Positions 1 through 64,000 of a stretch of DNA of 64,000 bases are shown here, in pieces (within the stretch, counting starts at the first letter, position 1; each line of letters begins with the position of its first letter). The notes beneath the pieces were generated by a model, which had not been told where the DNA came from, searched no databases, and worked only from the letters and a program-made list of their open reading frames with translations. This DNA is from a virus: positions 22,429-86,428 of the IMG/VR virus record IMGVR_UViG_3300003322_000796; one strand, given 5' to 3'. The translations under genes and the position numbers were made by a program.

Positions 1-96
1 TTCGAGCCCGTGAGTGCCCCCGAGCGGGACTACACCATCACGGGCCGCTACTGCGGCCAGCGGGGGCCGACCGAGAGCCGCTACACGCTCGCGTAA
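1..96 (+). CDS. 3' end of an upstream gene (partial)
   Basis: The frame starting at base 1 is open through 31 residues and stops at TAA 94-96; the start lies outside the window. The visible tail (FEPVSAPERDYTITGRYCGQ...) is too short to identify. It is followed at once by a terminator-like hairpin, so it closes the preceding transcription unit. A single Cys and a Tyr/Arg-rich end are all that can be described. Confidence 0.6.
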   Translation, partial: FEPVSAPERDYTITGRYCGQRGPTESRYTLA

Positions 97-124
97 GCTC
101 TCCAGGAACAGGTTGGGCCCTGGG

Positions 125-163
125 AGCCCCTCACCGCACGGCAGGAGCGGAGAGGGGCTTCTT
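125..163 (+). terminator. terminator-like hairpin
   Basis: An 8-bp perfect stem (AGCCCCTC 125-132 with GAGGGGCT 152-159) is followed by TCTT. It ends the upstream gene and sits 7 bases before the first bipartite element. Confidence 0.6.
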
Positions 164-165
164 GC

Positions 166-201
166 TGTCCTGTAGGCCCTGTTCCCGGCGAAGGGGTGGA
201 G
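166..201 (+). promoter_or_regulatory. bipartite element 1 (TGTCC-N19-GAAGGGGTGGAG)
   Basis: First of 15 copies. Left half at 166-170, right half at 190-201, 19 bases between. It follows a hairpin and precedes ATG 209 by 7 bases; the GGAGG at the end of the right half is also the only good ribosome binding site for that gene. Confidence 0.75.
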
Positions 202-208
202 GGAGCGC

Positions 209-2362
209 ATGGACGAGACGGACGAGGACGAGTACTGGCTGTTCCAGCAGGGACAGTGGGGCTCTCGCGTCCAGGAGCCCATGCGGGACCGGACCACCAG
301 GGTCCGGGTCAATCCCTCGCCCGAAGACCGCAAGGTCCGGCGCCGACAGCGGCGGGCCACCGCAGGAGGAGACGTGCAGAAGCGCGCTGAACTCGTCCGC
401 GCCGTGAACAAGGCTTCGAGCCTGGCCGAGCAGGCGCGACTGCTGGACGAGCTGGAGAAGTTCGACCGTGGCGTCCGTGCCGAGGCGGCCCAGGCCCGTG
501 AGCTGGACCTCGCGAACACCGTGGTGGGGGAGACCCTCACCCCGGTCCGCGTCCACGAGCACCACACGGCGGCCACGGACTGGCTCGCCTACGAGGCGAG
601 CGTGGACCCGCAGTGGCAGAACCGCATGGTGGCCGAGGCCGCCGCATGGTTCGGCCGCACCCCCGACTTCGTGAAGGCCGACGCCGAGGAGTTCGGCATC
701 CAGGCGGAGGGCAAGGCCCGCTCCCTGGCCGGTCAGTACGGCACCCGGGCGGAGGCGGCCAAGAAGGCGTTCGTCGACTACGCGGCCTTCCTGCGGGCGC
801 AGGCGGCCTCGGGCCTGGACCAGATCCAGCAGACGATCGACCCCAACAACTCGCCGAAGACCACGCCGCTCCCGACCGAGGTCTTCGACAACTTCGCCCC
901 CGAGGTCGACCCCATCAACGCGGGCGTCTCCGGCACCGAGACCTCCGAGCGCAACCCGCTGCTCCAGGAGATCGTCAACGGCGGCTCCGGAGCGGACTCC
1001 GGCGCCCCGGAGAAGCCCGGCGGCCACTCCACCGGCGACGAGCTGTCCTGGTCCCCTCCGCAGGGGATGCAGCAGGACTCCGCCGCGCCCCTGTCGTACG
1101 GCCAGGGCCCGACCCCCGAGGGCGGCGCCGGTACCGGTCCGCGTCACCAGGGCTCGCTGATCGACGCCCCCTCCCCGGCCATCGGCTACGCCTTCTCGAT
1201 GGACGACTACCTCCAGGCCCGAGCCAAGGCCGGTGGTCAGGGAAAAGAGCGTAAGGAGGCCGCGTCCGGGCTTCCGCAGATCCAGGAGACCGTAGACGCG
1301 AACAACCAGCCCCACGCGCCGAGCCCGATCCCGCAGGACGTGGCCTTCCCGCTGGACGAGGAGTTCCAGCCGGAGTGGACCACCAACGGCACGGGCAACG
1401 CCCAGCCTGCCGCTCCCAAGGCGGCGGTGAAGAAGCAGGCCGACATGTTCGGCGGCTCCGACGCGCCCCACCCGACCCCCACGGGTCTGCCGGTGGCCAA
1501 CAGCCCGGCGACCACTCCGCCCCCGGCATCCGCCGCAGGGGGCCAGGCGGCCGGTAGGAGCGACGCCAGCGCCCACGCGGCCCCGACCTTCGGGGACGAC
1601 TCGGCAAGCGTTCCTGCGCCCGCACAGCAGTACGCCGAGGGCTACTCCTCGGTGGACCAGACGGCCGGTGTCCCGCAGAACGTTCCAGGCTCCGTGGCGG
1701 GCCCCGGCAACGGTGTGACCCACGCGGGGGCCAAGGTCTCCTCGCTGATCGTCACGGCGGCCGAGCGGGAGCGCCCCGACTTCCGCAAGGGCTACGGCTA
1801 CGGCTCCCGCTGGACTCCGGGCACGCGCCTGGTCTCCACGGGCTCGGCGGACTTCGAGGCGGGCCTGTACGCGGGCATCTCCGACAACCCCGAGCACCAG
1901 CGAGCGTTCGTGGAGGCGCACCGTACGGCCTCGGTGAACTGGCCGAAGCTGGGTCAGCGGGTGGACACGCACAAGGCGGTCACGGCGCACGTGGTCTCCA
2001 AGAACGAGGTGCCCTCCAACGGGATGTACCTCACCGCGTCCACTTCGATGGACCTGCCGACCATGGCGCCCAACACCTCTCCGGCCGCCGACGGCTCTAC
2101 GCCGATCAACGGCCCCGGGCGCCCCGGTCCCCTGGCGGGAGAGCAGAACGCGGCAGCTCCGGGCGGCCCGAGCCCCTACAACGGCGCGGAGCCCTTCGGT
2201 ACGCCGGTCGTCCCCGGTGTGGGACAGTCTCCCGCGAGTCCCGCAGACGCCCTGATCGGCGGCGGGCACATGTCGACCACCAACCAGGCCATGGGCAAGC
2301 AGGCCCTGGCCTTCCGTCAGCGTGTCCAGGCGGGTCTGCTGGCCGAGCGTCAGGGAAAGTGA
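209..2362 (+). CDS. large Pro/Ala-rich head-associated protein, function unknown
   Basis: 717 residues, starting at ATG 209 behind GGAGGG. Residues 1-60 are acidic then strongly basic. About 60-210 is helical and charged, and the rest is long Pro/Ala/Gly linker with short conserved islands. Two internal repeats begin near residues 208 and 351 (SGLDQIQQTIDPNN and SGLPQIQETVDANN). A compact-looking C-terminal part (about 510-620) contains RPDFRKGYGYGSRW. The same transcription unit carries two more unknown proteins, all upstream of the portal. The SGTET string recurs in the scaffold protein. An internal head or ejected protein is plausible but not shown; I do not recognise the family. Confidence 0.75.
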   Translation: MDETDEDEYWLFQQGQWGSRVQEPMRDRTTRVRVNPSPEDRKVRRRQRRATAGGDVQKRAELVRAVNKASSLAEQARLLDELEKFDRGVRAEAAQARELDLANTVVGETLTPVRVHEHHTAATDWLAYEASVDPQWQNRMVAEAAAWFGRTPDFVKADAEEFGIQAEGKARSLAGQYGTRAEAAKKAFVDYAAFLRAQAASGLDQIQQTIDPNNSPKTTPLPTEVFDNFAPEVDPINAGVSGTETSERNPLLQEIVNGGSGADSGAPEKPGGHSTGDELSWSPPQGMQQDSAAPLSYGQGPTPEGGAGTGPRHQGSLIDAPSPAIGYAFSMDDYLQARAKAGGQGKERKEAASGLPQIQETVDANNQPHAPSPIPQDVAFPLDEEFQPEWTTNGTGNAQPAAPKAAVKKQADMFGGSDAPHPTPTGLPVANSPATTPPPASAAGGQAAGRSDASAHAAPTFGDDSASVPAPAQQYAEGYSSVDQTAGVPQNVPGSVAGPGNGVTHAGAKVSSLIVTAAERERPDFRKGYGYGSRWTPGTRLVSTGSADFEAGLYAGISDNPEHQRAFVEAHRTASVNWPKLGQRVDTHKAVTAHVVSKNEVPSNGMYLTASTSMDLPTMAPNTSPAADGSTPINGPGRPGPLAGEQNAAAPGGPSPYNGAEPFGTPVVPGVGQSPASPADALIGGGHMSTTNQAMGKQALAFRQRVQAGLLAERQGK

Positions 2363-2369
2363 GGAACAG

Positions 2370-3665
2370 ATGACGACGGACCTGTGGAGCGAGGCGTCGC
2401 GCGATCTCGACGCCGAGCGCCACACTCTGGCCCTGGAGACGGCCAAGGCCGCTTCCACCGGCACCTGGGCCTTCCTGGCCATGGCCACGTCCCAGACCGA
2501 GTTCGAGGACCGGCTTGCCCTCGCGGGGGAGCGGATCCAGACAGTGGCGGCCGAGGCGGGCGTGGACGAGGAAGAGCTGAAGAGCGTCTTCGCCCAGCGC
2601 TTCGCCCTGCTGGCGGAGGCGGGATCCTTCCCTCCCGGAGGTGACGACGACTCCGACGAGGACGACGACTCCGGGGACGACGGAGACGACGACGGCTCGG
2701 ACGACGACAGCGATTCGGACGACTCCGACGACAGCGACGACTCGGGGGACGATGACGACGACTCCGACGATTCCTCTGACGACGGCGATTCCGACGGGGA
2801 CGACGACTCCGACTCCGACTCGGATTCGGACGACGACAAGGACTCGGGATCGGCTCCGCCGTGGGCGGGGAAGTTCTCGTCCCTGGCCGCCCGCATCTCG
2901 GCGGGCGAGAATCCGCTGGCGTGGGGTGGTACCCCTTTCGTCCGTAGCTCCGCCCGCAAGGAAGCGGCGGACGGGGCGCCGGTCTCGGACGTGAACAACC
3001 CGACCCCGGATCCACTGGCTGATGCGGGCGCTCCGGCGCCCGTGCCCGGTATGGAGGGCGGGATCGCGGAGACCACCAAGCCCCGGCAGATGCCGGAGGG
3101 CGGCGGGATGGACTCGCCCGGCATGGGGATGGACGGGATCGACGACAACCCCGCCGGTGCCGACACCCCGGACTCCGGACTCAACGGGGGTGACATCGAG
3201 CAGGGCGGCAACGACCTGCCACCGAGCACGGCGAAGATCGCGGCCATCGCGGCCGAGGTGCGCCGGTACAACCCGGGCCTGTCCGAGCGGCAGGTCCTGC
3301 ACGTGGCGTCCCAGGCCTACGAGACCTACCTCCACAAGCACGCCGAGGACATGAGCCCGCTCCTGTTCGGCGACCGTGGGGGCGTCGAGGACGGCCCGGC
3401 CACGAACAAGGTCAAGACCTGGGCTCCGGCCGACTTCAAGCCGGGCAGGCCCGGCGGGGGCGGTACGGGCCAGGAGGGCGAGGGGGACGACGGCGGCAAG
3501 GGCTCCGAGGGTGGCGGGATGGTTCCGCCGGTCGTACCGGGCCTGAAGCGCATGCTGCCCGGAGGGGGAGCGGGCGCCGCCGGGGGCGCGGCAGCGGGAG
3601 AGGCGGCCGGAGCGGGCACAGCCCTCGCGGAGGCGGGAGAGCTTCTCCCGCTGCTGGCCCTGTAG
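2370..3665 (+). CDS. acidic Asp/Ser-repeat protein, function unknown
   Basis: 431 residues from ATG 2370 (GAGGAA five bases upstream; a GTG at 2322 lies inside the previous gene and lacks a better site). Residues 1-90 look alpha-helical. About 91-160 is an almost pure Asp/Ser tract encoded by GAC/TCC/TCG triplets. A second ordered part (about 290-335, containing YNPGLSERQVLHVASQAYETYL) is followed by a Gly-rich tail. It is probably a flexible virion or assembly protein. There is no enzymatic motif. It follows its neighbour by 7 bases. Confidence 0.7.
   Translation: MTTDLWSEASRDLDAERHTLALETAKAASTGTWAFLAMATSQTEFEDRLALAGERIQTVAAEAGVDEEELKSVFAQRFALLAEAGSFPPGGDDDSDEDDDSGDDGDDDGSDDDSDSDDSDDSDDSGDDDDDSDDSSDDGDSDGDDDSDSDSDSDDDKDSGSAPPWAGKFSSLAARISAGENPLAWGGTPFVRSSARKEAADGAPVSDVNNPTPDPLADAGAPAPVPGMEGGIAETTKPRQMPEGGGMDSPGMGMDGIDDNPAGADTPDSGLNGGDIEQGGNDLPPSTAKIAAIAAEVRRYNPGLSERQVLHVASQAYETYLHKHAEDMSPLLFGDRGGVEDGPATNKVKTWAPADFKPGRPGGGGTGQEGEGDDGGKGSEGGGMVPPVVPGLKRMLPGGGAGAAGGAAAGEAAGAGTALAEAGELLPLLAL
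2640..2848 (+). repeat. GAC/TCC triplet low-complexity tract
   Basis: About 200 bases of imperfect GAC/TCC/TCG/GAT triplets encode the Asp/Ser tract of the 2370-3665 protein. The reverse strand reads as a long Ser/Glu open frame, which is an artefact of the same composition. Confidence 0.8.
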
Positions 3666-3672
3666 GAGAAGC

Positions 3673-4155
3673 GTGATCAGCGACGGGAGCCGGATCGAGT
3701 ACGTCGGCCTGAAGACGAAGACCCTGGATCCGGGGGACCAGGGCTCCGTCCTCGTCGTGTCCGGCCACAACGCCCACGTGCAGTGGCGGACCGGCTCCCT
3801 CGCGGGCAAGGTCACCCTGGAGGACACCGACGATCTCCGCCCCCTGGGAAGCCGTCAGGGGGCCGTGGAAGCGGCTCTGGACGACTCGCTGGAGGTCTCG
3901 GGCGTCGGGACCGTCACAGCCCGCCAGATCTACGACGAGGGCGGTTCCAGCGCCCTTCTGAACGCCATGGCCGACGCAGGAAAGCTCGCCTCCTTCCAGG
4001 ACATCGCCGAGGAGGCGCTGACCCTGGTCGCCTCCCGTCTGCGCTCCTCGGACTCCTTCACGGCCATGGCGTCGCATCTGGACGACGACGAACGCGAGGA
4101 TCTGCTGAGGACCGCGTCCGCCGCTCTCATCCGGGACGCCTTCACACCCTCCTGA
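3673..4155 (+). CDS. small hypothetical protein
   Basis: 160 residues from GTG 3673 with AGGAGA in front. The N-terminal 60 residues read like a small beta domain (IEYVGLKTKTLDPGDQGSVL...HVQWRTGSLAGKVTL), and the remainder is helical and acidic. No family is recognised. It is the last gene of the first transcription unit; a second bipartite element follows two bases after its stop. Confidence 0.7.
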   Translation: MISDGSRIEYVGLKTKTLDPGDQGSVLVVSGHNAHVQWRTGSLAGKVTLEDTDDLRPLGSRQGAVEAALDDSLEVSGVGTVTARQIYDEGGSSALLNAMADAGKLASFQDIAEEALTLVASRLRSSDSFTAMASHLDDDEREDLLRTASAALIRDAFTPS

Positions 4156-4191
4156 TGTCCTCACGGCCTGATCTCCGCCGAAGGGGTGGAG
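4156..4191 (+). promoter_or_regulatory. bipartite element 2 (TGTCC-N19-GAAGGGGTGGAG)
   Basis: Left half 4156-4160, right half 4180-4191, spacer 19. ATG 4198 is six bases downstream and its ribosome binding site GGAGGT overlaps the right half. Confidence 0.75.
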
Positions 4192-4197
4192 GTGGTC

Positions 4198-6099
4198 ATG
4201 GGCAGGACCTGCGAGCGGTGCGGCGCCAAGGCGTCCCCGTTCATTCCCCGCACCCGGCTGGAGGACGGCCGACTGGTGTGCGCCGGGTGCGCCCAGGCCG
4301 TCTCGCGTGAGCGTACGGCCGGTCGCCGGGAGGCCGCCGATCACTGGGCCGGGGAGCTGGCCGACGACACGTACCACCCGCTGCTCCAGCCCCTCCCGCA
4401 GAGCGTCTGGGACCGCTTCTACGAGTCCCGCAAGACGGCGGCCGAGTCCCAGGGCTACCCGAACCCGCACCACTCCGAGATGCACTCCGGCGGCCCGGGG
4501 GAGCACGAGTGGTACCACGGCACCGGGACCCAGTTCGAGGGGCCGCCCAAGAGCGCCACTGAGCTGATGAGCGGCCACGGCTACTGGGGCAACTTCGGCG
4601 CCGGGGACTGGAACAACCACATCGGCTCGCACTGGACGTCCCTGCACGGGATGTCCAAGGAGTTCATGTCGGGCTCGAACGCGGGCAACCGGGTCATCCA
4701 CGCCAAGCTGCACATGAAGAACCCGGTGCACTACAACTCGCTCGACCACATGACGCATGACGCGTACGAGCGCCTGCACGCCTCGGGCCACATGCAGGAC
4801 GACGGCAAGTACGTCGGAAACCACCGGGACGACGCCAGCGACGAGCACGGCTGCTGCTCCGGCCGATTGCTGGAGTACGCCAAGGGCCAGCACCGCTCGG
4901 ACGGCAAGTACGGCCTGGAGGCCTACCGGGACTCCCTGCGGGCCTCCGGCCACGACGGCATCGTGGTCCGCAACAACACGGACGACCCGATCGGGCACTA
5001 CAACGCGATCCCGCTCTCCTCAGACGACATCGAGATCACGCACGGCGGCTGCAACCGGCAGCACCACGACGAGCGGGACAACGACGACGAGGAGTTCGAG
5101 ACCCATCGGGACAAGCTCGTCGGCGACTGGAAGGAGGAGGCGCCCTACCACTCGTCGCTCTACAGCGGCGGCAAGGCCCTCCCCGACGCTTCGGACGTCC
5201 ACGAGGCCCATGTGGCCAAGAAGGCCGTCCAGCACGCCCACGTGGCCCCTGGAGCCGAGCGGGGCGACGCGGACCCCGAATCCCCCGGACACGACCTGGA
5301 CGAGGCTCACGAGGAGAACGAGCCGAGCTTCGGCGGGGAGTACTGCTCACATTGTGATGAGCTGACCGATCACTCCACCGAACAGCACGGCAAGGAGCAC
5401 GATCTCCGGCACCTCGAAGAGCATCACGGATACTCCCCAGATCACTTTCTTCACGATGTGCTCAAGGAGATGTCGCCGGATGAAGTCGCAGCTCATCACC
5501 ATCACGAGCACCACACGGACTTCCCCTCCGGAGACTTCCCGGACCACATTCATCACAATCTGAAAGAGGCTCGGATGGCCCCGTATCAGAAGGTGGCTCA
5601 CGACTCGGGCGACGGGGCAACGATCTTCCACTGCCCCTTCTGCGGTTCGGGTCAGGTGATCGCCCGCTCGGACCGGAGCACCGAGTGCGAGTACTGCCAC
5701 ACCTGCTTCACCGTCCAGGTCCAGCCGCAGTTCCCGGCCTTCCCCCAGACGGTCGACGGGATGCCCATGCAGGTGCCCGGCATGCCCGGTCAGATCGGCG
5801 GTCCTCCGGCCGCTCCGGACGCCATGGGAGACCCCATGGGCGGCGTGGATCCCTTCGGTGCAGGGGGCGACCCCGGCGAGGAGGACGAGGGAGAGGGCTT
5901 CCCCGGCAGCGACGACGAGGGCGATGAGCCGGAGGACGACGAGGAGGGCGGCGGGAGTGCTCCCCCGTTCGCCAAGGGCTCCATGCTCCGCACGGCCTCC
6001 GGCGCGGAGCTGGGGATGGACAACTACGTGAGACACCTGGCGATCAAGTTCGCCGACGACAAGGACGCCGTGATCGAGCAGATCCGGGAGGGACGGTAA
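4198..6099 (+). CDS. zinc-ribbon and ADP-ribosyltransferase-like polyvalent protein
   Basis: 633 residues from ATG 4198; the alternative GTG 4186 lies within the regulatory element. An N-terminal zinc ribbon has C5-x2-C8 and C28-x2-C31. Residues about 100-285 begin WYHGT (H107, G108, T109), continue with a SHWTS strand and end GHDGIVV...HYNAIPLSSDDIEI. This is the layout of the ADP-ribosyltransferase domains found in phage polyvalent proteins. A His/Asp/Glu-rich stretch follows. A second ribbon is C479-x2-C482-x14-C497-x2-C500, and the tail is Pro/Gly-rich and acidic. It lies directly upstream of the portal, so packaging into the head is likely. The ART assignment rests on motif recognition only. 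Confidence 0.7.
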   Translation: MGRTCERCGAKASPFIPRTRLEDGRLVCAGCAQAVSRERTAGRREAADHWAGELADDTYHPLLQPLPQSVWDRFYESRKTAAESQGYPNPHHSEMHSGGPGEHEWYHGTGTQFEGPPKSATELMSGHGYWGNFGAGDWNNHIGSHWTSLHGMSKEFMSGSNAGNRVIHAKLHMKNPVHYNSLDHMTHDAYERLHASGHMQDDGKYVGNHRDDASDEHGCCSGRLLEYAKGQHRSDGKYGLEAYRDSLRASGHDGIVVRNNTDDPIGHYNAIPLSSDDIEITHGGCNRQHHDERDNDDEEFETHRDKLVGDWKEEAPYHSSLYSGGKALPDASDVHEAHVAKKAVQHAHVAPGAERGDADPESPGHDLDEAHEENEPSFGGEYCSHCDELTDHSTEQHGKEHDLRHLEEHHGYSPDHFLHDVLKEMSPDEVAAHHHHEHHTDFPSGDFPDHIHHNLKEARMAPYQKVAHDSGDGATIFHCPFCGSGQVIARSDRSTECEYCHTCFTVQVQPQFPAFPQTVDGMPMQVPGMPGQIGGPPAAPDAMGDPMGGVDPFGAGGDPGEEDEGEGFPGSDDEGDEPEDDEEGGGSAPPFAKGSMLRTASGAELGMDNYVRHLAIKFADDKDAVIEQIREGR

Positions 6100-6287
6100 T
6101 GGCCGAGCGCACGTTCTACGTAGTCGTGGACTACAAGGGGCCCGACGGGGTGGAGCACCAGCGCGGGGAGTCGGTGACCTTCGCCGAGGGGGACACCCTC
6201 CCCAGCGAGCTGCGCCAGCGCGGAGTGCTCTCCCTGACCCCGGTCCGCCGCGAGGTCTCCGGGCGCCGGAAGGAAGGCGCGGAGTGA
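6099..6287 (+). CDS. small hypothetical protein
   Basis: 62 residues; ATG 6099 overlaps the TAA of the previous gene by one base, so translation is probably coupled. It begins with a beta-strand-rich stretch (RTFYVVVDYKGPDG) and ends in a basic tail. The size and position match small head genes next to portals, but no family is recognised. Confidence 0.6.
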   Translation: MAERTFYVVVDYKGPDGVEHQRGESVTFAEGDTLPSELRQRGVLSLTPVRREVSGRRKEGAE

Positions 6288-6589
6288 TCTCGGGGGAGCT
6301 TCTCACGCACATCGAGAACGCTCCCCGGACCGAGCTTCCCGGCATCCTCGCAACGGAGCACGAATGCCAGGGGTCGAAGTTCCACAGCCCCAGGCCACTG
6401 GTCGTCCACCAACTGCCGATGCCGCACTCGCCCGGGGAGATGATCTACCTCTGCGGCACCTGCCGGGACAACGTCCTGCTGCTCTCCTCGCTTCAGGAGC
6501 AGGGGGAGGTGCCGTGGCCCGTGAAGAGGTGCTTCGGGAACCTCATCCGGGCCATCGCCGACAACACCAAGGAGAACGACCATGCCTGA
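6284..6589 (+). CDS. small Cys/His-containing hypothetical protein
   Basis: 101 residues from GTG 6284, overlapping the previous stop by four bases and the portal start by eight. It contains H-x-C (ATEHECQG), a His-rich middle and CGTC, which together could bind one zinc ion. The tight overlaps on both sides indicate a coupled operon with the portal. Function unknown. Confidence 0.6.
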   Translation: MISGELLTHIENAPRTELPGILATEHECQGSKFHSPRPLVVHQLPMPHSPGEMIYLCGTCRDNVLLLSSLQEQGEVPWPVKRCFGNLIRAIADNTKENDHA

Positions 6590-8699
6590 GCAGGACCCCC
6601 AGATGGACGCGTACCAGGCGGCTGCCTTCCAGCGCCTGGGCAAGAGCATGGTGCGCGGGGGTGCTGCCCAGACCGACGGAACTCCTGAAGCTGCCCAGAT
6701 GCGGAAGAACCGGCGGGTGAACATGCGCCGGACGGCAGCGGCCGGAGGCCCCTCGTCGACTGCGTTCGCCACCGGGCGCCCGCGCGACCCGCTGTTCTAC
6801 TGGAAGCAGAACAACCTCCCCTACGAGGTCGACGACGAGGCCCAGCTCCGGCAGCTCCGGATGTACTGCCGCCTGCTGTACCAGACCCACCCGATCATCG
6901 CGTCCTGCATCGACATCTACACGAAGTACCCGCTGCTCGGCATGGAACTGCGGTGCAAGGACGAGCAGGTCACACGCTTCTACGAGGACCTCTTCTTCAC
7001 CAAGGAGGGCCTGAACTATAAGAAGTTCCTGCTGGACGTCGGCCGGGAGTACTGGACCGTCGGCGAGGCCTGGCCGTTCGCCACCTTCAACGAGTCCCTG
7101 GGCATCTGGGACAACGAGGAGCTGCTCAATCCGGACGATGTCCAGGTCCAGCGATCGGCCTTCCTGCGTGAGCCCCGCTTCCTGATCCGCCTGCCGGAGA
7201 CGATCCGCGAGGTCATGCAGCGGCGCTCTCCGGCGTGGGAGTACGAGAAGATCATGAAGGTCTACCCGGAGCTGTCCCGCTACTCCGGCGCGGACGACCT
7301 TATGCCGGTGTCGAACATCCTGCTCCAGCAGATGAAATTCGAGGCGGACACCTTCGCCAAGCGGGGTATCCCGCTGCTCATGCGCGCCATGCGCGCGGTC
7401 ATGCAGGAGGAGATGCTCAACGCGGCTCAGGACGCCGTGGCGGACCGCCTGTACACCCCGCTGGTCCTGGTGAAGCTCGGAGCGACCGCCAAGGACCTCG
7501 GCACGGAGATCCCGTGGATTCCCACCCAGGACGACCTGGAGGAGTTCATGGAGTCCCTGGACGCCGCTCTCGCGGCCGACTTCCGGGCTCTCGTGCACAA
7601 CTTCGCGGTGACCATGGAGCCCGTCTTCGGCCGGGAGAACATGCCCGACATGACGGCGGACTTCGAGCGGCTGGAGGACCGGATCCTTCAGGCTTTCGGC
7701 CTGTCCAAGACCATGCTGTCTGGTGCTTCCTCCGGTGAGACGTACGCGGCCGACGCGCTGAACCGCGACCTGGTCTCCCAGCTCCTGACGACCTACCAGG
7801 ACATGATCAAGGAGCACTTCCGCCAGCGGGCTCTGGTGGTCGCCGAGGCCCAGGAGCACTACGACTACGACGAGCGCAACGGCAAGCGCTACGTGAAGAT
7901 GGAAGAAGTCCTGGAGATCGACGAGGAGACCGGCGAGGAGCGCATCGTCGAGCAGCCGAAGCTGCTGGTCCCCGAGCTGACCATGCAGACGATGTCCCTC
8001 AAGGACGAGGCGGCCGAGCGGGAGTTCTTCGAGGCCCTGCGCGCGGCCGGGGTCCCGATCTCCATGAAGACCCGGCTCATGGCCTCCGGCATCGACTTCG
8101 AGGACGAGATCGAGCGCACCCAGGACGAGTCCGTGGCCCTCGCGGTGGCCGAGCAGGAGACCCGGAAGAAGACCTACCAGGCGCTCAAGGACGCCGGACT
8201 CCCGATCCCGTCCGACCTGCGGGCCGACTTCCAGCCGGTGGCCCAGCAGGCCATGCCCCCGGCCCTGCCGGACGCCACTCAGGGCATCCAAACTCCCCAG
8301 CTCGGTCTGGCCTCCGGACCGATGACGCCGACCCTGGCTCCCACTCAGATGGACCTCATGGGCAACCAGCCCGCCGGTGGGGTCCCGATGCCCGGCATGC
8401 CCGCCACCCCGGTGGACGGCACCGAGCAGGGCGGCGAAGCGGCCTCCGAGGGTGCAGCGCGCCCCGAGGAGTCCGACGAGCAGCGGGGCGGCATGCCCAA
8501 GCCCGCAGCCCTGTTCCGGCAGACCGAACGCACCCGCAAGCTCGCGCGGGAGCTGCACCAGCCCCGCGACCTCCCCGAGGGCGTGGAGCTGAAGGACTGG
8601 GACCCGATCGGCAAGTTCGCCACCCCGAAGGTCGTCGGCATCCGGCGCCACATCGAGGTGGACCCCGAGACGTTCTACGAGGAGACGGTGGATGCCTAA
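6582..8699 (+). CDS. portal protein
   Basis: 705 residues. This is the dodecameric DNA gate at the head vertex. The central part has the portal pattern: FYWKQNNLPYEV entry, LLYQTHPIIASCIDIYTKYPL, GREYWTVGEAW, repeated charged clip/stem helices, and a C-terminal crown helix region (about 430-560). The last 150 residues are a Pro/Gly/Met linker followed by a conserved end (HQPRDLPEGVELKDWDP...). Length is normal for large actinophage myovirus portals. The start ATG overlaps the preceding gene and the stop overlaps the next start, so the gene is coupled to the fibres downstream. The terminase is not in the window. Confidence 0.85.
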   Translation: MPEQDPQMDAYQAAAFQRLGKSMVRGGAAQTDGTPEAAQMRKNRRVNMRRTAAAGGPSSTAFATGRPRDPLFYWKQNNLPYEVDDEAQLRQLRMYCRLLYQTHPIIASCIDIYTKYPLLGMELRCKDEQVTRFYEDLFFTKEGLNYKKFLLDVGREYWTVGEAWPFATFNESLGIWDNEELLNPDDVQVQRSAFLREPRFLIRLPETIREVMQRRSPAWEYEKIMKVYPELSRYSGADDLMPVSNILLQQMKFEADTFAKRGIPLLMRAMRAVMQEEMLNAAQDAVADRLYTPLVLVKLGATAKDLGTEIPWIPTQDDLEEFMESLDAALAADFRALVHNFAVTMEPVFGRENMPDMTADFERLEDRILQAFGLSKTMLSGASSGETYAADALNRDLVSQLLTTYQDMIKEHFRQRALVVAEAQEHYDYDERNGKRYVKMEEVLEIDEETGEERIVEQPKLLVPELTMQTMSLKDEAAEREFFEALRAAGVPISMKTRLMASGIDFEDEIERTQDESVALAVAEQETRKKTYQALKDAGLPIPSDLRADFQPVAQQAMPPALPDATQGIQTPQLGLASGPMTPTLAPTQMDLMGNQPAGGVPMPGMPATPVDGTEQGGEAASEGAARPEESDEQRGGMPKPAALFRQTERTRKLARELHQPRDLPEGVELKDWDPIGKFATPKVVGIRRHIEVDPETFYEETVDA

Positions 8700-9801
8700 G
8701 CACCTCACGACCGCCGACACCGGCGACTTCGTCACCGCCGAGATCATCGGCGCCAACAACGGCATCGCCCAGCTCGGCTCCGACGGCAAGGTCCCCAGCT
8801 CCCAGCTCCCCACGGTGCTGACCGGCTCGGTGGACTCGGTCAACGGCCTCGTGGGCAACGTCGTACTGACAGCGGACACCGTAGGAGCCCTCTCAACGGC
8901 CTCCAGAGGCGCTGTGAACGGTGTGGCGTCCCTGGACTCCACCGCGCACATCCTGGCGTCCCAGCTCCCCTCCACGGTCGTCCTGACGGCCTCCCTGGGC
9001 GCTGCTGGCGGTGTGGCCACACTCGGGGGAGACGGGAAGCTCACGGCGGCCCAGGTGCCCGCTGCCCCGGTCACCTCGGTGGCGGGCAAGACGGGCGCGG
9101 TCACCCTGGTGGCCTCGGACGCCGGAGCGATCTCCACGTCGGCCCGGGGCGCGGCGAACGGTGTGGCCTCCCTGGACTCCAACAGCTTGGTGCCCTCGGC
9201 TCAGATCCCCTCGCTCGCGGGGTCCTACCTCGTGGTGCCGTCCGCCACTCCCACGGCAGCGAACCAGGAGTACACCTCGGTCGCCTCGGGATCGAACTCC
9301 GGGCAGTGGGTGACCCCGAAGTTCTACGTCTCGTCCTCTTCGGGAGGGATGCCCAGCAGCCCTCCGAACGGCTCGATCTGCTCCCGTACCGACCAGAAGG
9401 CGATCTACCAGTACAACGGGTCCTCCTGGATCCCGCTGCCGTACGTGGAGGCCTGGCGCACCCTCACCCTCGCCTCCGGTGTGAGGGGCTACCAGAGCAG
9501 CTCCGCCATCTGGCTCCCCAGGATCCGCCGGATCGGCAACCAGGTGTTCATCCGGGGCCGGGTCGAGCTGGTCTCCGGCAACAACTGGGCCACCGGCTAT
9601 GTCGTGGCGACCCTGCCCTCGGACTGCGAGGTCGCCTACCCGCAGGACGTGGTCGGCACCTGTACGACCGGGTCCGGCCAGATCGGAACAGCTCGCTTCC
9701 AGATCGACACCGACACCCAGAACATCGTCTTCTTCGCCGGATCGGGGCCGAACCCGAACACTCCGTGGCTCGGCCTCAACTGCTCCTTCTGGATGGACTA
9801 G
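8692..9801 (+). CDS. tail fibre / receptor-binding protein
   Basis: 369 residues. The N-terminus MPKHLTT begins a run of phage-fibre repeats: GANNGIAQLGSDGKVPSSQLP, VTSVAGKTGAVTL and VNGVASLDS modules through about residue 175. The C-terminal 130 residues form a beta-rich tip (GVRGYQSSSAIWLPRIRRIGNQVFIRGRVEL...) of the kind found in actinophage receptor-binding proteins. The first 60 residues are near-identical in design to the next gene, so both probably attach to the same socket. It overlaps the portal stop by eight bases. Placing fibres next to the portal rather than in the baseplate block is unusual. Confidence 0.75.
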   Translation: MPKHLTTADTGDFVTAEIIGANNGIAQLGSDGKVPSSQLPTVLTGSVDSVNGLVGNVVLTADTVGALSTASRGAVNGVASLDSTAHILASQLPSTVVLTASLGAAGGVATLGGDGKLTAAQVPAAPVTSVAGKTGAVTLVASDAGAISTSARGAANGVASLDSNSLVPSAQIPSLAGSYLVVPSATPTAANQEYTSVASGSNSGQWVTPKFYVSSSSGGMPSSPPNGSICSRTDQKAIYQYNGSSWIPLPYVEAWRTLTLASGVRGYQSSSAIWLPRIRRIGNQVFIRGRVELVSGNNWATGYVVATLPSDCEVAYPQDVVGTCTTGSGQIGTARFQIDTDTQNIVFFAGSGPNPNTPWLGLNCSFWMD

Positions 9802-12800
9802 ATGCCCAAGCACCTCACCACCTCGGACGCGGAGGACTTCATCGCGGTCACCGAGAAGGGCGCCAACAACGGCGTCGCCCCTCTCGGTTCGGACGGCAAG
9901 GTCCCCAGCTCATTCATCCCGGGTCTCGGTGACAGCGCGGTCACCTCCGTCAACGGGCATTTCGGCAACGTCGTCCTGACCGCCTCCGACCTGGGAGCGG
10001 TCCCCACGGCCCAGATCGGGGTGGCCAACGGTGTCGCCCCTCTGGACTCCACCGCGCGCCTGCCGGTGAACCGGCTCCCCCTGGCCGCCGTGCAGTCCGT
10101 CAACGGCTACTCGGGCCCCTCTGTGACCCTGACGGCAGCCGACCTGGGCTCCATCACCCAGGCCACGGCCGACGGCCGGTACATGCGCCAGGACTCCTTC
10201 GTCTACAACGCCAAGGAGCACGGGGCCGTCATCAACGGCACCACGGACGACGCCCCCGCGATCAACACCCTGCTGAGCACCTCTCCGGCCGGATCTGTGA
10301 TCCTGCTGCCGCCGGGAGACGTGGCGATCAACTCGCCGATCGTCGTGCCGCCGGGCAAGACCCTCATGGGCATGCACACCAACCTGATGAAGGTCCCGGG
10401 TCTGTACGACCCGGCGGTGCGCATCAAGCCCCTGGCGACCTTCACCGGCGCTGCGGCGATCCTCTTCCTGGACCAGCCCACCGGTGGCTACACGGCCATC
10501 TCGGGTGAGCAGCGCCTGATGAACATCATGATTCACGGTGCCGTGGGCCCGTCCGGACTGGACGGCATCCAGGCCAAGGGCAACATCCAGAACGTGGTCA
10601 TGCACGACGTCACTGTGCGGGACATGACCGGCAACGGCATCTACACCGGCGTGAACGCCGGGGTCTACCCGTACTCCTGGCGCCTGCACCGGGTGATGCT
10701 GGACAACAATCACGGCCACGGCGCCATGTTCCAGCTCATGACCGACCTGACGATGATCGACTGCCAGGCGATCGGGAACTGGGCCAACGGCTTCGTGCTG
10801 AACAACCTGGCCAACAGCCAGCTCAGCTCCTGCCGGGCCGAGTGGAACGGCAACCACGGCTACTACGTCACCGGCTCCTGGGGCACCGGCACGGGCTCCG
10901 GCGGCATGCAGATGTCGAACTGCGGCACCGACCGCAACGGCTGGCACGGCGTGTTCATCGACGCGACCGGCAACGCGCCGATCGTCCTCTCCAACCTGAT
11001 GACGCGCCGGGACGGCCGCAACGGAGGCGCCGGAGGGGGTGCCTACGCGGGCGTGTGCGCGGCGGCGAGCACGGTTCCGGTCACCATCGGAGACTGGATC
11101 CAGTACCCCGGCACGGACGACAACGGAACGGGCACCAACAGCCCGCAGTACGGAGGCTCCTTCAGCGGGAACACCTCCGTCCAGATCGAGAACGCCTACC
11201 TGCACGCGAACACGGCAGGCCTGTACGACGACGGCACCAACACGTCCTTCCAGCTCGGTGCGAACATCGTCTACGCGACCGGCCCCACCACCGCCCCCGT
11301 ACGCACCCAGGGCGGCGGAGTCGTGCGGACCGGCTCGCTGGTCCGCAACGTCATGGACTACGGGGCCAAGGCGGACGACTTCACCGACGACTCCGGAGCC
11401 TTCCAGGCGGCCATCGACGCCTCTTCCCAGGGCGACGTGGTCTACGTGCCGCCGGGCAAGTACCGGCTCGCCAACACGGTCATTCTGACCCTGGGCGTGA
11501 CCCTCCGGGGCGGAGGCTGGAGCCCGCACTTCGTCCCCCGGACGAACATGACCGAGGCCTATCTCCGGCCAGGTATCGGCAACTTCCTGGGCACCGAGCT
11601 GATCCGGGTGGACCCGGCCCCCGTCGGCGGCTCGTACCTCGACTCGGCCCTCGGAGGCGGACCCCGGATCGAGGGTCTCGCCCTGAGCGGCAGGTCGACG
11701 ACCAACATCACCGGCAACAACATCACCGGCATCAAGGTCTCGGCGGGCGTGAAGGACGTCCAGGTCCGCAAGGTCTCGATCTGGCAGTTCACCGGAGACG
11801 CGATCCGCACCGACGACGGCGCGGGCATGGTTTTCGATCAGGTCGTGTGCTCCACGAACGGCGGGGTCGGCTTCAACATCGTCTCGATCACCTCGGGGAC
11901 CGCCGGGGCGACCGACGTCGACATGATCAACTGCTACTCGCAGGGCAACGGCGGGGACGGCTACGTGCTGGCCAACCCCAACGCCGTGACGATGACCGGC
12001 TGCCGCTCGGAGTTCAACGCGGGCCACGGCTACACCTTCACCGGCCTGAACTACTCGCTGGTCATGACCTCCTGCAACACCGACCGGTCCGGGAAGAACG
12101 GCTTCAACTTCCTCACCCTGGACGGCGGCAAGCCTCCGCTGCTCATCGGGTGCCAGGCCAAGCGGGACGGAAGCAGCGCCGGAACCTGGGCGGGCTTCAA
12201 CTTCCAGGGAACCAACTCCGGCACCCAGGCCCCGGGCGGCATCCTCCAGGGATGCAGCGCCTACGTGGGCCGCAACGACGACAACTCCGGCACCCGGTCT
12301 CCCGCGTACGGCGTGCAGACCCTGTTTGCCCGCCGGGTCCAGATGTCCGGCGGCTGGATCGAGGGCACCACCGGTCCGTACAACGACACCACGGTGGCCA
12401 TCAGCAAAACCTCCGGGATCGTCCAGGTCACGATCGACCCTTCCACGGGCACCGGGACCATCTCCAACTCCGACCGGATGGACATCAACGGCTCCCCGGG
12501 GTCGACCCGAGCCCTGAGGTTCTTCAGCCGGGGATCCGGGCAGCGCTGGGAGGTCCGGGCGAACTCCACCTCGGAGGCGGGCTCCAACGCCGGGTCGGAC
12601 TTCGACATCTCCCGATGGAGCGATGCCGGAGCGGAGATCGACGTCCCCTTCCGGATCACCCGCTCCACGGGCGTGGTGCGCTTCACCAAGCCCCCGACCC
12701 TCAATTCGACGTCATTCACCACACTGGGCTGGATCAGCGTCAAGGACTACGGCGCGCTGGGTGACGGCACCACGGACGACACCACGGCCATCCAGGCCGC

Positions 12801-14349
12801 TCTGACGGCCTGCCCGGTCGGCGGAGTGGTCTACATGCCCCTGGGCGTGTATCGCACCAGCGCGCCCCTCCTCGTGCCTCCCTACGTGACCCTGACGGGC
12901 ACGCACGGCGGCGGTGAGGCGCAGAGCACGTCCTCTCCCACCCCGTCGTGCATCAAGCCCCTGGGGAGCTTCACCGGCGCCGCTGTGGTCCAGGTGGTGG
13001 ACCAGCAGATCGGCGGTTACGCGACCATCTCGTCCGAGGTGAAGATCGAGAACCTCACCATCAACGGCTCCTCGCTGCCCACCGGGTCCGTGGCGGGTAT
13101 CCAGATGAAGGGGCAGATCCAGCACATCACCATCCGGGACGTGCAGGTCCGGCAGGTCACCGGCAACGGGTTCGACACCGCCTACAACCTGAGCGCCCCT
13201 CCCGGCCCCCAGGCGCCCTTCTGCCTCCACTGGGAGCGGCTCTCGGCCCTGTGGTGCGGCGGGACAGGGTTCGCCCTCAACAACTCCACGGACAGCTACT
13301 TCGGGGACTGCTACGCCCTGGGGTGCAGCAGTTGGGGCTGGTACGTGGCGGGCGCCAACGGCTCGACGTGGATCGGCTGCCGCGCCGAGTGGTCCGGCAC
13401 CGACGGGTTCTTCCTCGCCACGAACACCGCCGTGCAGACTTTCGTGGGGTGCTCCACGGACCGCAACGGGCAGCACGGGTTCAACATCGGCAGCTCCACC
13501 AGCACCGGCACGATCGTGCTGTCCGGCTGCCGGTTGACCCGGGACGGCCGCAGCTCCACCACCTCCGGGTACGCCGGTCTCAAGGTCAACACGACGACCC
13601 GGAAGGTGTTCGCGGAAGGGCTGATCGTCACCACCGGCCGTGACGACGACGGCACGACCGGCAACCTGACTCCGCAGTACGGCGTGTCCGTCTCCGGATC
13701 CTCGTACGTCGTGGTGGCCTCGGGTGACGTCAACGGTGTGACCACCGCCTGGAACGACGGCGGCGGCAACACCACCCTCCTGCGGGGAGGGATGGTCACA
13801 GGCTCGGACATCACCTCGTGGAACTGGGCCGGGACCGCGATCAGCGTGGCGGCCACCGCCGGGTCGATCGTCCTCCAGTCCAGCGTCACGGGCGATTCCC
13901 AGCAGCGGATGACGGTCGGTGCGGACGGCAAACTGAGCTGGGGATCCGGTACCGCCGTGCCGGACACCAACCTGTACCGCAGCGCTGCGGCCACCCTGAA
14001 GACGGACTCGTTCTTCTCGATGGGCGGATCCGGCCAGGCCTCCGGCGCCTTCTCGGTCTTCACCGGGGCGGCCAAGGCCCTGATCGCGGGAACCGCCGGG
14101 GGCGGTCTGGCGGTCAAGGAGGGCACCAACGCCCGCTCCGGAGTGGTGACCCTGTCCGGCGGCACGGCCACGGTGTCCAACACCAGCGTGACGGCCACGA
14201 CCAGGATCCAGTTGACCTCCCAGGCCGACGGCGGCACTCCGGGATGGCTGCGGGTGTCGGCACGGACGGCAGGAACTTCGTTCACCATCACGTCCAGCTC
14301 GGCCTCGGACACCTCGACCGTGGCGTACTTCATGGTGGAGCCCGCGTAG
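9802..14349 (+). CDS. tail spike with three pectate-lyase-like beta-helix modules
   Basis: 1515 residues. The MPKHLTTSD attachment region and fibre repeats (1-125) match the preceding gene. Three Pectate_lyase_3-type right-handed beta-helix modules follow. Their entry motifs are near residue 133 (KEHGAVINGTTDD), 515 (MDYGAKADDFTDDSGAFQAAI) and 977 (KDYGALGDGTTDDTTAIQAAL). Each then shows repeated N-x-F, C-x-A-E-W-x-G and D-R-N-G-x-H-G-F turns. The last 130 residues are a beta-rich tip. Such modules bind or cleave capsule or wall polysaccharide; I cannot see which catalytic acids are active. Three complete modules in one chain is unusual. It starts directly at the previous stop (TAG ATG). Confidence 0.85.
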   Translation: MPKHLTTSDAEDFIAVTEKGANNGVAPLGSDGKVPSSFIPGLGDSAVTSVNGHFGNVVLTASDLGAVPTAQIGVANGVAPLDSTARLPVNRLPLAAVQSVNGYSGPSVTLTAADLGSITQATADGRYMRQDSFVYNAKEHGAVINGTTDDAPAINTLLSTSPAGSVILLPPGDVAINSPIVVPPGKTLMGMHTNLMKVPGLYDPAVRIKPLATFTGAAAILFLDQPTGGYTAISGEQRLMNIMIHGAVGPSGLDGIQAKGNIQNVVMHDVTVRDMTGNGIYTGVNAGVYPYSWRLHRVMLDNNHGHGAMFQLMTDLTMIDCQAIGNWANGFVLNNLANSQLSSCRAEWNGNHGYYVTGSWGTGTGSGGMQMSNCGTDRNGWHGVFIDATGNAPIVLSNLMTRRDGRNGGAGGGAYAGVCAAASTVPVTIGDWIQYPGTDDNGTGTNSPQYGGSFSGNTSVQIENAYLHANTAGLYDDGTNTSFQLGANIVYATGPTTAPVRTQGGGVVRTGSLVRNVMDYGAKADDFTDDSGAFQAAIDASSQGDVVYVPPGKYRLANTVILTLGVTLRGGGWSPHFVPRTNMTEAYLRPGIGNFLGTELIRVDPAPVGGSYLDSALGGGPRIEGLALSGRSTTNITGNNITGIKVSAGVKDVQVRKVSIWQFTGDAIRTDDGAGMVFDQVVCSTNGGVGFNIVSITSGTAGATDVDMINCYSQGNGGDGYVLANPNAVTMTGCRSEFNAGHGYTFTGLNYSLVMTSCNTDRSGKNGFNFLTLDGGKPPLLIGCQAKRDGSSAGTWAGFNFQGTNSGTQAPGGILQGCSAYVGRNDDNSGTRSPAYGVQTLFARRVQMSGGWIEGTTGPYNDTTVAISKTSGIVQVTIDPSTGTGTISNSDRMDINGSPGSTRALRFFSRGSGQRWEVRANSTSEAGSNAGSDFDISRWSDAGAEIDVPFRITRSTGVVRFTKPPTLNSTSFTTLGWISVKDYGALGDGTTDDTTAIQAALTACPVGGVVYMPLGVYRTSAPLLVPPYVTLTGTHGGGEAQSTSSPTPSCIKPLGSFTGAAVVQVVDQQIGGYATISSEVKIENLTINGSSLPTGSVAGIQMKGQIQHITIRDVQVRQVTGNGFDTAYNLSAPPGPQAPFCLHWERLSALWCGGTGFALNNSTDSYFGDCYALGCSSWGWYVAGANGSTWIGCRAEWSGTDGFFLATNTAVQTFVGCSTDRNGQHGFNIGSSTSTGTIVLSGCRLTRDGRSSTTSGYAGLKVNTTTRKVFAEGLIVTTGRDDDGTTGNLTPQYGVSVSGSSYVVVASGDVNGVTTAWNDGGGNTTLLRGGMVTGSDITSWNWAGTAISVAATAGSIVLQSSVTGDSQQRMTVGADGKLSWGSGTAVPDTNLYRSAAATLKTDSFFSMGGSGQASGAFSVFTGAAKALIAGTAGGGLAVKEGTNARSGVVTLSGGTATVSNTSVTATTRIQLTSQADGGTPGWLRVSARTAGTSFTITSSSASDTSTVAYFMVEPA

Positions 14350-14385
14350 ACCGGGTTCCGCGTCAGATCTGCATAAGCGGGCACC

Positions 14386-14411
14386 CTTCCTGGGGACAAC
14401 TTTCCAGGAAG
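14386..14411 (+). promoter_or_regulatory. hairpin overlapping a ribosome binding site
   Basis: CTTCCTGG (14386-14393) pairs perfectly with CCAGGAAG (14404-14411). The right arm holds part of the AGGAAGGAG site of the tiny gene at 14420. It could work as a weak terminator after the spike gene or could sequester that start. Confidence 0.4.
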
Positions 14412-14419
14412 GAGCCCTC

Positions 14420-14491
14420 ATGTACCCCTACGGCCTCGGGACGATCCTGCTCGTCGTACTGATCGTCATCCTGATCGTGGTTCTGGTGTGA
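14420..14491 (+). CDS. 23-residue single-pass membrane peptide
   Basis: ATG 14420 is preceded by AGGAAGGAGCCCTC and the frame ends at TGA 14489-14491: MYPYGLG then 16 nearly all Leu/Ile/Val residues. It is a single membrane helix with essentially no soluble part. The strong ribosome binding site argues for translation. A role in lysis timing or membrane perturbation is possible. It could also be leader-like; there is no family to compare. Confidence 0.5.
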   Translation: MYPYGLGTILLVVLIVILIVVLV

Positions 14492-14494
14492 CCC

Positions 14495-14530
14495 TGTCCT
14501 CCCCGCTCTTGCTCCCCGGAAGGGGTGAGA
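14495..14530 (+). promoter_or_regulatory. bipartite element 3 (TGTCC-N19-GAAGGGGTGAGA)
   Basis: Left half 14495-14499, right half 14519-14530. It lies between the membrane peptide and the polyvalent gene; ATG 14544 is 13 bases on, with its own GAGGAGG site. Confidence 0.75.
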
Positions 14531-14543
14531 CCGAGGAGGACGC

Positions 14544-17500
14544 ATGGGGCTTGGACGCCGTGAAAGCAGGCACGAGACTGCCCTGTCGATGAAGCACGCG
14601 GCGGCACAGCCGTACCCGGCCGACTTCCACGAGGGTCAGCGCGTGATGACGGTCGACGGCATCCCCGGCACCGTGGAAGAGGTCATCTACTCCGGCGTCC
14701 TGGGGGAGGAGTACGACGTCGTCCTCGATAACGGCGCGGGCCGGGGCACCTACTCGGCCTCCCAGCTCACCCCGTACGCCACCGGCACCCGGCAGGCCTC
14801 CAGCGTCCATCTGGCCTCCGACGACTACCCGGAGCTGGAGCAGGTCCTCCAGGAGCGGCCCGACATCGCCCTGCCGGTCCGGATGGGCTCGCTCCAGACC
14901 ACGGCGGCCGTTCCGCAGTTCCAGTTCGAGCACGAGGACCGGGACACGGGCGGATCGAAGTTCCCCATCAAGAGGACCCTGCGCGCGATCCACCCGGAGA
15001 CGGGTGAGCACGCAGGGACCCTGAACTACTTCCCGCCCAAGCGCAAGGGCGGCATCGTGACGGTGGACAGCCTGGAGGGCGGTCATCCGGGCGCGGCATC
15101 GGCGCTGATGAACGAGATGGAAGACCGGCACCCGGGCAGTCGCGTCAAGCACGCCAACGACATGCCGATCAGCAAAGAGAAGAAGTTCTACGACCACCCC
15201 GACTACGGCAAGGCCACGGACTGGGACCAGCATCTGCCGAACCTCGGGGACACGATTCACCGGGGCATGAGCGTCAAGCTGGAGCCCTGGGACGCCAAGC
15301 AGATCAACAGCGGCGAAGGGTCGGCCGCTGACCATGCCGAGATCCTCCGGCAGCACCTGCACAGCACCGGCCCGCTCGGCATGCACTGGTCTACCAACGA
15401 GGACATCAGCCGGAACTTCGCACACCGCAACATCCGGGATCCGCGCACTGAGGTGCCGATGATTCTGCACGCGGACACTCCGGACCCCAAGCACATCGAG
15501 ACGCGCCCCAGTGTTCTGAAGAACAACGGCGTCTGGTCGCACGACTACGAGTACGGCGACGCCGAGGTCCCCATGCGCCGGGGCAAGCCGATGAGCATCA
15601 AGGGCATCTCCTGGAAGCCGGACGCTCCGCACCCCGAGGCCGACGAGAACGGCTGGGTCCACCACACCTTCTCCGAGCCGATGCAGCACACTGCCTCGCA
15701 CATCGTGCTGGCCGAGAACGACTACCGGATGATGCACGGTGCGCCCGGCCCCGGTGAGGGCAACAACCACCTCGGGGAGATGGGCCACGAGGGCGAGATG
15801 GTGGACATCTACCGCTCAGCCCCGCACGGCACGAACGTGATCAACAAGGGCGACTACGCCCACCAGCACGGCTACGGTGCGGGCCCGCGCGACAGCGACT
15901 GGCCGGTCATGCACGCCCGCGTACCCGCTGAGCACGTCTGGACGGACCACAACGACGAGAACGAGCAGGGCTACCAGGGGCCGGACCTCCACCAGCCCGG
16001 CTTCCACCACCCCGAGCTGGGCCACATCACGCACGAGGACGCCCGGATCGGCGAGGAGGACCACAAGGCCCAGGACATCCACCTCCTGAGCCCTCCGGCC
16101 GCCGAGAAGACCTACAACGGCGGAGCCGTGGCCCTGAGCCCTGAGGTGCACGACTTCGTCCACGACAAGTCCCGGCCGATGGCCGAACGCGCCCAGAAGC
16201 TCTACCAGCACCTGCCCGCCTCCTCGTGGATCCACAACGACGAGCACGCGGACCCGGACGACGCCTCCATGGACTCGGACATCGACGCCGAGGAGCACAC
16301 CGGTGGAGAACGGCCTCCGACGCACTTCGTGCTGCACGGCGAGGAGGGCGGAGGCGGTCAGCACCACGGGATCTCGTGGGCCGAGGGCACGCACGACTAC
16401 GAGGAGAACTACGCGCCCTCGTACCCCGGCGAGTACACCCACCACTCGATGGTCGACGGCTCGCACTACAAGACCAGTGCCAAGCAGGCGAACCAGCAGG
16501 ACGGCGGCTTCGCCGACACGGCCGACGCCATCCCCGAGGAGGAGATCGTGGCCCACGGCTCGGTGGACCCGTACGAGATGCTGACCCTCGCGGCGGCGGA
16601 TCCCGATTTTAAATTCCACGTCACGGCGGCCTGGGCCGACGTCCGCGCGAAGGCGAAGCGGATCCGCTCCGAGGGAGGGGTGCGCATCACCCTCGCGAGC
16701 GACGGAGTGGTCTTCGGAGAGGTCCAGGGGGACCACCACGTCTACGAGACCGGCGTGCAGCGCCTGCCCGGCGCCCGCAACTCGATCGCCACGTACTCCT
16801 GCGGCTGCAAGTGGGGCGCGTACCACTGGGGCGCCCCCGACGACTTCAGCCGGTTCGCGGGCCGGATGTGCTCGCACGCCCTCGCGCTCCAGTACGAGGC
16901 CATGAGCCGAGGCATGTTCGGCCGGGACGTCACCGAGGACTCCGCGAAGCCCGAGTGGGTGCCGGAGAAGGTCGTCCTGCGCTACGACATCGACTCCGGC
17001 GAGAACCGCATGGTGCGGTCCAGCGCCATGGAGGAGCAGAGGTACTACCACGGCACCTCGCACCCCTTCCAGCCCGGCGACATGGTGGACCCCTCGTACG
17101 AACTGGGCGGCCGGAGGGGCAACTCGCACGCCTTCATGACCTCGGACCCGCAGGTGGCTCACAACTACGCCAAGCACAAGGCGTGGGCCCAGGGGATGTT
17201 CGACGACACGGTCCAGCCGCACGCCTTCGAGGTGCGCCCGACAGGCCCCGTGGAGAAGGACGACACCGTGGGAGACGAGTTCGGAGCGTTCCGGACCCGG
17301 CATCCCATGCAGATCGTCCGGGAGATCTTCCCCGGCGAGCACCACCAGGCCTCCCTGGAGATCACCCCGCTGCTGGCTCTGGCCCGCTACGCCCACCGCA
17401 ACGGCGAGCTGGACGAGCTGGAGTTCACCATGCGGTCCCTGGGTTTCATGGTCGACTCGGCCATCAGCTCCCCGTGGGGCGAACCCTCGCCGGAGGCCCC

Positions 17501-18410
17501 GCAGTACGCCCCGGGCCCGACCAAGCCCCGCAACCCGGCAGAGAATCCCGGCTCGGTGGGCTGGGCCTCCCAGGGGGACCCGGACACCTGGGACTCGATC
17601 ATGCCCAACGAGCTGGGCGACCGGGTGGCCTCCCTCAACGACGAGTTCATGTTCGAGGCGGCCATCCCCTCGGAGATCGCGCACTCTGACGACCCTCTGG
17701 CGGCCTCGGAGAACACCGAGGGGTTCCCGGGCGAGATGCAGATGATGGCGGCCGAGAGCGGCCCTGACAGGCCTTCCGGGCCCAAGGGGGGATCGGGCGG
17801 CCGGATGCCTCCGGGCCACCCGGGGATGCCCCAGCACGAGGAGCTGAAGGAGAGCCTCGGTGAGGACCTGGAGAAGTCGGCCTTCTGGCAGATGCTCCTG
17901 AGGGCGGCACCGGCCATCATCAACGGTGTCACGCACATGATGGACAGCAAGAAGGACGGCGGGGACGAGGAGGAAGAGAAGCCCGGTCCCACGCCGGACA
18001 TCACCTCCCAGACCCAGGCGACCCTGCACATGCAGCCGGAGGGGGCACTGCCCTTCACCGACGGAGACGGGCCGGACCTCACTGACGACGAGTCCCTCAC
18101 GCCGCCCCGTGCGGCCTCCCTGGCCGTCAGCGACGTCGTGGCGCAGTTCCAGGCCACTGCCGGGTATCTGGCGCCCGGAGGGAGCCCCCAGGCCGTCACA
18201 GCGCCTCTCAGCGGCCGTGGTGACGCCTCCGAGATCGCGCAGGCGGCACGGGCCGCTCTGGCCAAGGTCGCGGTGAAGGACTACACCCCGGCCGAGCAAG
18301 CTGCGATCATCAACGAGGGCCACAACGTCAGGGCCTCCAACCTGGACCGGCTCGACATCGGTGACACCCACTACGCCCACCTGAACGACGAGGACGAGAT
18401 CTCATGGTGA
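14544..18410 (+). CDS. giant polyvalent protein: three ART-like domains plus SWIM zinc finger
   Basis: 1288 residues from ATG 14544. In order: a small SH3/KOW-like beta domain (about 25-80, [17 protein letters not shown]). Then a possible acetyltransferase-like segment (about 120-225). Then ART-like domain 1 with R240 (HRGM), S283-T284 (HWST) and E341 (DAEVPM). Then ART-like domain 2 (about 395-480, [21 protein letters not shown], ending E474-x2-Y477), the pattern seen in MuF/polyvalent ARTs. Then a SWIM finger C753-x-C755-x20-C776-x-H778. Then an Arr-like ART (Y834-Y-H836-[31 protein letters not shown]). A Pro/Gly-rich tail follows. Polyvalent proteins are typically packaged and injected to modify host proteins or nucleic acids; that role here is inferred. 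The domain calls are by motif, not by search. Confidence 0.75.
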
Positions 18411-18817
18411 AGACCAGCAAGGACACGGACCAGGACGTCCCGCTGCTCACCCCGCCGAAGCCGGGGGAGGAGCTGTTCGGGGGAGAGGGCAAGTCCTACA
18501 AGGTCACCAAGGACGTACATCCCTTCCAGCTCATGGAGGAGGTCTACGCGCGCCTCGGGGACCGCACAAAGTACGAGGTGGCCGCCCACCTGGAGGACGA
18601 CGACAAGCCGGTCTCCGAGGAGAACCCGCTCACCCTCCACCTCTACGGGGACGTGGATCTGCGTACGGTGCGCGGGGTCGTGGAGTCCCACGAGAAGGAC
18701 GAGGACTACGGCCTCAGCGACGAGGAGAAGGAGCTGAACGCCCTCAAGGCGAGGCTCGCCTCCGGAGAGGACCTTCCCACCTCCGAGCTGAACCGGCTCC
18801 TCCGGAGCATGCTGTAG
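18404..18817 (+). CDS. small acidic hypothetical protein
   Basis: 137 residues; ATG 18404 overlaps the polyvalent gene by seven bases, so the two are probably co-translated. Middle part [35 protein letters not shown], then an acidic helical C-terminus ending LNRLLRSML. No family recognised. The coupling suggests a partner of, or a packaging aid for, the upstream protein. Confidence 0.65.
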
Positions 18818-18872
18818 CGCTCCAACCTTTCTTGGAGTACCATGGGTCCATACCGACTCCTCAGGAGGATCC

Positions 18873-19085
18873 ATGGCCTACTTCCTCGACCCCGAACTGG
18901 ACGCACTGACCACCGGCAAGAGCCGTCCGGCCGCCGGAAGCCCCCGGGTGAACCCGGACAAGCCGAGGCGCCCCAACAAGTTCGGGAAGAAGTGCCACGG
19001 ATGCGGTAGCTGGGTGAACGCGGGCGCCGGATACCTGGACCAGGCCCACGGGGGCTGGGTCGTGTACTGCGCCACCTGTCCCTGA
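18873..19085 (+). CDS. small zinc-ribbon protein
   Basis: 70 residues from ATG 18873 with CAGGAGGATCC in front. A basic middle is followed by C-H-G-C-G and a C-terminal CATC, giving two CxxC knuckles and probably one bound zinc. The 55-base leader contains a weak CTCCAA/TTGGAG hairpin but no bipartite element. Function unknown; nucleic-acid binding would fit. Confidence 0.6.
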   Translation: MAYFLDPELDALTTGKSRPAAGSPRVNPDKPRRPNKFGKKCHGCGSWVNAGAGYLDQAHGGWVVYCATCP

Positions 19086-19092
19086 GGGAGCC

Positions 19093-19293
19093 ATGCAGAC
19101 GTACGTGATCGTGGAGGGTCCTCCCGGGACCTTCCGCGTACGCAAGGGCCGCCACCTGCTGCCGGAGGAATTCGACAGCGAGGACGCGGCCCTCAAGCGT
19201 GTGGACGTCGTGAAGGCGCCAGGCGACAGGGTGCTCGCGGAGGGCGAGGACGGCTATCGTAGGCCTGTGCGGCGGAAGCACTGGCGACGGTGA
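19093..19293 (+). CDS. small basic hypothetical protein
   Basis: 66 residues from ATG 19093 (GAGGGAGCC upstream), seven bases after the previous stop. Beta-like start (MQTYVIVEGPPGTFRVRKG), strongly basic end (RRPVRRKHWRR). Last gene of its unit before a non-coding region. No family recognised. Confidence 0.55.
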   Translation: MQTYVIVEGPPGTFRVRKGRHLLPEEFDSEDAALKRVDVVKAPGDRVLAEGEDGYRRPVRRKHWRR

Positions 19294-19404
19294 CAGTACG
19301 CGCTTGCAACCAACGATTCCGTGACTAAGCCCCGGGACCGAATTTAAAAACGGCTCCGCTCAACCCTGCGGAGCTGTGACTCACAGTCAGTAGCAGGCCC
19401 TATG

Positions 19405-19419
19405 TGGTGTTGAACACCA
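19405..19419 (+). promoter_or_regulatory. perfect palindrome, possible operator
   Basis: TGGTGTTGAACACCA: seven-base arms around one G, flanked further out by AGGCC (19395-19399) and GGCCT (19424-19428). It overlaps the -35-like TTGAAC of the possible promoter, the usual place for a repressor site. Confidence 0.4.
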
Positions 19420-19494
19420 TGAAGGCCTGGATATGGACAACGTGACCAGAAGACGGTTGAATGAATCCCGAGCGGAAGGCCGCTCTCTGGCATT

Positions 19495-19534
19495 CGAAGC
19501 CCCTTTGCCCCCTCTGGGCAGAGGGGCTTCGTTC
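19495..19534 (+). terminator. strong intrinsic terminator-like hairpin
   Basis: CGAAGCCCCT (19495-19504) pairs with AGGGGCTTCG (19522-19531), with a further TGCCC/GGGCA stem inside; TTCT follows. It is placed directly before bipartite element 4. Confidence 0.7.
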
Positions 19535-19537
19535 TGC

Positions 19538-19573
19538 TGTCCTAGGAGCAGCCAGGGCCGAGAAAGGTTGAAG
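19538..19573 (+). promoter_or_regulatory. bipartite element 4 (TGTCC-N19-GAAAGGTTGAAG)
   Basis: Left half 19538-19542, right half 19562-19573 with two changes from consensus. It heads the lysis cassette: leader peptide at 19606, holin-like gene at 19658. Confidence 0.65.
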
Positions 19574-19605
19574 GGCCACCATTTAGAGCGATGAAGGAGG
19601 CAGCC

Positions 19606-19668
19606 ATGTCGGTTACTCGGCGTGCTCCCTTGTCGTTTCCGACTGATGGAGGTCCTCGTGGCAAATGA
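19606..19668 (+). CDS. 20-residue leader peptide overlapping the holin-like gene
   Basis: ATG 19606 follows the best ribosome binding site of the area (GAAGGAGGCAGCC). The frame [20 protein letters not shown] stops at TGA 19666-19668, which lies inside the next gene (GTG 19658). The layout is that of a translational coupler or dual-start timing device for lysis genes. Real translation is not proven. Confidence 0.45.
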   Translation: MSVTRRAPLSFPTDGGPRGK

Positions 19669-19996
19669 GCCGTTGGGCAAAGACGACTTCAACCGCCACG
19701 TAGACCGGCACGACCGAGTCCACGCCGACCTGGACGCCAGGATCGCACGGGATATGGTCCCCCTCCCGCTCTACACGGCGGACCAGCGGACCATCGAGCG
19801 GCGCCTGACGAACCTGGAGACCGCGCTCGCCACCAAGGCGGACGACGCCGATCTTCAGCCGATCAGGGACCGCCTGGACAAGGTCGAGCAGCGCCCGGCG
19901 AACGTGCGGAACTACCTGATCGCGCTGGCCGGACTCGGACTGACTCTTCTGGGCATCGTGGTGAGCGCCTACTTCTCGGCCAAGGGGTCTGGATGA
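19658..19996 (+). CDS. coiled-coil protein with C-terminal membrane segment (holin-like)
   Basis: 112 residues from GTG 19658 with GGAGGT four bases ahead. The N-terminal 80 residues are charged and helical ([19 protein letters not shown]..., [20 protein letters not shown]), followed by one transmembrane helix (about 86-107) and a short basic tail. It lies upstream of the endolysin in a compact lysis block, where actinophages commonly carry such one-helix holin or holin-partner proteins. An alternative start is ATG 19646, but it has no binding site. Confidence 0.6.
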
Positions 19997-20814
19997 GTTC
20001 TCACGCGAAAAAGCCCGAGTCGACAGAGGGCGGCTGGTTCGACCGGAACCAGTTCCGGGTGCTGAAGGTGGCCGTTGCGGTCATCTTCGGTCTCGTCCTG
20101 CTGACGGGCGGTTACGTCTCGTACCAGCTCTTCAAGCTCTCCGACCGGACCAACCAGCAGGGCGTGACCATCAGCGCCCTGTCAGAGAGCCTGGACAGCT
20201 CCCGCGAGCAGCTTCAGGACCATGGGATAACTCCGACCGTGCCCCCGGCCAAGACCGTGGTGGAGCAGGTCAAGGGAGATCCTGGCGCCAAGGGCGACAC
20301 CGGAGCCCAGGGCGTGCAAGGACCTGCTGGCCCTCCCGGCCCTTCGGGCTCTCCTGGACCCCGTGGTCCCAAGGGCGATACGGGAAACATGGGCCAGGCA
20401 GGGGCCCCGGGTGTCGCTGGTGAAACCGGCCCTTCCGGCGCACCCGGGGCCAATGGAGTCGACGGCCCGCAGGGGGTCCAGGGGGAGCCGGGACCGGCGG
20501 GTCCCAAGGGCGAGCCCGGAGACCCTGGGCCGACCGGCCCTACCGGCCCTCCAGGGCCGCAGGGGACCCTTCCTCAGACGATGACCCTCAACCACGCTGA
20601 CGGAACCAGCGAGACCTGCACGCTCCAGAGCGATGGTTCAACGTACAACTGCTCGGGTAACGGACCTGCACCGCAGCCGTCTGGAAGCGACTCTCCGAGC
20701 ACTCAGGTAACGGCATCGGACTACCACCGTGACAGGGCTCCTGAGCAGCCGCAAAGGCCCTCGGGATTGTCACAGGTGTATGCGATCGTTAGCGAGAGAA
20801 AGCGTTCCGTGTAG
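19993..20814 (+). CDS. membrane-anchored collagen-like protein
   Basis: 273 residues; ATG 19993 overlaps the previous stop. One transmembrane helix (about 24-46) is followed by a short coiled coil ([16 protein letters not shown]). Then comes a continuous Gly-X-Y collagen repeat of about 33 triplets (about 95-193), and a C-terminal part with two Cys (ETCTLQ, YNCSG). Collagen repeats are frequent in phage fibres but odd in a membrane protein of a lysis cassette. It might be a trimeric rod spanning the thick actinomycete wall or a spanin-like accessory. Function not established. Confidence 0.7.
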
Positions 20815-20824
20815 GGGGTGAGCA

Positions 20825-21097
20825 ATGCCCGCCCAGCCCGTCAACTCGTCTCAGAACACCGGCCTCGTCGTCATCGTTGTCGGCATCTTCATGGTGATCA
20901 TCGCCTTCCTCGCTGTGACCTACCTGAACTCGGACACGATCAAGGAGAACCAGACCAAGAACTCCCAGAAGGGAGCGGTCGAAAGGGCGGATCTCACCCA
21001 GATCACCTGCGCCCTGTGGAACTCCGTGGGGGACCCGAAGAAGGTCGATCCGAAGATCGTCGTCAAGGTGGAGGCGGTCTGCGGCAAGCACTCGTAG
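20825..21097 (+). CDS. small membrane protein of the lysis cassette
   Basis: 90 residues from ATG 20825 (AGGGGGTGAG upstream). One long hydrophobic helix (about 13-34, GLVVIVVGIFMVIIAFLAV), then a soluble part with two Cys (QITCALW and AVCGK) that may form a disulfide outside. An N-in or N-out holin or accessory lysis protein is likely from context; no family recognised. Confidence 0.6.
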   Translation: MPAQPVNSSQNTGLVVIVVGIFMVIIAFLAVTYLNSDTIKENQTKNSQKGAVERADLTQITCALWNSVGDPKKVDPKIVVKVEAVCGKHS

Positions 21098-21100
21098 TCC

Positions 21101-21136
21101 TGTTCGAGACCCTTCGAGCCCTTTGAAGGGATGGAG
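21101..21136 (+). promoter_or_regulatory. bipartite element 5 (TGTTC-N19-GAAGGGATGGAG)
   Basis: Variant copy: left half 21101-21105, right half 21125-21136. GAGACCC (21107-21113) and GGGTCTC (21135-21141) pair around it. It heads the endolysin. Confidence 0.65.
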
Positions 21137-21163
21137 GGTCTCGGCAGGAACCAAGGAGCGCAC

Positions 21164-22144
21164 ATGAGCAGCGGGCCACAGAAGTACCCGGAGGCCAGCA
21201 CCCGGTACTGGTACCAGGGCGCCTACCCGGGTGACGCGATGGAGGTCAACGTCGTCGTCTGGCACACCACGGAGGGCACCAGCGTGCCCACCTACAGCGG
21301 CGGGGCCCTGGCCCCCAACCTGACCGTGGCCCCGGACTTCAAGAACAAGCGTCTGGTCTGGTACCAGCACTTCGACATCGACCGCTCGTCCCGCGCGCTG
21401 GTCAACCTCTCCGGCGGTGTGGAGACCAACACCCTCAACGTCGTCCAGATCGAGATCGTCGGCACCTGCGACCCGAAGACCCACGCGAGGTGGACGGCCG
21501 ACGGGATCCCGCACCTGTACTCCGCCGAGCTGCCGGACTGGGCCATCCGGGACCTCGCCGAGTTCGCCCAGTGGCTGTACAAGAACCACGGGGTGCCGCT
21601 CACGGAGAACGTCACCTTCAAGGCCTACAGCGCCTCCTACGGGGCCTCCAACGGCGTGCGGATGTCCTTCTCCAAGTGGGAGGGCTACAAGGGCCACTGC
21701 GGCCACCAGCACGTTCCGGAGAACCTCCACGGGGACCCTGGAGCCTTCCCCGTCGAGAAGGTCCTCGCAGCGGCCCGTACGGGCACCCAGACCACCCCTT
21801 CGGTCCCCTCCACGGGTACCGGCGCGGTCAAGCCCAAGGTCTCCCTGAAGAACGTCATCGCGGCGGCCGAGGCCGACCCGAAGCGCCCGCAGGGATCCGG
21901 CCTTCACGAGTCCGACGTCAAGCCGGTGGAGCGAGCCCTCGCCAAGCTCGGCTACCTGGACAGCGACTACGCGAACGACGGGGCCTACGGCACCCTCACC
22001 CGCAAGGCGTACGCCAGGTGGCAGAGGGCGTACTCCGACGCTCACAGGCTCGGCTGGACCGGGGACGACCTGGACGGTATCCCCGGCATCTCCTCCCTCA
22101 AGGCGCTGGCCTCCAAGACCGGCATGTTCCAGGTGGTGAGCTGA
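21164..22144 (+). CDS. endolysin: N-acetylmuramoyl-L-alanine amidase with peptidoglycan-binding domain
   Basis: 326 residues from ATG 21164, which has AAGGAGCGCAC in front; ATG 21131 is in frame but lies in the regulatory element. Residues 1-200 are an Amidase_2 zinc domain: H34 in VWHTTEG, and the GHCGHQHVPEN loop (H178, C179, H181, H183) supplying further ligands. It cuts the bond between MurNAc and L-Ala in peptidoglycan. After a Thr/Pro linker, residues about 232-326 look like a wall-binding domain (VERALAKLGYLDSDYANDGAYGTLTRKAYARWQ), the repeat used in PG-binding modules. No signal peptide, so a holin is required. Confidence 0.85.
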   Translation: MSSGPQKYPEASTRYWYQGAYPGDAMEVNVVVWHTTEGTSVPTYSGGALAPNLTVAPDFKNKRLVWYQHFDIDRSSRALVNLSGGVETNTLNVVQIEIVGTCDPKTHARWTADGIPHLYSAELPDWAIRDLAEFAQWLYKNHGVPLTENVTFKAYSASYGASNGVRMSFSKWEGYKGHCGHQHVPENLHGDPGAFPVEKVLAAARTGTQTTPSVPSTGTGAVKPKVSLKNVIAAAEADPKRPQGSGLHESDVKPVERALAKLGYLDSDYANDGAYGTLTRKAYARWQRAYSDAHRLGWTGDDLDGIPGISSLKALASKTGMFQVVS

Positions 22145-22399
22145 ATGGGAACCCACGCCCGTGCGGTGATCGAGCAGAAGGTCAAGGTCTCCACGGCGGC
22201 GACCTTCGGTGTGTCGGCGGTCATCGCCGTCCTGAATCAGACTGCCGGGGACGACGCTCTGATGGGCTCACTGCCCGCCTGGGCGCAGACCCTGGCCCTC
22301 CTGGTGGTTCCGCCCGCCGTGACGTTCCTGAGCGGCTGGAAGGCCCGCCACACGCCGCGCCCGGACGTCTACGAGACAGGACCGGAGCCGAAGGCGTAG
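22145..22399 (+). CDS. holin
   Basis: 84 residues; ATG 22145 directly follows the endolysin TGA (22142-22144). Two hydrophobic segments (about 17-34 and 45-63, ending LLVVPPAVTFLSGW) are separated by a short polar turn, followed by a charged soluble tail. This is the classic small class II holin layout and position. It is the last gene before a strong terminator. Confidence 0.7.
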   Translation: MGTHARAVIEQKVKVSTAATFGVSAVIAVLNQTAGDDALMGSLPAWAQTLALLVVPPAVTFLSGWKARHTPRPDVYETGPEPKA

Positions 22400-22432
22400 A
22401 GTCTGTGCTCTAACCCGGGCCTCGTGCCCCGC

Positions 22433-22473
22433 AGAGACCCCTGGACGGACCCGCAGGCCCTCCAGGGGTCTCT
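22433..22473 (+). terminator. strong intrinsic terminator-like hairpin
   Basis: Thirteen-base perfect stem: AGAGACCCCTGGA (22433-22445) with TCCAGGGGTCTCT (22461-22473), then TG. It closes the lysis cassette and is followed four bases later by bipartite element 6. Confidence 0.75.
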
Positions 22474-22476
22474 TGC

Positions 22477-22512
22477 TGTCTCCCCTCAGCCTTCTCCCCG
22501 GAAGGGGTGGAG
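22477..22512 (+). promoter_or_regulatory. bipartite element 6 (TGTCT-N19-GAAGGGGTGGAG)
   Basis: Left half 22477-22481, right half 22501-22512. It heads the protease gene; ATG 22521 is eight bases on and its GGAGGTG site overlaps the right half. Confidence 0.75.
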
Positions 22513-22520
22513 GTGCGTCG

Positions 22521-25223
22521 ATGCTCAAGTACGCCAGTGCACAGGTCATGACCGCGACCCTGATTCCCCAGGAACTCAGGGGCCGTGAACTGCGCCGGTT
22601 CGCTCACCGGCATCACTTCGAGTACGACGTGCGCCCCGGCTACCTGTACGTCCGCTCGCGGGCGATCTCCAGCCGCTGCAACGACAACTTCGACGAGTTC
22701 CCGGCCGAAGAGCTGGAGAAGGCCTACGCGACCTTCAAGGGCAAGCCGGTCTTCGTGAACCACGTCAACGACGATCACCGCCGGGCACGGGGCGTGATCA
22801 TCGACGCGGCCCTCCACAAGGACGCCAACCGCGACGGGACGCGGGACTGGTGGGTGGAGGTCCTCATGGAGGTGGACGCGGTCCGCTTCCCCAAGCTGGC
22901 GAAGGAGATCCTGGCAGGCAACATCGCGCGCACCTCCATGGGCTGCGACGTCGCCTTCTCGGTCTGCTCGGCCTGCAACAACAAGGCCACCACCCCGGCG
23001 GAGTACTGCTCCCACATCCCCGCGTCCAAGGGGATGATGCTCTACCGCCGGACGGCCTCCGGCCACAAGGTCGGGGAGATCATCCGCGAGACCTGCTACG
23101 GCCTGAAGTTCTTCGAGAACAGCCTCCTGGTAGAACCCCCGGCGGACCCCACGGCGCACTTCCTGGGCGTGGACACGCGGGGCCTCCAGACGGCGGCCAT
23201 GAAGAAGGGCGCTCCCTTCGCGGGCTACGAGGACTTCGACGCGTGCACGTCGGAGAACTCCGACAAGAACGACCCAGAGGCGTACTGCGGTGAGATCAAG
23301 CACCGCACCGAGGACAAGAAGGTCTCCAAGTTGCTGACCGATCTCTTCGTTACGGCGGCCGAGGCTCAGGACCCCAGCGAGCACCCGTGGTTCGGGGAGA
23401 CGGGCCTTCACCACAACCACATCGTGAACCACTGGGAGCAGGCGACCGACGAGGAGAAGGCGCAGGGCAAGCGCTGGTACCCGGACGCGCACCTGGTGGC
23501 CAAGCAGATCGCCAAGCTCGACCCGAACATCACCGACGAGAAGGAGGCCGCGCACAAGGGCGCCGGTGTCCTCTCGGCGTACTCCCCGCAGCAGAACTGG
23601 TGGGCCAACCAGCACAACGCCGCGCGGTCCTTCCACGAGCAGCGGGCTCTCGGCAAGGGCGAGGGCCTGTTCATCATGGGCAGCCACCAGAGGGCCGCCC
23701 AGCGCATCATGGACGGTGAGGACTCCCAGAAGGTCCTCAAGGGCCCGAAGACGGCCGACTTCGCCCACCTGATCGAGCACGGCGGCTACAAGCCCCAGAG
23801 CGACGAGGACGCGGCGGCGGGCAAGCCCAAGGAGCACTCGGACAAGGTCGTCGTCGACCGGCACGCCCTCTCGGTGGCCGCCGGACGCCGCCTGAACGCC
23901 GACGACGTCAAGGGCTTCAAGTCCCAGAGCCGTCCCCACTACGAGCACGTGGCGGGCATGTACCGCAAGGCGGCGGCCGTGATCTCCGACCGTGAGGGAC
24001 GCGAGGTCCCGCCGCACGAGGTGCAGGCCGTCACCTGGCTGACCCGGCAGCGCCTGAACAAGGACGAGGAGATCTCGACCCCGTCCGGCAAGGGCCGCCA
24101 GACCATGCAGCAGAACCAGCGCAAGCAGTGGCACGAGCTGTCCAAGGAGCACACGCCGGGCCTGCACGAGGAGCCGCCGAACTCCCACGTGGTCCTGCCG
24201 CCTCAGCCGAAGCAGGCTTCGAGGGGCGTGGTGCCCCCTTTCGGTGGTGAGCCGGTGACGGCTCTGCGCAGGACCGCGTCCCTGAAGACCCGGGCGTACG
24301 GCGAGCAGAAGGCCCCGATGGACGTGGACACCCTCCGGGAGGACGCGTGCCCGGTCTGCGGTGACCGCGACACCTTCGACGGGGCCCAGTGCCAGGTCTG
24401 CTCGTACGTCGCGCCCCCGAAGATGTTCCAGGACCCCGACCTGGAGAAGGCCCGGCAGATGGATCTGCGGAAGGACATCGCAGACTTCCAGGACCCGAGC
24501 AACCCCAACCAGGTCGGTCCCGACGGACAGCCCGTCGACCCCACGGCCCTGGACGCGGATGGCAACCCGGTCGACCCGGACATGGCCGACCAGGGGGTCC
24601 AGCCCGGCATGCTCCCCGGTGAAGTGCAGGCCGAGGTGCAGCCGGACGACGGGTCCCCCGTGGATCCGGCCCAGATGAGCCAGGACGGCCAGATCCCTGA
24701 AGAACTGGGGGCTCCGGTCAACCCGTCTCTGATCGGTCCGGACGGCCAGCCGCTCGCGGGAGGCCAGCAGATGGTCGGCCCGGACGGGATGCCGATCGGT
24801 CCCCAGCCGCTTCCGGCCGGTGCGACCACCAACATGGGCCAGCCGTTCACCCCGGGCCCGAACATGCCCGAGGGACCCGGCGACCCCGAGGGCCCGGAAG
24901 GGCCGCTCTCGCCCGAGGAGCTGGCTGAGGACGGCCAGCCGGAGGACGAGTCCGACGGTGCACCGCCCAACCCCATGGCGGGCCAGGGAGCCCCGGGGAC
25001 GCCCGGGGACGGTGTTCCGGACCTGATGTGCCCCGGCTGCGGCTTCACGGCCGACGCCACCCAGCCCACCTCGATCGACATGGACACCCAGACGCTCCCG
25101 AACGCCGGGGTCGCCATGCAGGACGGTGTCCAGGCCGGAGACATCTGCCCGAACTGCGGCCAGGCCCAGCTCCTGAGTCCGGCCGAGGTACAGGGCGAGA
25201 CGCCGGTCCCGCTCCCTGTCTGA
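22521..25223 (+). CDS. prohead maturation protease fused to an uncharacterised D-R-H domain
   Basis: 900 residues from ATG 22521 (the open frame extends upstream from 22473 without a start site). Residues 1-210 have the herpesvirus/T4 gp21-type assembly protease pattern: FVNHVNDDH with H81 and NIARTSMGCDV with S139 as likely catalytic residues. A Cys cluster (CSACNNK...YCSHI) follows. This protease would cut scaffold and capsid proteins during head maturation. Residues about 287-546 form a second globular domain (GAGVLSAYSPQQNWWANQHNAA, then VVDRHALSVAAG with D446-R447-H448). About 590-900 is Pro/Gly linker with two CxxC ribbons. The scaffold gene follows. The extra domain is far beyond normal protease length. 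Confidence 0.75.
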   Translation: MLKYASAQVMTATLIPQELRGRELRRFAHRHHFEYDVRPGYLYVRSRAISSRCNDNFDEFPAEELEKAYATFKGKPVFVNHVNDDHRRARGVIIDAALHKDANRDGTRDWWVEVLMEVDAVRFPKLAKEILAGNIARTSMGCDVAFSVCSACNNKATTPAEYCSHIPASKGMMLYRRTASGHKVGEIIRETCYGLKFFENSLLVEPPADPTAHFLGVDTRGLQTAAMKKGAPFAGYEDFDACTSENSDKNDPEAYCGEIKHRTEDKKVSKLLTDLFVTAAEAQDPSEHPWFGETGLHHNHIVNHWEQATDEEKAQGKRWYPDAHLVAKQIAKLDPNITDEKEAAHKGAGVLSAYSPQQNWWANQHNAARSFHEQRALGKGEGLFIMGSHQRAAQRIMDGEDSQKVLKGPKTADFAHLIEHGGYKPQSDEDAAAGKPKEHSDKVVVDRHALSVAAGRRLNADDVKGFKSQSRPHYEHVAGMYRKAAAVISDREGREVPPHEVQAVTWLTRQRLNKDEEISTPSGKGRQTMQQNQRKQWHELSKEHTPGLHEEPPNSHVVLPPQPKQASRGVVPPFGGEPVTALRRTASLKTRAYGEQKAPMDVDTLREDACPVCGDRDTFDGAQCQVCSYVAPPKMFQDPDLEKARQMDLRKDIADFQDPSNPNQVGPDGQPVDPTALDADGNPVDPDMADQGVQPGMLPGEVQAEVQPDDGSPVDPAQMSQDGQIPEELGAPVNPSLIGPDGQPLAGGQQMVGPDGMPIGPQPLPAGATTNMGQPFTPGPNMPEGPGDPEGPEGPLSPEELAEDGQPEDESDGAPPNPMAGQGAPGTPGDGVPDLMCPGCGFTADATQPTSIDMDTQTLPNAGVAMQDGVQAGDICPNCGQAQLLSPAEVQGETPVPLPV

Positions 25224-25252
25224 TCCAGCCCCAGGCCCCGTAAGGGGTGAAG
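25217..25252 (+). promoter_or_regulatory. bipartite element 7 (TGTCT-N19-TAAGGGGTGAAG)
   Basis: Left half 25217-25221 overlaps the last codons of the protease gene; right half 25241-25252. It heads the scaffold gene at 25300. Confidence 0.75.
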
Positions 25253-25299
25253 ACCACCGCCCACGCCCGCGTGAGCACCGACCAGAGGAAGCACATCTC

Positions 25300-26253
25300 A
25301 TGGCAGGAAACCGACCGCTCATGCAGGCCATGGCGTCCCAGCAGAAGGTCGTCCAGGGCCTCACCGAGCGCAACGCGGCCCTGGAGGCCCGGAACGCCGA
25401 CCTGGAGCACGAGGCGGCCGTCCAGGGCCTCCAGCTCGCCTTCATCGCCCGCGTGGCCGGTGTGAGTGACCAGCTCACCGCCATCCGCGCCGAGGCCGAC
25501 AAGATGCGCAAGAAGGCGGACATCGAGAACCCGGCCCAGCCGGTCCCGAATCCGCCCTCGCAGCCCGCCACGGAGTCCACCGAGGAGGCGGCCACCCCGG
25601 AGGCGTACGACAACCCCAACGCGATCGGGCAGACCCCGGGCGCGAACCAGGGTGTGGCGGCCGAGACCACCGCGACCCCCATGGACCCGGGCGTCACCCT
25701 CCCCACGGCCCCGTACAACAACCTCGTGGACGTCTCCGCGCCGGTCTCCGGCACCGAGACCCACACCCCGCCGGAGACGACCCGCATCGAGACGGACGTC
25801 CGTGTCGGCGACCCGATGAACCCGGAGACCGCCTTCCCGCTCAACCCGGCGTTCGGCCCCTCCGCCCAGCAGGGCACCACGCCCCCGCGCTCGGGCGAGA
25901 TGAGCCAGACCGGCAGCAGGCAGGAGGGCCGCACCATGGCGTCCCTGCGCCTGGCCAAGCTCCGCATCGCGGCAGGCCTGGAGCGGGGTGACGAGCTGGC
26001 CGTCACGGCGGCGATCGAGGCGGACCAGAACCTCTCCCTGGACTCGATCCGTACCGAGGTCGACACCCTCACCCGTGTCGCCAAGGCGGCCGGTCGCCAG
26101 ACCCGTCAGCGCCCGCAGGGTCTCGTTCCCCGCGCGGCGGCCCAGGGGGTCCAGCGCACCATGCCGTCCCTGGTGACCCAGACCGCTCCGATCACCTCGG
26201 TCGCCGGTGCCGTGGGCGCCCGTGACGAGGAGGCCGAGGCCCTCTTCGACTGA
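25300..26253 (+). CDS. scaffolding protein
   Basis: 317 residues from ATG 25300. The N-terminal coiled coil (about 15-80, LTERNAALEARNADLEHEAAVQ...) is followed by a Pro/Thr-rich linker and a helical basic C-terminal region (about 205-285, MASLRLAKLRIAAGLERGDE). That arrangement and the position between protease and capsid genes fit an internal scaffold degraded at maturation. The string PVSGTET is shared with the 209-2362 protein, and AFPL also recurs in both. Identification is by position and composition rather than by sequence family. Confidence 0.7.
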   Translation: MAGNRPLMQAMASQQKVVQGLTERNAALEARNADLEHEAAVQGLQLAFIARVAGVSDQLTAIRAEADKMRKKADIENPAQPVPNPPSQPATESTEEAATPEAYDNPNAIGQTPGANQGVAAETTATPMDPGVTLPTAPYNNLVDVSAPVSGTETHTPPETTRIETDVRVGDPMNPETAFPLNPAFGPSAQQGTTPPRSGEMSQTGSRQEGRTMASLRLAKLRIAAGLERGDELAVTAAIEADQNLSLDSIRTEVDTLTRVAKAAGRQTRQRPQGLVPRAAAQGVQRTMPSLVTQTAPITSVAGAVGARDEEAEALFD

Positions 26254-26266
26254 GGTCCCGCCGACC

Positions 26267-26309
26267 CCGAAGCCCCCGTTTCCAGCGCTCTGGACGGGGG
26301 CTTCGGCAT
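26267..26309 (+). terminator. strong intrinsic terminator-like hairpin
   Basis: CCGAAGCCCCCGT (26267-26279) pairs with ACGGGGGCTTCGG (26294-26306), with a small inner stem. It ends the scaffold unit, 20 bases before bipartite element 8. Confidence 0.75.
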
Positions 26310-26328
26310 GTTCTCCAGGCCTTGATCC

Positions 26329-26364
26329 TGTCTTTCCGGGTGCGAGTCCACAGAGAGGGTGAGG
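26329..26364 (+). promoter_or_regulatory. bipartite element 8 (TGTCT-N19-GAGAGGGTGAGG)
   Basis: Left half 26329-26333, right half 26353-26364 with two changes from consensus. It heads the decoration/major-capsid operon and has the longest leader (74 bases). Confidence 0.65.
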
Positions 26365-26380
26365 AGACCGTCTCGATCCG

Positions 26381-26414
26381 GTATCGGGCAGACGGCTCGG
26401 AACATGTCCGATAC
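26381..26414 (+). promoter_or_regulatory. inverted repeat in the capsid leader
   Basis: GTATCGG (26381-26387) pairs with CCGATAC (26408-26414) around a 20-base loop, in the untranslated leader of the most abundant virion proteins. A 5' stem-loop that stabilises the mRNA is one reading. Confidence 0.4.
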
Positions 26415-26438
26415 GTACGCGAGATGGGAGGAATGCAG

Positions 26439-26948
26439 ATGCTGCGCACTCGCATGGCGACGTCGTACATCAAGCGGACGATTCGTCCGCTGTACGGCTG
26501 GACCCAGTCGACGCCTGCTTCGTGCTTCCTGGACCCCGCGTGGGACCGCTCGGTCAACATCTGGCCGGGCATGGTCTTCATGCGCACCTCGGGTGAGAAC
26601 GTCACCCTGCTCAACGCCACCGGCGTCCCCTACGGCCTCGGTGCCCTCTACGTGGGCGGCGACGGCATCGACGAGCCGCTGGACGCAGGCATCAACACCT
26701 TCGCGGTGTGGAAGCTCGCGCCCGACGCGGAGTTCGAGATCCTGGCCCCGGCCTTCGACACCACCCAGACGTGGACCGACCCGGGCGACGGTACCGAGCT
26801 GCTGATCTACGGCCAGACCACCGGTGCGAACCGGGGCAAGCTGGTCCCGGCGGGCACCTCCGGCGCTTCGGCGCAGCCGGTGGCCCGCCTGCTCAAGGTC
26901 AACTCCGCTACGAAGATCACCATCGGTGGTCTCCGCCAGAAGTACTAG
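26439..26948 (+). CDS. head decoration (capsid-stabilising) protein
   Basis: 169 residues from ATG 26439, which has GGGAGGA five bases upstream; several in-frame starts lie further up but within the leader. It is a compact beta-rich protein with few charges (NIWPGMVFMRTSGENVTLLNATG...GLGALYVGGDGIDEP...). It sits 13 bases before the major capsid gene, the standard place for a decoration or cement protein added to the mature shell. The fold resembles phage lambda gpD-like proteins in size and position; this is inferred. Confidence 0.65.
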   Translation: MLRTRMATSYIKRTIRPLYGWTQSTPASCFLDPAWDRSVNIWPGMVFMRTSGENVTLLNATGVPYGLGALYVGGDGIDEPLDAGINTFAVWKLAPDAEFEILAPAFDTTQTWTDPGDGTELLIYGQTTGANRGKLVPAGTSGASAQPVARLLKVNSATKITIGGLRQKY

Positions 26949-26961
26949 GAGCTGACCTGAG

Positions 26962-27951
26962 ATGACGACCCAGACTCTCGCCGCAACCTCGTCCCTGCGG
27001 GGACGGGTGGCCCGCAAGTCCGACGACTACGTGGCCTCGATCGTCGCCCGCCGTGAGAAGAGCGCTCCGCTCTCCCACGAGGCGAAGGTCCAGAAGATGG
27101 CGCTCATCCTCTCCGACGAGACCAGCGGCATCCGCCGTCTGGGCGTCGGCATGGTGGGCCCCATCCAGCTCAAGCTCCGCTACCAGGGCATCACCCGGAA
27201 CGTGCTCGTCGAGGACCCGGTCACGCCGGGTACCCCCGTCGAGTACGACGTCTGGGACGACCTGGGCCAGGCGTACATCATGTCGGGCACCGAGGGCGAA
27301 GTCCGCGTGACTCCGTTCGAGGGCAAGCGTGTTCCGGTGCGGTTCTTCCGCATCGCCTCGCGCCCGGCGATCCGCAAGGAGGACCTGTTCTACCTCCGCA
27401 TCAACGCGGTGGAGCAGGCCCAGGACGAGACCAAGCAGGCGATCCTCAAGCAGGAGGACACCCGCCTGCTCGTCCTGCTCCAGGCCGCGCTGACGGACTA
27501 CGCCACGCGCCCGGACCACACGGTCACCCCGAACCACAACATCACGGAGGCGTCGGGCTACCTGACGCCGGGCTCGCTGTACAGCGCGGTCGCCATGACC
27601 GACATGCACGAGCTTCAGTCGGCGCGGATATTGATCAACCCGTTCGACTTCCGCGACCTGTACCGCTGGGACATCAACCAGACGGGCTGGGCGTTCAAGG
27701 ACCGCGTCGTCGCCGGTGAGACCATCACCAGCTTCGGCGAGTTCCAGATCCAGCGCTCGATCATCGTGCCCCAGGGCAAGGTGTTCCTCACCCCCGAGCC
27801 GAACTTCCTCGGTGTCTTCCCGGTTCTCTACTCGCTCGACGTCGAGGAGAACCACATGGTGGAGGCGTTCTGGAAGGGCTGGGTGTTCGACGAGATGGTC
27901 AACATGTCCATCCTGAACCCCCGTGGTATCGCCACCATCACCAAGGCGTAG
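26962..27951 (+). CDS. major capsid protein
   Basis: 329 residues from ATG 26962. Charged helical N-terminal arm (about 10-45), then alternating strands and helices with the P-domain spine helix (about 130-175, RKEDLFYLRINAVEQAQDETKQAILKQ). A C-terminal region follows, rich in F, N and P (QSARILINPFDFRDLYRWDINQTG...FLGVFPVLYSLDVEEN). This layout is that of HK97-fold capsid proteins of actinophage myoviruses. Its position after protease, scaffold and decoration genes and before a terminator supports it. Length is normal for a shell subunit without long insertions. Confidence 0.85.
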   Translation: MTTQTLAATSSLRGRVARKSDDYVASIVARREKSAPLSHEAKVQKMALILSDETSGIRRLGVGMVGPIQLKLRYQGITRNVLVEDPVTPGTPVEYDVWDDLGQAYIMSGTEGEVRVTPFEGKRVPVRFFRIASRPAIRKEDLFYLRINAVEQAQDETKQAILKQEDTRLLVLLQAALTDYATRPDHTVTPNHNITEASGYLTPGSLYSAVAMTDMHELQSARILINPFDFRDLYRWDINQTGWAFKDRVVAGETITSFGEFQIQRSIIVPQGKVFLTPEPNFLGVFPVLYSLDVEENHMVEAFWKGWVFDEMVNMSILNPRGIATITKA

Positions 27952-27970
27952 TGCGGCGGCCTTCGGGCCC

Positions 27971-28020
27971 AAGCGAAAGCCCCCTCCCGGGATTCCGGGG
28001 CGGGGGCTTTCCGCTTTTCC
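27971..28020 (+). terminator. strong terminator-like hairpin after the capsid gene
   Basis: AAGCGAAAGCCCC (27971-27983) pairs with GGGGCTTTCCGCTT (28003-28016) with one bulged base; TTCC follows. Arms are also suited to stop the opposing HTH transcript. Confidence 0.7.
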
Positions 28021-28027
28021 AGTGCCT

Positions 28028-28324
28028 CTATTCGGGCTCTGGATATGCGTCTTCACGACGCTTCCGAGGGGTGATGTGGATTCCTGTGAGGCGCTGCCAC
28101 TTCCTCTCGAATTCCTCGATATCCGGGAGAAGCCACACCCGGCCGCAGTCGAGCTTGCGCCAGTGGGGGCAGCGGGCCTCGGTGATCTCGCTGACGCGCT
28201 GCTTGGAGATCTTCCACCGCCGGGACAGTTCGGAGAGGCCGAGGATCTGGAGTTCCGTGACGTCCAGCAGGCGCGGTCCGGTCTCCTCCTCGGTCTCCTG
28301 GGGAGTGGGGGTATGAGTGCTCAT
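28028..28324 (-). CDS. helix-turn-helix DNA-binding protein
   Basis: 98 residues if started at the ATG whose complement is 28322-28324; upstream ATGs at 28354 and 28360 would add 10 or 12 residues, and no start has a clear binding site. The core LGLSELSRRWKISKQRVSEITEARCPHWRKLDCGRVWLLPDIEEFE is a winged-helix/AlpA-MerR-type HTH: helix 1 LSELSRRW, recognition helix KQRVSEI, wing GRVWLLP. It is one of only two reverse-strand genes, placed between capsid and minor head operons. Three short palindromes at its start suggest autoregulation. It probably regulates phage transcription; excisionase-like use is an alternative. Confidence 0.7.
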   Translation of the reverse strand: MSTHTPTPQETEEETGPRLLDVTELQILGLSELSRRWKISKQRVSEITEARCPHWRKLDCGRVWLLPDIEEFERKWQRLTGIHITPRKRREDAYPEPE

Positions 28325-28359
28325 ACGATCAAGGATCGCACATGGGGTTGACATTGTCA
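28312..28359 (+). promoter_or_regulatory. cluster of three palindromes at the HTH gene start (operator candidates)
   Basis: TATGAG-TG-CTCATA (28312-28325), CGATC-AAG-GATCG (28326-28338) and TGACA-T-TGTCA (28349-28359) lie side by side. The last overlaps TTGACA (28348-28353), a perfect -35 hexamer on the + strand, though no good -10 follows. The arms differ, so they may bind different proteins. Confidence 0.5.
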
Positions 28360-28443
28360 TGGTCTGGTGTGCATCCTGGCGGAGCAGTAGTTGCTACCGC
28401 TTCTTCTCGGGCCCCCACCCTGCGGTAGCTGTCGTCACCTGGA

Positions 28444-28480
28444 GAAGCCCCCGGCACCCCCCCCGCCGGGGGCTTCTTCC
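28444..28480 (+). terminator. strong intrinsic terminator-like hairpin
   Basis: Twelve-base stem GAAGCCCCCGGC (28444-28455) with GCCGGGGGCTTC (28465-28476), loop of C residues, then TTCC. It isolates the HTH control region from the next unit. The adjacent bases 28361-28443 hold nothing else I can identify. Confidence 0.75.
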
Positions 28481-28516
28481 TGTGCTACCGCCCGTGACTC
28501 CGCATAAGGGGTGAGA
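28481..28516 (+). promoter_or_regulatory. bipartite element 9 (TGTGC-N19-TAAGGGGTGAGA)
   Basis: Left half 28481-28485 (one change), right half 28505-28516. It follows a terminator and heads the minor head unit at 28542. GGGGT/ACCCC can pair around the right half. Confidence 0.65.
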
Positions 28517-28541
28517 GAACCCCAGTTTCTGAGGAGTCACC

Positions 28542-29081
28542 ATGCCTGTCGGCACGATCGTTGCCCGCAACCGGATGGACGGAGTCACCGTCCTCGCGGC
28601 GGACGTCAAGGGGAACCACTCTGTGGAGTGGGCGGCCCTGGGCGACCCCAACGGGGACGACATCCAGTTCATCCCGGCCGAGGTCCAGGAGTCCGTGGCC
28701 TTCCGCCGCGCCGTGTCGCGCGGGATCGTGGAGATCATCCCGGACGAGTCGGACCCGGACGTCGTCTCTGCCCTGGAGCGCCAGGTCGCCGCCTTCCAGC
28801 GGCGCCAGGAAGGCGCCAAGGAGGATGTCGAGGTCACGATCGAGAAGCCGACCGACCGCGACTCCGTCTCCGCCTTCTGCGTCGGTCCCGACTCTCGGGG
28901 TACGGGCAAGTGCGGACAGGCGGTGGCCATCCCCGAGAAGAAGCTCAAGGACGAGCCGCCGCTGTGCGCCCAGCACAAGCACCTCGCCACCCAGTTCGTT
29001 CCCGACGTCGTCAAGGGCGCCGAGGACAAGGTGGAATGGGTGCACGTCACCCTCGGCGCCCGCGAGCGTCACTCGATCTAG
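28542..29081 (+). CDS. hypothetical head-region protein with a zinc knuckle
   Basis: 179 residues from ATG 28542 (GAGGAGTCACC). N-terminal beta-rich part (GTIVARNRMDGVTVLAADVKGNHSVEWAALGDP), a helical linker (ALERQVAAFQRRQEG), then C-x9-C and C-x2-H (AFCVGPDSRGTGKCGQ, PPLCAQHKH), which could form one zinc site. It lies between capsid and connector genes. No family recognised; a minor head protein is likely from position. Confidence 0.6.
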   Translation: MPVGTIVARNRMDGVTVLAADVKGNHSVEWAALGDPNGDDIQFIPAEVQESVAFRRAVSRGIVEIIPDESDPDVVSALERQVAAFQRRQEGAKEDVEVTIEKPTDRDSVSAFCVGPDSRGTGKCGQAVAIPEKKLKDEPPLCAQHKHLATQFVPDVVKGAEDKVEWVHVTLGARERHSI

Positions 29082-29093
29082 GAGGCACCTCAC

Positions 29094-29852
29094 ATGGCAG
29101 ACGAGAAGTCCGAGCAGGAAGCCAGCAAGACCGGCCAGGACGTGGAGACCCCGGAGCAGGACGGTGTCCCGGCGGACGCCAAGCGCGACTCCATGGGTGT
29201 CCCGTACGGCACCGGCACTCCCGAGGGCCAGGAGACCTACGTCCGCGAGGGCGACACCCCGGTGGACGCGGAGGGCAACACTCCGGCGCCGGGTGACCCG
29301 GAGTCCGAGAACCCCCTGTACGCCGAGGGTCCCGAGACCCCGTCGGCGGCCGAGCAGCAGGTGGCCAGCCCGTACTCCGAGGACAACCCGGACCACGTCC
29401 CGGACCCCACGGCCATGAGCGGCACCCTGGAGACCTCCGGCACGGGCGGCGGGGCCAATGAGACCCTGCGCGGCACCACCGGTGTCTTCGAGGAGGCCGG
29501 TCTTCCGTCGTACCGGAGCGAGCACGTGGTCTCCGGCGACAACACGGGCCAGCCCGAGCCGACGGGCGCCGGTGCGGAGCCCACCTCGTACCAGGAGACC
29601 ACCATCGCCGGTGCGGCCCCTGGTCCTCGCGAAGGCGAGGCGGAGGGCCCCTTCACGACCGCCCGGAAGCCCACTGAGGGCTCCGGAGACGGTTCTGAGA
29701 CCGAAGAGACCACGGAGGACGCCGAGGCGCTCCAGGAGCCCGCTGAGGGCGACCAGGAGCCCAAGGAGTCCGCCCCGGCCAAGAAGACCGCAGCAGCGAA
29801 GAAGACGGCCGCGAAGAAGACCACTTCCTCGCGTACGCAGTCCCAGTCCTGA
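29094..29852 (+). CDS. acidic protein with lysine/alanine tail
   Basis: 252 residues from ATG 29094 (AGGAGGCACC). Strongly acidic, rich in Glu, Thr, Pro and Gly over 220 residues with no ordered core. The end is AKKTAAAKKTAAKKTTSSRTQSQ, a histone-H1-like basic tail that would bind DNA or the acidic mesh of the head. A flexible head-interior or decoration protein is possible. No known family. Confidence 0.6.
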   Translation: MADEKSEQEASKTGQDVETPEQDGVPADAKRDSMGVPYGTGTPEGQETYVREGDTPVDAEGNTPAPGDPESENPLYAEGPETPSAAEQQVASPYSEDNPDHVPDPTAMSGTLETSGTGGGANETLRGTTGVFEEAGLPSYRSEHVVSGDNTGQPEPTGAGAEPTSYQETTIAGAAPGPREGEAEGPFTTARKPTEGSGDGSETEETTEDAEALQEPAEGDQEPKESAPAKKTAAAKKTAAKKTTSSRTQSQS

Positions 29853-29872
29853 ACCCGTAGGGGAGCAGAGCC

Positions 29873-31276
29873 ATGAGTACACCGCCCGGATACGCGGGTA
29901 GCAACACCGACACCTCGGGCGTCTCCGGTAACACCGGCCCTGCTTCCCGGGGGACCCAGGACCGCGCCTCCGTCACGGAGACCGCGACTCCCGGGGGCGT
30001 CGGGGGTGACCCGGACACCGGACTCGCGCCGGACCCGAACACCCAGATGAACGGCACGCCGGACACCTCGGGCACCAACGCCGCGTCCGGTCCGTACACC
30101 CCCGTTCCCCCGCCGCTTCTCTCCGGCACCGTGGCCACGGACATGGTCGGCTGGCCGCAGACTCCCGGCGTCACCCAGGCCTACCGGGCCCCCACCCAGG
30201 GGATCGGGTACATGGGGGCCGCCGGGTCGGCGGACACCACCTGGACCGACCGGCCGATCTCGGACGGCTCCACGCGCCCGGACTACGTCCAGAACATGAC
30301 CGGCACCCTGGACTCGTACTACATCGGCGCCAACGGAGCGAACGGCCCCGGCACCTCCAGCCTGATCCCGGTCGCCCCCTCCGGCACGCCCACCGTGGCG
30401 ACGGGCCCCCGCTCGGTCACCGTCACCTGGGCGGCCGTCGCCGACCCGGCTGCCACGGCGCCGGTGCTCGGGTACGTCATCCTCGGCTCCACCGGCGGTA
30501 CGACCTTCGTCGGCGACAACGTCACCTCCGCCGTGGTCACCAACCTGGACCCGGGCCAGACCTACAAGTTCCGGGTGGCCGCGCGGAACAAGAACGGCGT
30601 GGGCCCCTACGGCTCCCTGTCGGCCGCTGTACGCCCGTACAACCCGGACGAGGCCGACGCCCTCAACCCGGGCGGTCTGGACCCGTACTGGAAGCAGAAC
30701 CCGATCTACAACGCGGACGGCTCGATCAAGTCCGGCACGGGTACGGCGGGCCAGCCGGGTGCCCCCACGGGCGTGGTCCTCTCCGGCACTACGACCCCGG
30801 GCGTGGTCAACGTCAACTGGACGGCTCCGGCCTCCGGCGGCAACGTCCTGAGCTACACCGTGACCCTGTCCAGCGGCCAGACGAAGTCGGTCGCGAACAA
30901 CGTCACCACGGCGCAGTTCACGGGCGTCACCAGCGCCACGGCCATCACCGGCACGGTCACCTCGGAAGGCGCGGTCACGGACGCCACGTCCAGCCCCTCG
31001 GCCTCCTTCGGCAAGCCGACGGCTCCGGCCGCTCCGGTGGCCTCCAGCCCCTCGGCCGGTGTGGTCCGCCTGACCTGGACCGCCCCGTCCTCGGGTGCTC
31101 CGCTGAACTACATCCTGACCCTCTCCAACGGCTCTACGGCCACGGTGGCGGGCAACATCCTCACGTACGACTTCACCGGCCAGACCACCGGCCAGTCGCG
31201 TACGGGCACCGTGGGCGCACAGGGCTCGGTCTCCACGACCACTTCCGCCGCGTCCAACTCCGTCACGGTCGCCTGA
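29873..31276 (+). CDS. fibronectin type III-repeat virion protein (capsid decoration fibre)
   Basis: 467 residues from ATG 29873 (GGGGAGCAGAGCC). Residues 1-165 are Gly/Thr/Pro-rich. A canonical FN3 domain (about 163-260) has VTVTWAAVADPAATAPVLGYVI...LDPGQTYKFRVAARNKNGVGP. Two further Ig/FN3-like units follow (about 297-385 and 386-467: VNVNWTAPASGGNVLSYTVTLS and VRLTWTAPSSGAPLNYILTLS). Such domains decorate phage heads and tails and bind cell-surface carbohydrate weakly. It closes its transcription unit before a terminator. Confidence 0.75.
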   Translation: MSTPPGYAGSNTDTSGVSGNTGPASRGTQDRASVTETATPGGVGGDPDTGLAPDPNTQMNGTPDTSGTNAASGPYTPVPPPLLSGTVATDMVGWPQTPGVTQAYRAPTQGIGYMGAAGSADTTWTDRPISDGSTRPDYVQNMTGTLDSYYIGANGANGPGTSSLIPVAPSGTPTVATGPRSVTVTWAAVADPAATAPVLGYVILGSTGGTTFVGDNVTSAVVTNLDPGQTYKFRVAARNKNGVGPYGSLSAAVRPYNPDEADALNPGGLDPYWKQNPIYNADGSIKSGTGTAGQPGAPTGVVLSGTTTPGVVNVNWTAPASGGNVLSYTVTLSSGQTKSVANNVTTAQFTGVTSATAITGTVTSEGAVTDATSSPSASFGKPTAPAAPVASSPSAGVVRLTWTAPSSGAPLNYILTLSNGSTATVAGNILTYDFTGQTTGQSRTGTVGAQGSVSTTTSAASNSVTVA

Positions 31277-31289
31277 CCTGACGGCGCGC

Positions 31290-31323
31290 AGAAGCCCCGG
31301 GGACCTGAACCCGGGGCTTCTCG
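31290..31323 (+). terminator. strong intrinsic terminator-like hairpin
   Basis: AGAAGCCCCGGG (31290-31301) with CCCGGGGCTTCT (31310-31321), eight-base loop. Thirty-three bases before bipartite element 10. Confidence 0.75.
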
Positions 31324-31354
31324 CACATCTGTTGGTAGCAGCGCAGGGTCCTCC

Positions 31355-31390
31355 TGTCGACCCTCCGGGATCACCCGGGAAGGGGTGAGG
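31355..31390 (+). promoter_or_regulatory. bipartite element 10 (TGTCG-N19-GAAGGGGTGAGG)
   Basis: Left half 31355-31359, right half 31379-31390. It heads the connector unit at 31416. GGGGT (31383-31387) can pair with ACCCC (31391-31395) just after it. Confidence 0.7.
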
Positions 31391-31415
31391 ACCCCCACGA
31401 GAGGAACGGGAGCGG

Positions 31416-32078
31416 ATGTCCACCACAAGCCAGCGCATGGGGCTCAAGATCCCCGACGGGTCGGACCCGTTCCTGCGGACCGACTTCGTCCAGAACTACA
31501 ACACTCTGGACAGCTACCCGGGTGTCCGGGTCTGCACGTCCACCACCCGGCCTACGTGGGGTGCCGGGCAGGCGGGCATGGTCATCATGGAGACCGACAC
31601 CCGCCGGAACATGATGTGGACCGGCACCACCTGGCGCGAGCTGCTCACCGGACCGGCGGTCTGGTGGGGCTCGATGCGTCCTCAGGTGATGATCGGCGCG
31701 GGCACCATGGTGACCTACGTCGTGGGCACCTTCACGGTCAACCGGCCCGGCTCTCTGGTCGGCATCACGACCACCGAGCACGCGCTCCCCTGCCGGGGGT
31801 ACACCGGCGCCACGACCCGCGTCATGATCGACGGCTCGGACGCCAACTTCGACGGCCCCAACCAGCACGGCGAGTTCGTGCAGACGGCTTTCCCCAACAC
31901 CTCCACCTTCGGCACCGACCGGTGGTACCAGACGGTTGCCTCCCTGGGCGTCCGCAACATCTCCGCCGGTACGCATTCCATCGGCATCCGCGTCACCACC
32001 CAGGCGGGGGCCAACCAGCAGCTCAAGCTGACCTCCGTCCGGGCGCTGGCGATGTTCGCCAACGGCACGGACCGCTAG
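31416..32078 (+). CDS. minor structural protein with beta-sandwich-like C-terminus
   Basis: 220 residues from ATG 31416. The first 85 residues form the small domain common in actinophage fibres and head spikes (IPDGSDPFLRTDFVQNYNTLDSYPG...MVIMETDTRRNMMWTGTTWREL). The last 125 are a beta-sandwich-like module (TYVVGTFTVNRPGSLVGITTTEHALPCRGYTGATTRVMIDG). Head spike or short fibre is likely. It precedes the connector gene by eight bases. Confidence 0.65.
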   Translation: MSTTSQRMGLKIPDGSDPFLRTDFVQNYNTLDSYPGVRVCTSTTRPTWGAGQAGMVIMETDTRRNMMWTGTTWRELLTGPAVWWGSMRPQVMIGAGTMVTYVVGTFTVNRPGSLVGITTTEHALPCRGYTGATTRVMIDGSDANFDGPNQHGEFVQTAFPNTSTFGTDRWYQTVASLGVRNISAGTHSIGIRVTTQAGANQQLKLTSVRALAMFANGTDR

Positions 32079-32086
32079 GAGCCCTC

Positions 32087-32956
32087 ATGGCCCTGTACTG
32101 GAACGACCGCAAGTACGTCAGCCAGTACGCCATCGATCCGGTGGGGATCAAGCTCGTCCGCAACCAGGTCCCCATCGACGCCGACGGCGACGTGACGGCG
32201 ACGATGTTCTCCGAGACGACCGGCAACCAGGTCTTCACCCGTCCGGCCACCCATGTGGCCACGGGGGAGTACGAGGTCTCCTTCTCCAGCGCGGAGACCT
32301 CGGTCCCGGGTTCGTACACCCTTACGTGGACGTACGCGGTCCTGGGCAACCAGGAGTACCTGGAGTCGGGGATCGAGATCGGTCCGGCCGCTCCGTCGTA
32401 CGACTACCTGCCGGAGCCCTTCAAGGACCTCGTGGAGCAGACGGTCCTCCGGCTGGCCGACACGATCGACTCCCCGGGCGGCGGCCCGAACCTCACCACG
32501 TACGTGCAGTCGAAGTACGGACGCGGCCGGATCGCCGAGCTGATGCAGATCGCCCTGGGCCGCATGAACACCATGGCCCAGCCCTTCCAGACGTACACCC
32601 TGGACGGGGTCGGGGGAGCGGTCTTCCCGGTGGCTCAGTGGGGGCCGCTGCTGGGCACGCTCACCTGGATCGAAACCCTCAAGCACCTGATCCGCTCCTA
32701 CACCGAGCAGCCGACCTTCATGGGCTCCGGGGATGTTTCCCGGCTCGACAGGCGTGACTACACGCAGCGCTGGAGAGACGTGCTCATGGAGGAGGAAGCG
32801 GCGGCCAAGAGCCAGTTGGACGTCTTCAAGATCGCCTCCATGGGTCTGGGCCGACCGGCCGTCTTGATCTCGGGCGGGGTGTATGGTCGATATGGGCCAA
32901 CTCGTATGGCTGGTTCCGTTGCTGCCCGTCCGCGTTATTGGACGAGGTTCTACTGA
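32087..32956 (+). CDS. head-tail connector / head completion protein
   Basis: 289 residues from ATG 32087 (TAGGAGC upstream); the frame is open further upstream but overlaps the previous gene. The N-terminal beta domain (about 1-105: WNDRKYVSQYAIDPVGIKL...GSYTLTWTYAVLG) is immunoglobulin-like. The C-terminal part is helical (EPFKDLVEQTVLRLADTIDS...YGRGRIAELMQIALGRMN...TLTWIETLKHLIRSYTEQP), like adaptor proteins bound under the portal. Position between capsid and neck genes supports this. Confidence 0.65.
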   Translation: MALYWNDRKYVSQYAIDPVGIKLVRNQVPIDADGDVTATMFSETTGNQVFTRPATHVATGEYEVSFSSAETSVPGSYTLTWTYAVLGNQEYLESGIEIGPAAPSYDYLPEPFKDLVEQTVLRLADTIDSPGGGPNLTTYVQSKYGRGRIAELMQIALGRMNTMAQPFQTYTLDGVGGAVFPVAQWGPLLGTLTWIETLKHLIRSYTEQPTFMGSGDVSRLDRRDYTQRWRDVLMEEEAAAKSQLDVFKIASMGLGRPAVLISGGVYGRYGPTRMAGSVAARPRYWTRFY

Positions 32957-32957
32957 G

Positions 32958-33173
32958 ATGGCCGGGCCCAAGAGGTCCTCGGTCGTCCAGAAGTGGTTCA
33001 ACCTCGGTATGACCGGCGTCTGGGCCCTCCTGCTCATTCCCACCATGCTCTGGTGGAAGGAGTCGGTCCTCTGGGTCGCCATCATGTCCCTGTACGCGAA
33101 CGTGGTGGGGCACTGGAGCGCCTACCAGGGCTCACGGGCAGAGATGGAGGCCGAGAATGGGAACGGCGGCTGA
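32958..33173 (+). CDS. small two-helix membrane protein
   Basis: 71 residues from ATG 32958, one base after the previous stop (an in-frame GTG at 32883 would add 25 residues within that gene). Two hydrophobic helices (about 16-33 and 36-54) with a basic N-terminus and acidic C-terminus. Small membrane proteins in actinophage structural operons include holins and superinfection factors; nothing specific can be assigned. Confidence 0.6.
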   Translation: MAGPKRSSVVQKWFNLGMTGVWALLLIPTMLWWKESVLWVAIMSLYANVVGHWSAYQGSRAEMEAENGNGG

Positions 33174-33336
33174 ACCGGCCACCAGGGCCCGTCTCATGGG
33201 CTATGTGCGCACGGGGTGCATCAAGTGCGGCGGCTTCTCCAAGAAGATCGCGAGGAAGCCCCACGACTGCGCCCTCCGCAAGGAGGTCTCCCGGAGCACG
33301 GAGAAGCAGGAGTGGCGCCGGGCCCTGAGGTCCTGA
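33157..33336 (+). CDS. 59-residue zinc-knuckle protein
   Basis: ATG 33157 lies within the end of the previous gene in another frame and stops at TGA 33334-33336. The sequence MGTAAEPATRARLMGYVRTG is followed by C-x2-C (CIKC), a basic stretch, H-x2-C (HDC) and a charged tail: a C2HC zinc site. GAGG lies about seven bases before the start (33146-33149). The small size makes it easy to miss, but the four well-spaced ligands argue that it is real. Confidence 0.55.
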   Translation: MGTAAEPATRARLMGYVRTGCIKCGGFSKKIARKPHDCALRKEVSRSTEKQEWRRALRS

Positions 33337-33397
33337 TAGCGTCAGGGCATAGGCAGGTGAGGTGGTCCCTCCGCTGATCCTGCACCGTCGGAGAGAG

Positions 33398-33412
33398 GGA
33401 TTTTTAAAATCC
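33398..33412 (+). promoter_or_regulatory. AT-rich palindrome GGATTTTTAAAATCC
   Basis: Seven-base arms around one T, the only perfectly palindromic copy of the rare TTTAAA islands in this window. It sits in a 181-base intergenic gap upstream of a terminator and element 11; the rest of that gap (33337-33397) shows no gene. Confidence 0.35.
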
Positions 33413-33421
33413 GGCGGCTTC

Positions 33422-33460
33422 CGTCAGCCCCTCCCGTATCCAGTCCGGGAGGGGCTGACG
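33422..33460 (+). terminator. 15-base-pair hairpin, terminator-like
   Basis: CGTCAGCCCCTCCCG (33422-33436) pairs perfectly with CGGGAGGGGCTGACG (33446-33460), loop of nine. No U tract follows, but its place directly before bipartite element 11 matches the other terminators. Confidence 0.6.
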
Positions 33461-33462
33461 CA

Positions 33463-33498
33463 TGTCCGGATCAGGCCGAGTCCGGAGAAGGGGTGAAG
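33463..33498 (+). promoter_or_regulatory. bipartite element 11 (TGTCC-N19-GAAGGGGTGAAG)
   Basis: Left half 33463-33467, right half 33487-33498, three bases after a 15-bp hairpin. It heads the spike gene (GTG 33518). Confidence 0.75.
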
Positions 33499-33517
33499 AC
33501 GAGCCCCTGGAGGACGC

Positions 33518-35287
33518 GTGTCGTACACGGTCACGATCAAGCCAGGCCTGTCCGGCGTCGCTCTCCCCGGAGGAGTCATCGCCGAGGGCGGACAGACCTA
33601 CACCCTGACCGACGAGCAGTACCTGATGCTGAGCCCGACGGCGGCAGCAGCCCTGTTCTCCAACGTCAGCCACACGGGCGCCGGATCCAGCGCCTGGGAG
33701 TTCGACCCGACCGCGTACGGGGCCAAGGGCGACGGCCAGATCGTGGTGGACGGAGCCATGAACTCCGGCTTCCCGATCCTCACCTGCGCCACCTCCACGC
33801 CATTCGACCCGGACACCGACGTCAACAAGTACGTGCTGGTCAAGGGCGCAGGAGCGACCGGCATCACGAGCCACATCGCCCGCATCCAGAGCGTCACCGA
33901 CAGCGGCCACGTGGTCCTCACGGCGAACGCGGCCACCACGGTCACCAACGCCGTGGTGCTCTTCGCCACCGACGACACGGCGGCCTTCCAGGCGGCCATC
34001 GACGCGGCCTTCGAGTACGGGCTCAGCCACAGCTACACGGGCACTCTGGACATCCCGGCGGCCCCGGGGCTCTTCTACGGCATCGCGGGCCCGCTGGTGA
34101 CCGGCGGCACCACCAAGGGCAACTCCCAGCTCACGATCCCGATCGTTCCGGCCACGGGGAACAAGTTCTCCTTCACGATCAAGGGCCCGGCCTCCGGAGC
34201 GAACGTCCAGCACTGGCAGCAGGTCGTCCCGCAGACCGGCGGAGCCACTCTGGTCTCCTTCTTCGTGCACGCCTCGGCCCCGGCCCAGATCACGAGCATC
34301 AACAACGGCGGCAACTCGGCCGTGATCGGCGGGCCCTCCCAGCCAGGCGGATACGGCGTGGCCCCGGGTGTCTTCAGCAACGTCAACGTCACCGTCGAGA
34401 ACGTCTCGATCCTCACGTCCCACAGTGCGTACGGCCTGACCCTGAGCGCCCTGGACTTCTCCGGCATCGCCAACGCCTCGCTGAAGCACTTCGCGTACGG
34501 CACAGCGGGCTCGGTGACCGGCACGGACTACCAGAACCCCGGAGTCTTCGCGACGGGCCTGTCCATCGGCGTCCTGATGCCCGCGAGCGGCAACAACGAC
34601 CTGTGCGTGGTCGAGGACGTCACCTGCCACGGCGGCTACACGTACGGCTTCTTCGCCACCGAGCACTTCGACGGCAACAACATCCGGATTCTGTACTGCT
34701 GGGCGGCCTTCTGCCCGGTTGGCAGCTACTACTCCTCGGTAGGCGCCACCCACGCGATCGTGGCCACGATGCTCTCGATCGAGGCCTGCACCTACCTGGT
34801 CTACATCATCGGATCCGGCTCCGGAGGCATCGGTCCGTTCATCCACCTCAGGATCGACACCGAGACCTCCACCCCCAGGTTCGGCGACAACAACGGCGGC
34901 ACGGGCCTGGCGAACGCCAAGGGCGACGTGGTCCTGACGGGCCTGTACACCGCCGCGAACGTCACCCTGGACAACCCGGTCGGCTTCGACATCCTGGACG
35001 GCCAGAAGTCCTACCCGGCGATCTCGGTCTCGGCGAACTACTCGGTGAAGACCGCCGACGAGGTGGTCCTGGTGGACTGCACCGGCGCAGCCCGGACCGT
35101 CACCCTTCCCACGGCCGTCGGGCGCAACCGGCGCATTCTGCTGATGAAGGTGGACGCCAGCGCGAACAACCTCGTGGTGGCTACCACTTCCAGCCAGACC
35201 GTCAACGGCGCGGCCCCGGCGGCCATCACCTCCCAGTGGGCCTCCCGCGAGTACATCCCCGTCGGAGGCAACTGGGTCGCCCGCTGA
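33518..35287 (+). CDS. tail spike, single beta-helix (Pectate_lyase_3-like)
   Basis: 589 residues from GTG 33518 (TGGAGGACGC). Residues 1-60 are a small attachment domain (SYTVTIKPGLSGVALPGGVIAEGGQTYTL). The beta-helix begins FDPTAYGAKGDGQ near residue 66 and has FATDDTAAFQAAIDAAFEYG near 149, the Pectate_lyase_3 entry pattern. About 60 C-terminal residues form a tip domain (VVLVDCTGAARTVTLPTAVGRNRRILLMKVDA) widely used on phage fibres. It probably recognises or degrades wall or capsule glycans. It is alone in its unit. Confidence 0.8.
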   Translation: MSYTVTIKPGLSGVALPGGVIAEGGQTYTLTDEQYLMLSPTAAAALFSNVSHTGAGSSAWEFDPTAYGAKGDGQIVVDGAMNSGFPILTCATSTPFDPDTDVNKYVLVKGAGATGITSHIARIQSVTDSGHVVLTANAATTVTNAVVLFATDDTAAFQAAIDAAFEYGLSHSYTGTLDIPAAPGLFYGIAGPLVTGGTTKGNSQLTIPIVPATGNKFSFTIKGPASGANVQHWQQVVPQTGGATLVSFFVHASAPAQITSINNGGNSAVIGGPSQPGGYGVAPGVFSNVNVTVENVSILTSHSAYGLTLSALDFSGIANASLKHFAYGTAGSVTGTDYQNPGVFATGLSIGVLMPASGNNDLCVVEDVTCHGGYTYGFFATEHFDGNNIRILYCWAAFCPVGSYYSSVGATHAIVATMLSIEACTYLVYIIGSGSGGIGPFIHLRIDTETSTPRFGDNNGGTGLANAKGDVVLTGLYTAANVTLDNPVGFDILDGQKSYPAISVSANYSVKTADEVVLVDCTGAARTVTLPTAVGRNRRILLMKVDASANNLVVATTSSQTVNGAAPAAITSQWASREYIPVGGNWVAR

Positions 35288-35289
35288 CC

Positions 35290-35325
35290 TGTCCGGAAGA
35301 GCATCAGGCCGGTGAAGGGGTGAAA
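35290..35325 (+). promoter_or_regulatory. bipartite element 12 (TGTCC-N19-GAAGGGGTGAAA)
   Basis: Left half 35290-35294, right half 35314-35325. The right half lies in a perfect 10-bp stem, GGTGAAGGGG (35311-35320) with CCCCTTCACC (35329-35338). The right arm abuts the ribosome binding site of GTG 35348. Confidence 0.75.
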
Positions 35326-35347
35326 GGACCCCTTCACCGGAGGCGAC

Positions 35348-36880
35348 GTGGCCCGCTATCTGTTTCCCCAGGACCGCCTGGTCTTCCGCTACGGCGCTCC
35401 CGGCACCCCGCTGTACTCCCCGCAGGGGGAGACCCTGACGATCTACGCCGATTCGGCAGGCACCGTCCCGGCCAGCCTTCAGCTCCCTGACGGCACGCAG
35501 ACGGACAACGTCCTGGACATCGGGCCGGACTGCCTGATCCCCGAGTTCAAGGGTCCCGACACCGCCACCACGGTGTGGGCCAAGGACCGGCTCGGCACCC
35601 TCACGCCCCTGTACGCCCAGACCGGCCAGTTCCTCGCCGGTACCGTGGCGGCCGTCTCCTCGGTGAACGGGGAGGTGGGCGCTGTCGTTCTGGACGCGGC
35701 CGACGTGGGCGCCTACCCCCAGGCCGACGGCACGGCCCTTGCCGGTCGGGTCACCGCAGTGGAGACCGGCCGCCTGCTGGTGGCCAACAACCTCTCCGAC
35801 CTGAGCAACCCTTCGGCCGCACGGGCGAACCTGAGCCTGGGTAACGCAGCCACTCGCTCGGTCGGCACCACGAGCAGCACCGTGGCGGCCGGTGACGCTC
35901 CCGCAGCAGCCGTCACCACGCACGTGGCGGCCTCCGACCCCCACGGGGACCGTGCGTACACCACGACGTCCGTAGCAACTCACTCGGCGGCTGCGGATCC
36001 CCATGGTGACCGGGCCTTCACGACGTCTGCCGTCGCCACTCACACGGGCGCCACGGACCCTCACGGGGACCGCACATTCGCCTCCTCGGCGGTCGCCACG
36101 CACGCGGCAGCAACAGACCCCCACGGGGACCGGGCGTACGCCGACACGGCCAAGCTGGCCAAGAGCGCCAACCTCTCGGACCTCAGCAGCGCGGCCACCG
36201 CCCGGACCAACCTGGGCCTGAGCGCGATTGCCACGGCGTCCTTCGGCACCACGGCGGGCACCGTGACGCAGGGCAACGACGCGCGTCTGAGCAATGCCCG
36301 TACGCCGACCGCTCACGCCGCCTCACACGCCGCTGTGGGCTCCGACCCGGTCACGGTGGAGCAGAGCCAGGTAACGGGCCTCACGGCCGCCCTGGGAGAC
36401 CTCCTGCCCAAGGCCGGGGGCACGGTGACCGGTGCCCTGACCGTCAACGGCTACAGCACCTTCCAGGGCGGTCAGTTCAACGGGGACTTCGCCTCCTTCG
36501 GAGACCTCTCCCTGATCGGCACCGGCAAGGCCTACCGGCTCCGGCGCGGAGGCGGCGGCTTGGACTTCGAGGGTGCCGGAGCCGACATGATCGTCAGTAT
36601 GTGGTCCGGCGGTGACTTCACCGGGACCCAGCGCTCCTACATCCGCCTCGCACCAGACGCCCTGGCCGCTCAGATCGCGGGCAAGGTCGAATTCGTGGAC
36701 GGCTTGTACGGCTCGGCCAAGCACGTCCTGGACGGCACCGCCAACCAGGTGGGCTTCTACGGGGCCGCTCCCGTCGCCAAGCCCACCGTGACGGGCTCCA
36801 GGGCGGACGGTACGGCCCTCCAGAGCCTGCTGACCGCTCTGGCCACCCTGGGCCTCATCACCAACTCCACGACGGCCTAG
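35348..36880 (+). CDS. tail fibre with tandem 20-residue repeats
   Basis: 510 residues from GTG 35348 (CCGGAGGCGAC). The N-terminal attachment domain (1-95) contains ARYLFPQDRLVFRYGAPGTPLYSPQ. Repeats typical of fibre shafts follow (VSSVNGEVGAVVLDAADVGAYP, NNLSDLSNPSAARANLSLG). Then come four exact-phase repeats of TH-x-AA-x-DPHGDR (about 194-262). The C-terminal 120 residues include the common fibre-tip signature GFYGAAPVAKPTVTGSRADG. Likely a trimeric side fibre that binds the host. Start of the long neck unit. Confidence 0.75.
   Translation: MARYLFPQDRLVFRYGAPGTPLYSPQGETLTIYADSAGTVPASLQLPDGTQTDNVLDIGPDCLIPEFKGPDTATTVWAKDRLGTLTPLYAQTGQFLAGTVAAVSSVNGEVGAVVLDAADVGAYPQADGTALAGRVTAVETGRLLVANNLSDLSNPSAARANLSLGNAATRSVGTTSSTVAAGDAPAAAVTTHVAASDPHGDRAYTTTSVATHSAAADPHGDRAFTTSAVATHTGATDPHGDRTFASSAVATHAAATDPHGDRAYADTAKLAKSANLSDLSSAATARTNLGLSAIATASFGTTAGTVTQGNDARLSNARTPTAHAASHAAVGSDPVTVEQSQVTGLTAALGDLLPKAGGTVTGALTVNGYSTFQGGQFNGDFASFGDLSLIGTGKAYRLRRGGGGLDFEGAGADMIVSMWSGGDFTGTQRSYIRLAPDALAAQIAGKVEFVDGLYGSAKHVLDGTANQVGFYGAAPVAKPTVTGSRADGTALQSLLTALATLGLITNSTTA
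35917..36140 (+). repeat. four tandem 60-bp repeats in the fibre gene
   Basis: The DPHGDR codons recur at 35936, 35996, 36056 and 36116, exactly 60 bases apart, with mainly third-position changes. They extend the shaft by 20 residues each. Confidence 0.8.
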
Positions 36881-36888
36881 GAGGACCT

Positions 36889-37605
36889 GTGGCACCCCTC
36901 GGTATCCCCCAGCCGTCCCCGACCCTTCCGGCGTCCCGGGCGACTCATCAGCCGTACTACGTCCGCCAGCCCCAGCGCTGGGCCGTCGACCAGGAGCGCC
37001 AGCGCCACCTCCAGGCGCTGTACACCATCGGCGAGTGGACGATGTTCTGCCTGATGTGGCACCTGGACGATTACGAGAAGGGACTCGTCGGCCGGTGCCA
37101 GGAGTGCTACGTCGACTCCCGGTACGCCCAGGCGTACAAGCAGGGCGAGCGCACCAAGTGCCCGAGCTGCTACAACACGACCTTCGAGGGCGGCTTCCGC
37201 GCGATCATTGTGCGACCGGCGATCTTCTCGGACTCCGATGAGAACCTCCAGCCGCAGCAGCGAGGCATCGTGGCCACGGACCAGCTCGACATGGAGTCCA
37301 CTCCTGACTTCCGAGTCAGGACGGGGGACTACTGCTTCCGCTCCACAGGCCACCGGTTCTTCCTGAGGGTCCCTAAGCGAGTCACCCTGCGCACGGGCTT
37401 CGCGACCCCGTACCAGCGCTCGATGGCCATCGGCTACAACCACGCGCGGGCCTCTCTGGAGGACCACAACACGGTGGCGTACATGATCCCTCCGGTCGAG
37501 GAAGACCTGATCCAGATCTTGAACATCACCACTCCGGAACCGCTCTCCTTCGCGCAGTACGAGATCATCCGGTCCCCGCTCATCCCCGTTGACGACCTCG
37601 CTTAG
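36889..37605 (+). CDS. neck-region protein with zinc ribbon
   Basis: 238 residues from GTG 36889 (TAGGAGGACCT). Contains two CxxC knuckles (GRCQECYVDSRYAQAYKQGERTKCPSCY), then a beta-rich domain (FRAIIVRPAIFSDSDEN...FRVRTGDYCFRSTGHRFFLRVPKRV). The C-terminus is AYMIPPVEEDLIQILNITTPEPLSF. Similar zinc-ribbon proteins lie near the connector genes of large mycobacteriophage myoviruses (from memory). Probably a head-completion or neck protein. Confidence 0.6.
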   Translation: MAPLGIPQPSPTLPASRATHQPYYVRQPQRWAVDQERQRHLQALYTIGEWTMFCLMWHLDDYEKGLVGRCQECYVDSRYAQAYKQGERTKCPSCYNTTFEGGFRAIIVRPAIFSDSDENLQPQQRGIVATDQLDMESTPDFRVRTGDYCFRSTGHRFFLRVPKRVTLRTGFATPYQRSMAIGYNHARASLEDHNTVAYMIPPVEEDLIQILNITTPEPLSFAQYEIIRSPLIPVDDLA

Positions 37606-37614
37606 GAGAGATGG

Positions 37615-38772
37615 ATGTCCACCCTGTGGGCCCAGGCCATGGCCTGGTTCGACAACGACATAGACCATGAGTACGAGAGGGATCTCAGACCTGAGGGCGA
37701 GACTCTCCCGGAGCGGGGCAACCGGTACGTCAAGCAGATCTCGGACAACCACGGCATCCCTGAAGATCAGGCCCGTGGGGTCGCCAAGACTCTCCTGGGT
37801 CACGTCAAGGGCGGGACGTCGGATCCCCGGGCGTACGGCTTCGCATCGGCGTCCGACACCCGGCACGACCACTACTCGATCCCGCAGAGCCGGGCCCTGA
37901 TGGACCACCGGACCTGGGCGGGCAAGAAGCCCGAGCAGGTGGACCTCTCCCAGGGCGTGCACGCCACCCAGAACTACATCGACCCCAACCGGGTGGCGCA
38001 CAACATCTTCCACCCTGGCAAGAAGGCTCCCTGGTACGAGCACCACGCCACCGGTGACCCCGACTACGACCCGTCCTGGGACGGTGACGAGGACGGAGAG
38101 GGTTCTGGTGTGGGGATGGACCACGACTCGGTCCAGAACCGCGCCCTGGAGAACCACACCCGCTTCGTACGCCGCAACAACGGAGACCTGGAGGTCGCCG
38201 ACGGCCATCACCGGGTCGCGGCGGACCTCCTGCTCGGCAAGACCCACACCCCGGGCGTGGTGATCCACGAGAACGAGCTGAACCGGCACGCCGAGCGCAT
38301 GCAGCGGACGGGCGCCTGGGAGCAGGACTCCGCCGAGTCTCCCGAGACCCACCCGGAGACGATGCCGGTGGAGGACGCGGGCTACGCCGGTTTCGTCTCC
38401 GGCACCGGGCTGCACGACAAGGGCGACAAGCCCCACCACATCAACGACGACCTGATGGATCACCTTCTGGGTCACAGTGGTAAGGACCTGAGGGCCATGT
38501 CCCAGGTCGGGAACATCTCGATCAAGGGAAGGCCGGTGTACGCGACCCAGAGTCATGTGACCGTACCTGGGGTTTTGAAGTACATCCAGAATCAGACTCA
38601 CCCTGACCGAGAGAACATGCCGCGCTTCGTGCGGCACCAGGGGAACCTCTACGTGGACGACGGCCACCACCGGGTCGGAGCGGCTCTCCTGCGGGGCGAT
38701 GACCATGTCCACGGCTACTACTACAACGCGGACAAACACGGCTTCCCGGAGCCGAAGTGGGAGGCGAACTGA
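37615..38772 (+). CDS. protein with two ParB-like (DGHHR) domains
   Basis: 385 residues from ATG 37615 (TAGGAGAG). Two ParB/Srx-fold signatures occur: D196-G-H-H-R200 (LEVADGHHRVAADLLLGK) and D349-G-H-H-R353 (LYVDDGHHRVGAALLRG). Each follows a stretch of about 100 residues with the expected strand-helix pattern. The family includes CTPases, nucleases and small-molecule kinases that use this loop to bind a nucleotide. The gene is followed two bases later by an Arr-like ADP-ribosyltransferase gene. Duplication within one chain and placement in the neck operon suggest a packaged effector; this is inferred. Confidence 0.65.
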   Translation: MSTLWAQAMAWFDNDIDHEYERDLRPEGETLPERGNRYVKQISDNHGIPEDQARGVAKTLLGHVKGGTSDPRAYGFASASDTRHDHYSIPQSRALMDHRTWAGKKPEQVDLSQGVHATQNYIDPNRVAHNIFHPGKKAPWYEHHATGDPDYDPSWDGDEDGEGSGVGMDHDSVQNRALENHTRFVRRNNGDLEVADGHHRVAADLLLGKTHTPGVVIHENELNRHAERMQRTGAWEQDSAESPETHPETMPVEDAGYAGFVSGTGLHDKGDKPHHINDDLMDHLLGHSGKDLRAMSQVGNISIKGRPVYATQSHVTVPGVLKYIQNQTHPDRENMPRFVRHQGNLYVDDGHHRVGAALLRGDDHVHGYYYNADKHGFPEPKWEAN

Positions 38773-38774
38773 TC

Positions 38775-39560
38775 ATGAGTCTGCTGTGGAGGACCGCTGT
38801 CCGTCGGACGGCCGCCTGGGAGCCTGCGGACTCCGAGGAGCACATACACCCGGACGATCTGGAGGGCGGCTACTACCCGCACGGATCCATCGACTCGCCC
38901 CACCTCACGCACCACGACGTGTTCGGGGACGGCTCCCACGTCCGCAAGATGTCTGAGGACATCAAGCAGAACGGCTACGACCCGGCCAAGCACGGCCAGC
39001 TCGGGCTGAACCTCACCGACCACGGCGAGAACATCTACAACCACGCCGCCGGGTCCATGGCCCACCCGGACAAGCCGCACTACAACCACGAGCACCTGCT
39101 CAAGGCCCTGAAGGACTCCGGCCACGGGGAAGTGCCGGTCCACATCCACGACCAGCGCTCGGACGAGGGCGGAGACCCGGCGCCCCGGTACTGGCACGGG
39201 ACCACGGCGGAGGACCTGGAGCGGGTTGACCCGAACCATTCCACCCGGGGCAACTTCGGGAACAACCTGGGTGTGCACGAGCCCGGCTATGCGTACGCCA
39301 CAAGCCGCTCCAGCGCGGAGCACTACGCCAACATGGCGGCCCTGACCCACGGCGGCCGGGCGCACGTCTACGAGGTTTCTCCGCGCGGGCCCGTGGAGGA
39401 GGACCCCAAGATCGACAAGGGCGGCAACTGGCGCGGGGTCAACGAGGATGACGTCCGTTCCAAGCACGGCTTCGACGTGATCGGGGAAGAGGATCTCGGC
39501 CACGACGAGCACGACGACGAGGACGAGGACCACTGGGACGACGAGGACCACGGGTGGTGA
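38775..39560 (+). CDS. Arr-like ADP-ribosyltransferase with degenerate ParB-like N-terminus
   Basis: 261 residues from ATG 38775. Residues about 45-128 keep the ParB-like outline (VRKMSEDIKQNGYDPAKHGQLGLNL...HLLKALKDSGHGEVPVHIHD) but lack DGHHR (NIYNHAAG instead). Residues 138-240 match the rifampin ADP-ribosyltransferase (Arr) pattern: R138-Y-W-H141-G-T, GYAYATSRSSAEHYA, RAHVYEVSPRGPVEEDP and KHGFDVIGE. The end is an Asp/Glu/His tail. Arr enzymes transfer ADP-ribose from NAD to small molecules or proteins. The target here is unknown. Two bases separate it from the ParB-like gene. Confidence 0.7.
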   Translation: MSLLWRTAVRRTAAWEPADSEEHIHPDDLEGGYYPHGSIDSPHLTHHDVFGDGSHVRKMSEDIKQNGYDPAKHGQLGLNLTDHGENIYNHAAGSMAHPDKPHYNHEHLLKALKDSGHGEVPVHIHDQRSDEGGDPAPRYWHGTTAEDLERVDPNHSTRGNFGNNLGVHEPGYAYATSRSSAEHYANMAALTHGGRAHVYEVSPRGPVEEDPKIDKGGNWRGVNEDDVRSKHGFDVIGEEDLGHDEHDDEDEDHWDDEDHGW

Positions 39561-39566
39561 TCTGAC

Positions 39567-40277
39567 GTGCTGCTGGAGACGCAGGAGATGCGGCTCGCGG
39601 AGACCCCTGACCGGATCATCATGGTCGTCAAGGACCTCAAGCCGAACCGGGCCCGCCGGATGGCCCTGGCGGCCGTGCGCGAGTGCCGACGCAAGATGCC
39701 GAAGATGAGCGGGTCCTCGGCGGCCCGACTCCAGCCCCTGTACGGCAAGGGGTACTTCGGCATCTGGTGGGCCGACTCCTACGTCTTCTTCCAGGACCAC
39801 GGCATCCGGCCCTTCACCATGCGCTCCTTGGCGGGCAAGACGATCCCGATGTGGATCGACGACCCCACCGGCCAGGAGCGGGCGAAGAACCCCCGGGCCA
39901 AGGTGCGCGTCACCATGTCCGGCAAGACCCAGGTCCTGATCTTCCGGCGGGCCGCCAACATCGGCCAGAGGATCACGAAATACGGACGGGACAAGGTCAC
40001 CGGCGCCCGCATCGTGATCTCCGACAAGCCCGCATCCTACCCGGGAGCGCCGGGCCGTATCGCGGTCCGCGAGGCTCCCAACCCCCGTACGACCCCGGGA
40101 CGGGTCGGCGGCCAGATCGCCCGGGGCAATGTCGGTGTGCGCTGGCGTCACCCGGGCATCGCGCCCCGGTTGTTCCTGAACAATGCGGTCACCCTGGCCG
40201 CCCAGTGGAATGGTGTCCTGCCGACTCGCGTGTACCTGTGCGACGGGAACTGGCGGACCCAGATCAAGGTGGCCTGA
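39567..40277 (+). CDS. neck / tail-completion protein
   Basis: 236 residues from GTG 39567; ATG 39588, with GGAG nine bases ahead, is an alternative. Basic N-terminal helix (NRARRMALAAVRECRRKMPKMSG), then beta-rich segments (YFGIWWADSYVFFQDHGIRPFTMRSLAGKTIPMWID) like the HK97 gp10 / minor tail completion family, where F-x-E/D-x-G-x-RPF is typical. It overlaps the following gene by one base. Probably acts at the head-tail joint. Confidence 0.6.
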   Translation: MLLETQEMRLAETPDRIIMVVKDLKPNRARRMALAAVRECRRKMPKMSGSSAARLQPLYGKGYFGIWWADSYVFFQDHGIRPFTMRSLAGKTIPMWIDDPTGQERAKNPRAKVRVTMSGKTQVLIFRRAANIGQRITKYGRDKVTGARIVISDKPASYPGAPGRIAVREAPNPRTTPGRVGGQIARGNVGVRWRHPGIAPRLFLNNAVTLAAQWNGVLPTRVYLCDGNWRTQIKVA

Positions 40278-40921
40278 TGTACATCACACCCCTGAAGACC
40301 ATCCTGGTGGAGGCCCTCAAGGGGACCTTCGACACCGCGTACCCGGTGGCGGAGTTCCGGCAGATCCACGTGGACCCGGACTACCCGGTGGACGAGCAGA
40401 ACTACCCGGCCATCTGGGTGGATTACGACGACACACAGCCCCTGCTGAAGGCCGGTATTGCCCACCGGGAGGACGCTCACCCGGTCACCGGCACGGAGGT
40501 CACCCCGTTCACCCGCTGGCGCTTCCAGGGGTACATCTCGCTGACCGTGATCGCCCTGAACTCCCTGGAGCGTGACCGGCTCTTCGACCAGATGGTCCGG
40601 GTGGTCGCCTTCGGCGAGGAGGACTCGGTCGTCGGCCGGTTCAAGTACTACATCTCGAACAACGACCTGATCGCGGCGAATCTCCAGACGGACAAGATCG
40701 ACATCCGAGGGAACGCGGCGGCTCCCGGTACCCCCTGGGGCACCGACGAGATGATGTACGAGCGCTCGCTCAACCTGGAGATCATCGGGGAGTTCGTCCC
40801 CGACCCGGGCACCGGCACTCTGGTGAACCTCTCCCGGATCGTCATCGTCCAGAACGAGGTGCTGCCCGGAGACCCGATCCCGGATCCCATCACCGGCACC
40901 GGACCCACCGACTGGCACTGA
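40277..40921 (+). CDS. tail terminator / tail completion protein
   Basis: 214 residues from ATG 40277 (ATGA overlap with the previous stop). N-terminal helix plus beta hairpins (ITPLKTILVEALKGTFDTAYPVAEFRQIHVDPDYPVDEQNYPAIWVDYDD...RWRFQGYISLTVIALNSLERDRL) match the ferredoxin-like tail terminator layout. A shorter C-terminal extension follows. It immediately precedes the tail sheath unit, where the terminator usually lies. Confidence 0.65.
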   Translation: MYITPLKTILVEALKGTFDTAYPVAEFRQIHVDPDYPVDEQNYPAIWVDYDDTQPLLKAGIAHREDAHPVTGTEVTPFTRWRFQGYISLTVIALNSLERDRLFDQMVRVVAFGEEDSVVGRFKYYISNNDLIAANLQTDKIDIRGNAAAPGTPWGTDEMMYERSLNLEIIGEFVPDPGTGTLVNLSRIVIVQNEVLPGDPIPDPITGTGPTDWH

Positions 40922-40925
40922 TTGC

Positions 40926-40961
40926 TGTCCACTCCGGGACCTCACCTCGGAAGGGGTGGAA
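40926..40961 (+). promoter_or_regulatory. bipartite element 13 (TGTCC-N19-GAAGGGGTGGAA)
   Basis: Left half 40926-40930, right half 40950-40961. It heads the sheath/tube unit (TTG 41000). A second GGAGGGGTGGAA at 40984-40995 lacks the left half and serves as the ribosome binding site. Confidence 0.75.
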
Positions 40962-40999
40962 GCTCGATCTAGCCACCGGTCCCGGAGGGGTGGAACACC

Positions 41000-42568
41000 T
41001 TGCCTGACTTCACCAGTTACGTCCCGCCGGGCGTGTACGTACAGGACACGTCCCAGCCGGTGGTCACGCCGACCACAATCACCACCAACATCGTGACGGT
41101 GATCGGTCCGGCCATCGGCTACCAGACCAACACGGAGCTGGTCCAGGTCTACTGGAACAGCAACACCGCCCTGGCCAAGCGGGGCATCTTCGTGGCGGCC
41201 GTCACCGGCCCGCCTGCCATCGGCGCTCCCGTGGTGAAGGACACCGCCGGGAACACCATGGTCTACGGCACCGACTACACGTTCGTGGTGGACGCCTCGG
41301 GACCCGGCGGGGCCTCGAACGCCGTGACGTACATCAAGCGCCTGGGCACCATCGCGAACCCCTCGGGCCCCTCGCCCAACGGCCTCGTGGACGGCTCGGC
41401 GGTCTACGTCACGTACAACTACGCCGACTCGAACTACTACTCGCCGCAGGAGTTCACCGACCCGGCGCAGATCGCGGCCACCTACGGCGCGGCGGTCACC
41501 GGGACGGCTCCGACCGACCCGAACGCCTCCCAGGTCGTCTGCCCACTCACCCTGGCGGCTCAGCTTGCCATGGCCAACGGGGCGAGCACCGTCCTGGCCC
41601 TGGCGACCAACCCGGCGGACGGCACGATCAAGGAGCAGTTCCTCGCGGCGTACGCGAAGATCGTCGCCGACTACCGGGCCGCCCTGATCGTCCCGCTGTT
41701 CGTGGACGGCACCCCCGAGGACACCGGCGACCCGGCGGACGCCCACAGCGCGGCGGCAGTCCTCGCCCTGGTTCAGGACGCCAACAACCACGCGGTCAAT
41801 GCATCGGCCGACGGCTACGGCCGGATCATGTTCGTGGGCGTCGAGACGAACTACGACACCGCCACCCGCAACTTCGATGCGCTGGCCACCACGATCCACT
41901 CGAAGCGCACGGTGCTGGCCTACCCGCACCAGCTCAGCTTCTACAACACCCGGCTGGCCCAGACCACGGTCGTCTCCGGCTACTACCTGGCGGCGGCCAT
42001 GGCCGGACAGCTCGCGGGCGGAGCAGTCGAGCGGGGCCTGACGAAGGTGTCCGTGACGGGCTTCAACGGCCTGCCTCCGGCCCTCGCACAGCTCCAGACG
42101 AAGTCCTTCAAGGACTCCCTCTCCAAGGCCGGTGTGAGCGTCCTGGAGAAGTCGTTCGGGGGAGCCCTCCAGATCCGTCACGGCCTCACCACGGACATGT
42201 CGGCCCTCACCACCCGCGAGATCTCGCTGGTGCGCATCGGGGACGTCCTGTTCGAGATGGTCCAGACCGGCATGGACGCGGCGGGCCTGATCGGCCAGCC
42301 CATCGACGCCGACATGACCACCAAGGTCAAGGGCTCCCTGACCGGCATCCTGGAGCGGGCGATCACGGACAACGTGATCGACGCCTACGACGGAGTGGCC
42401 GTCCGGCAGCAGACCCTCCCCACCGGGGACCCCTCGGTGATCGAGGCGCAGTTCGCCTACCGCCCGGCCGTCCCGCTCAACTACATCACCGTCACGTTCG
42501 CGATCGACCTGACCTCCGGCCAGATCACCGATACGACGAACGAGACCGAGATCCCGACCACGGGCTGA
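41000..42568 (+). CDS. tail sheath protein
   Basis: 522 residues from TTG 41000 (GGAGGGGTGG nine bases ahead). The opening TSYVPPGVYVQDTSQPV and the C-terminal domain (ALTTREISLVRIGDVLFEMVQTGMDAAGLIGQPIDADMTTKVKGSLTGILERAI...) are the hallmarks of contractile sheaths. The middle has the usual subdomain with GYYLAAAMAGQLAGGAVERGLT. It polymerises around the tube and contracts to drive the tube through the cell wall. This gene makes the phage a myovirus. Confidence 0.9.
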   Translation: MPDFTSYVPPGVYVQDTSQPVVTPTTITTNIVTVIGPAIGYQTNTELVQVYWNSNTALAKRGIFVAAVTGPPAIGAPVVKDTAGNTMVYGTDYTFVVDASGPGGASNAVTYIKRLGTIANPSGPSPNGLVDGSAVYVTYNYADSNYYSPQEFTDPAQIAATYGAAVTGTAPTDPNASQVVCPLTLAAQLAMANGASTVLALATNPADGTIKEQFLAAYAKIVADYRAALIVPLFVDGTPEDTGDPADAHSAAAVLALVQDANNHAVNASADGYGRIMFVGVETNYDTATRNFDALATTIHSKRTVLAYPHQLSFYNTRLAQTTVVSGYYLAAAMAGQLAGGAVERGLTKVSVTGFNGLPPALAQLQTKSFKDSLSKAGVSVLEKSFGGALQIRHGLTTDMSALTTREISLVRIGDVLFEMVQTGMDAAGLIGQPIDADMTTKVKGSLTGILERAITDNVIDAYDGVAVRQQTLPTGDPSVIEAQFAYRPAVPLNYITVTFAIDLTSGQITDTTNETEIPTTG

Positions 42569-42581
42569 CGAGGAGAGGTAG

Positions 42582-43088
42582 ATGCCCCAGACCAAAGTCC
42601 GTGTAGTCGGCTCGGGCTACACGACCTTCTACTACAAGGGGAAGGCCATCGCCTTCTGCGAGGGGGTGGAAGACTCCGGCCAGCGAGCGTTCTCGGACCT
42701 CGGGCAGCCGTACCAGTTCATCCACCCCCTGGGCGCTTCCCACCCCGTGGAGATCGCGACGTCCCGCGTTCTCCAGGGCGGCACGCTCATGCTCACGATC
42801 CGCGAGCTGTGGAACACCTACGTGTGGGAGCAGCTCTCCGGCCTGTCGGGCACGAAGAACATCGTCGACATCTTCCGGGTGCTCGCCAACGACCCGAACT
42901 ACGTCACCTGCCAGACGGTGATCAAGCCGCCCGGCACCCAGAACAACCCTGGTGCGTGGCGCGGGAAGAACTACCACAACTGCGTCGTCGTGGACATCAA
43001 CGACGGTGACACGATCACGGTCGGCTCCCTGGCCGTGACCAAGGGCATCACCGTGGCGTACACCCACACGAGCGCCCTGAACAAGTAG
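42582..43088 (+). CDS. tail tube protein
   Basis: 168 residues from ATG 42582 (GAGGAGAGGTAG). Beta-rich: VRVVGSGYTTFYYKGKAIAFCEGVEDSGQ, then HPVEIATSRVLQGGTLMLTIRELWN, then VVVDINDGDTITVGSLAVTKGITVAYTHTSA. Length and place between the sheath and the frameshifted chaperone genes are those of the inner tube subunit (T4 gp19-like). Confidence 0.85.
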   Translation: MPQTKVRVVGSGYTTFYYKGKAIAFCEGVEDSGQRAFSDLGQPYQFIHPLGASHPVEIATSRVLQGGTLMLTIRELWNTYVWEQLSGLSGTKNIVDIFRVLANDPNYVTCQTVIKPPGTQNNPGAWRGKNYHNCVVVDINDGDTITVGSLAVTKGITVAYTHTSALNK

Positions 43089-43098
43089 GACGGACGAG

Positions 43099-43638
43099 AT
43101 GAGCGAGCAGCAGGCCAGGTCCTTCGACCCCACCCAGTTGGGTCCGAAGGAGCCCGAAGACGCACCGGGAACCCTCCGCGACGAGGAGGGCAACCTGCTG
43201 CCCTCGTTCGACCCGAAGTACGCCGAGCCCTTCCGGGGTCTGGCGTACGTCGGAGCCCTCCAGACCACCTTCACCTGGGTCGGCCACCAGTTCTCCATCC
43301 GGACCCTGAGGGACGGCGAGAAGCTGGCCATCGCCCAGATCATCAAGCAGTACGCCGACACCATGGGCGGGGACCGGGCGTACGGCTGCGCGGTCGCGGC
43401 CATGTGCATCCTGACCGTGGACGGCGAGGAGCTGCCGATCCCCATCGGCGAGTCCAAGAAGGCCTACGAGTGGGGCCTCCAGCGCTTCAGCTACGTCGTG
43501 GAGAACTGGTTCTCGACCACGGTCAACAAGGTCTTCAACGAGTACCTGGCGCTGGAGGACCTGGCCAACCAGGTGGTGGAGGCCATGGGAAAAGCATCAG
43601 CCCCCGTGGACTTGACCCCTTCGTCGAGCGACATCTGA
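43099..43638 (+). CDS. tail assembly chaperone, short form
   Basis: 179 residues from ATG 43099 to TGA 43636-43638, the unshifted product (T4-like/lambda G analogue). Helical core: FSIRTLRDGEKLAIAQIIKQYADTMGGDRAYGCAVAAM. It is needed in excess to coat the tape measure during tube assembly. The last 16 residues are bypassed in the long form. Confidence 0.85.
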   Translation: MSEQQARSFDPTQLGPKEPEDAPGTLRDEEGNLLPSFDPKYAEPFRGLAYVGALQTTFTWVGHQFSIRTLRDGEKLAIAQIIKQYADTMGGDRAYGCAVAAMCILTVDGEELPIPIGESKKAYEWGLQRFSYVVENWFSTTVNKVFNEYLALEDLANQVVEAMGKASAPVDLTPSSSDI

Positions 43639-44135
43639 GACTGGCCGAGGCCCGGGGGCTTCTGAAGGGCGAGTGCCTGTCCGAGGTGCAGGCGCTCGGC
43701 CTGGAGTACCTGCGCTTCGAGGACGGCCGGATCGCCGAGGAGAAGGCGGCCCGCGAGGAGAAGTTCCGCGCCGAGCTGCTGTCCACCGTGGTCAAGGCCT
43801 CCCTGGTGGCCTCCCAGGGCTACGAGGAGAAGGTCCTCTTCAAGGAGTACTTCCCGGCCGACAAGGGCGAAGGAGCATCCGGCGGGGACGCCGACGTGGA
43901 CTTCGACTACTCGGACGTGGAGTTCGCCACCCCCAGCGCGGACGAGATGGACCTCCTGGAGTCCCTCCTCGGCGATCAGGACGTCACGGTCTCCGGAGCC
44001 CCTCTGGAGGGCCCTGGGGCCGTCCAGGTGGACCGCGAGGACGAGGAGGGTCCGGACGTCCCCCTCGCACACGCACTGGCGCCCCCGCGAGAGTTCGAGC
44101 TTCCTGAGCCCGACCCTGACTCGGAGTGGACATGA
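43099..44135 (+). CDS. tail assembly chaperone, -1 frameshift product
   Basis: Translation shifts -1 at G-GGA-AAA (43587-43593) in the frame ATG GGA AAA GCA. It continues as S-I-S-P-R-G-L-D-P-F-V-E-R to TGA 44133-44135, giving about 345 residues (lambda GT analogue). The downstream frame has no credible start of its own and overlaps the short form. The added part is acidic and helical (EARGLLKGECLSEVQALGLEYLRFEDGRIAEEKAAREEKFRAELL...). This programmed shift is conserved across tailed phages. Confidence 0.85.
43587..43593 (+). promoter_or_regulatory. -1 ribosomal frameshift slippery site GGGAAAA
   Basis: Heptamer of the X-XXY-YYZ type in the correct register (G GGA AAA). A GC-rich stretch follows that could form a stimulatory structure; I have not folded it. 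Confidence 0.85.
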
Positions 44136-46684
44136 GCATCGACGGCCAGCCGGACCCGGGTGTCGGCGACAACTACGACCTGGGCCGTCTCTTCTCGCTG
44201 CTGATCCAGGGCCAGCAGAACGCCAACCGGGTCATGAACGATCTGCTGGACACCACCCGGCAGTCCCTGCACATGGCCCAGACCTACTCCACGGGCGCCG
44301 GTCCGACGAACGCGTACCGGGCCCGGCAGGGCATGGGCGGCGGAGGCAATCCGAACGCGGGCCAGACCACCCAGCAGACCCTGAGGGCCACCCAGGGCGC
44401 CAACGGTGTCTTCACGGTCGGACCCACGGGCACCGTGACCCCTCCTGGAGCCCCTCAGGGCCCCTCAGGCGGCCCCGGACCGGTACCGGGCACCCAGCCG
44501 CCCGGAGGAGGCTCCAACGCGCCCGCAGGCCCCTCCCAGAGCTTCCGCTCCGTGTGGGGTATCCCGACCGCCGGGCAGACCACGTCGAACAACCTGCCGC
44601 GCTCCGGCACCCAGTTCGCCTCCACCCTCCAGGGGGTCACCCAGCGCACCCTGAACCAGACCGCCCAGAACTGGAACCGGTCCATGTTCGGTGTCTGGTC
44701 GCCGTACTGGGGCCAGGGCGGCTCGGGAGGAGGCGGTGGCGGCGGTGGTGGCTACCCCGGCGGCGGCGGAGGCGGCTACGGAGGAGGCGGCGGCGGAGGC
44801 CAGCTCGGCATGGGCCCGTACGGCATGGGTCCCGCCGGTATGCCCCCGAACCCGCTGTACTTCGGCGGCCCGAACTCCCCGCACGGTCCCTACGGCCCGT
44901 ACGGCCCCTACGGAGCTGCCGGTGGCGGTGGAGGCGGCGGAGGCCTGAACCACGGGGCGAACCACGCGGCCGGAGGCGGCGGGGGCCACCTGTGGGGCAT
45001 GAACTCCGGTATCGGCGGATGGATCCGCAAGAACGTTCCCGGTGTCGGCCTGATCGACAAGGCCTTCGGCGAGGTCAAGAGCCAGCGGAACAAGAACGAG
45101 TACTACCAGAACGTCAACGGCGGCTCGAACTTCGGCGGCTTCGCGGAGCGCTTCCACGAGGAGGCGTACGTCGCCTCCACTTCCGCCATGTTCTCCGACC
45201 AGGAGGCCCGCCAGGCCTTCAAGGGTGTCACCCGGCTCGGGTACAACGGCATCGTGGACGACCGGTTCTCCCGCCAGGGAGGACGCCAGGACGCCCTGAA
45301 CTTCATCTACCACGGCAAGACCTCCTACGGTGCCTCGGTGGCCGAGAGCCTCCAGGAGCTGGAGGTCGTGTCCAAGAACTCCACCCTGAGCCTGAAGACG
45401 CTCCAGGGCGCTCTGAAGGACGTCTCGGACACCGCCGGGAAGGCGGGCGTCAACGCCCAGATGGCCCGCAAGCAGCTCATGGGCCTGGTGACCGAGGGAG
45501 TCCAGGCGGGCTACGGCGCCGGTTCGGTGAACACGGCCGCCAACATCCAGATGGGCAAGACCTCCCTGGGCCGCTCGTTTCAGGATGTCGACCTGTCCGG
45601 CCAGATGTCCCAGCAGTACACCTACATGGCGTCCTCGCAGATGGGGATGACCTACAACCAGTACACCGCGATGCAGACCACCAACCCGCTCGCGGCGGCC
45701 CAGGCCCGAGCAGGTCAGAACCTCTCGGTGCTCTCGCAGATCTTCACCCAGGACGAGGTCAACTGGGTCCGGCAGAAGGCCCAGGCACTGGGAGGGACGC
45801 TCGACTCCGACGCGGCCCTGTCCATCGTGCCGGAGTTCCTCACGGCCTTCCCGAACCACAACATCTCCGTCATCCAGAGCCAGCTCGCGGCCTTCGGGAT
45901 CATCCAGACCGACGACCCCCAGAAGGCCCTGGCGTACGCCTTCAGCCTCATGGCGGGCAACAACGGGGACCTGGCCAACGCCCAGAACACCTCGAAGCAG
46001 AACAAGCCCCTGTCGGCCAAGGAGGCGGCCAAGCAGGGCGACCGTTCCGGATTCATCAAGGACTTCTCCACCAAGCACGACGGAGGCTCCTCGATAGGGG
46101 CCAAGATCGGCGGCTCGATCCTGGAGACGGTCACCGCCGGAATCGTGGACGACGTCGGCACCGACAAGGGCGACTCCGACGCCATGAAGACCTACAAGGA
46201 CCAGGTCAAGAGGAGCGGGATGCGCAACCCGGTCCTGGAGAACCTGCTCTCCTCGGTGAACAACGGCGACACCAAGGTCATCATCCACACCTCCCAGGGC
46301 GAGCGGGTGGTCTCCCTCGAAGACGCGATCAAGAACCACCCCAACGAGCTGTCCTCCGGCTCTGCGAAGATCGTCTCCGGCGACAAGAAGGGCAAGACGG
46401 TCGCGGACGTCCTGGGCGCCGGAGCGGTCAACACCGGCGCGAACTGGACCAGCGAGGCCTCCAAGTCCAAGGACAAGTCCGGGGAGTCCCTCAAGAGCTG
46501 GCTGAAGGACCACCCCAGCGACACGGCCAAGGGCACCGGAACGGGGGCGAACGGCAAGGTCGTCATCGACCTCTCCGACGCGGCCAAGCAGCTTTTCAAG
46601 GTCTCCTCGGCAACCGGCATCGCAGGGGCGAACGGAGAGGGCGCCCCGCCCCTGAACTACTACAACTGGAACGCGAACAGGTGA
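44132..46684 (+). CDS. tape measure protein
   Basis: 850 residues from ATG 44132 (GGAG five bases ahead; ATGA overlap with the chaperone stop). N-terminus helical (LGRLFSLLIQGQQNANRVMNDLLDTTRQSLHMAQ), then Gln/Gly/Pro-rich. About 190-290 is a Gly-Tyr tract, then a long helical region (about 300-790). At the usual ~0.15 nm per residue the length would give a tail near 125 nm. It is the gene after the chaperone, the standard place. The glycine tract is unusual for this class, so the assignment rests on position and length. Confidence 0.75.
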   Translation: MSIDGQPDPGVGDNYDLGRLFSLLIQGQQNANRVMNDLLDTTRQSLHMAQTYSTGAGPTNAYRARQGMGGGGNPNAGQTTQQTLRATQGANGVFTVGPTGTVTPPGAPQGPSGGPGPVPGTQPPGGGSNAPAGPSQSFRSVWGIPTAGQTTSNNLPRSGTQFASTLQGVTQRTLNQTAQNWNRSMFGVWSPYWGQGGSGGGGGGGGGYPGGGGGGYGGGGGGGQLGMGPYGMGPAGMPPNPLYFGGPNSPHGPYGPYGPYGAAGGGGGGGGLNHGANHAAGGGGGHLWGMNSGIGGWIRKNVPGVGLIDKAFGEVKSQRNKNEYYQNVNGGSNFGGFAERFHEEAYVASTSAMFSDQEARQAFKGVTRLGYNGIVDDRFSRQGGRQDALNFIYHGKTSYGASVAESLQELEVVSKNSTLSLKTLQGALKDVSDTAGKAGVNAQMARKQLMGLVTEGVQAGYGAGSVNTAANIQMGKTSLGRSFQDVDLSGQMSQQYTYMASSQMGMTYNQYTAMQTTNPLAAAQARAGQNLSVLSQIFTQDEVNWVRQKAQALGGTLDSDAALSIVPEFLTAFPNHNISVIQSQLAAFGIIQTDDPQKALAYAFSLMAGNNGDLANAQNTSKQNKPLSAKEAAKQGDRSGFIKDFSTKHDGGSSIGAKIGGSILETVTAGIVDDVGTDKGDSDAMKTYKDQVKRSGMRNPVLENLLSSVNNGDTKVIIHTSQGERVVSLEDAIKNHPNELSSGSAKIVSGDKKGKTVADVLGAGAVNTGANWTSEASKSKDKSGESLKSWLKDHPSDTAKGTGTGANGKVVIDLSDAAKQLFKVSSATGIAGANGEGAPPLNYYNWNANR
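44710..44990 (+). repeat. poly-glycine coding tract
   Basis: GGC/GGA/GGT repeats encode Gly runs interspersed with Tyr and Pro, including two Gly-Pro-Tyr-Gly blocks (PHGPYGPYGPYG). Low complexity; it could vary in length between isolates. Confidence 0.8.
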
Positions 46685-46688
46685 CGGC

Positions 46689-47426
46689 ATGGGACTGGCT
46701 ACCCTCGGCTTCGCAGACGGTCCCGGCCTGACGTTCCGGATCGATCCAGAGGCCATCGACTACAACGTCAAGGTGCACACCTCGGTGATCAACACGGTCG
46801 GGGGCCGTGTGATCCAGGTCCTGGGGTCCTCGATCTCGGACGTGACGATCCGGGGCTCCATCGGCGAGTCCCACCGGTTCGGCAAGGGCAGGAACGGGGC
46901 CGAGCACGACGGTGTGTCCTGGAAGATGGCCGTGGACTTCTTCCAGCGCGTCCAGGCCTTCCAGATGCTCCAGAGCGCGGGCTCGAACGTGCCCGGCTCG
47001 TCCTCCGGGAAGGGGAACTTCTTCCTGAAGCCCGCGACCTTCGTGTACTCCCCGAAGGGCCTGCGCTTCCAGTGCTACATCAAGGCGATCATCGATCCGG
47101 CGGGAGACGGATCTGCCGGTGTAGTCCATCGCGTGGCAAGATCGAACTACCAGTACGTCCTGGTGCTCTTCCCGGTCCAGGAGGGCACCACGGGTCTCAC
47201 CAAGGCGGGATCCTCCAACGGCGTGCTGGACCAGGCGAAGGCAAAAGCTGTCGACGCCTACATCTCCCGGATCTCGCAGGGCATCGGCTGGAAATTCACC
47301 GCCTACAACGGCGGTTCCACCCCCAGCGCCCAGTGGGAGAAGGAGTTCCGCAAGGACCACGAGGACGCGATCCCGAACGAGACCCTGGACCGCACCGACA
47401 ACGGCACTGAAGGGACGGCACCATGA
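46689..47426 (+). CDS. tail tube initiator / baseplate hub-proximal protein
   Basis: 245 residues from ATG 46689, four bases after the tape measure. Beta-rich N-terminus (GLTFRIDPEAIDYNVKVHTSVINTVGGRVIQVLGSSISDVTIRGSIGE), then KMAVDFFQRVQAFQMLQ and QCYIKAIIDP. The tube-like beta content and position directly downstream of the tape measure fit a tube cap or initiator (T4 gp54/gp48 role). Specific family not recognised. Confidence 0.55.
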   Translation: MGLATLGFADGPGLTFRIDPEAIDYNVKVHTSVINTVGGRVIQVLGSSISDVTIRGSIGESHRFGKGRNGAEHDGVSWKMAVDFFQRVQAFQMLQSAGSNVPGSSSGKGNFFLKPATFVYSPKGLRFQCYIKAIIDPAGDGSAGVVHRVARSNYQYVLVLFPVQEGTTGLTKAGSSNGVLDQAKAKAVDAYISRISQGIGWKFTAYNGGSTPSAQWEKEFRKDHEDAIPNETLDRTDNGTEGTAP

Positions 47427-47641
47427 GCGAGCCGGTGCACTGGGGAGCGGACGTCCCGATCTCCCTCCCGCAGCCCCTCACCGAGGACAACCCGGCCATC
47501 GTCCCGATGGACGGCTTCGCCTTCACCACCACGGGCCTGTTCTTCGACCTGTCCGTGGCCGACCACGCCCGGATCGCGGTGCCCACCTTCGCCCCGGACC
47601 GCCCGGAGGACCCGGTCGTCCGCTACGACGAGGGGCTCTGA
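47423..47641 (+). CDS. small hypothetical baseplate-region protein
   Basis: 72 residues; ATG 47423 overlaps the previous stop (ATGA). Sequence VDF/ISL-rich with FAFTTTGLFFDLSVADHARIAVPTFAPDRP; no cysteines. Coupled to its neighbours on both sides. Function unknown. Confidence 0.6.
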   Translation: MSEPVHWGADVPISLPQPLTEDNPAIVPMDGFAFTTTGLFFDLSVADHARIAVPTFAPDRPEDPVVRYDEGL

Positions 47642-47642
47642 G

Positions 47643-48362
47643 ATGCCCCGAGCCGGTCTGAACTGCACGCTGAGCTACTCGTACCAGGGGAAGACCTACG
47701 CGTTCTCCGTACGGGCGCAGGAGATCGCCTACGGGTCCCGCATGGTCGCCGACGAGGCCCAGGCGCGGACCCGGCGGGCGTACTACCCGCACCAGGTCTC
47801 CTCGATCCCCTTCTCGGTCGTCCCGATCATCAAGGGATACGCCGAGCGCGCGGCCTTCTCGAACTTCCTCGGGGACTACATCAAGCGCATCCAGGACCCG
47901 GGCCTGAGCGTCTCGAAGTTCCCCACGATGAAGGTCATCTGCTCGGTGCGCCGGTTCACGCGCTGGGGAGTGCCGATCTCCGGGATCGAGTGGGGAGACC
48001 ACGTCGGCTCGATGGTCTGGACACCCCGGGTGGTCTTCGAGACCCACGTGGACCAGTCCCTCGGCGACACCCCGGGCTCGTATGACTGGGTGTCCTACTT
48101 CGTCTTCCAGCAGGGTGCCCTGGAGACCTCCCCGCAGCTCGCGTACTTCTACCCGAGCGGGATCCAGCTCTCCGGCTCCCAGGTGCCGGACGACGACTCC
48201 TTCGACAAGGTGACCTCGATCCAGGACATCCAGGACATCATCAACAACGGCACGAGCGGCGGCTCCGACGCGGGCGACGTCAACTCCGACTGGGGCGGCA
48301 TCCCGTACAAGCCGGGCCAGGGCCCGAACACCAACGTGCCCCTGGGGCCGGTGAGGAACTAG
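47643..48362 (+). CDS. baseplate/tail protein
   Basis: 239 residues from ATG 47643. Beta-rich core (CTLSYSYQGKTYAFSVRAQEIAYGSRMVADEAQARTRRAYYPHQVSSIPFSVVPIIKGYAERAAFSNFLGDYIKRI) with an acidic, Gly-rich end. It resembles tube-fold proteins that join tube and hub, by composition and position. Its stop TAG shares the CTAG of the reverse HNH gene. Confidence 0.6.
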   Translation: MPRAGLNCTLSYSYQGKTYAFSVRAQEIAYGSRMVADEAQARTRRAYYPHQVSSIPFSVVPIIKGYAERAAFSNFLGDYIKRIQDPGLSVSKFPTMKVICSVRRFTRWGVPISGIEWGDHVGSMVWTPRVVFETHVDQSLGDTPGSYDWVSYFVFQQGALETSPQLAYFYPSGIQLSGSQVPDDDSFDKVTSIQDIQDIINNGTSGGSDAGDVNSDWGGIPYKPGQGPNTNVPLGPVRN

Positions 48363-48826
48363 TGCGAACGTTCCATGGCGTCCGCCAACTGCGGGTTGAC
48401 CGACCGGACACAGTCGATGGAGCAGTACTTGCCCCAGTCCGGCCGGTGCTTCACCTTGGCCTCGATCACCTTGAAGACGCCCTGGCACGCCCCGCAGGTA
48501 CGTTCCACAGCCTTCTTCCGATGACCACTCGGCAGGGTGATGTAGCAGTCCCCCAAGGCCGCGTCGTACGCCCTGCGGGTGTTGCAGGGGTGACACGACG
48601 GTGCCAGGTTGCTGGGGTCGTTGTTGGTCTTGTCCCCGTCCAGGTGATCGGCGATCAGCGCCCCCTGGCCTGTACGAGCCGACGACCAGTTCACTTCGGC
48701 CCCGCATCCGTGACACGGGTGGGGTCCAGGGCCGATCTTGTCGTACAGCACCACTCGGTGGAGAGGGAGCTGACCCGACTTCGGGGCAAGCGGGTGCCCC
48801 GGACGCTTCACGTATCGGTACGCCAT
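48359..48826 (-). CDS. HNH endonuclease (homing type)
   Basis: 155 residues, ATG complement at 48824-48826. One zinc knuckle, CHGCG, is followed by the HNH core (ADHLDGDKTNNDPSNLAPSCHPCNTRR: D-H, N-N, N, C-x2-C). A second C-x2-C pair (CGACQ ... CSIDC) follows. This matches the HNH_3-like enzymes that move between actinophage genomes. It lies antisense between two baseplate genes, which it leaves intact. Convergent stops share one CTAG (48359-48362). Confidence 0.85.
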   Translation of the reverse strand: MAYRYVKRPGHPLAPKSGQLPLHRVVLYDKIGPGPHPCHGCGAEVNWSSARTGQGALIADHLDGDKTNNDPSNLAPSCHPCNTRRAYDAALGDCYITLPSGHRKKAVERTCGACQGVFKVIEAKVKHRPDWGKYCSIDCVRSVNPQLADAMERSH

Positions 48827-48870
48827 GCGGAGCAGGCTATCAGCCTTGATCTGCGGAATGAGGTGCAGTA

Positions 48871-51423
48871 ATGGGTTCGTTCATCTACGCGCCTCAGGTG
48901 AAGGTCTACATCGAGACCGGCGGCAACCCGCTGGGCAACCGCAAGGTGCAGACCCTGGACGTCTCGGACGACCTGATCAAGGGGCAGCTCACCCGGCGTG
49001 TGGACGGCGTCTCCGACTTCTCCTTCAGCCTGCTCAATCCCCGGCGCAAGTACGACCAGGTCTTCACTCCGAACGACCGGATCACCGTGCTCATGAAGCG
49101 GGTGACCTGGCTGCGGGTGTTCACCGGGTACCTCAACCAGGTCCCGCTGCTGACGGCATGGCCCCGAAGTGTGGACCTGACGGCCTCGTGCTCCCTGAAG
49201 CGGCTCCAGTACTGGTACTGGGACCCGGAGTCGGCCTACACCCAGCAGATGATCATGAACGCCCTGGCGGCGGCATCCGGCACCGGCAAGACCAACGACG
49301 GCGGCATGACCAACGTGGTCCTGACCGTGCTCAAGGAGGTCGTCGGCTGGCCGGAGTCCAAGGTCCACATCGCCAAGATCCCGGACGACTGGTTCAAGGT
49401 CGCCTACAAGATCGCCAAGCAGGTGGACAAGACCGCCCAGGAGTCCGACGACCTCGCCCAGCAGTTCTTCCAGTCCCTCGGAGGGGCTGGATCGGTTGGC
49501 GGGACGACCGGGGGAGAGGTGGCCGACACCTCGGGCCTGAAGGGCACCTACGGGGGCTACAACTCCAAGGAGCAGCTCTCCAACGCGGTCAAGATCTACA
49601 ACGCCGGTCGCTCCGTAGGAGCCACGAAGAACGACCAGATCATCGCGATCATGACCGCGATGCAGGAGTCCGGCCTCGTCAACCTGGACCACGGCGACCG
49701 GGACTCCGTCGGCCTCTTCCAGCAGCGCCCCTCCCAGGGCTGGGGCACGAAGTCCCAGTGCATGGACCCGACGTACGCGGCCAAGAAGTTCTTCTCGGTG
49801 CTCTTCAACGTGCCCAACCACGACAAGATGCCGAAGGCCAAGGCCTGCCAGGCCGTCCAGCGCTCGGCCTACCCGGACGCGTACGCCAAGCACGAGCCCG
49901 CTGCCACGGCCATGGTCAACGACATGGCCAAGTCCGGCGGCACCTCGGACATCGTGACCTCCGGCAAGCCCTCCACCAAGGCGACCGGCACCGCGACGAA
50001 CAAGCAGTTCATTCAGGTGGCTAAGGATCTCGTCACCACCTACCCGAACATCCCGTACACCCAGAAGTACGGCGGGACCCAGCTCGCGGTCATCAGCAAG
50101 AACCCGCCCCCGGGACTGGACTGCTCGTCGTTCATCCAGGCGGTGGTGCTGCGGACCCTCGGCGGCCTCTACAACTTCCCGCGCACCACCACGACCCAGC
50201 TCCCGTTCTGCCGGAAGATCGATGTCGCCACGGCGATGAAGACTCCGGGGGCCCTGCTCTTCAAGGGCTCGCCGCCCCACCACGTCGAGATGAGCATCGG
50301 TGACGGCAAGCACGCCGTGGGAGCGCACCGTACGGGCACCTTCGCGTCCATCCAGGCCACCTCGGCCAGTTACTGGACGACGGGTGCCCTGGTGCCCCGG
50401 ATCGACTACGGCAAGCTCGGCATGGGCGACGGCGACGCCGGGGGAGGAGCGGTCACCGACACCCCGGGCGCCGGTGCCTCGGACGCGGTGATCTACACCG
50501 ACCCGTACTCCACCACGCCGGGCTACAACGCCAACGACCCCTTCGACAAGCTCTTCGGGGACACCGCGTGGCAGCCGGTCGCGAGCCAGAAGAACGACAC
50601 CGGCTACATCCTCAGCCAGTCCCTGACCGGCATCAAGAGCCTGCTGAATGATCAGCCCCTGCTGCCGTACCTGAAGAACCTCTTCAGCGCCACCATGCGC
50701 TCGTTCTGCTCGGCCCCGAACGGGGACCTGATCTCCTGGTTCCCGGACTATTACGGCCTGTGGGGGACGGCGGCCAAGATGGTCGTCCAGCCGATCGAGG
50801 TGAGGGACTTCTCGGTCACCTGGGACGACAGCTTCTTCGTGACCCATCAGTTCGTCGCGACCACTCCTCAGGGCGGTGCTGGCCAGAACGGCCTGAATCT
50901 GGCCACTGGCCAGGTATCGTCCCTCGTGAACGCTGCGCTGGACCCCCTCGTCGTCGCGCAGAACCTCAGCTACACCCGGGGTATCGCCTCGATCGACATC
51001 CCGGCCCTGATGTACGCGCTTTTTAAAATCGACGCCACGGAGACCTCGGCCGCCGAGTTCGCCAAGTGGATCTACCAGCGCTTCGGGGCCCGGCCGGACT
51101 TCCAGCAGCTCCCGAACCTCGTGGGACCCTCGGCCCAGTTCTTCGCCTCGATCTACTACTTCATGCGGCAGTGGGCCTACCAGTACAACGCCGACGTGCC
51201 CCTGACGTTCATGCCGGAGCTGTACCCCGGCATGCTGCTCCAGATCCCGGCCTTCAGCTTCCAGGGCTACGTCAACTCGGTGACCCACTCCTTCCAGTTC
51301 GGCGACGACGGTTACTTCAACACCAGCGTGAACATCTCCGCCCCGGCCCGGCTCTCGGACACCGGCAACGCGGCGGACGTCCTGATCGGCCTGCCCCGCG
51401 CAGGCGGTCTGATCGGAGGGTGA
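48871..51423 (+). CDS. baseplate hub with lysozyme-like and NlpC/P60 domains
   Basis: 850 residues from ATG 48871. Residues 1-140 have a gpD/gp27-like hub pattern (VDGVSDFSFSLLNPRRKYDQVFTPNDRITVLMKRVTWLRVFTGYLNQVP). Residues about 235-350 are a lysozyme-like domain with E266 (AMQESGLVNLDHGDRDSVGLFQQRPSQGWG). About 375-510 is an NlpC/P60 peptidase with C418 (LDCSSFIQAVV) and H471 (HHVEMSIGDGKHAVGAH). Residues 580-850 continue the hub (SVTWDDSFFVTHQFVATTPQ...). The tip therefore carries both a glycan- and a peptide-cutting activity for local wall penetration. Confidence 0.85.
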   Translation: MGSFIYAPQVKVYIETGGNPLGNRKVQTLDVSDDLIKGQLTRRVDGVSDFSFSLLNPRRKYDQVFTPNDRITVLMKRVTWLRVFTGYLNQVPLLTAWPRSVDLTASCSLKRLQYWYWDPESAYTQQMIMNALAAASGTGKTNDGGMTNVVLTVLKEVVGWPESKVHIAKIPDDWFKVAYKIAKQVDKTAQESDDLAQQFFQSLGGAGSVGGTTGGEVADTSGLKGTYGGYNSKEQLSNAVKIYNAGRSVGATKNDQIIAIMTAMQESGLVNLDHGDRDSVGLFQQRPSQGWGTKSQCMDPTYAAKKFFSVLFNVPNHDKMPKAKACQAVQRSAYPDAYAKHEPAATAMVNDMAKSGGTSDIVTSGKPSTKATGTATNKQFIQVAKDLVTTYPNIPYTQKYGGTQLAVISKNPPPGLDCSSFIQAVVLRTLGGLYNFPRTTTTQLPFCRKIDVATAMKTPGALLFKGSPPHHVEMSIGDGKHAVGAHRTGTFASIQATSASYWTTGALVPRIDYGKLGMGDGDAGGGAVTDTPGAGASDAVIYTDPYSTTPGYNANDPFDKLFGDTAWQPVASQKNDTGYILSQSLTGIKSLLNDQPLLPYLKNLFSATMRSFCSAPNGDLISWFPDYYGLWGTAAKMVVQPIEVRDFSVTWDDSFFVTHQFVATTPQGGAGQNGLNLATGQVSSLVNAALDPLVVAQNLSYTRGIASIDIPALMYALFKIDATETSAAEFAKWIYQRFGARPDFQQLPNLVGPSAQFFASIYYFMRQWAYQYNADVPLTFMPELYPGMLLQIPAFSFQGYVNSVTHSFQFGDDGYFNTSVNISAPARLSDTGNAADVLIGLPRAGGLIGG

Positions 51424-51425
51424 TC

Positions 51426-51722
51426 ATGGGCGCGAAAGACCACTCCACGCCACCGACCGAGTGGTGCCACTGGTGGATGGAGCTGTACGACCTCACACCG
51501 GACATCTCCTATGGGTGGCCGGGCGATGGGTTCGTGGCCGACCCGGACGACCCCAACCCCTGGTTCTGGCACTGGTGCCCCTCTCAGGGCCGCTGGATGG
51601 CTCAGGGAACCCGTGAGCACGAGCTGGTGTCCCGGGAGCCCCTCCACATGGAGCCGAGCCTCCTGTGGCCCTGCTGCGGCACGCACGGTTTCGTTCGTGA
51701 CGGCAAGTGGATCGAGGTCTGA
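51426..51722 (+). CDS. small Trp/Cys-rich baseplate-region protein
   Basis: 98 residues from ATG 51426, two bases after the hub stop. Nine Trp and several Cys (EWCHWWMELYD, WHWCPSQGRWMAQG, WPCCGTHGF) suggest a compact zinc-bound or disulfide-stabilised domain. Position between hub and spike genes implies a baseplate part. No family recognised. Confidence 0.65.
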   Translation: MGAKDHSTPPTEWCHWWMELYDLTPDISYGWPGDGFVADPDDPNPWFWHWCPSQGRWMAQGTREHELVSREPLHMEPSLLWPCCGTHGFVRDGKWIEV

Positions 51723-51723
51723 C

Positions 51724-52530
51724 GTGTACCAGTCGGTCATGGCCAAGCGGCAGCAGACGGGATCCTCGGGAACCGGCTTCGCCTTCGTCCTGGTGGAGAT
51801 CAAGGAGGTTCACCCGGACAAGAACATCTGCGTGGCCAGGGACGTCGACCTGAACTCCAGCTACTACGAGCTGGGCCTGAACAAGCGCGGGGAGACCGCG
51901 TGGCCCCAGGTGGGGGACCGCTGGATCATCGACCGTTCACTGGGGCACTGGGCCCTGTCGGCGAAGGTGACCGACACCGAGGCCCCCAAGTTCACCGGGA
52001 ACTTCTCCACGATGGACCCGGACCTCCTGCGGCTTGCGACCCTCCTGAAGGGCCTCGGGCTCATCCAGGACGACACGACCGCCGGTACCGTCCCGGCGGT
52101 CACCGGCTCCAAGGCGCAGATCACCCCGGCGGTCCAGCAGATCATCTCGATCCTGGACGCCAGGGGGGTCCTGGACGACCAGACGACGGCCGCCACGGTC
52201 ACCCCGGAGGTCTGGCACGACGCGGTCCTGGAGACCGGCTGGACGCCCTGGACGACCGGCACACGGCCCCGCTACAAGCTGAACTACGACAACACCGTCA
52301 CGATCGAGGGACGGGCGATCCCGCCGGGCTCCGTGGCCTCCGGCGACCTGATGTTCACCATGGACTCGGGCTTCGCCCCGCCGGTGACGAAGTACTTCAC
52401 CACCATGATCGGCAATGGCGTGGTGGGCAACGTGGCGGTCGGCACGGACGGGACTCTGAAGATCTTCGACTTCGGATCGAACACCGTCGCCCGCGTGCTC
52501 TTCCACTTCCGGTACTCGAAGCTGAGCTGA
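51724..52530 (+). CDS. baseplate spike / central puncture protein
   Basis: 268 residues from GTG 51724 (GAGG six bases ahead; ATG 51739 is an alternative). The N-terminal 85 residues read like an OB fold (FAFVLVEIKEVHPDKNICVARDVDLNSSYYELGL...WPQVGDRWIIDRSLGHWALSAKV), as in gpV/gp5 spikes. A linker and helical stretch (LRLATLLKGLGL, VQQIISILDARG) follow. The C-terminal beta domain is a fibre-tip-like module. It lies before the gp25 and J genes. Spike or hub-associated fibre are both possible. Confidence 0.55.
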   Translation: MYQSVMAKRQQTGSSGTGFAFVLVEIKEVHPDKNICVARDVDLNSSYYELGLNKRGETAWPQVGDRWIIDRSLGHWALSAKVTDTEAPKFTGNFSTMDPDLLRLATLLKGLGLIQDDTTAGTVPAVTGSKAQITPAVQQIISILDARGVLDDQTTAATVTPEVWHDAVLETGWTPWTTGTRPRYKLNYDNTVTIEGRAIPPGSVASGDLMFTMDSGFAPPVTKYFTTMIGNGVVGNVAVGTDGTLKIFDFGSNTVARVLFHFRYSKLS

Positions 52531-52566
52531 TGTCCGGCCCACCTCCTCGCCGCTGAAGGGGTGAGG
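52531..52566 (+). promoter_or_regulatory. bipartite element 14 (TGTCC-N19-GAAGGGGTGAGG)
   Basis: Left half 52531-52535, right half 52555-52566. The right half lies in the loop of a 9-bp stem, CACCTCCTC (52540-52548) with GAGGAGGTG (52564-52572). The right arm is the ribosome binding site of ATG 52576. Confidence 0.75.
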
Positions 52567-52575
52567 AGGTGGCCG

Positions 52576-53001
52576 ATGAAGACGCTGGCCCTGTCCGGCG
52601 GAGACCTGGTCCTGGGCCCCGGCGGGCTCCAAACGCTCGAAGGACCCGCCAAGATCCGGCAGGACATCGCGCTGTGCCTGGGCGAGGAGTACGGACTCGA
52701 CCCCTACCACTCCGGCTGGGGCTCGGTGCTCCTGAAGTACGTCGGTACCCCCATCACCGGCGACACCCCGATGCTCATCCAGGCCGAGGTGAACCGGGTC
52801 CTCCAGCAGTACATCACCAACCAGCAGCAGCGCCTCGAAGCGGCGTCCCTGAACAACCAGCAGCACACCATCACGACGTCCGAGATCATCCGTACGGTCA
52901 ACTCGGTGGACGTCACGGTGCTGTTCGACACTGTGACGGTCTTGATCAACCTCACGACGATGGCCGGTCAGACGATGACGATCTCCAGGACGGTGAGCTG
53001 A
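52576..53001 (+). CDS. gp25-like baseplate wedge protein
   Basis: 141 residues from ATG 52576 (GAGGAGGTGG). GPW/gp25 family pattern: GPGGLQTLEGPAKIRQDIALCLGEEYGLDPYHSGWGSVLLKYVGTPITGDTPMLIQAEVNRVLQQYI. In T4 the equivalent sits in the wedge next to the sheath and starts its polymerisation. Followed three bases later by the J-like gene, the usual order. Confidence 0.85.
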   Translation: MKTLALSGGDLVLGPGGLQTLEGPAKIRQDIALCLGEEYGLDPYHSGWGSVLLKYVGTPITGDTPMLIQAEVNRVLQQYITNQQQRLEAASLNNQQHTITTSEIIRTVNSVDVTVLFDTVTVLINLTTMAGQTMTISRTVS

Positions 53002-53004
53002 TCC

Positions 53005-54834
53005 ATGGCGACCACTCAGGCGGACATCGCCTCCCAGATGAAGTCGGCCCTGGCCGCCTCCATGCCGGAGCTGGACACCTCCGTAGGGACCCCGGCCGCC
53101 AAGATCCTGGACGCGGTGGCCGGATCGATCGCGGACGCGTACCTGGAGAACAGCCTCCTGACGTACACGTACGACATCGACTCCAAGATCGATGCGGACC
53201 TGGACGCCTTCTGCCAGCTCTTCGGCATCGCGAGGCTTCCGGCCAAGCGGGCCACCGGCACGGTCACCTTCACCCGGGGCTCAGAGAACACGGACGCGAT
53301 CGTGTTCATCCCGATCAACTTCCAGATCACCTCGTCCACGGACACCGGGATCATCTTCCAGACGGTCACCGGCGCCACCATGAACGTCGGCACCCTCTCG
53401 GTCACCGTGCCGATCCAGGCGGTGGACGCGGGCCCCGAGGGCAACATCGGCCCGAACCTGATCACCAACATGTCCTCGCCGATCCAGGGCATCGCCTCGG
53501 TGACGAACACGGCGGCCACCACCGGCGGTGTGGACCAGGAGACGGACACCGCGCTGCGGGCCCGCTGGAAGGCCACGGTCTTCCGGAACATGGCCGGTAC
53601 CGAGGACATGTTCCTCGGTGTCGCGCTGAACGACGAGGACTGCTTCGCGGCCCAGGTGGTCACGGCCACCAAGTCGATCCGCGAGCAGGTCCAGGTGGTC
53701 TCCGGCGGGGCCACCTCCACCGTGAACGACGCCAAGTACGTCTTCGGCACCCCGGTGTTCCTGGGCCAGGACATCGACAACGGCGATGTCTACGTGAACG
53801 GCCACGACTACACCTTCACGGCCACCACCCCGCCGACGGTGACCATCCTGAGCACCACGGCGATCCCGGACGGCACGATCGCCGACCTGGAGTACCAGTA
53901 CACCCCGATCGCCTCCCGCTCGGATCCGGCGAACGGGATCCTGAACCGGGTCGACGTCTGGTGTGCAGGCAGCAGGGCTGTGGCCGCCCAGCAGTCCATG
54001 GTCTTCCGCAACACCAAGGTCTTCACGTCCTCCGGCGCCATGAACCGGACGAACTTCGTGCGGCCGGACGGCACCAACCCGACGCTGAGCAACGTGTTCA
54101 TCCCGCTGGCGTACGGACCGATCCTCACCGTCTCCCCGACGATCACGATCGCCTCCACCACGTACGGCCTCGCCACGGCGGCCAACCCCATGGGTACCGT
54201 CTCCGGCGGCGTCACGTACGCCTACCAGATCGTCCACGACAACACCTCGAACGGCTGGACCCCCATGTCCCAGTTCGGGCTGGAGTGGAACGCCGGGACC
54301 CTCCCGGCGAACAACTCGGTCTTCACCCTCGGCGTGGACGGGGCGTACACCTACAACGATGTCCCCACGGCCGTACAGAAGGAACTGGACTCCTGGCGCC
54401 TGGCCGGTACCGACGTACGCGCCCACCAGGCCACCAGCGCGCTCCTGCGCTTCTCCTTCGCGATGATGTACGACCGCAACGCCTACCCGCCGCAGGTCAA
54501 CCAGGCGGTCAACTCGGCCCTGTCCGGCTGGCTCAACTCGCTGGGCCTGTCGGCCGTGGTGCAGGTCTCCGACGTCCTCCAGGTGGTCCACAATGTGCCC
54601 GGCGTGGACAACGTCCGCTTCCTCAACGGCGCGGACTACCCGACCTGGACCTTCCCCACCACGAACAACTTCGCGGTGGGCATCCAGCGCCTCACCACGG
54701 CCGGGACCGTGCAGACGTCGTACGTGGATGCCACCGGGCGCCCGAAGGACGTCAACTTCACCGACTCCGAGGTCCCGCAGTTCGGCGGCGGTATCTACGC
54801 CCAGAAGGCCCAGAACAGCTTCGGGAGCTACTGA
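53005..54834 (+). CDS. baseplate J-like protein (gp6 type)
   Basis: 609 residues from ATG 53005. N-terminus QADIASQMKSALAASMPELDTSVGTPAAKILDAVAGSIADAYLEN and the J domain (RLPAKRATGTVTFTRGSENTDAIVFIPINFQITSSTDTGIIFQTV...IPIQAVDAGPEGNIGPNLITNMSSPIQGIASVTNTAATTGGVDQETDTALRARW) are typical. It forms the inner wedge ring of the baseplate. The C-terminal half is larger than in P2 J. ATGA overlap with the next gene. Confidence 0.9.
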   Translation: MATTQADIASQMKSALAASMPELDTSVGTPAAKILDAVAGSIADAYLENSLLTYTYDIDSKIDADLDAFCQLFGIARLPAKRATGTVTFTRGSENTDAIVFIPINFQITSSTDTGIIFQTVTGATMNVGTLSVTVPIQAVDAGPEGNIGPNLITNMSSPIQGIASVTNTAATTGGVDQETDTALRARWKATVFRNMAGTEDMFLGVALNDEDCFAAQVVTATKSIREQVQVVSGGATSTVNDAKYVFGTPVFLGQDIDNGDVYVNGHDYTFTATTPPTVTILSTTAIPDGTIADLEYQYTPIASRSDPANGILNRVDVWCAGSRAVAAQQSMVFRNTKVFTSSGAMNRTNFVRPDGTNPTLSNVFIPLAYGPILTVSPTITIASTTYGLATAANPMGTVSGGVTYAYQIVHDNTSNGWTPMSQFGLEWNAGTLPANNSVFTLGVDGAYTYNDVPTAVQKELDSWRLAGTDVRAHQATSALLRFSFAMMYDRNAYPPQVNQAVNSALSGWLNSLGLSAVVQVSDVLQVVHNVPGVDNVRFLNGADYPTWTFPTTNNFAVGIQRLTTAGTVQTSYVDATGRPKDVNFTDSEVPQFGGGIYAQKAQNSFGSY

Positions 54835-56183
54835 TGACGACCCCGATCTTCGAGCAGTCGACGAGCTTCTTCGACACCTCGGCCGTCACCCCGACCGGAA
54901 TCATCCCGCTCCAGTCGGACCCGGCCGGTCCCCAGGTCACCGGCGTCGAGCGCGCCACGAACATGCTGCTGCCGGACGCTCCGACCATGCAGCAGCTCCG
55001 GAACTTCCCGGAAGACCTGTACGACCTGCGGGAGACCTCGGCTCTCGTGCGCCTGCTCAAGGTGCTGCTCGGGGACGCGGGCGCCGGACAGCTCCGCAAG
55101 CGCACCATGGTGACCCGGCTGGAGTCGGCCCTCTACGGCGCAAACTTCTTCGATCTGGACCGCTTCTACGGAGCAATCTTCGGTGCTCTGCGGTCACAGC
55201 AGGAAGTTCTCCCGATCAACCCCATGGACGACGTCGCCACGCCGGACGAGTGGGACTCGATCAAGGCGGCCGACGCCTCGTACCGCGAGCGGATCGCGGA
55301 CCTGGCCAAGGCCATCTCCATGGGAGGCACCATTCCGGGCCTCCAGCAGGCCGCTCAGGCCATCGTGCAGGCTCCGGTGGACATCTACGAGTCCTGGCAG
55401 CTCCTGGACGCGTACGGCGACGTTGTGAGCGCCACGCCGAACACCTGGGACGAGACCCAGACCCTGTACCCCACCTGGAACTCCTTCTCCTCCACCTCCA
55501 CCTGGAACAAGGTGGAGGGCACGATCCAGGTCGGCCGGACGAACACCCTCACGCGCTCCGAGATCGTTGTACGGCCCCGCAAGGACTACGCCTCCACGCC
55601 GGAGCACATCTACGACTTCCCGCGCGAGGAGAACGCCCTCGTGCGCGTCCTCCAGAAGCTCCGGCCCGCCGGGACGATCGTCACCGTGGATCCGGACATG
55701 GGTGATCCGTACGTGGCCACGGACATTTCCGGTCTCCAGGCGGACTCGGAGTTCTGGGAGATCGTCCCCAAGGTCGAGCCGAAGTCGACGATCGTCGGCG
55801 GGACGGCGGAGGTCTACCCTCTCTCGCCCATCCAGGCGGCCGGGGGCATCACCCCCGCCGACATCCGCCGGGTGCTGCCCCGGCCGCCCTGGGCCTCCTC
55901 GCAGGGCCGCACCTGGACCTACAACAGCTCGATCTCGGCAACCACCTCGTACACCTTCGCCCCGCCGGACCCGGCCAACATCCTGGATCCCCAGGACGCC
56001 ACAGGGAGCGCGTTCCGGGACGACCAGGTCGTGGTGTACCGGGACGGCACCCAGGTGACCTACACGGCCCGCAAGGGCGTCCTGAGCGCCCAGCAGGCCC
56101 TGGCAGCCCAGACGGTCGCGGACGGCTCCCTGGTGGCCCACCCGTACACCGGTGACCGGAAGGCGGTCCTCACCCATGACTAG
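54834..56183 (+). CDS. baseplate wedge / tail protein
   Basis: 449 residues from ATG 54834 (ATGA overlap). N-terminus TPIFEQSTSFFDTSA; helical part (LPDAPTMQQLRNFPEDLYDLRETSALVRLLKVLLGDAGAGQLRKRTMVTRLESAL...FFDLDRFYGAIFG) resembles the gpI/gp7-type proteins that follow J genes. C-terminal half beta-rich. The two genes are probably co-translated. Confidence 0.65.
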   Translation: MTTPIFEQSTSFFDTSAVTPTGIIPLQSDPAGPQVTGVERATNMLLPDAPTMQQLRNFPEDLYDLRETSALVRLLKVLLGDAGAGQLRKRTMVTRLESALYGANFFDLDRFYGAIFGALRSQQEVLPINPMDDVATPDEWDSIKAADASYRERIADLAKAISMGGTIPGLQQAAQAIVQAPVDIYESWQLLDAYGDVVSATPNTWDETQTLYPTWNSFSSTSTWNKVEGTIQVGRTNTLTRSEIVVRPRKDYASTPEHIYDFPREENALVRVLQKLRPAGTIVTVDPDMGDPYVATDISGLQADSEFWEIVPKVEPKSTIVGGTAEVYPLSPIQAAGGITPADIRRVLPRPPWASSQGRTWTYNSSISATTSYTFAPPDPANILDPQDATGSAFRDDQVVVYRDGTQVTYTARKGVLSAQQALAAQTVADGSLVAHPYTGDRKAVLTHD

Positions 56184-59100
56184 CGTCCAGACCCTCCCGG
56201 GGGATCTCGGGCTGCCGGTGCTGTCCAAGCTCTACGTGGACGGCATGCCGCTGGAGAAGCTGATCGCGATCCTGAAGCTCAACGCGGCCTGGATCGCCCG
56301 GCTGCGGGAGGCTCAGGAGCAGCAGTTCTGGTCCACGCCTCCCCGGCCCAACAGCGACCGGACCCGGGAGGTCATGGAGATCTCGCTGAACTCCCCTCAG
56401 CGGATCAACGTCATCTCCCTCTCCCTGGCGCACTTCCCTCACCGGGCCTGGATCCAGTACATGGACGCCTTCGGGATCTGGCAGACCATGAAGCAGTCCT
56501 CCGGCCTGATGGCGGAGGTCGCGGTCCAGGAGTCCGTCCCGCTGGTCATCTCCTCGGGCGTCAACAGCGGCTCGAAGGTCCACTACCAGCACTTCGGCGC
56601 CGGGCACTGGGTGCCCTACCGGATCAAGGTCGAGCCGGTCACCGCGACCCGGATCCGGGTAGTGCTCGCGCGTATCCCGGCGAACGCCGTGCCCATCAAC
56701 ACCCTGCGCCAGAAGGTCGACTACTGCCTCGGCGTGAAGGACTTCTCGATCGGTTACGAGGCCACGAGCCCCACCGATGTGCCGGTGGTCAACCGCTCCG
56801 GCGACGTGGCCACCGAGTCGGCCCCCATCGCCTCCACCACGGACATCCTGGGGTCCTCGGTGGAGTACGTGGTGCGCTCGAACCGGGCGGACGACCTGCT
56901 CGCCGGACGGGGTCTGTGGAAGTCCGGTCCCCAGCCGCTCGCCACGGCGGTGGTCAACCTCTACGTGGATTCCCGGGACTCCTCCGGCAACCCCCAGGTG
57001 ATCGAGAAGTTCTTCCTGGACCCGATCCACACCGGGTCCACCATGAACCTCTACTACTCGCTGGACGAGCCTGACCCGACGCGCTTCAAGGCCCCGAGCA
57101 CCCCGCTGGCCTTCCCAGCCACGCGGCCCTTCGGCGCGACCATGCCCGCCTCTACGGACTCCGGGATCGAGTTCCCCACCACCACGGCCTTCCTGGACCT
57201 GGACAACAAGGCGGTCCAGTTCGACCCCCGCAAGCCCTTCCAGATCGGCATGCAGGTCCAGCCGCAGTTCCCCTCGTCGGACACCGGGGACTCGGTGATC
57301 TACGACGACGGGGTCCTGAAGATCTTCTTCGGCCCGGACCCGACCGGCACCACCTCGGACGGCGTCTTCCAGGTCTCCCTGGGGACGATCCTGCTGAGCT
57401 ACCCCGAGCTGGTCTTCGACTTCAACGCGCGCCTGCGCTTCGTGCTCCAGTACGACGGCACGACCCTGACCCTGTTCACCCCCGTACCGGAAACCGGGGA
57501 GCAGGACGACGTCACGCAGACCACAGAGGAGACTCTCGAAGACGGCTCGGTCGTGTTCTCCACGGAGACGATCAGCGTCCCCGACGACACCCCGAGGTTC
57601 CTCTCCATCGAGTCCGTCTCCGGAGACATCCCGGATGACACCGCGCGCCCGCTGACTCTCCGGATCGGCGGCAACCTCACGGCCGAGCCCGAGGACGCGA
57701 TCCCGGCCAATGCCCGGATGCGGTCGATGTACATCAAGACCGGCAACCCGGACGACATCAACGACTTCGTGAAGTTCTGGCAGGACCCCTCAGGCTTCGT
57801 GGTGACCCCGGAGTACCCCATGGGGGCCCAGACCACGGACAACGCGATCCTGCGCTACGACCCCTCGCAGCGCACGGACGGGATCGACTCCCTGAACCCC
57901 TACGGCTTCCTCGGCGGTCCCGGGGTGGTCTACGAGGACCTGAACTGGACCCCGATCGGCCGGGACTACCAGCTCAAGAAGGGCTTCTACGACTTCGACC
58001 CGACCAAGGCGAAGTTCTTCAAGCTGGAGTTCTCGAACCTCATCGCGGAGCCGTACGAGACGGACCAGCCGGTGGTCCTGACGGCCAAGGTGTTCGCCCA
58101 CCGGCAGACCACCACCTCTCCGATCGAGAAGGCCACGGCCACCTCCTCGAACACCGGCGGATCCGGTGTGGTCGTCAACCAGAACGTGGCCGTCACCAAC
58201 CGCTTCCAGGACCAGAACCGGCTGACGGCCAACGGCTCCTCGGCGACCTCTCCGACGACCACCACGTCCACGACATTCCTGCCGACCGAGGCTCAGTACG
58301 TCAAGGACCCCCAGGGCGCCTCGCTGATGGCCCAGACGGCTCCGTACTGGAACTTCAGCCAGCAGAACCCCAAGCCGACGATGCCCCGGCAGTCGGGCTC
58401 CGGCCGCCACTACTACGAGACGGTCACGGTCGAGACGAACAAGCGGGTGGCGTACTTCGTCGGCCTGTCCAAGATCGTCATGTACCGGCAGAACCGGCAG
58501 ATCGCCGACGACGAGGACCAGTACCTGGAGCTGTTCCACGACGACAAGGACCTGATCTACGTAGAGGGCACCCCGAACTGGTCCCTGGGCGAGAACGGCA
58601 TCTACACGGACTCCGCCCTCGGGGCACCGGTCACCATGACCTCCAGGCCCCTGAACAGCTTCCGGGTGGTGCGGGGCCTCCAGTTCGCCACCACGCAGTC
58701 CCCGCCCAAGCAGCTCCTGATCGACCCCGACTTCGACGACACCTCGCTCCAGTACTGGCAGCCTCTCGGGGACGCCACGATCGTGCCGGACCCGTACTTC
58801 AACACCGACGTCGGATCCCTGGTGAAGATCACCCGTGCCGGTGAGCCGGTCACCTGGTCCTCCATGGAGGAGAACGGCACCTGGAACCAGATCGAGGACC
58901 TGGACCCGAACCCGTACAAGCCCACGTACGAGTTCGTGGAGGGCAACATCTCCCCGGCGTCCACCGGGGGTATCCAGTCCTTCCAGCCCCTCGCTGTGAG
59001 CCCTATCGGCAAGCTCTACGCGGCGGCCCGCATCCTGGCCCCGGCGACCCTCACGGCCCCCGTGCGGCTCCAGCTCCTCAACGGAGACGGCACGGTGCTC

Positions 59101-59871
59101 GCGCAGGAGTCGGCCACGGCCTCCGCCGGGCAGGTGGTGGAGTGGTCGGTGGAGTACAACATCGGCACCGGCGGGGTCCCGGCGGGCACCAACACCTGGA
59201 CCGAGGTGGAAGCCCTCGCGGCCGACTGGGACGGCCTGGAGCTGGTCGGCACCTGGAACGACGTGGGCGCCGGTGAGGTGGTCCGCGACGTCTACGACGT
59301 GAAGGTCCAGCTCTTCCAGGACCAGGCCACGGCCGACGTCTGGTACGTCGACAACATCTCCGTCTTCAACGACGCGATCATGTGGGAGTTCTCCCGGGAC
59401 AACGGCCAGACCTTCTGGCCCGTCTGGGACATCCGCAACGACCCCCATGGGGTGTTCCTCTTCCCGGACGGCGACCAGCAGGCACCCACCGGCGGCTCGT
59501 CGATCGTGTGGAGGGTCACCGGCGCAGCGCCGGACCTGAGCATCTCGGCCCTCCAGATCCGGCCCTGGTTCGACTCGGTGATGATGGGGATGCCGACCAA
59601 GTACACGGTCCAGAAGGGCGGACCCAACCTCACGCCCCTGGACCAGAACCCGGACGTCACCGACGACCCGATGTTCAAGGCCTGGCACCAGGCGATCCCG
59701 CAGGACTGGTGGTACATCTACCGCCAGTGGGTCCGCCAGAACCTCTCGCCGACCCCGGTCCCGTCCCGGTCCTTCCTGCCGGACTCCGTTCCCGAGGGCG
59801 TGGACGAGGGATCCCCGGCCGCTCCGGACACCTCGATCATGCCGTCCTCGTTCGTCTACACCGGCTCGTAA
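56176..59871 (+). CDS. very large baseplate or tail-fibre-connector protein
   Basis: 1231 residues from ATG 56176, overlapping the previous stop by eight bases. N-terminal helices (LPVLSKLYVDGMPLEKLIAILKLNAAWIARLREAQEQQFW) are followed by many beta domains. These include jelly-roll-like parts (IDPDFDDTSLQYWQPLGD..., WYVDNISVFNDAIMWEFSRDNGQTFWPVWDIR) that look carbohydrate-binding. It is a single chain several times the size of T2-type wedge proteins, perhaps combining wedge and fibre-anchoring roles. Function inferred from position only. Confidence 0.65.
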   Translation: MTSVQTLPGDLGLPVLSKLYVDGMPLEKLIAILKLNAAWIARLREAQEQQFWSTPPRPNSDRTREVMEISLNSPQRINVISLSLAHFPHRAWIQYMDAFGIWQTMKQSSGLMAEVAVQESVPLVISSGVNSGSKVHYQHFGAGHWVPYRIKVEPVTATRIRVVLARIPANAVPINTLRQKVDYCLGVKDFSIGYEATSPTDVPVVNRSGDVATESAPIASTTDILGSSVEYVVRSNRADDLLAGRGLWKSGPQPLATAVVNLYVDSRDSSGNPQVIEKFFLDPIHTGSTMNLYYSLDEPDPTRFKAPSTPLAFPATRPFGATMPASTDSGIEFPTTTAFLDLDNKAVQFDPRKPFQIGMQVQPQFPSSDTGDSVIYDDGVLKIFFGPDPTGTTSDGVFQVSLGTILLSYPELVFDFNARLRFVLQYDGTTLTLFTPVPETGEQDDVTQTTEETLEDGSVVFSTETISVPDDTPRFLSIESVSGDIPDDTARPLTLRIGGNLTAEPEDAIPANARMRSMYIKTGNPDDINDFVKFWQDPSGFVVTPEYPMGAQTTDNAILRYDPSQRTDGIDSLNPYGFLGGPGVVYEDLNWTPIGRDYQLKKGFYDFDPTKAKFFKLEFSNLIAEPYETDQPVVLTAKVFAHRQTTTSPIEKATATSSNTGGSGVVVNQNVAVTNRFQDQNRLTANGSSATSPTTTTSTTFLPTEAQYVKDPQGASLMAQTAPYWNFSQQNPKPTMPRQSGSGRHYYETVTVETNKRVAYFVGLSKIVMYRQNRQIADDEDQYLELFHDDKDLIYVEGTPNWSLGENGIYTDSALGAPVTMTSRPLNSFRVVRGLQFATTQSPPKQLLIDPDFDDTSLQYWQPLGDATIVPDPYFNTDVGSLVKITRAGEPVTWSSMEENGTWNQIEDLDPNPYKPTYEFVEGNISPASTGGIQSFQPLAVSPIGKLYAAARILAPATLTAPVRLQLLNGDGTVLAQESATASAGQVVEWSVEYNIGTGGVPAGTNTWTEVEALAADWDGLELVGTWNDVGAGEVVRDVYDVKVQLFQDQATADVWYVDNISVFNDAIMWEFSRDNGQTFWPVWDIRNDPHGVFLFPDGDQQAPTGGSSIVWRVTGAAPDLSISALQIRPWFDSVMMGMPTKYTVQKGGPNLTPLDQNPDVTDDPMFKAWHQAIPQDWWYIYRQWVRQNLSPTPVPSRSFLPDSVPEGVDEGSPAAPDTSIMPSSFVYTGS

Positions 59872-59880
59872 GGAGAGACC

Positions 59881-60657
59881 GTGCGCGCCCACTTCACCCG
59901 GCCCGTCACCGACGAGCAGGGAGACCTGCTGCCGAACGTTCAGGTCTCCCTGTTCGAACCGGCCACCACCACGCTCATCAGTCAGGTGGTGTACTCCACG
60001 GACACCGGCAGCAATGTGCTGTCGAACCCGTACGTCTCCTCCACGGGCATCATCGACGTCTACCTGGACCAGCCCACCCGCGTGCGCATCGGCATCGTCC
60101 AGGGGAACCTGCCGATGCAGTTCTACGAGGACGTGGACATCCTCGCGGCCGGGTCCGACTCGGCTCACACGGGCTCCGGCCCCTTCTCCCTCGTCATCGG
60201 CAACGGGGCGGCGAGCGCCGGGGACTCCGCCGTGGCCCTGGGCAACAGCGCCTCGGCTGCCGGGAACAACGCGGTGGCCGTCGGCCCGACCACCAACGGC
60301 CTCGGGGACTTCTCCACGACGGTGGGACCGGCCGCCACGGTCCAGAACGCCTCGGGTACCGCCGTGGGCCGCAGCGCCTCTGTGACGGGCGATTCCGGCG
60401 TGGCACTGGGATACGGTGCCTCGGCCTCCGGGACGTCCTCCACGGCCCTGGGAGAGGGCTCTACGGCCGCCTGGGCCCACTCGACGGCCATCGGTGCCGA
60501 CGCGGTGGCGGACGGGGACAACCGGATCGTGATCGGTACGGCCGCCGACCGCACGGTGATCCCCGCCGGGTCCGGCATCGTCATGACGGCTCCGGGAGGC
60601 CAGGAGTGGCTGATCACGATCAACGACGACGGGAGCCTGAACACGGCCGCGATCTGA
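59881..60657 (+). CDS. fibre with YadA-head-like left-handed beta-roll repeats
   Basis: 258 residues from GTG 59881 (AGGAGAGACC). N-terminal attachment domain (RAHFTRPVTDEQGDLLPNVQVSLFEPATT) shared with the next two genes. Residues about 100-215 are tandem 14-16-residue repeats of the YadA stalk/head type (SAVALGNSASAAGNNAVAVG, SGVALGYGASASGTSSTALGEGS). The tip is short. YadA-like rolls trimerise; here they form the shaft of a host-binding fibre. Confidence 0.75.
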   Translation: MRAHFTRPVTDEQGDLLPNVQVSLFEPATTTLISQVVYSTDTGSNVLSNPYVSSTGIIDVYLDQPTRVRIGIVQGNLPMQFYEDVDILAAGSDSAHTGSGPFSLVIGNGAASAGDSAVALGNSASAAGNNAVAVGPTTNGLGDFSTTVGPAATVQNASGTAVGRSASVTGDSGVALGYGASASGTSSTALGEGSTAAWAHSTAIGADAVADGDNRIVIGTAADRTVIPAGSGIVMTAPGGQEWLITINDDGSLNTAAI

Positions 60658-60693
60658 TGTCCCGGCCTGATCCAGTCCCGTGAAGGGGTGAAG
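60658..60693 (+). promoter_or_regulatory. bipartite element 15 (TGTCC-N19-GAAGGGGTGAAG)
   Basis: Left half 60658-60662, right half 60682-60693, immediately after the fibre stop. It heads the next fibre (GTG 60710, GAGGAGG). Confidence 0.75.
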
Positions 60694-60709
60694 ACCGAGG
60701 AGGATTCCT

Positions 60710-63520
60710 GTGGCCCGTGCACACCTGTTCCGCCCCATCACCGACCGCGAGGGCAACCTGCTGTACAACGCGGCGGTGACCGTGCGCGAGGTGAACTACT
60801 CGGTCGCGATCGGGCAGCCGCTGTATGCCGGGCCCACGGGGGACGACCAGCTCGCGAATCCCTTCACGGCCACCAACGGTGTGATCGACTTCTGGCTGGA
60901 CACCCCGCAGCGGATGTCCGTCCTGGTCGAGCACGAGTCGGTGGACGACATCCTGGTCTACCTGGATGCTCCGCCCCCGCCGGAGGAGATCGTCTCCTCC
61001 ACGGTGCCGATGGAGATCGTCAACCAGCCATCCACCTCGGGCCAGGTTCTCCTGAGCACCGCGACGGCCGGGCAGGCCCAGTGGGGAAACCCTCCGGCCG
61101 GTACCGGGCTCACCCCGGTCGTCGTGGTTTCCTCCCAGTCCTTCAACTCCGGATCCGACCCGGTGGACTGGTCGTTCGTGCAGAGCGGGGGAGCGACCCA
61201 CTCCTACGACCCCCTGACGATCCCGCCGGACACGAACTACAGCTACTCGCTGAAGATGACCCAGAACGCGAACAGCGGCTCGGTGGCCCTCACCGGACCG
61301 ACGTTCACCCTTCTGGAGGCCGGACGTCTGTCCCTGTGGGTCAAGTCCTCCCTGTCGGCCACGGAGACCTTCACCATGAAGGTCGTCAACCCCTCGGCCG
61401 TCCAGACCACCCTGGCCACCGTCTCGCAGACCCAGGACTGGGGCTTCTACTCCTTCGACCTGGCCGCCGGTACCTGGACCCCGCTGTTCACGTACACCGG
61501 CCAGACGACCTTCGTCGCGGGAACCCACGACGTCTGGATGACGGGCTACGTCTCCCAGTACGGCGGCAACATCCCGCCACACAACCACAACGGCACCGGC
61601 ACGAACTCGGTGGCCCTCGGCACTGGTGCCACGGCCACGGCCACCCAGGCGACGGCCGTAGGGGCCTCGGCGGATGCCACGGGCACCAGCGCGAGCGCCT
61701 TCGGGTACAACGCCACGGCCTCCGGCGCCAGCTCCCTGGCCGCCGGTATGAACGCCAGCGCCACCACGGACAACTCCCTGGCCGCCGGAGCCGGAGCGAC
61801 CGGATCAGCCACCCAGACGGGCTGGGTCGCCATCGGGTACAACGCCAACGCCAACGGGCTGGAGGCGGTGGCCGTCGGCAAGACGGCGGTGGCCGGGGCC
61901 GACTACGGAGCGGCAGTGGGTTCGGGCGCCACGGTGGGCCCCTCGGGCACGTACGGCGTCGCCATCGGCTCGGGGGCCCAGGCCCTGGCACCCTCCGGTG
62001 TGGCCATCGGCCAGAACGCCCTCGTGGACACCACGCACAACAACTCCGTGGCGCTGGGGGCCTTCTCGGCGACCACGAGCGCCAACCAGGTGATGCTGGG
62101 CCACGACGGCTCGATCACCACGATCACCGGCTCGCTCCAGAACTACGGCCTGGCGTCCCTGGGCTCCTCGGACAGCCGGATCGGCTTCTACGGGGTCGCG
62201 GGCAACGTGCTCCAGACCGTGGGCGGCTCCGACGACGGCAACGCCACCGTGCGCTCCCTGGTGCAGGCGCTGGCCAGCTACGGCCTGATCGTCAACAACA
62301 CGGTGGAGCAGCCGTTCACCAGCCCCAACCCGGTCGGGATCATCGACTACTTCTACCACCAGGATCCGGGCGACGGCTCCCTGGGCATCGCCGACTTCGA
62401 CTTCCAGCCGTACACCTACCGGCCGCTGGCCTTCTCCGACCAGTCGCCGTACCCGTCCGGCCCCCAGTGGTACGTGGGCGCCGACCACAACGCCTACAAG
62501 GGCTACGCGGGCGGTCTGGGGATCCTGAAGAACTTCTACCAGCCCCGGCAGAACTTCTACTTCGCGGCCACGTTCCCCTCGGGGACCACGAACAAGATGA
62601 TGCTCGCGATCCGCCACACGGGCGCCACAGGCTCTGCGGCGGCTGCGGGGTACGTGATCCTCGACCAGGCGGCGGACACCGTCTCACTGGCCACCAAGGC
62701 CGCCGGAGACGCCTCCAACGTCTACACCGTGGCGGGCGGCAACTCGGTCACCCTGACCTCGCTCGGATCGCTGCCCTTCAACAACACTTCGCACGCTCAC
62801 ATCGTGGCCTGCTCCGGTGCGAACGTGATGTACGTCGACTCGGTCAACGGCACCCCGGCGTTCTTCAACAGCGCGGCCCTGAACCTCACCGGCACCTACG
62901 TGGGCTTCGACCTCGCGCAGACCACCACGAAGCTGAACAACATCATCTTCATGGGCCCGATCTGCTTCGACGGCTTCAAGACCACGGGTGCCCTGAGCAA
63001 CGCGGCCTCCGGTGAGGCCTGGTGGCCGGTGCAGTCGGGATCCGGCGCGGGCTCCACGGTCAGCGTGGCGGGCAACCTCCAGCTCACCGGAGCCTCCGGC
63101 GGCTACGCCCTGGCGTACGTCCTGCTCGGGGCGACCTCGGGCGCCAAGCAGGTCAACACGAAGTGGAGCGCCTCCATCACCCCGACCACCGGCATGGGAG
63201 TGGTCGGCCGGTACGTGGACGCGAACAACTACTACTTCATCAACAACTCGCAGATCACCCGGGTGCTCGCGGGCACCCAGACGACCCTGGCCACCCTGTC
63301 GTCGAACTTCGCGGCCGGGGACAAGATGCTGGTCACCTTCAATCAGAGCGGCCTGATCACCGTTTCTAAAAACGGGACCGTGGTCGGCTCCACCACCGAC
63401 ACCACGGCCGCCCTGCTCGCCTCGAACCGCTACGGCCTGGGCATCCGGGGCACCGGCACGGCGGGCTTCCAGTACTTCTGGGCGTACGACCAGATCAACG
63501 GAGGGGTGCTCTACAAGTGA
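60710..63520 (+). CDS. long fibre with YadA-like shaft and two lectin-like tips
   Basis: 936 residues from GTG 60710. Attachment domain (ARAHLFRPITDREGNLLYNAAVTVREV), a beta domain (SFVQSGGATHSYDPLTIPPDTNYSYSL...), then YadA-type repeats (about 300-455, e.g. NSVALGTGATATATQATAVG). The fibre-tip signature RIGFYGVAGNVLQTVGG follows, and then two beta-sandwich modules at the C-terminus (about 540-760 and 770-936: YFAATFPSGTTNKMMLAIRHTG and KQVNTKWSASITPTTGMGVVGRYVDANNYYF). These look like concanavalin/LamG folds. It probably recognises the host surface. Stop overlaps the next start. Confidence 0.75.
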   Translation: MARAHLFRPITDREGNLLYNAAVTVREVNYSVAIGQPLYAGPTGDDQLANPFTATNGVIDFWLDTPQRMSVLVEHESVDDILVYLDAPPPPEEIVSSTVPMEIVNQPSTSGQVLLSTATAGQAQWGNPPAGTGLTPVVVVSSQSFNSGSDPVDWSFVQSGGATHSYDPLTIPPDTNYSYSLKMTQNANSGSVALTGPTFTLLEAGRLSLWVKSSLSATETFTMKVVNPSAVQTTLATVSQTQDWGFYSFDLAAGTWTPLFTYTGQTTFVAGTHDVWMTGYVSQYGGNIPPHNHNGTGTNSVALGTGATATATQATAVGASADATGTSASAFGYNATASGASSLAAGMNASATTDNSLAAGAGATGSATQTGWVAIGYNANANGLEAVAVGKTAVAGADYGAAVGSGATVGPSGTYGVAIGSGAQALAPSGVAIGQNALVDTTHNNSVALGAFSATTSANQVMLGHDGSITTITGSLQNYGLASLGSSDSRIGFYGVAGNVLQTVGGSDDGNATVRSLVQALASYGLIVNNTVEQPFTSPNPVGIIDYFYHQDPGDGSLGIADFDFQPYTYRPLAFSDQSPYPSGPQWYVGADHNAYKGYAGGLGILKNFYQPRQNFYFAATFPSGTTNKMMLAIRHTGATGSAAAAGYVILDQAADTVSLATKAAGDASNVYTVAGGNSVTLTSLGSLPFNNTSHAHIVACSGANVMYVDSVNGTPAFFNSAALNLTGTYVGFDLAQTTTKLNNIIFMGPICFDGFKTTGALSNAASGEAWWPVQSGSGAGSTVSVAGNLQLTGASGGYALAYVLLGATSGAKQVNTKWSASITPTTGMGVVGRYVDANNYYFINNSQITRVLAGTQTTLATLSSNFAAGDKMLVTFNQSGLITVSKNGTVVGSTTDTTAALLASNRYGLGIRGTGTAGFQYFWAYDQINGGVLYK

Positions 63521-64000
63521 GCCGCTGCCACATCCACCTGCCGATCACGGACAGCGCGGGCAACGTCTTCCCGTACGCCTCGGTCACCCTCACCGACGCG
63601 ACGAGCGGCGGCCCGCTGGCCGACGACGTCTTCGTGCAGGCGGACGGCGGCAACCCCATCTCGTTCCCGCTCTTCGTGGACCCGGCGGTCATCGACCTGT
63701 GGACCGACGAGCCCATGCGGGTCAACATCGTCGCCGAGGTCTCCGACAACACCAAGGTGTACCTGTTCGGGATCGACATCCTGCCCCCGGCGGACGTCAT
63801 CGTGCGCACCCCCGGGCGCCTGATGGTCACCGGCGCCGACGGAGTGGACACCACGGCCGTGCTCATGTCGGCGGAGCCGGGCCATGCTGCCTTCCGGGTG
63901 GCCGACCCCGTGGGCACCCACGAGCACGAGGGCGACTCCAAGGGCTCCATGGTCCTGACCGGGGAGCCCCCGACGGACTTCAACCCCTACCAGACCTGGA
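63517..64000 (+). CDS. third paralogous fibre protein (partial, 3' end beyond window)
   Basis: GTG 63517 overlaps the previous stop (GTGA). 161 residues are visible: attachment domain SRCHIHLPITDSAGNVFPYASVTLTDATSG, then VIDLWTDEPMRVNIVAEVSDNTKVYLFGIDILPPADVIV, matching the two upstream fibres in layout. After that comes a segment that looks like the start of a Gly/Ala shaft or head domain (TGADGVDTTAVLMSAEPGHAAFR). The rest lies past the window end. Confidence 0.7.
   Translation, partial: MSRCHIHLPITDSAGNVFPYASVTLTDATSGGPLADDVFVQADGGNPISFPLFVDPAVIDLWTDEPMRVNIVAEVSDNTKVYLFGIDILPPADVIVRTPGRLMVTGADGVDTTAVLMSAEPGHAAFRVADPVGTHEHEGDSKGSMVLTGEPPTDFNPYQTW

What the first reader, a model, noticed from the sequence alone, without database searches (positions are those of the whole stretch)
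166..60693. Fifteen copies of a 36-bp bipartite element (TGTCN, exactly 19 bases, KAAGGGGTGRAG) that divide the phage into transcription units
Seen directly: left-half starts at 166, 4156, 14495, 19538, 21101, 22477, 25217, 26329, 28481, 31355, 33463, 35290, 40926, 52531 and 60658. In all 15 the distance from TGTCN to the right half is the same 19 bases, while the spacer itself is not conserved. The T-G-T trio is invariant. All copies are intergenic and on the coding strand, and each heads a functional block (head, lysis, protease, scaffold, capsid, connectors, spike, neck, sheath, baseplate, fibres). Seven follow a strong terminator-like hairpin directly. Rigid spacing of two short conserved boxes is what an RNA polymerase/sigma or activator reads. 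Two models are open: both boxes form a phage-specific late promoter, or TGTCN is the promoter core and the G-rich box is a leader element at fixed distance from the transcript start. In copies 1, 2, 6 and 14 the ribosome binding site overlaps the right box, which favours the second model. Phage-specific promoters are known from phiC31, and start-associated repeats from cluster K mycobacteriophages, but I know of no description of this one.
Basis: partly seen in the sequence, partly recalled or inferred. Interest (0 to 1): 0.95.

Follow-up and report, generated by a model that had tools for sequence, protein, structure and literature searches.

The report
Late-gene start signals of a phage
Fifteen copies of one 40-base DNA signal sit in front of the groups of late (virion-building) genes of a large phage, probably of Streptomyces, and very probably tell RNA polymerase where to start; related phages carry the same signal, and a small phage protein shaped like part of a sigma factor is a candidate for its reader.

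Summary
Fifteen copies of a rigid bipartite element lie in the window; a 155,979-bp record of the same phage species has the same fifteen on the late strand plus one weak opposite-strand match. The element spans 40 bp, TCCTGTC-N12-AGNCC-N3-GAAGGGGTGAAGG, and its spacer is partly conserved. Conservation stops sharply at both ends and no shared RNA structure is supported. Relatives carry it in the same register: 151 forward against 6 reverse matches in 80 IMG/VR loci, 8 on Streptomyces plasmid pRLB1-9.1, and diverged forms in Myrna, Phabba, Alice, Skog and E3. Best reading: a phage-specific late promoter in which both boxes take part and transcription starts near T31/G32, inside the right box; no 5' end has been mapped. 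A candidate reader lies outside the window: a one-domain sigma-region-4 protein found in all 17 records of at least 123 kb and predicted to fold like a -35-binding domain. No sigma region 2 and no T4 gp55 was found. Against the pairing: 11 of 18 records with the protein have no clear element set by the model used.

The parts
163..202 (+). late element copy 1 (T0 at 166), after a strong hairpin; ATG at position 43
4153..4192 (+). copy 2, directly after a TGA stop; ATG at position 42
14492..14531 (+). copy 3, shortly after a TGA; ATG at position 49
19535..19574 (+). copy 4, after a strong hairpin (16-bp stem)
21098..21137 (+). copy 5, before the endolysin-like gene (ATG 21164)
22474..22513 (+). 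copy 6, after a strong hairpin, before a gene with a head-maturation-protease match; GGAGG at positions 32-36, ATG at 44
25214..25253 (+). copy 7, contains the stop codon of the upstream gene
26326..26365 (+). copy 8, 24 bases after a strong hairpin; next large gene downstream is the major capsid gene 26962-27951
28478..28517 (+). copy 9, after a strong hairpin (15-bp stem)
31352..31391 (+). copy 10, 38 bases after a hairpin
33460..33499 (+). copy 11, after a strong hairpin (15-bp stem)
35287..35326 (+). copy 12, shortly after a TGA stop
40923..40962 (+). copy 13, before the tail sheath gene 41000-42568
52528..52567 (+). copy 14, directly after a TGA stop; ATG at position 45 of a 141-codon reading frame
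60655..60694 (+). copy 15, directly after a TGA stop; GTG at position 52

Best explanation
The element is a phage-specific late promoter. Host RNA polymerase, re-targeted by phage proteins, recognises the left box TCCTGTC as a -35-like site and the right part (CC-N3-GAAGGGG) as a -10/discriminator, and starts transcription near the pyrimidine-purine step T31/G32, about 32 bases downstream of T0. Each copy starts a new late unit just after a terminator or stop codon. Where the gene follows at once, its Shine-Dalgarno sequence GGAGG begins at about +1, so the leader is only about 11 bases. The phage's small sigma-region-4-like protein is the likely reader of the left box. Shown: element, spacing, location, conservation, presence and predicted fold of the sigma-4-like protein. 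Inferred: promoter function, start site, pairing of protein with element. Unknown: what does the work of sigma region 2.
For: Rigid two-box site on the late strand, confined to the late block. Conservation bounded at -3 and +36, with little outside. Exact gap in 52 of 57 box pairs found over gaps 14-27 in 27 loci, 0 on the reverse strand. Ahead of homologous genes in relatives (119 of 142). Follows hairpins in 7 of 15, stop codons in the other 8. No shared RNA pairing. Y31-R32 in 138 of 141 unique elements, at a -35-like distance from the left box. GGAGG in the right box in 15 of 20 near-start elements against 4 of 93. Sigma-4-like protein in 18 of 23 records, including all 17 of at least 123 kb; 8 of those 17 gave rows to the profile. 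Model pLDDT 92.5; best structural neighbours are sigma region 4 (1or7_A Z 7.0, rmsd 3.1, 68 aligned; 2h27_A on -35 DNA Z 6.7, rmsd 4.2, 71 aligned). On pRLB1-9.1 element and protein lie on one replicon.
Against: No transcript 5' end is known. The right box is G-rich and resembles no -10 element I know. No sigma region 2 and no gp55. Of 18 records with the sigma-4-like protein taken together (19 searched in both), only 7 (G001-G006, G008) have 3 or more R1 matches; the other 11 have 0-2, and in 5 of them (G011, G012, G014, Alice, Finch) none at E<=1. G007's protein is close (159.8 bits) yet its single match has E 0.87. The cluster C form was found only with matrices seeded by eye. Foldseek E-values are 0.013 or worse, and the tool warns that Z under 8 may mean only a common arrangement. 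8 or 9 of the 20 near-start elements are the same orthologous protease site. Six further script-picked starts at positions 30-37 would lie inside the box; I take them as script errors.
Confidence: 0.5

Rival explanations
1. One reading: the left box is the promoter core (-10-like), the transcript starts near positions 10-17, and the right box is a leader element at fixed distance from the start, acting in RNA or in the initially transcribed DNA.
For: Ribosome-binding sites overlap the right box, so its end is probably transcribed in those genes; A16-G17 is enriched and could be a start.
Against: Little is conserved upstream of the left box down to -45, so no -35 is seen. The left box resembles no -10 known to me. 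No shared RNA structure. The right box keeps its register to the left box, not to the start codon (distance 42-83 in the 13 window copies scored).
Confidence: 0.25
2. Repressor or silencer sites like cluster A stoperators: asymmetric sites between genes, oriented with transcription, bound by a repressor in the lysogen.
For: Asymmetric, oriented, between genes; a relative occurs as a Streptomyces plasmid, so a quiescent state is plausible.
Against: Late block only; 40 bp with two boxes instead of 13-14 bp; diverged forms also in Myrna, Phabba, Alice and Skog; sites sit just after terminators or stops and before ribosome-binding sites.
Confidence: 0.08
3. RNA processing or translation-enhancing element in the mRNA, with transcripts started elsewhere.
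For: Purine-rich right box near ribosome-binding sites.
Against: Seven copies follow strong hairpins; no shared RNA structure; the left box keeps rigid spacing; distance to the start codon varies.
Confidence: 0.08
4. Oriented DNA-maintenance sites (partition, packaging or recombination boundary sequences).
For: The homologue of the gene after copy 6 is annotated ParB-like in pRLB1-9.1; copies mark module borders.
Against: The element is not a palindrome; late strand and late block only; ahead of a gene in all 15 window copies.
Confidence: 0.04

Closest known systems
T4 late promoters with gp55 and gp33 (review PMC2988020, abstract and passages seen)
   Same: Many short promoters ahead of late genes, read by host polymerase with small phage subunits, one of them sigma-like.
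   Different: T4 has only an 8-bp TATA box at -10 and no conservation at -35; gp55 (phrog_234) was not found here. Here two G+C-rich boxes keep rigid spacing and the factor found is region-4-like.
Cluster A mycobacteriophage stoperators (review PMC9262239, passages seen)
   Same: Asymmetric sites, mostly in short intervals between genes (orientation with transcription is recalled).
   Different: 13-14 bp repressor sites throughout the genome, not confined to the starts of late units.
Start-associated sequences of cluster K mycobacteriophages (recalled, no call)
   Same: Repeated short sequences ahead of genes.
   Different: Recalled as lying at a near-constant short distance from the start codon; here the distance varies.
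Split sigma factor SigO-RsoA of Bacillus subtilis (recalled, no call)
   Same: A separate region-4-like protein.
   Different: Its region-2 partner is known; none was found here.
Cluster C / Ceeclamvirinae phages Myrna, Phabba, Alice, and Gordonia phage Skog
   Same: Major capsid about 60% identical; same-register element in diverged form, about CCCTGTG-N20-GAAGAGGTRGAGG; syntenic sigma-4-like gene in Alice and Skog.
   Different: Right box less G-rich; base after TGT usually G, not C. No such element is annotated in the stretches read.

Membership tests
Phage-specific late promoter (functional class) | lies ahead of late genes, on their strand, and not in the rest of the genome | tested here: met
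   15 on the late strand of the 155,979-bp record, 1 weak opposite-strand match
Phage-specific late promoter (functional class) | transcripts start at it | not testable with these tools
   no RNA data
Host sigma-A promoter | TTGAC and TANNNT hexamers with 16-18 bp spacer | tested here: not met
   0 sigma-70-type sites in window 18000-36000; 0 TTGAC-N-TANNNT matches on either strand of the 86,428-bp record
T4-type late promoter | only a TATA box at -10 | tested here: not met
   two boxes, no TATA
T4-type late promoter | gp55-type sigma (phrog_234) | tested here: not met
   0 of 12 relatives at E<=1; T4 itself matches (2.5e-70) as control
T7-type polymerase promoter | single-subunit polymerase gene (PF00940) | tested here: inconclusive
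   0 of 17 records, but no control rang
Sigma region 4 domain (the protein) | matches the family profile | tested here: met
   PF08281 in 14 of 17 records at E<=0.001, over the curated cut-off in 5
Sigma region 4 domain (the protein) | -35-binding helix-turn-helix fold | tested here: met
   model pLDDT 92.5; TM-score over the target 0.73 for SigD region 4 (3vfz_A) and 0.72 for SigC region 4 (2o8x_A), E 0.29 and 0.42; 48 of 50 listed VIA rows are sigma chains or sigma-4 chimeras by description, Z at most 7.0
Complete sigma-70 factor | region 2 | tested here: not met
   PF04542 in 0 of 17 records even at E<=10; controls ring
Cluster K start-associated sequence | near-constant distance to the start codon (definition recalled) | tested here: not met
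   distance 42-83 in 13 scored window copies
Cluster A stoperator | bound by the phage repressor | not testable with these tools
   no binding data

The most novel reading that the evidence does not exclude
A promoter class shared by large phages of Streptomyces, Mycobacterium, Gordonia and Rhodococcus: a one-domain sigma-4 protein, without a sigma-2 partner of any known family, re-targets host polymerase to a G+C-rich two-box promoter whose right box also contains the transcript start and, in some genes, the ribosome-binding site.
Probability: 0.32. Interest if true: 0.78.

Novelty: new variant of a known kind. Interest (0 to 1): 0.62.

Why it matters
A 2022 review of mycobacteriophages says that few late promoters have been characterised and that further investigation is warranted (PMC9262239, passages). 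This finding gives a precise late-promoter candidate, its full set of 15 sites in one phage, diverged forms in named cultured phages, a Streptomyces plasmid that carries both element and candidate factor, and so a direct test of late control in a family with 216 capsid-related records in the phage collection.

Tried and rejected
RNA element: stems no longer than with shuffled spacers (5.51 against 5.41) and no compensatory pairs among the strongest dependencies; RNAalifold 0 pairs. Single copies do fold (z below -3 at 35290 and 52531, 2 of 15), but not in a shared way.

Host sigma-A promoters: no matches. Sigma region 2, gp55: none found. T7-type polymerase: none found, control silent.

De novo motif search by simple EM in L042, L066, L076 and L088 did not yield an element. 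Gapped-word enrichment recovered the element in a validation set and another promoter-like sequence in sister lineages.

The first fold with five sequences was poor (pLDDT 57.4); with 13 sequences it was good. phmmer against PDB sequences: 0 matches.

Literature: ten searches of the open PMC library only. Search listings were seen, and passages of four papers: PMC6722414 (it names RLB1-9 but not pRLB1-9), PMC2988020, PMC9262239, PMC3029335 (the one 'promoter' passage is not about cluster C). No description of this element or of cluster C late promoters was seen there; subscription papers are not covered, so novelty is not proven. The E3 genome paper was not seen.

Dropped or limited before counts. 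One search used 120 of the 151 hits (score at least 14, flanks present, under 75% identical over 80 bases). One search found a start for 119 of 120, chosen by script and not by annotation: 26 at positions 30-50 (6 of them at 30-37), 93 later. It picked none at 38-42, but window copy 2, not in that set, has ATG at 42. Model R1 was built from the first 55 of 69 listed elements, including elements of G001-G005 and G008, so those records are not independent tests. One search compared three-frame translations, not annotated genes. Several matches lie inside genes and are probably chance. Some of the 80 loci are near-duplicates (L023/L025, L036/L037, L085/L087 show the same hits).
Full report
WHAT IS THERE. 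The window is positions 22429-86428 of an 86,428-bp virus record. Its capsid protein is about 60% identical to those of cluster C mycobacteriophages (Myrna, Phabba) and of Rhodococcus and Gordonia phages. At 81% it has relatives in two Streptomyces assemblies; a 7-kb contig binned with a gammaproteobacterium is closer (88%), possibly mis-binned. Plasmid pRLB1-9.1 of Streptomyces sp. RLB1-9, 154,158 bp and circular, encodes an HK97-fold capsid protein and many genes of unknown product. The host is probably Streptomyces (inference).

THE ELEMENT. All fifteen copies are real and have identical spacing. Leave-one-out matrix scores are 17.7 or higher; the next best forward site in the record scores 1.1 and the best reverse site 3.7. 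Numbering T of TGT as 0, 120 non-redundant elements from the window's species and relatives give T-3 C C T0 G T C3, then A16 G17, C19 C20, then G24 A A G G G G T G A A G G36. Information is near zero from -45 to -13 and from 37 to 74, and weak between -12 and -4 apart from a T at -6. In 27 loci (L010-L035 and L082), TGTC and KAAGGGGTG occur 52 times at the exact gap, 3 times one base longer and twice at other gaps, and never on the reverse strand; the right box alone occurs 66 times forward and 5 times reverse.

WHERE IT OCCURS. In the same-species record of 155,979 bp, 15 late-strand matches reproduce the window's set; one weak match is on the other strand. Other records have 16 (G002), 15 (G003), 17 (G004), 11 (G006), 7 (G008) and 3 (G005), each all on one strand, that of their capsid gene. 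These numbers include weak ones up to E 1, and elements of all these records except G006 helped to build the model. A further record, G019, has 15 on one strand. Among 80 loci around capsid relatives, 39 have at least one forward match over 10 bits: 151 forward against 6 reverse, counting L010, which is the window's species. Outside L010, 119 of 142 elements lie ahead of a gene homologous to one behind a window element. Plasmid pRLB1-9.1 has 8 at E<=0.1, all on the strand of its capsid gene.

DEEP CONSERVATION. In Myrna, Alice and Skog, sequences ahead of the tail sheath gene and others show CCCTGTG, the same distance, and GAAGAGGTRGAGG-like boxes (by eye). A matrix trained without Myrna and Phabba, on four by-eye sequences of Alice and Skog plus the window's fifteen, found 10 forward against 1 reverse sites over 10 bits in 44 kb of Myrna and 9 against 0 in 45 kb of Phabba; some lie within genes and may be chance. 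CCTGT-N21-GAAG/C peaks at the expected gap in Myrna, Alice and Phabba together (11 forward, 0 reverse; next best gap 6); these phages are related, so the sites are not independent. In E3, 2 of 7 AAT(A/T)GG(T/C) sites have TGTC at the exact distance (counted by eye). R1 itself gave no match in Alice or Finch at E<=1, and 1-2 in Myrna, E3 and Skog.

HOW IT PROBABLY WORKS. Late strand, late block, unit borders after hairpins (7 of 15) or stop codons (the other 8), and a rigid two-box DNA site without shared RNA structure together point to a promoter. The start site can be bounded by inference. Where a start codon was picked at positions 40-50, 15 of 20 elements hold GGAGG at positions 30-40, against 4 of 93 with later starts. 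The mRNA should therefore include position 32 onward, unless read-through transcripts explain the sites. Eight or nine of those 20 are the same orthologous protease site. A start at T31/G32 (pyrimidine-purine in 138 of 141) would place the left box at about -35 and satisfy this bound. It is not shown.

CANDIDATE READER. A small protein with a sigma region 4 signature (PF08281) occurs in 14 of 17 records. With a family profile it is found in 18 of 23, including all 17 records of at least 123 kb; 8 of those 17 had given rows to the profile, 9 had not. In Alice, E3, Finch and Skog it lies behind a Holliday junction resolvase, an exonuclease and a phrog_2769 protein, as in the window's species. 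E3 and Finch annotate it as sigma-like, and pRLB1-9.1 as 'sigma-70 region 4 domain-containing'. The predicted structure (110 residues from an assumed start codon, pLDDT 92.5, pTM 0.82) resembles sigma region 4: sigma-E 1or7_A Z 7.0, rmsd 3.1, 68 aligned; sigma-E region 4 on -35 DNA 2h27_A Z 6.7, rmsd 4.2, 71 aligned. Foldseek E-values are weak, 0.013 at best. Region 2 and gp55 were not found.

AGAINST THE PAIRING. Nineteen records were searched with both queries. Seven have 3 or more R1 matches (G001-G006, G008), and all seven encode the protein. Of the other twelve, eleven encode it too: G007, G009, G011-G014 and the five named phages. Myrna, Alice and Skog among these show the diverged form; for the others either promoter and factor diverged together or the protein serves something else. 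Loci of G007, G011, G012, G013 and G014 carry other promoter-like sequences.

VERDICT. A real, conserved late promoter candidate, not seen described in ten searches of an open library (listed under Tried and rejected). Phage-specific late promoters are a known kind; this sequence class and the one-domain factor make it a new variant.

Noticed in passing
L065:11891, L086:12446, L069:13717, L071:11048 and others: Sister lineages carry a different promoter-like sequence, about TACAGCTTTTCTTGATAAGCTG, followed within a few bases by a start codon, as if nearly leaderless and sigma-A-like.
   Followed up: partly
L088:10653, 12151, 13150, 17423: Repeated TTCCTTGCTATNNTG followed by ATG about six bases later, an extended -10-like sequence whose spacing would put the start codon near +1.
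   Followed up: no
L156, L153, L154: Plasmid pRLB1-9.1 and two contigs of 152,548 and 156,949 bp in Streptomyces assemblies carry a relative of the capsid gene. A sigma-4-like gene is on pRLB1-9.1 and, by coordinates, on the MH60 contig; in A0642 it is in the same assembly, contig identity not checked. Relatives may live as phage-plasmids.
   Followed up: partly
L152 (7,041 bp): A contig binned with a gammaproteobacterium has a capsid gene 88% identical to the window's and 4 forward element-like matches over 9 bits; possibly mis-binned.
   Followed up: no
G001 (155,979 bp), contig ends: The distance between the copies matching 40926 and 52531, counted across the contig ends, is about 570 bp shorter than in the window, so the genome is probably circular or permuted and the contig slightly incomplete.
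   Followed up: no
L108:11522-12202 (-): A phrog_2769 protein of unknown function is encoded directly before the sigma-4-like gene in the six genomes looked at (G001, Alice, E3, Finch, Skog, pRLB1-9.1); a candidate for the missing sigma partner.
   Followed up: no
L112:4001-4642: The sigma-4-like reading frame stays open for about 100 codons past the conserved domain, overlapping the next gene in another frame; similarly open in L101, L114 and L115.
   Followed up: no
window 9802-14349: A 1,515-residue tail protein ends in a stretch that matches a polysaccharide deacetylase family.
   Followed up: no
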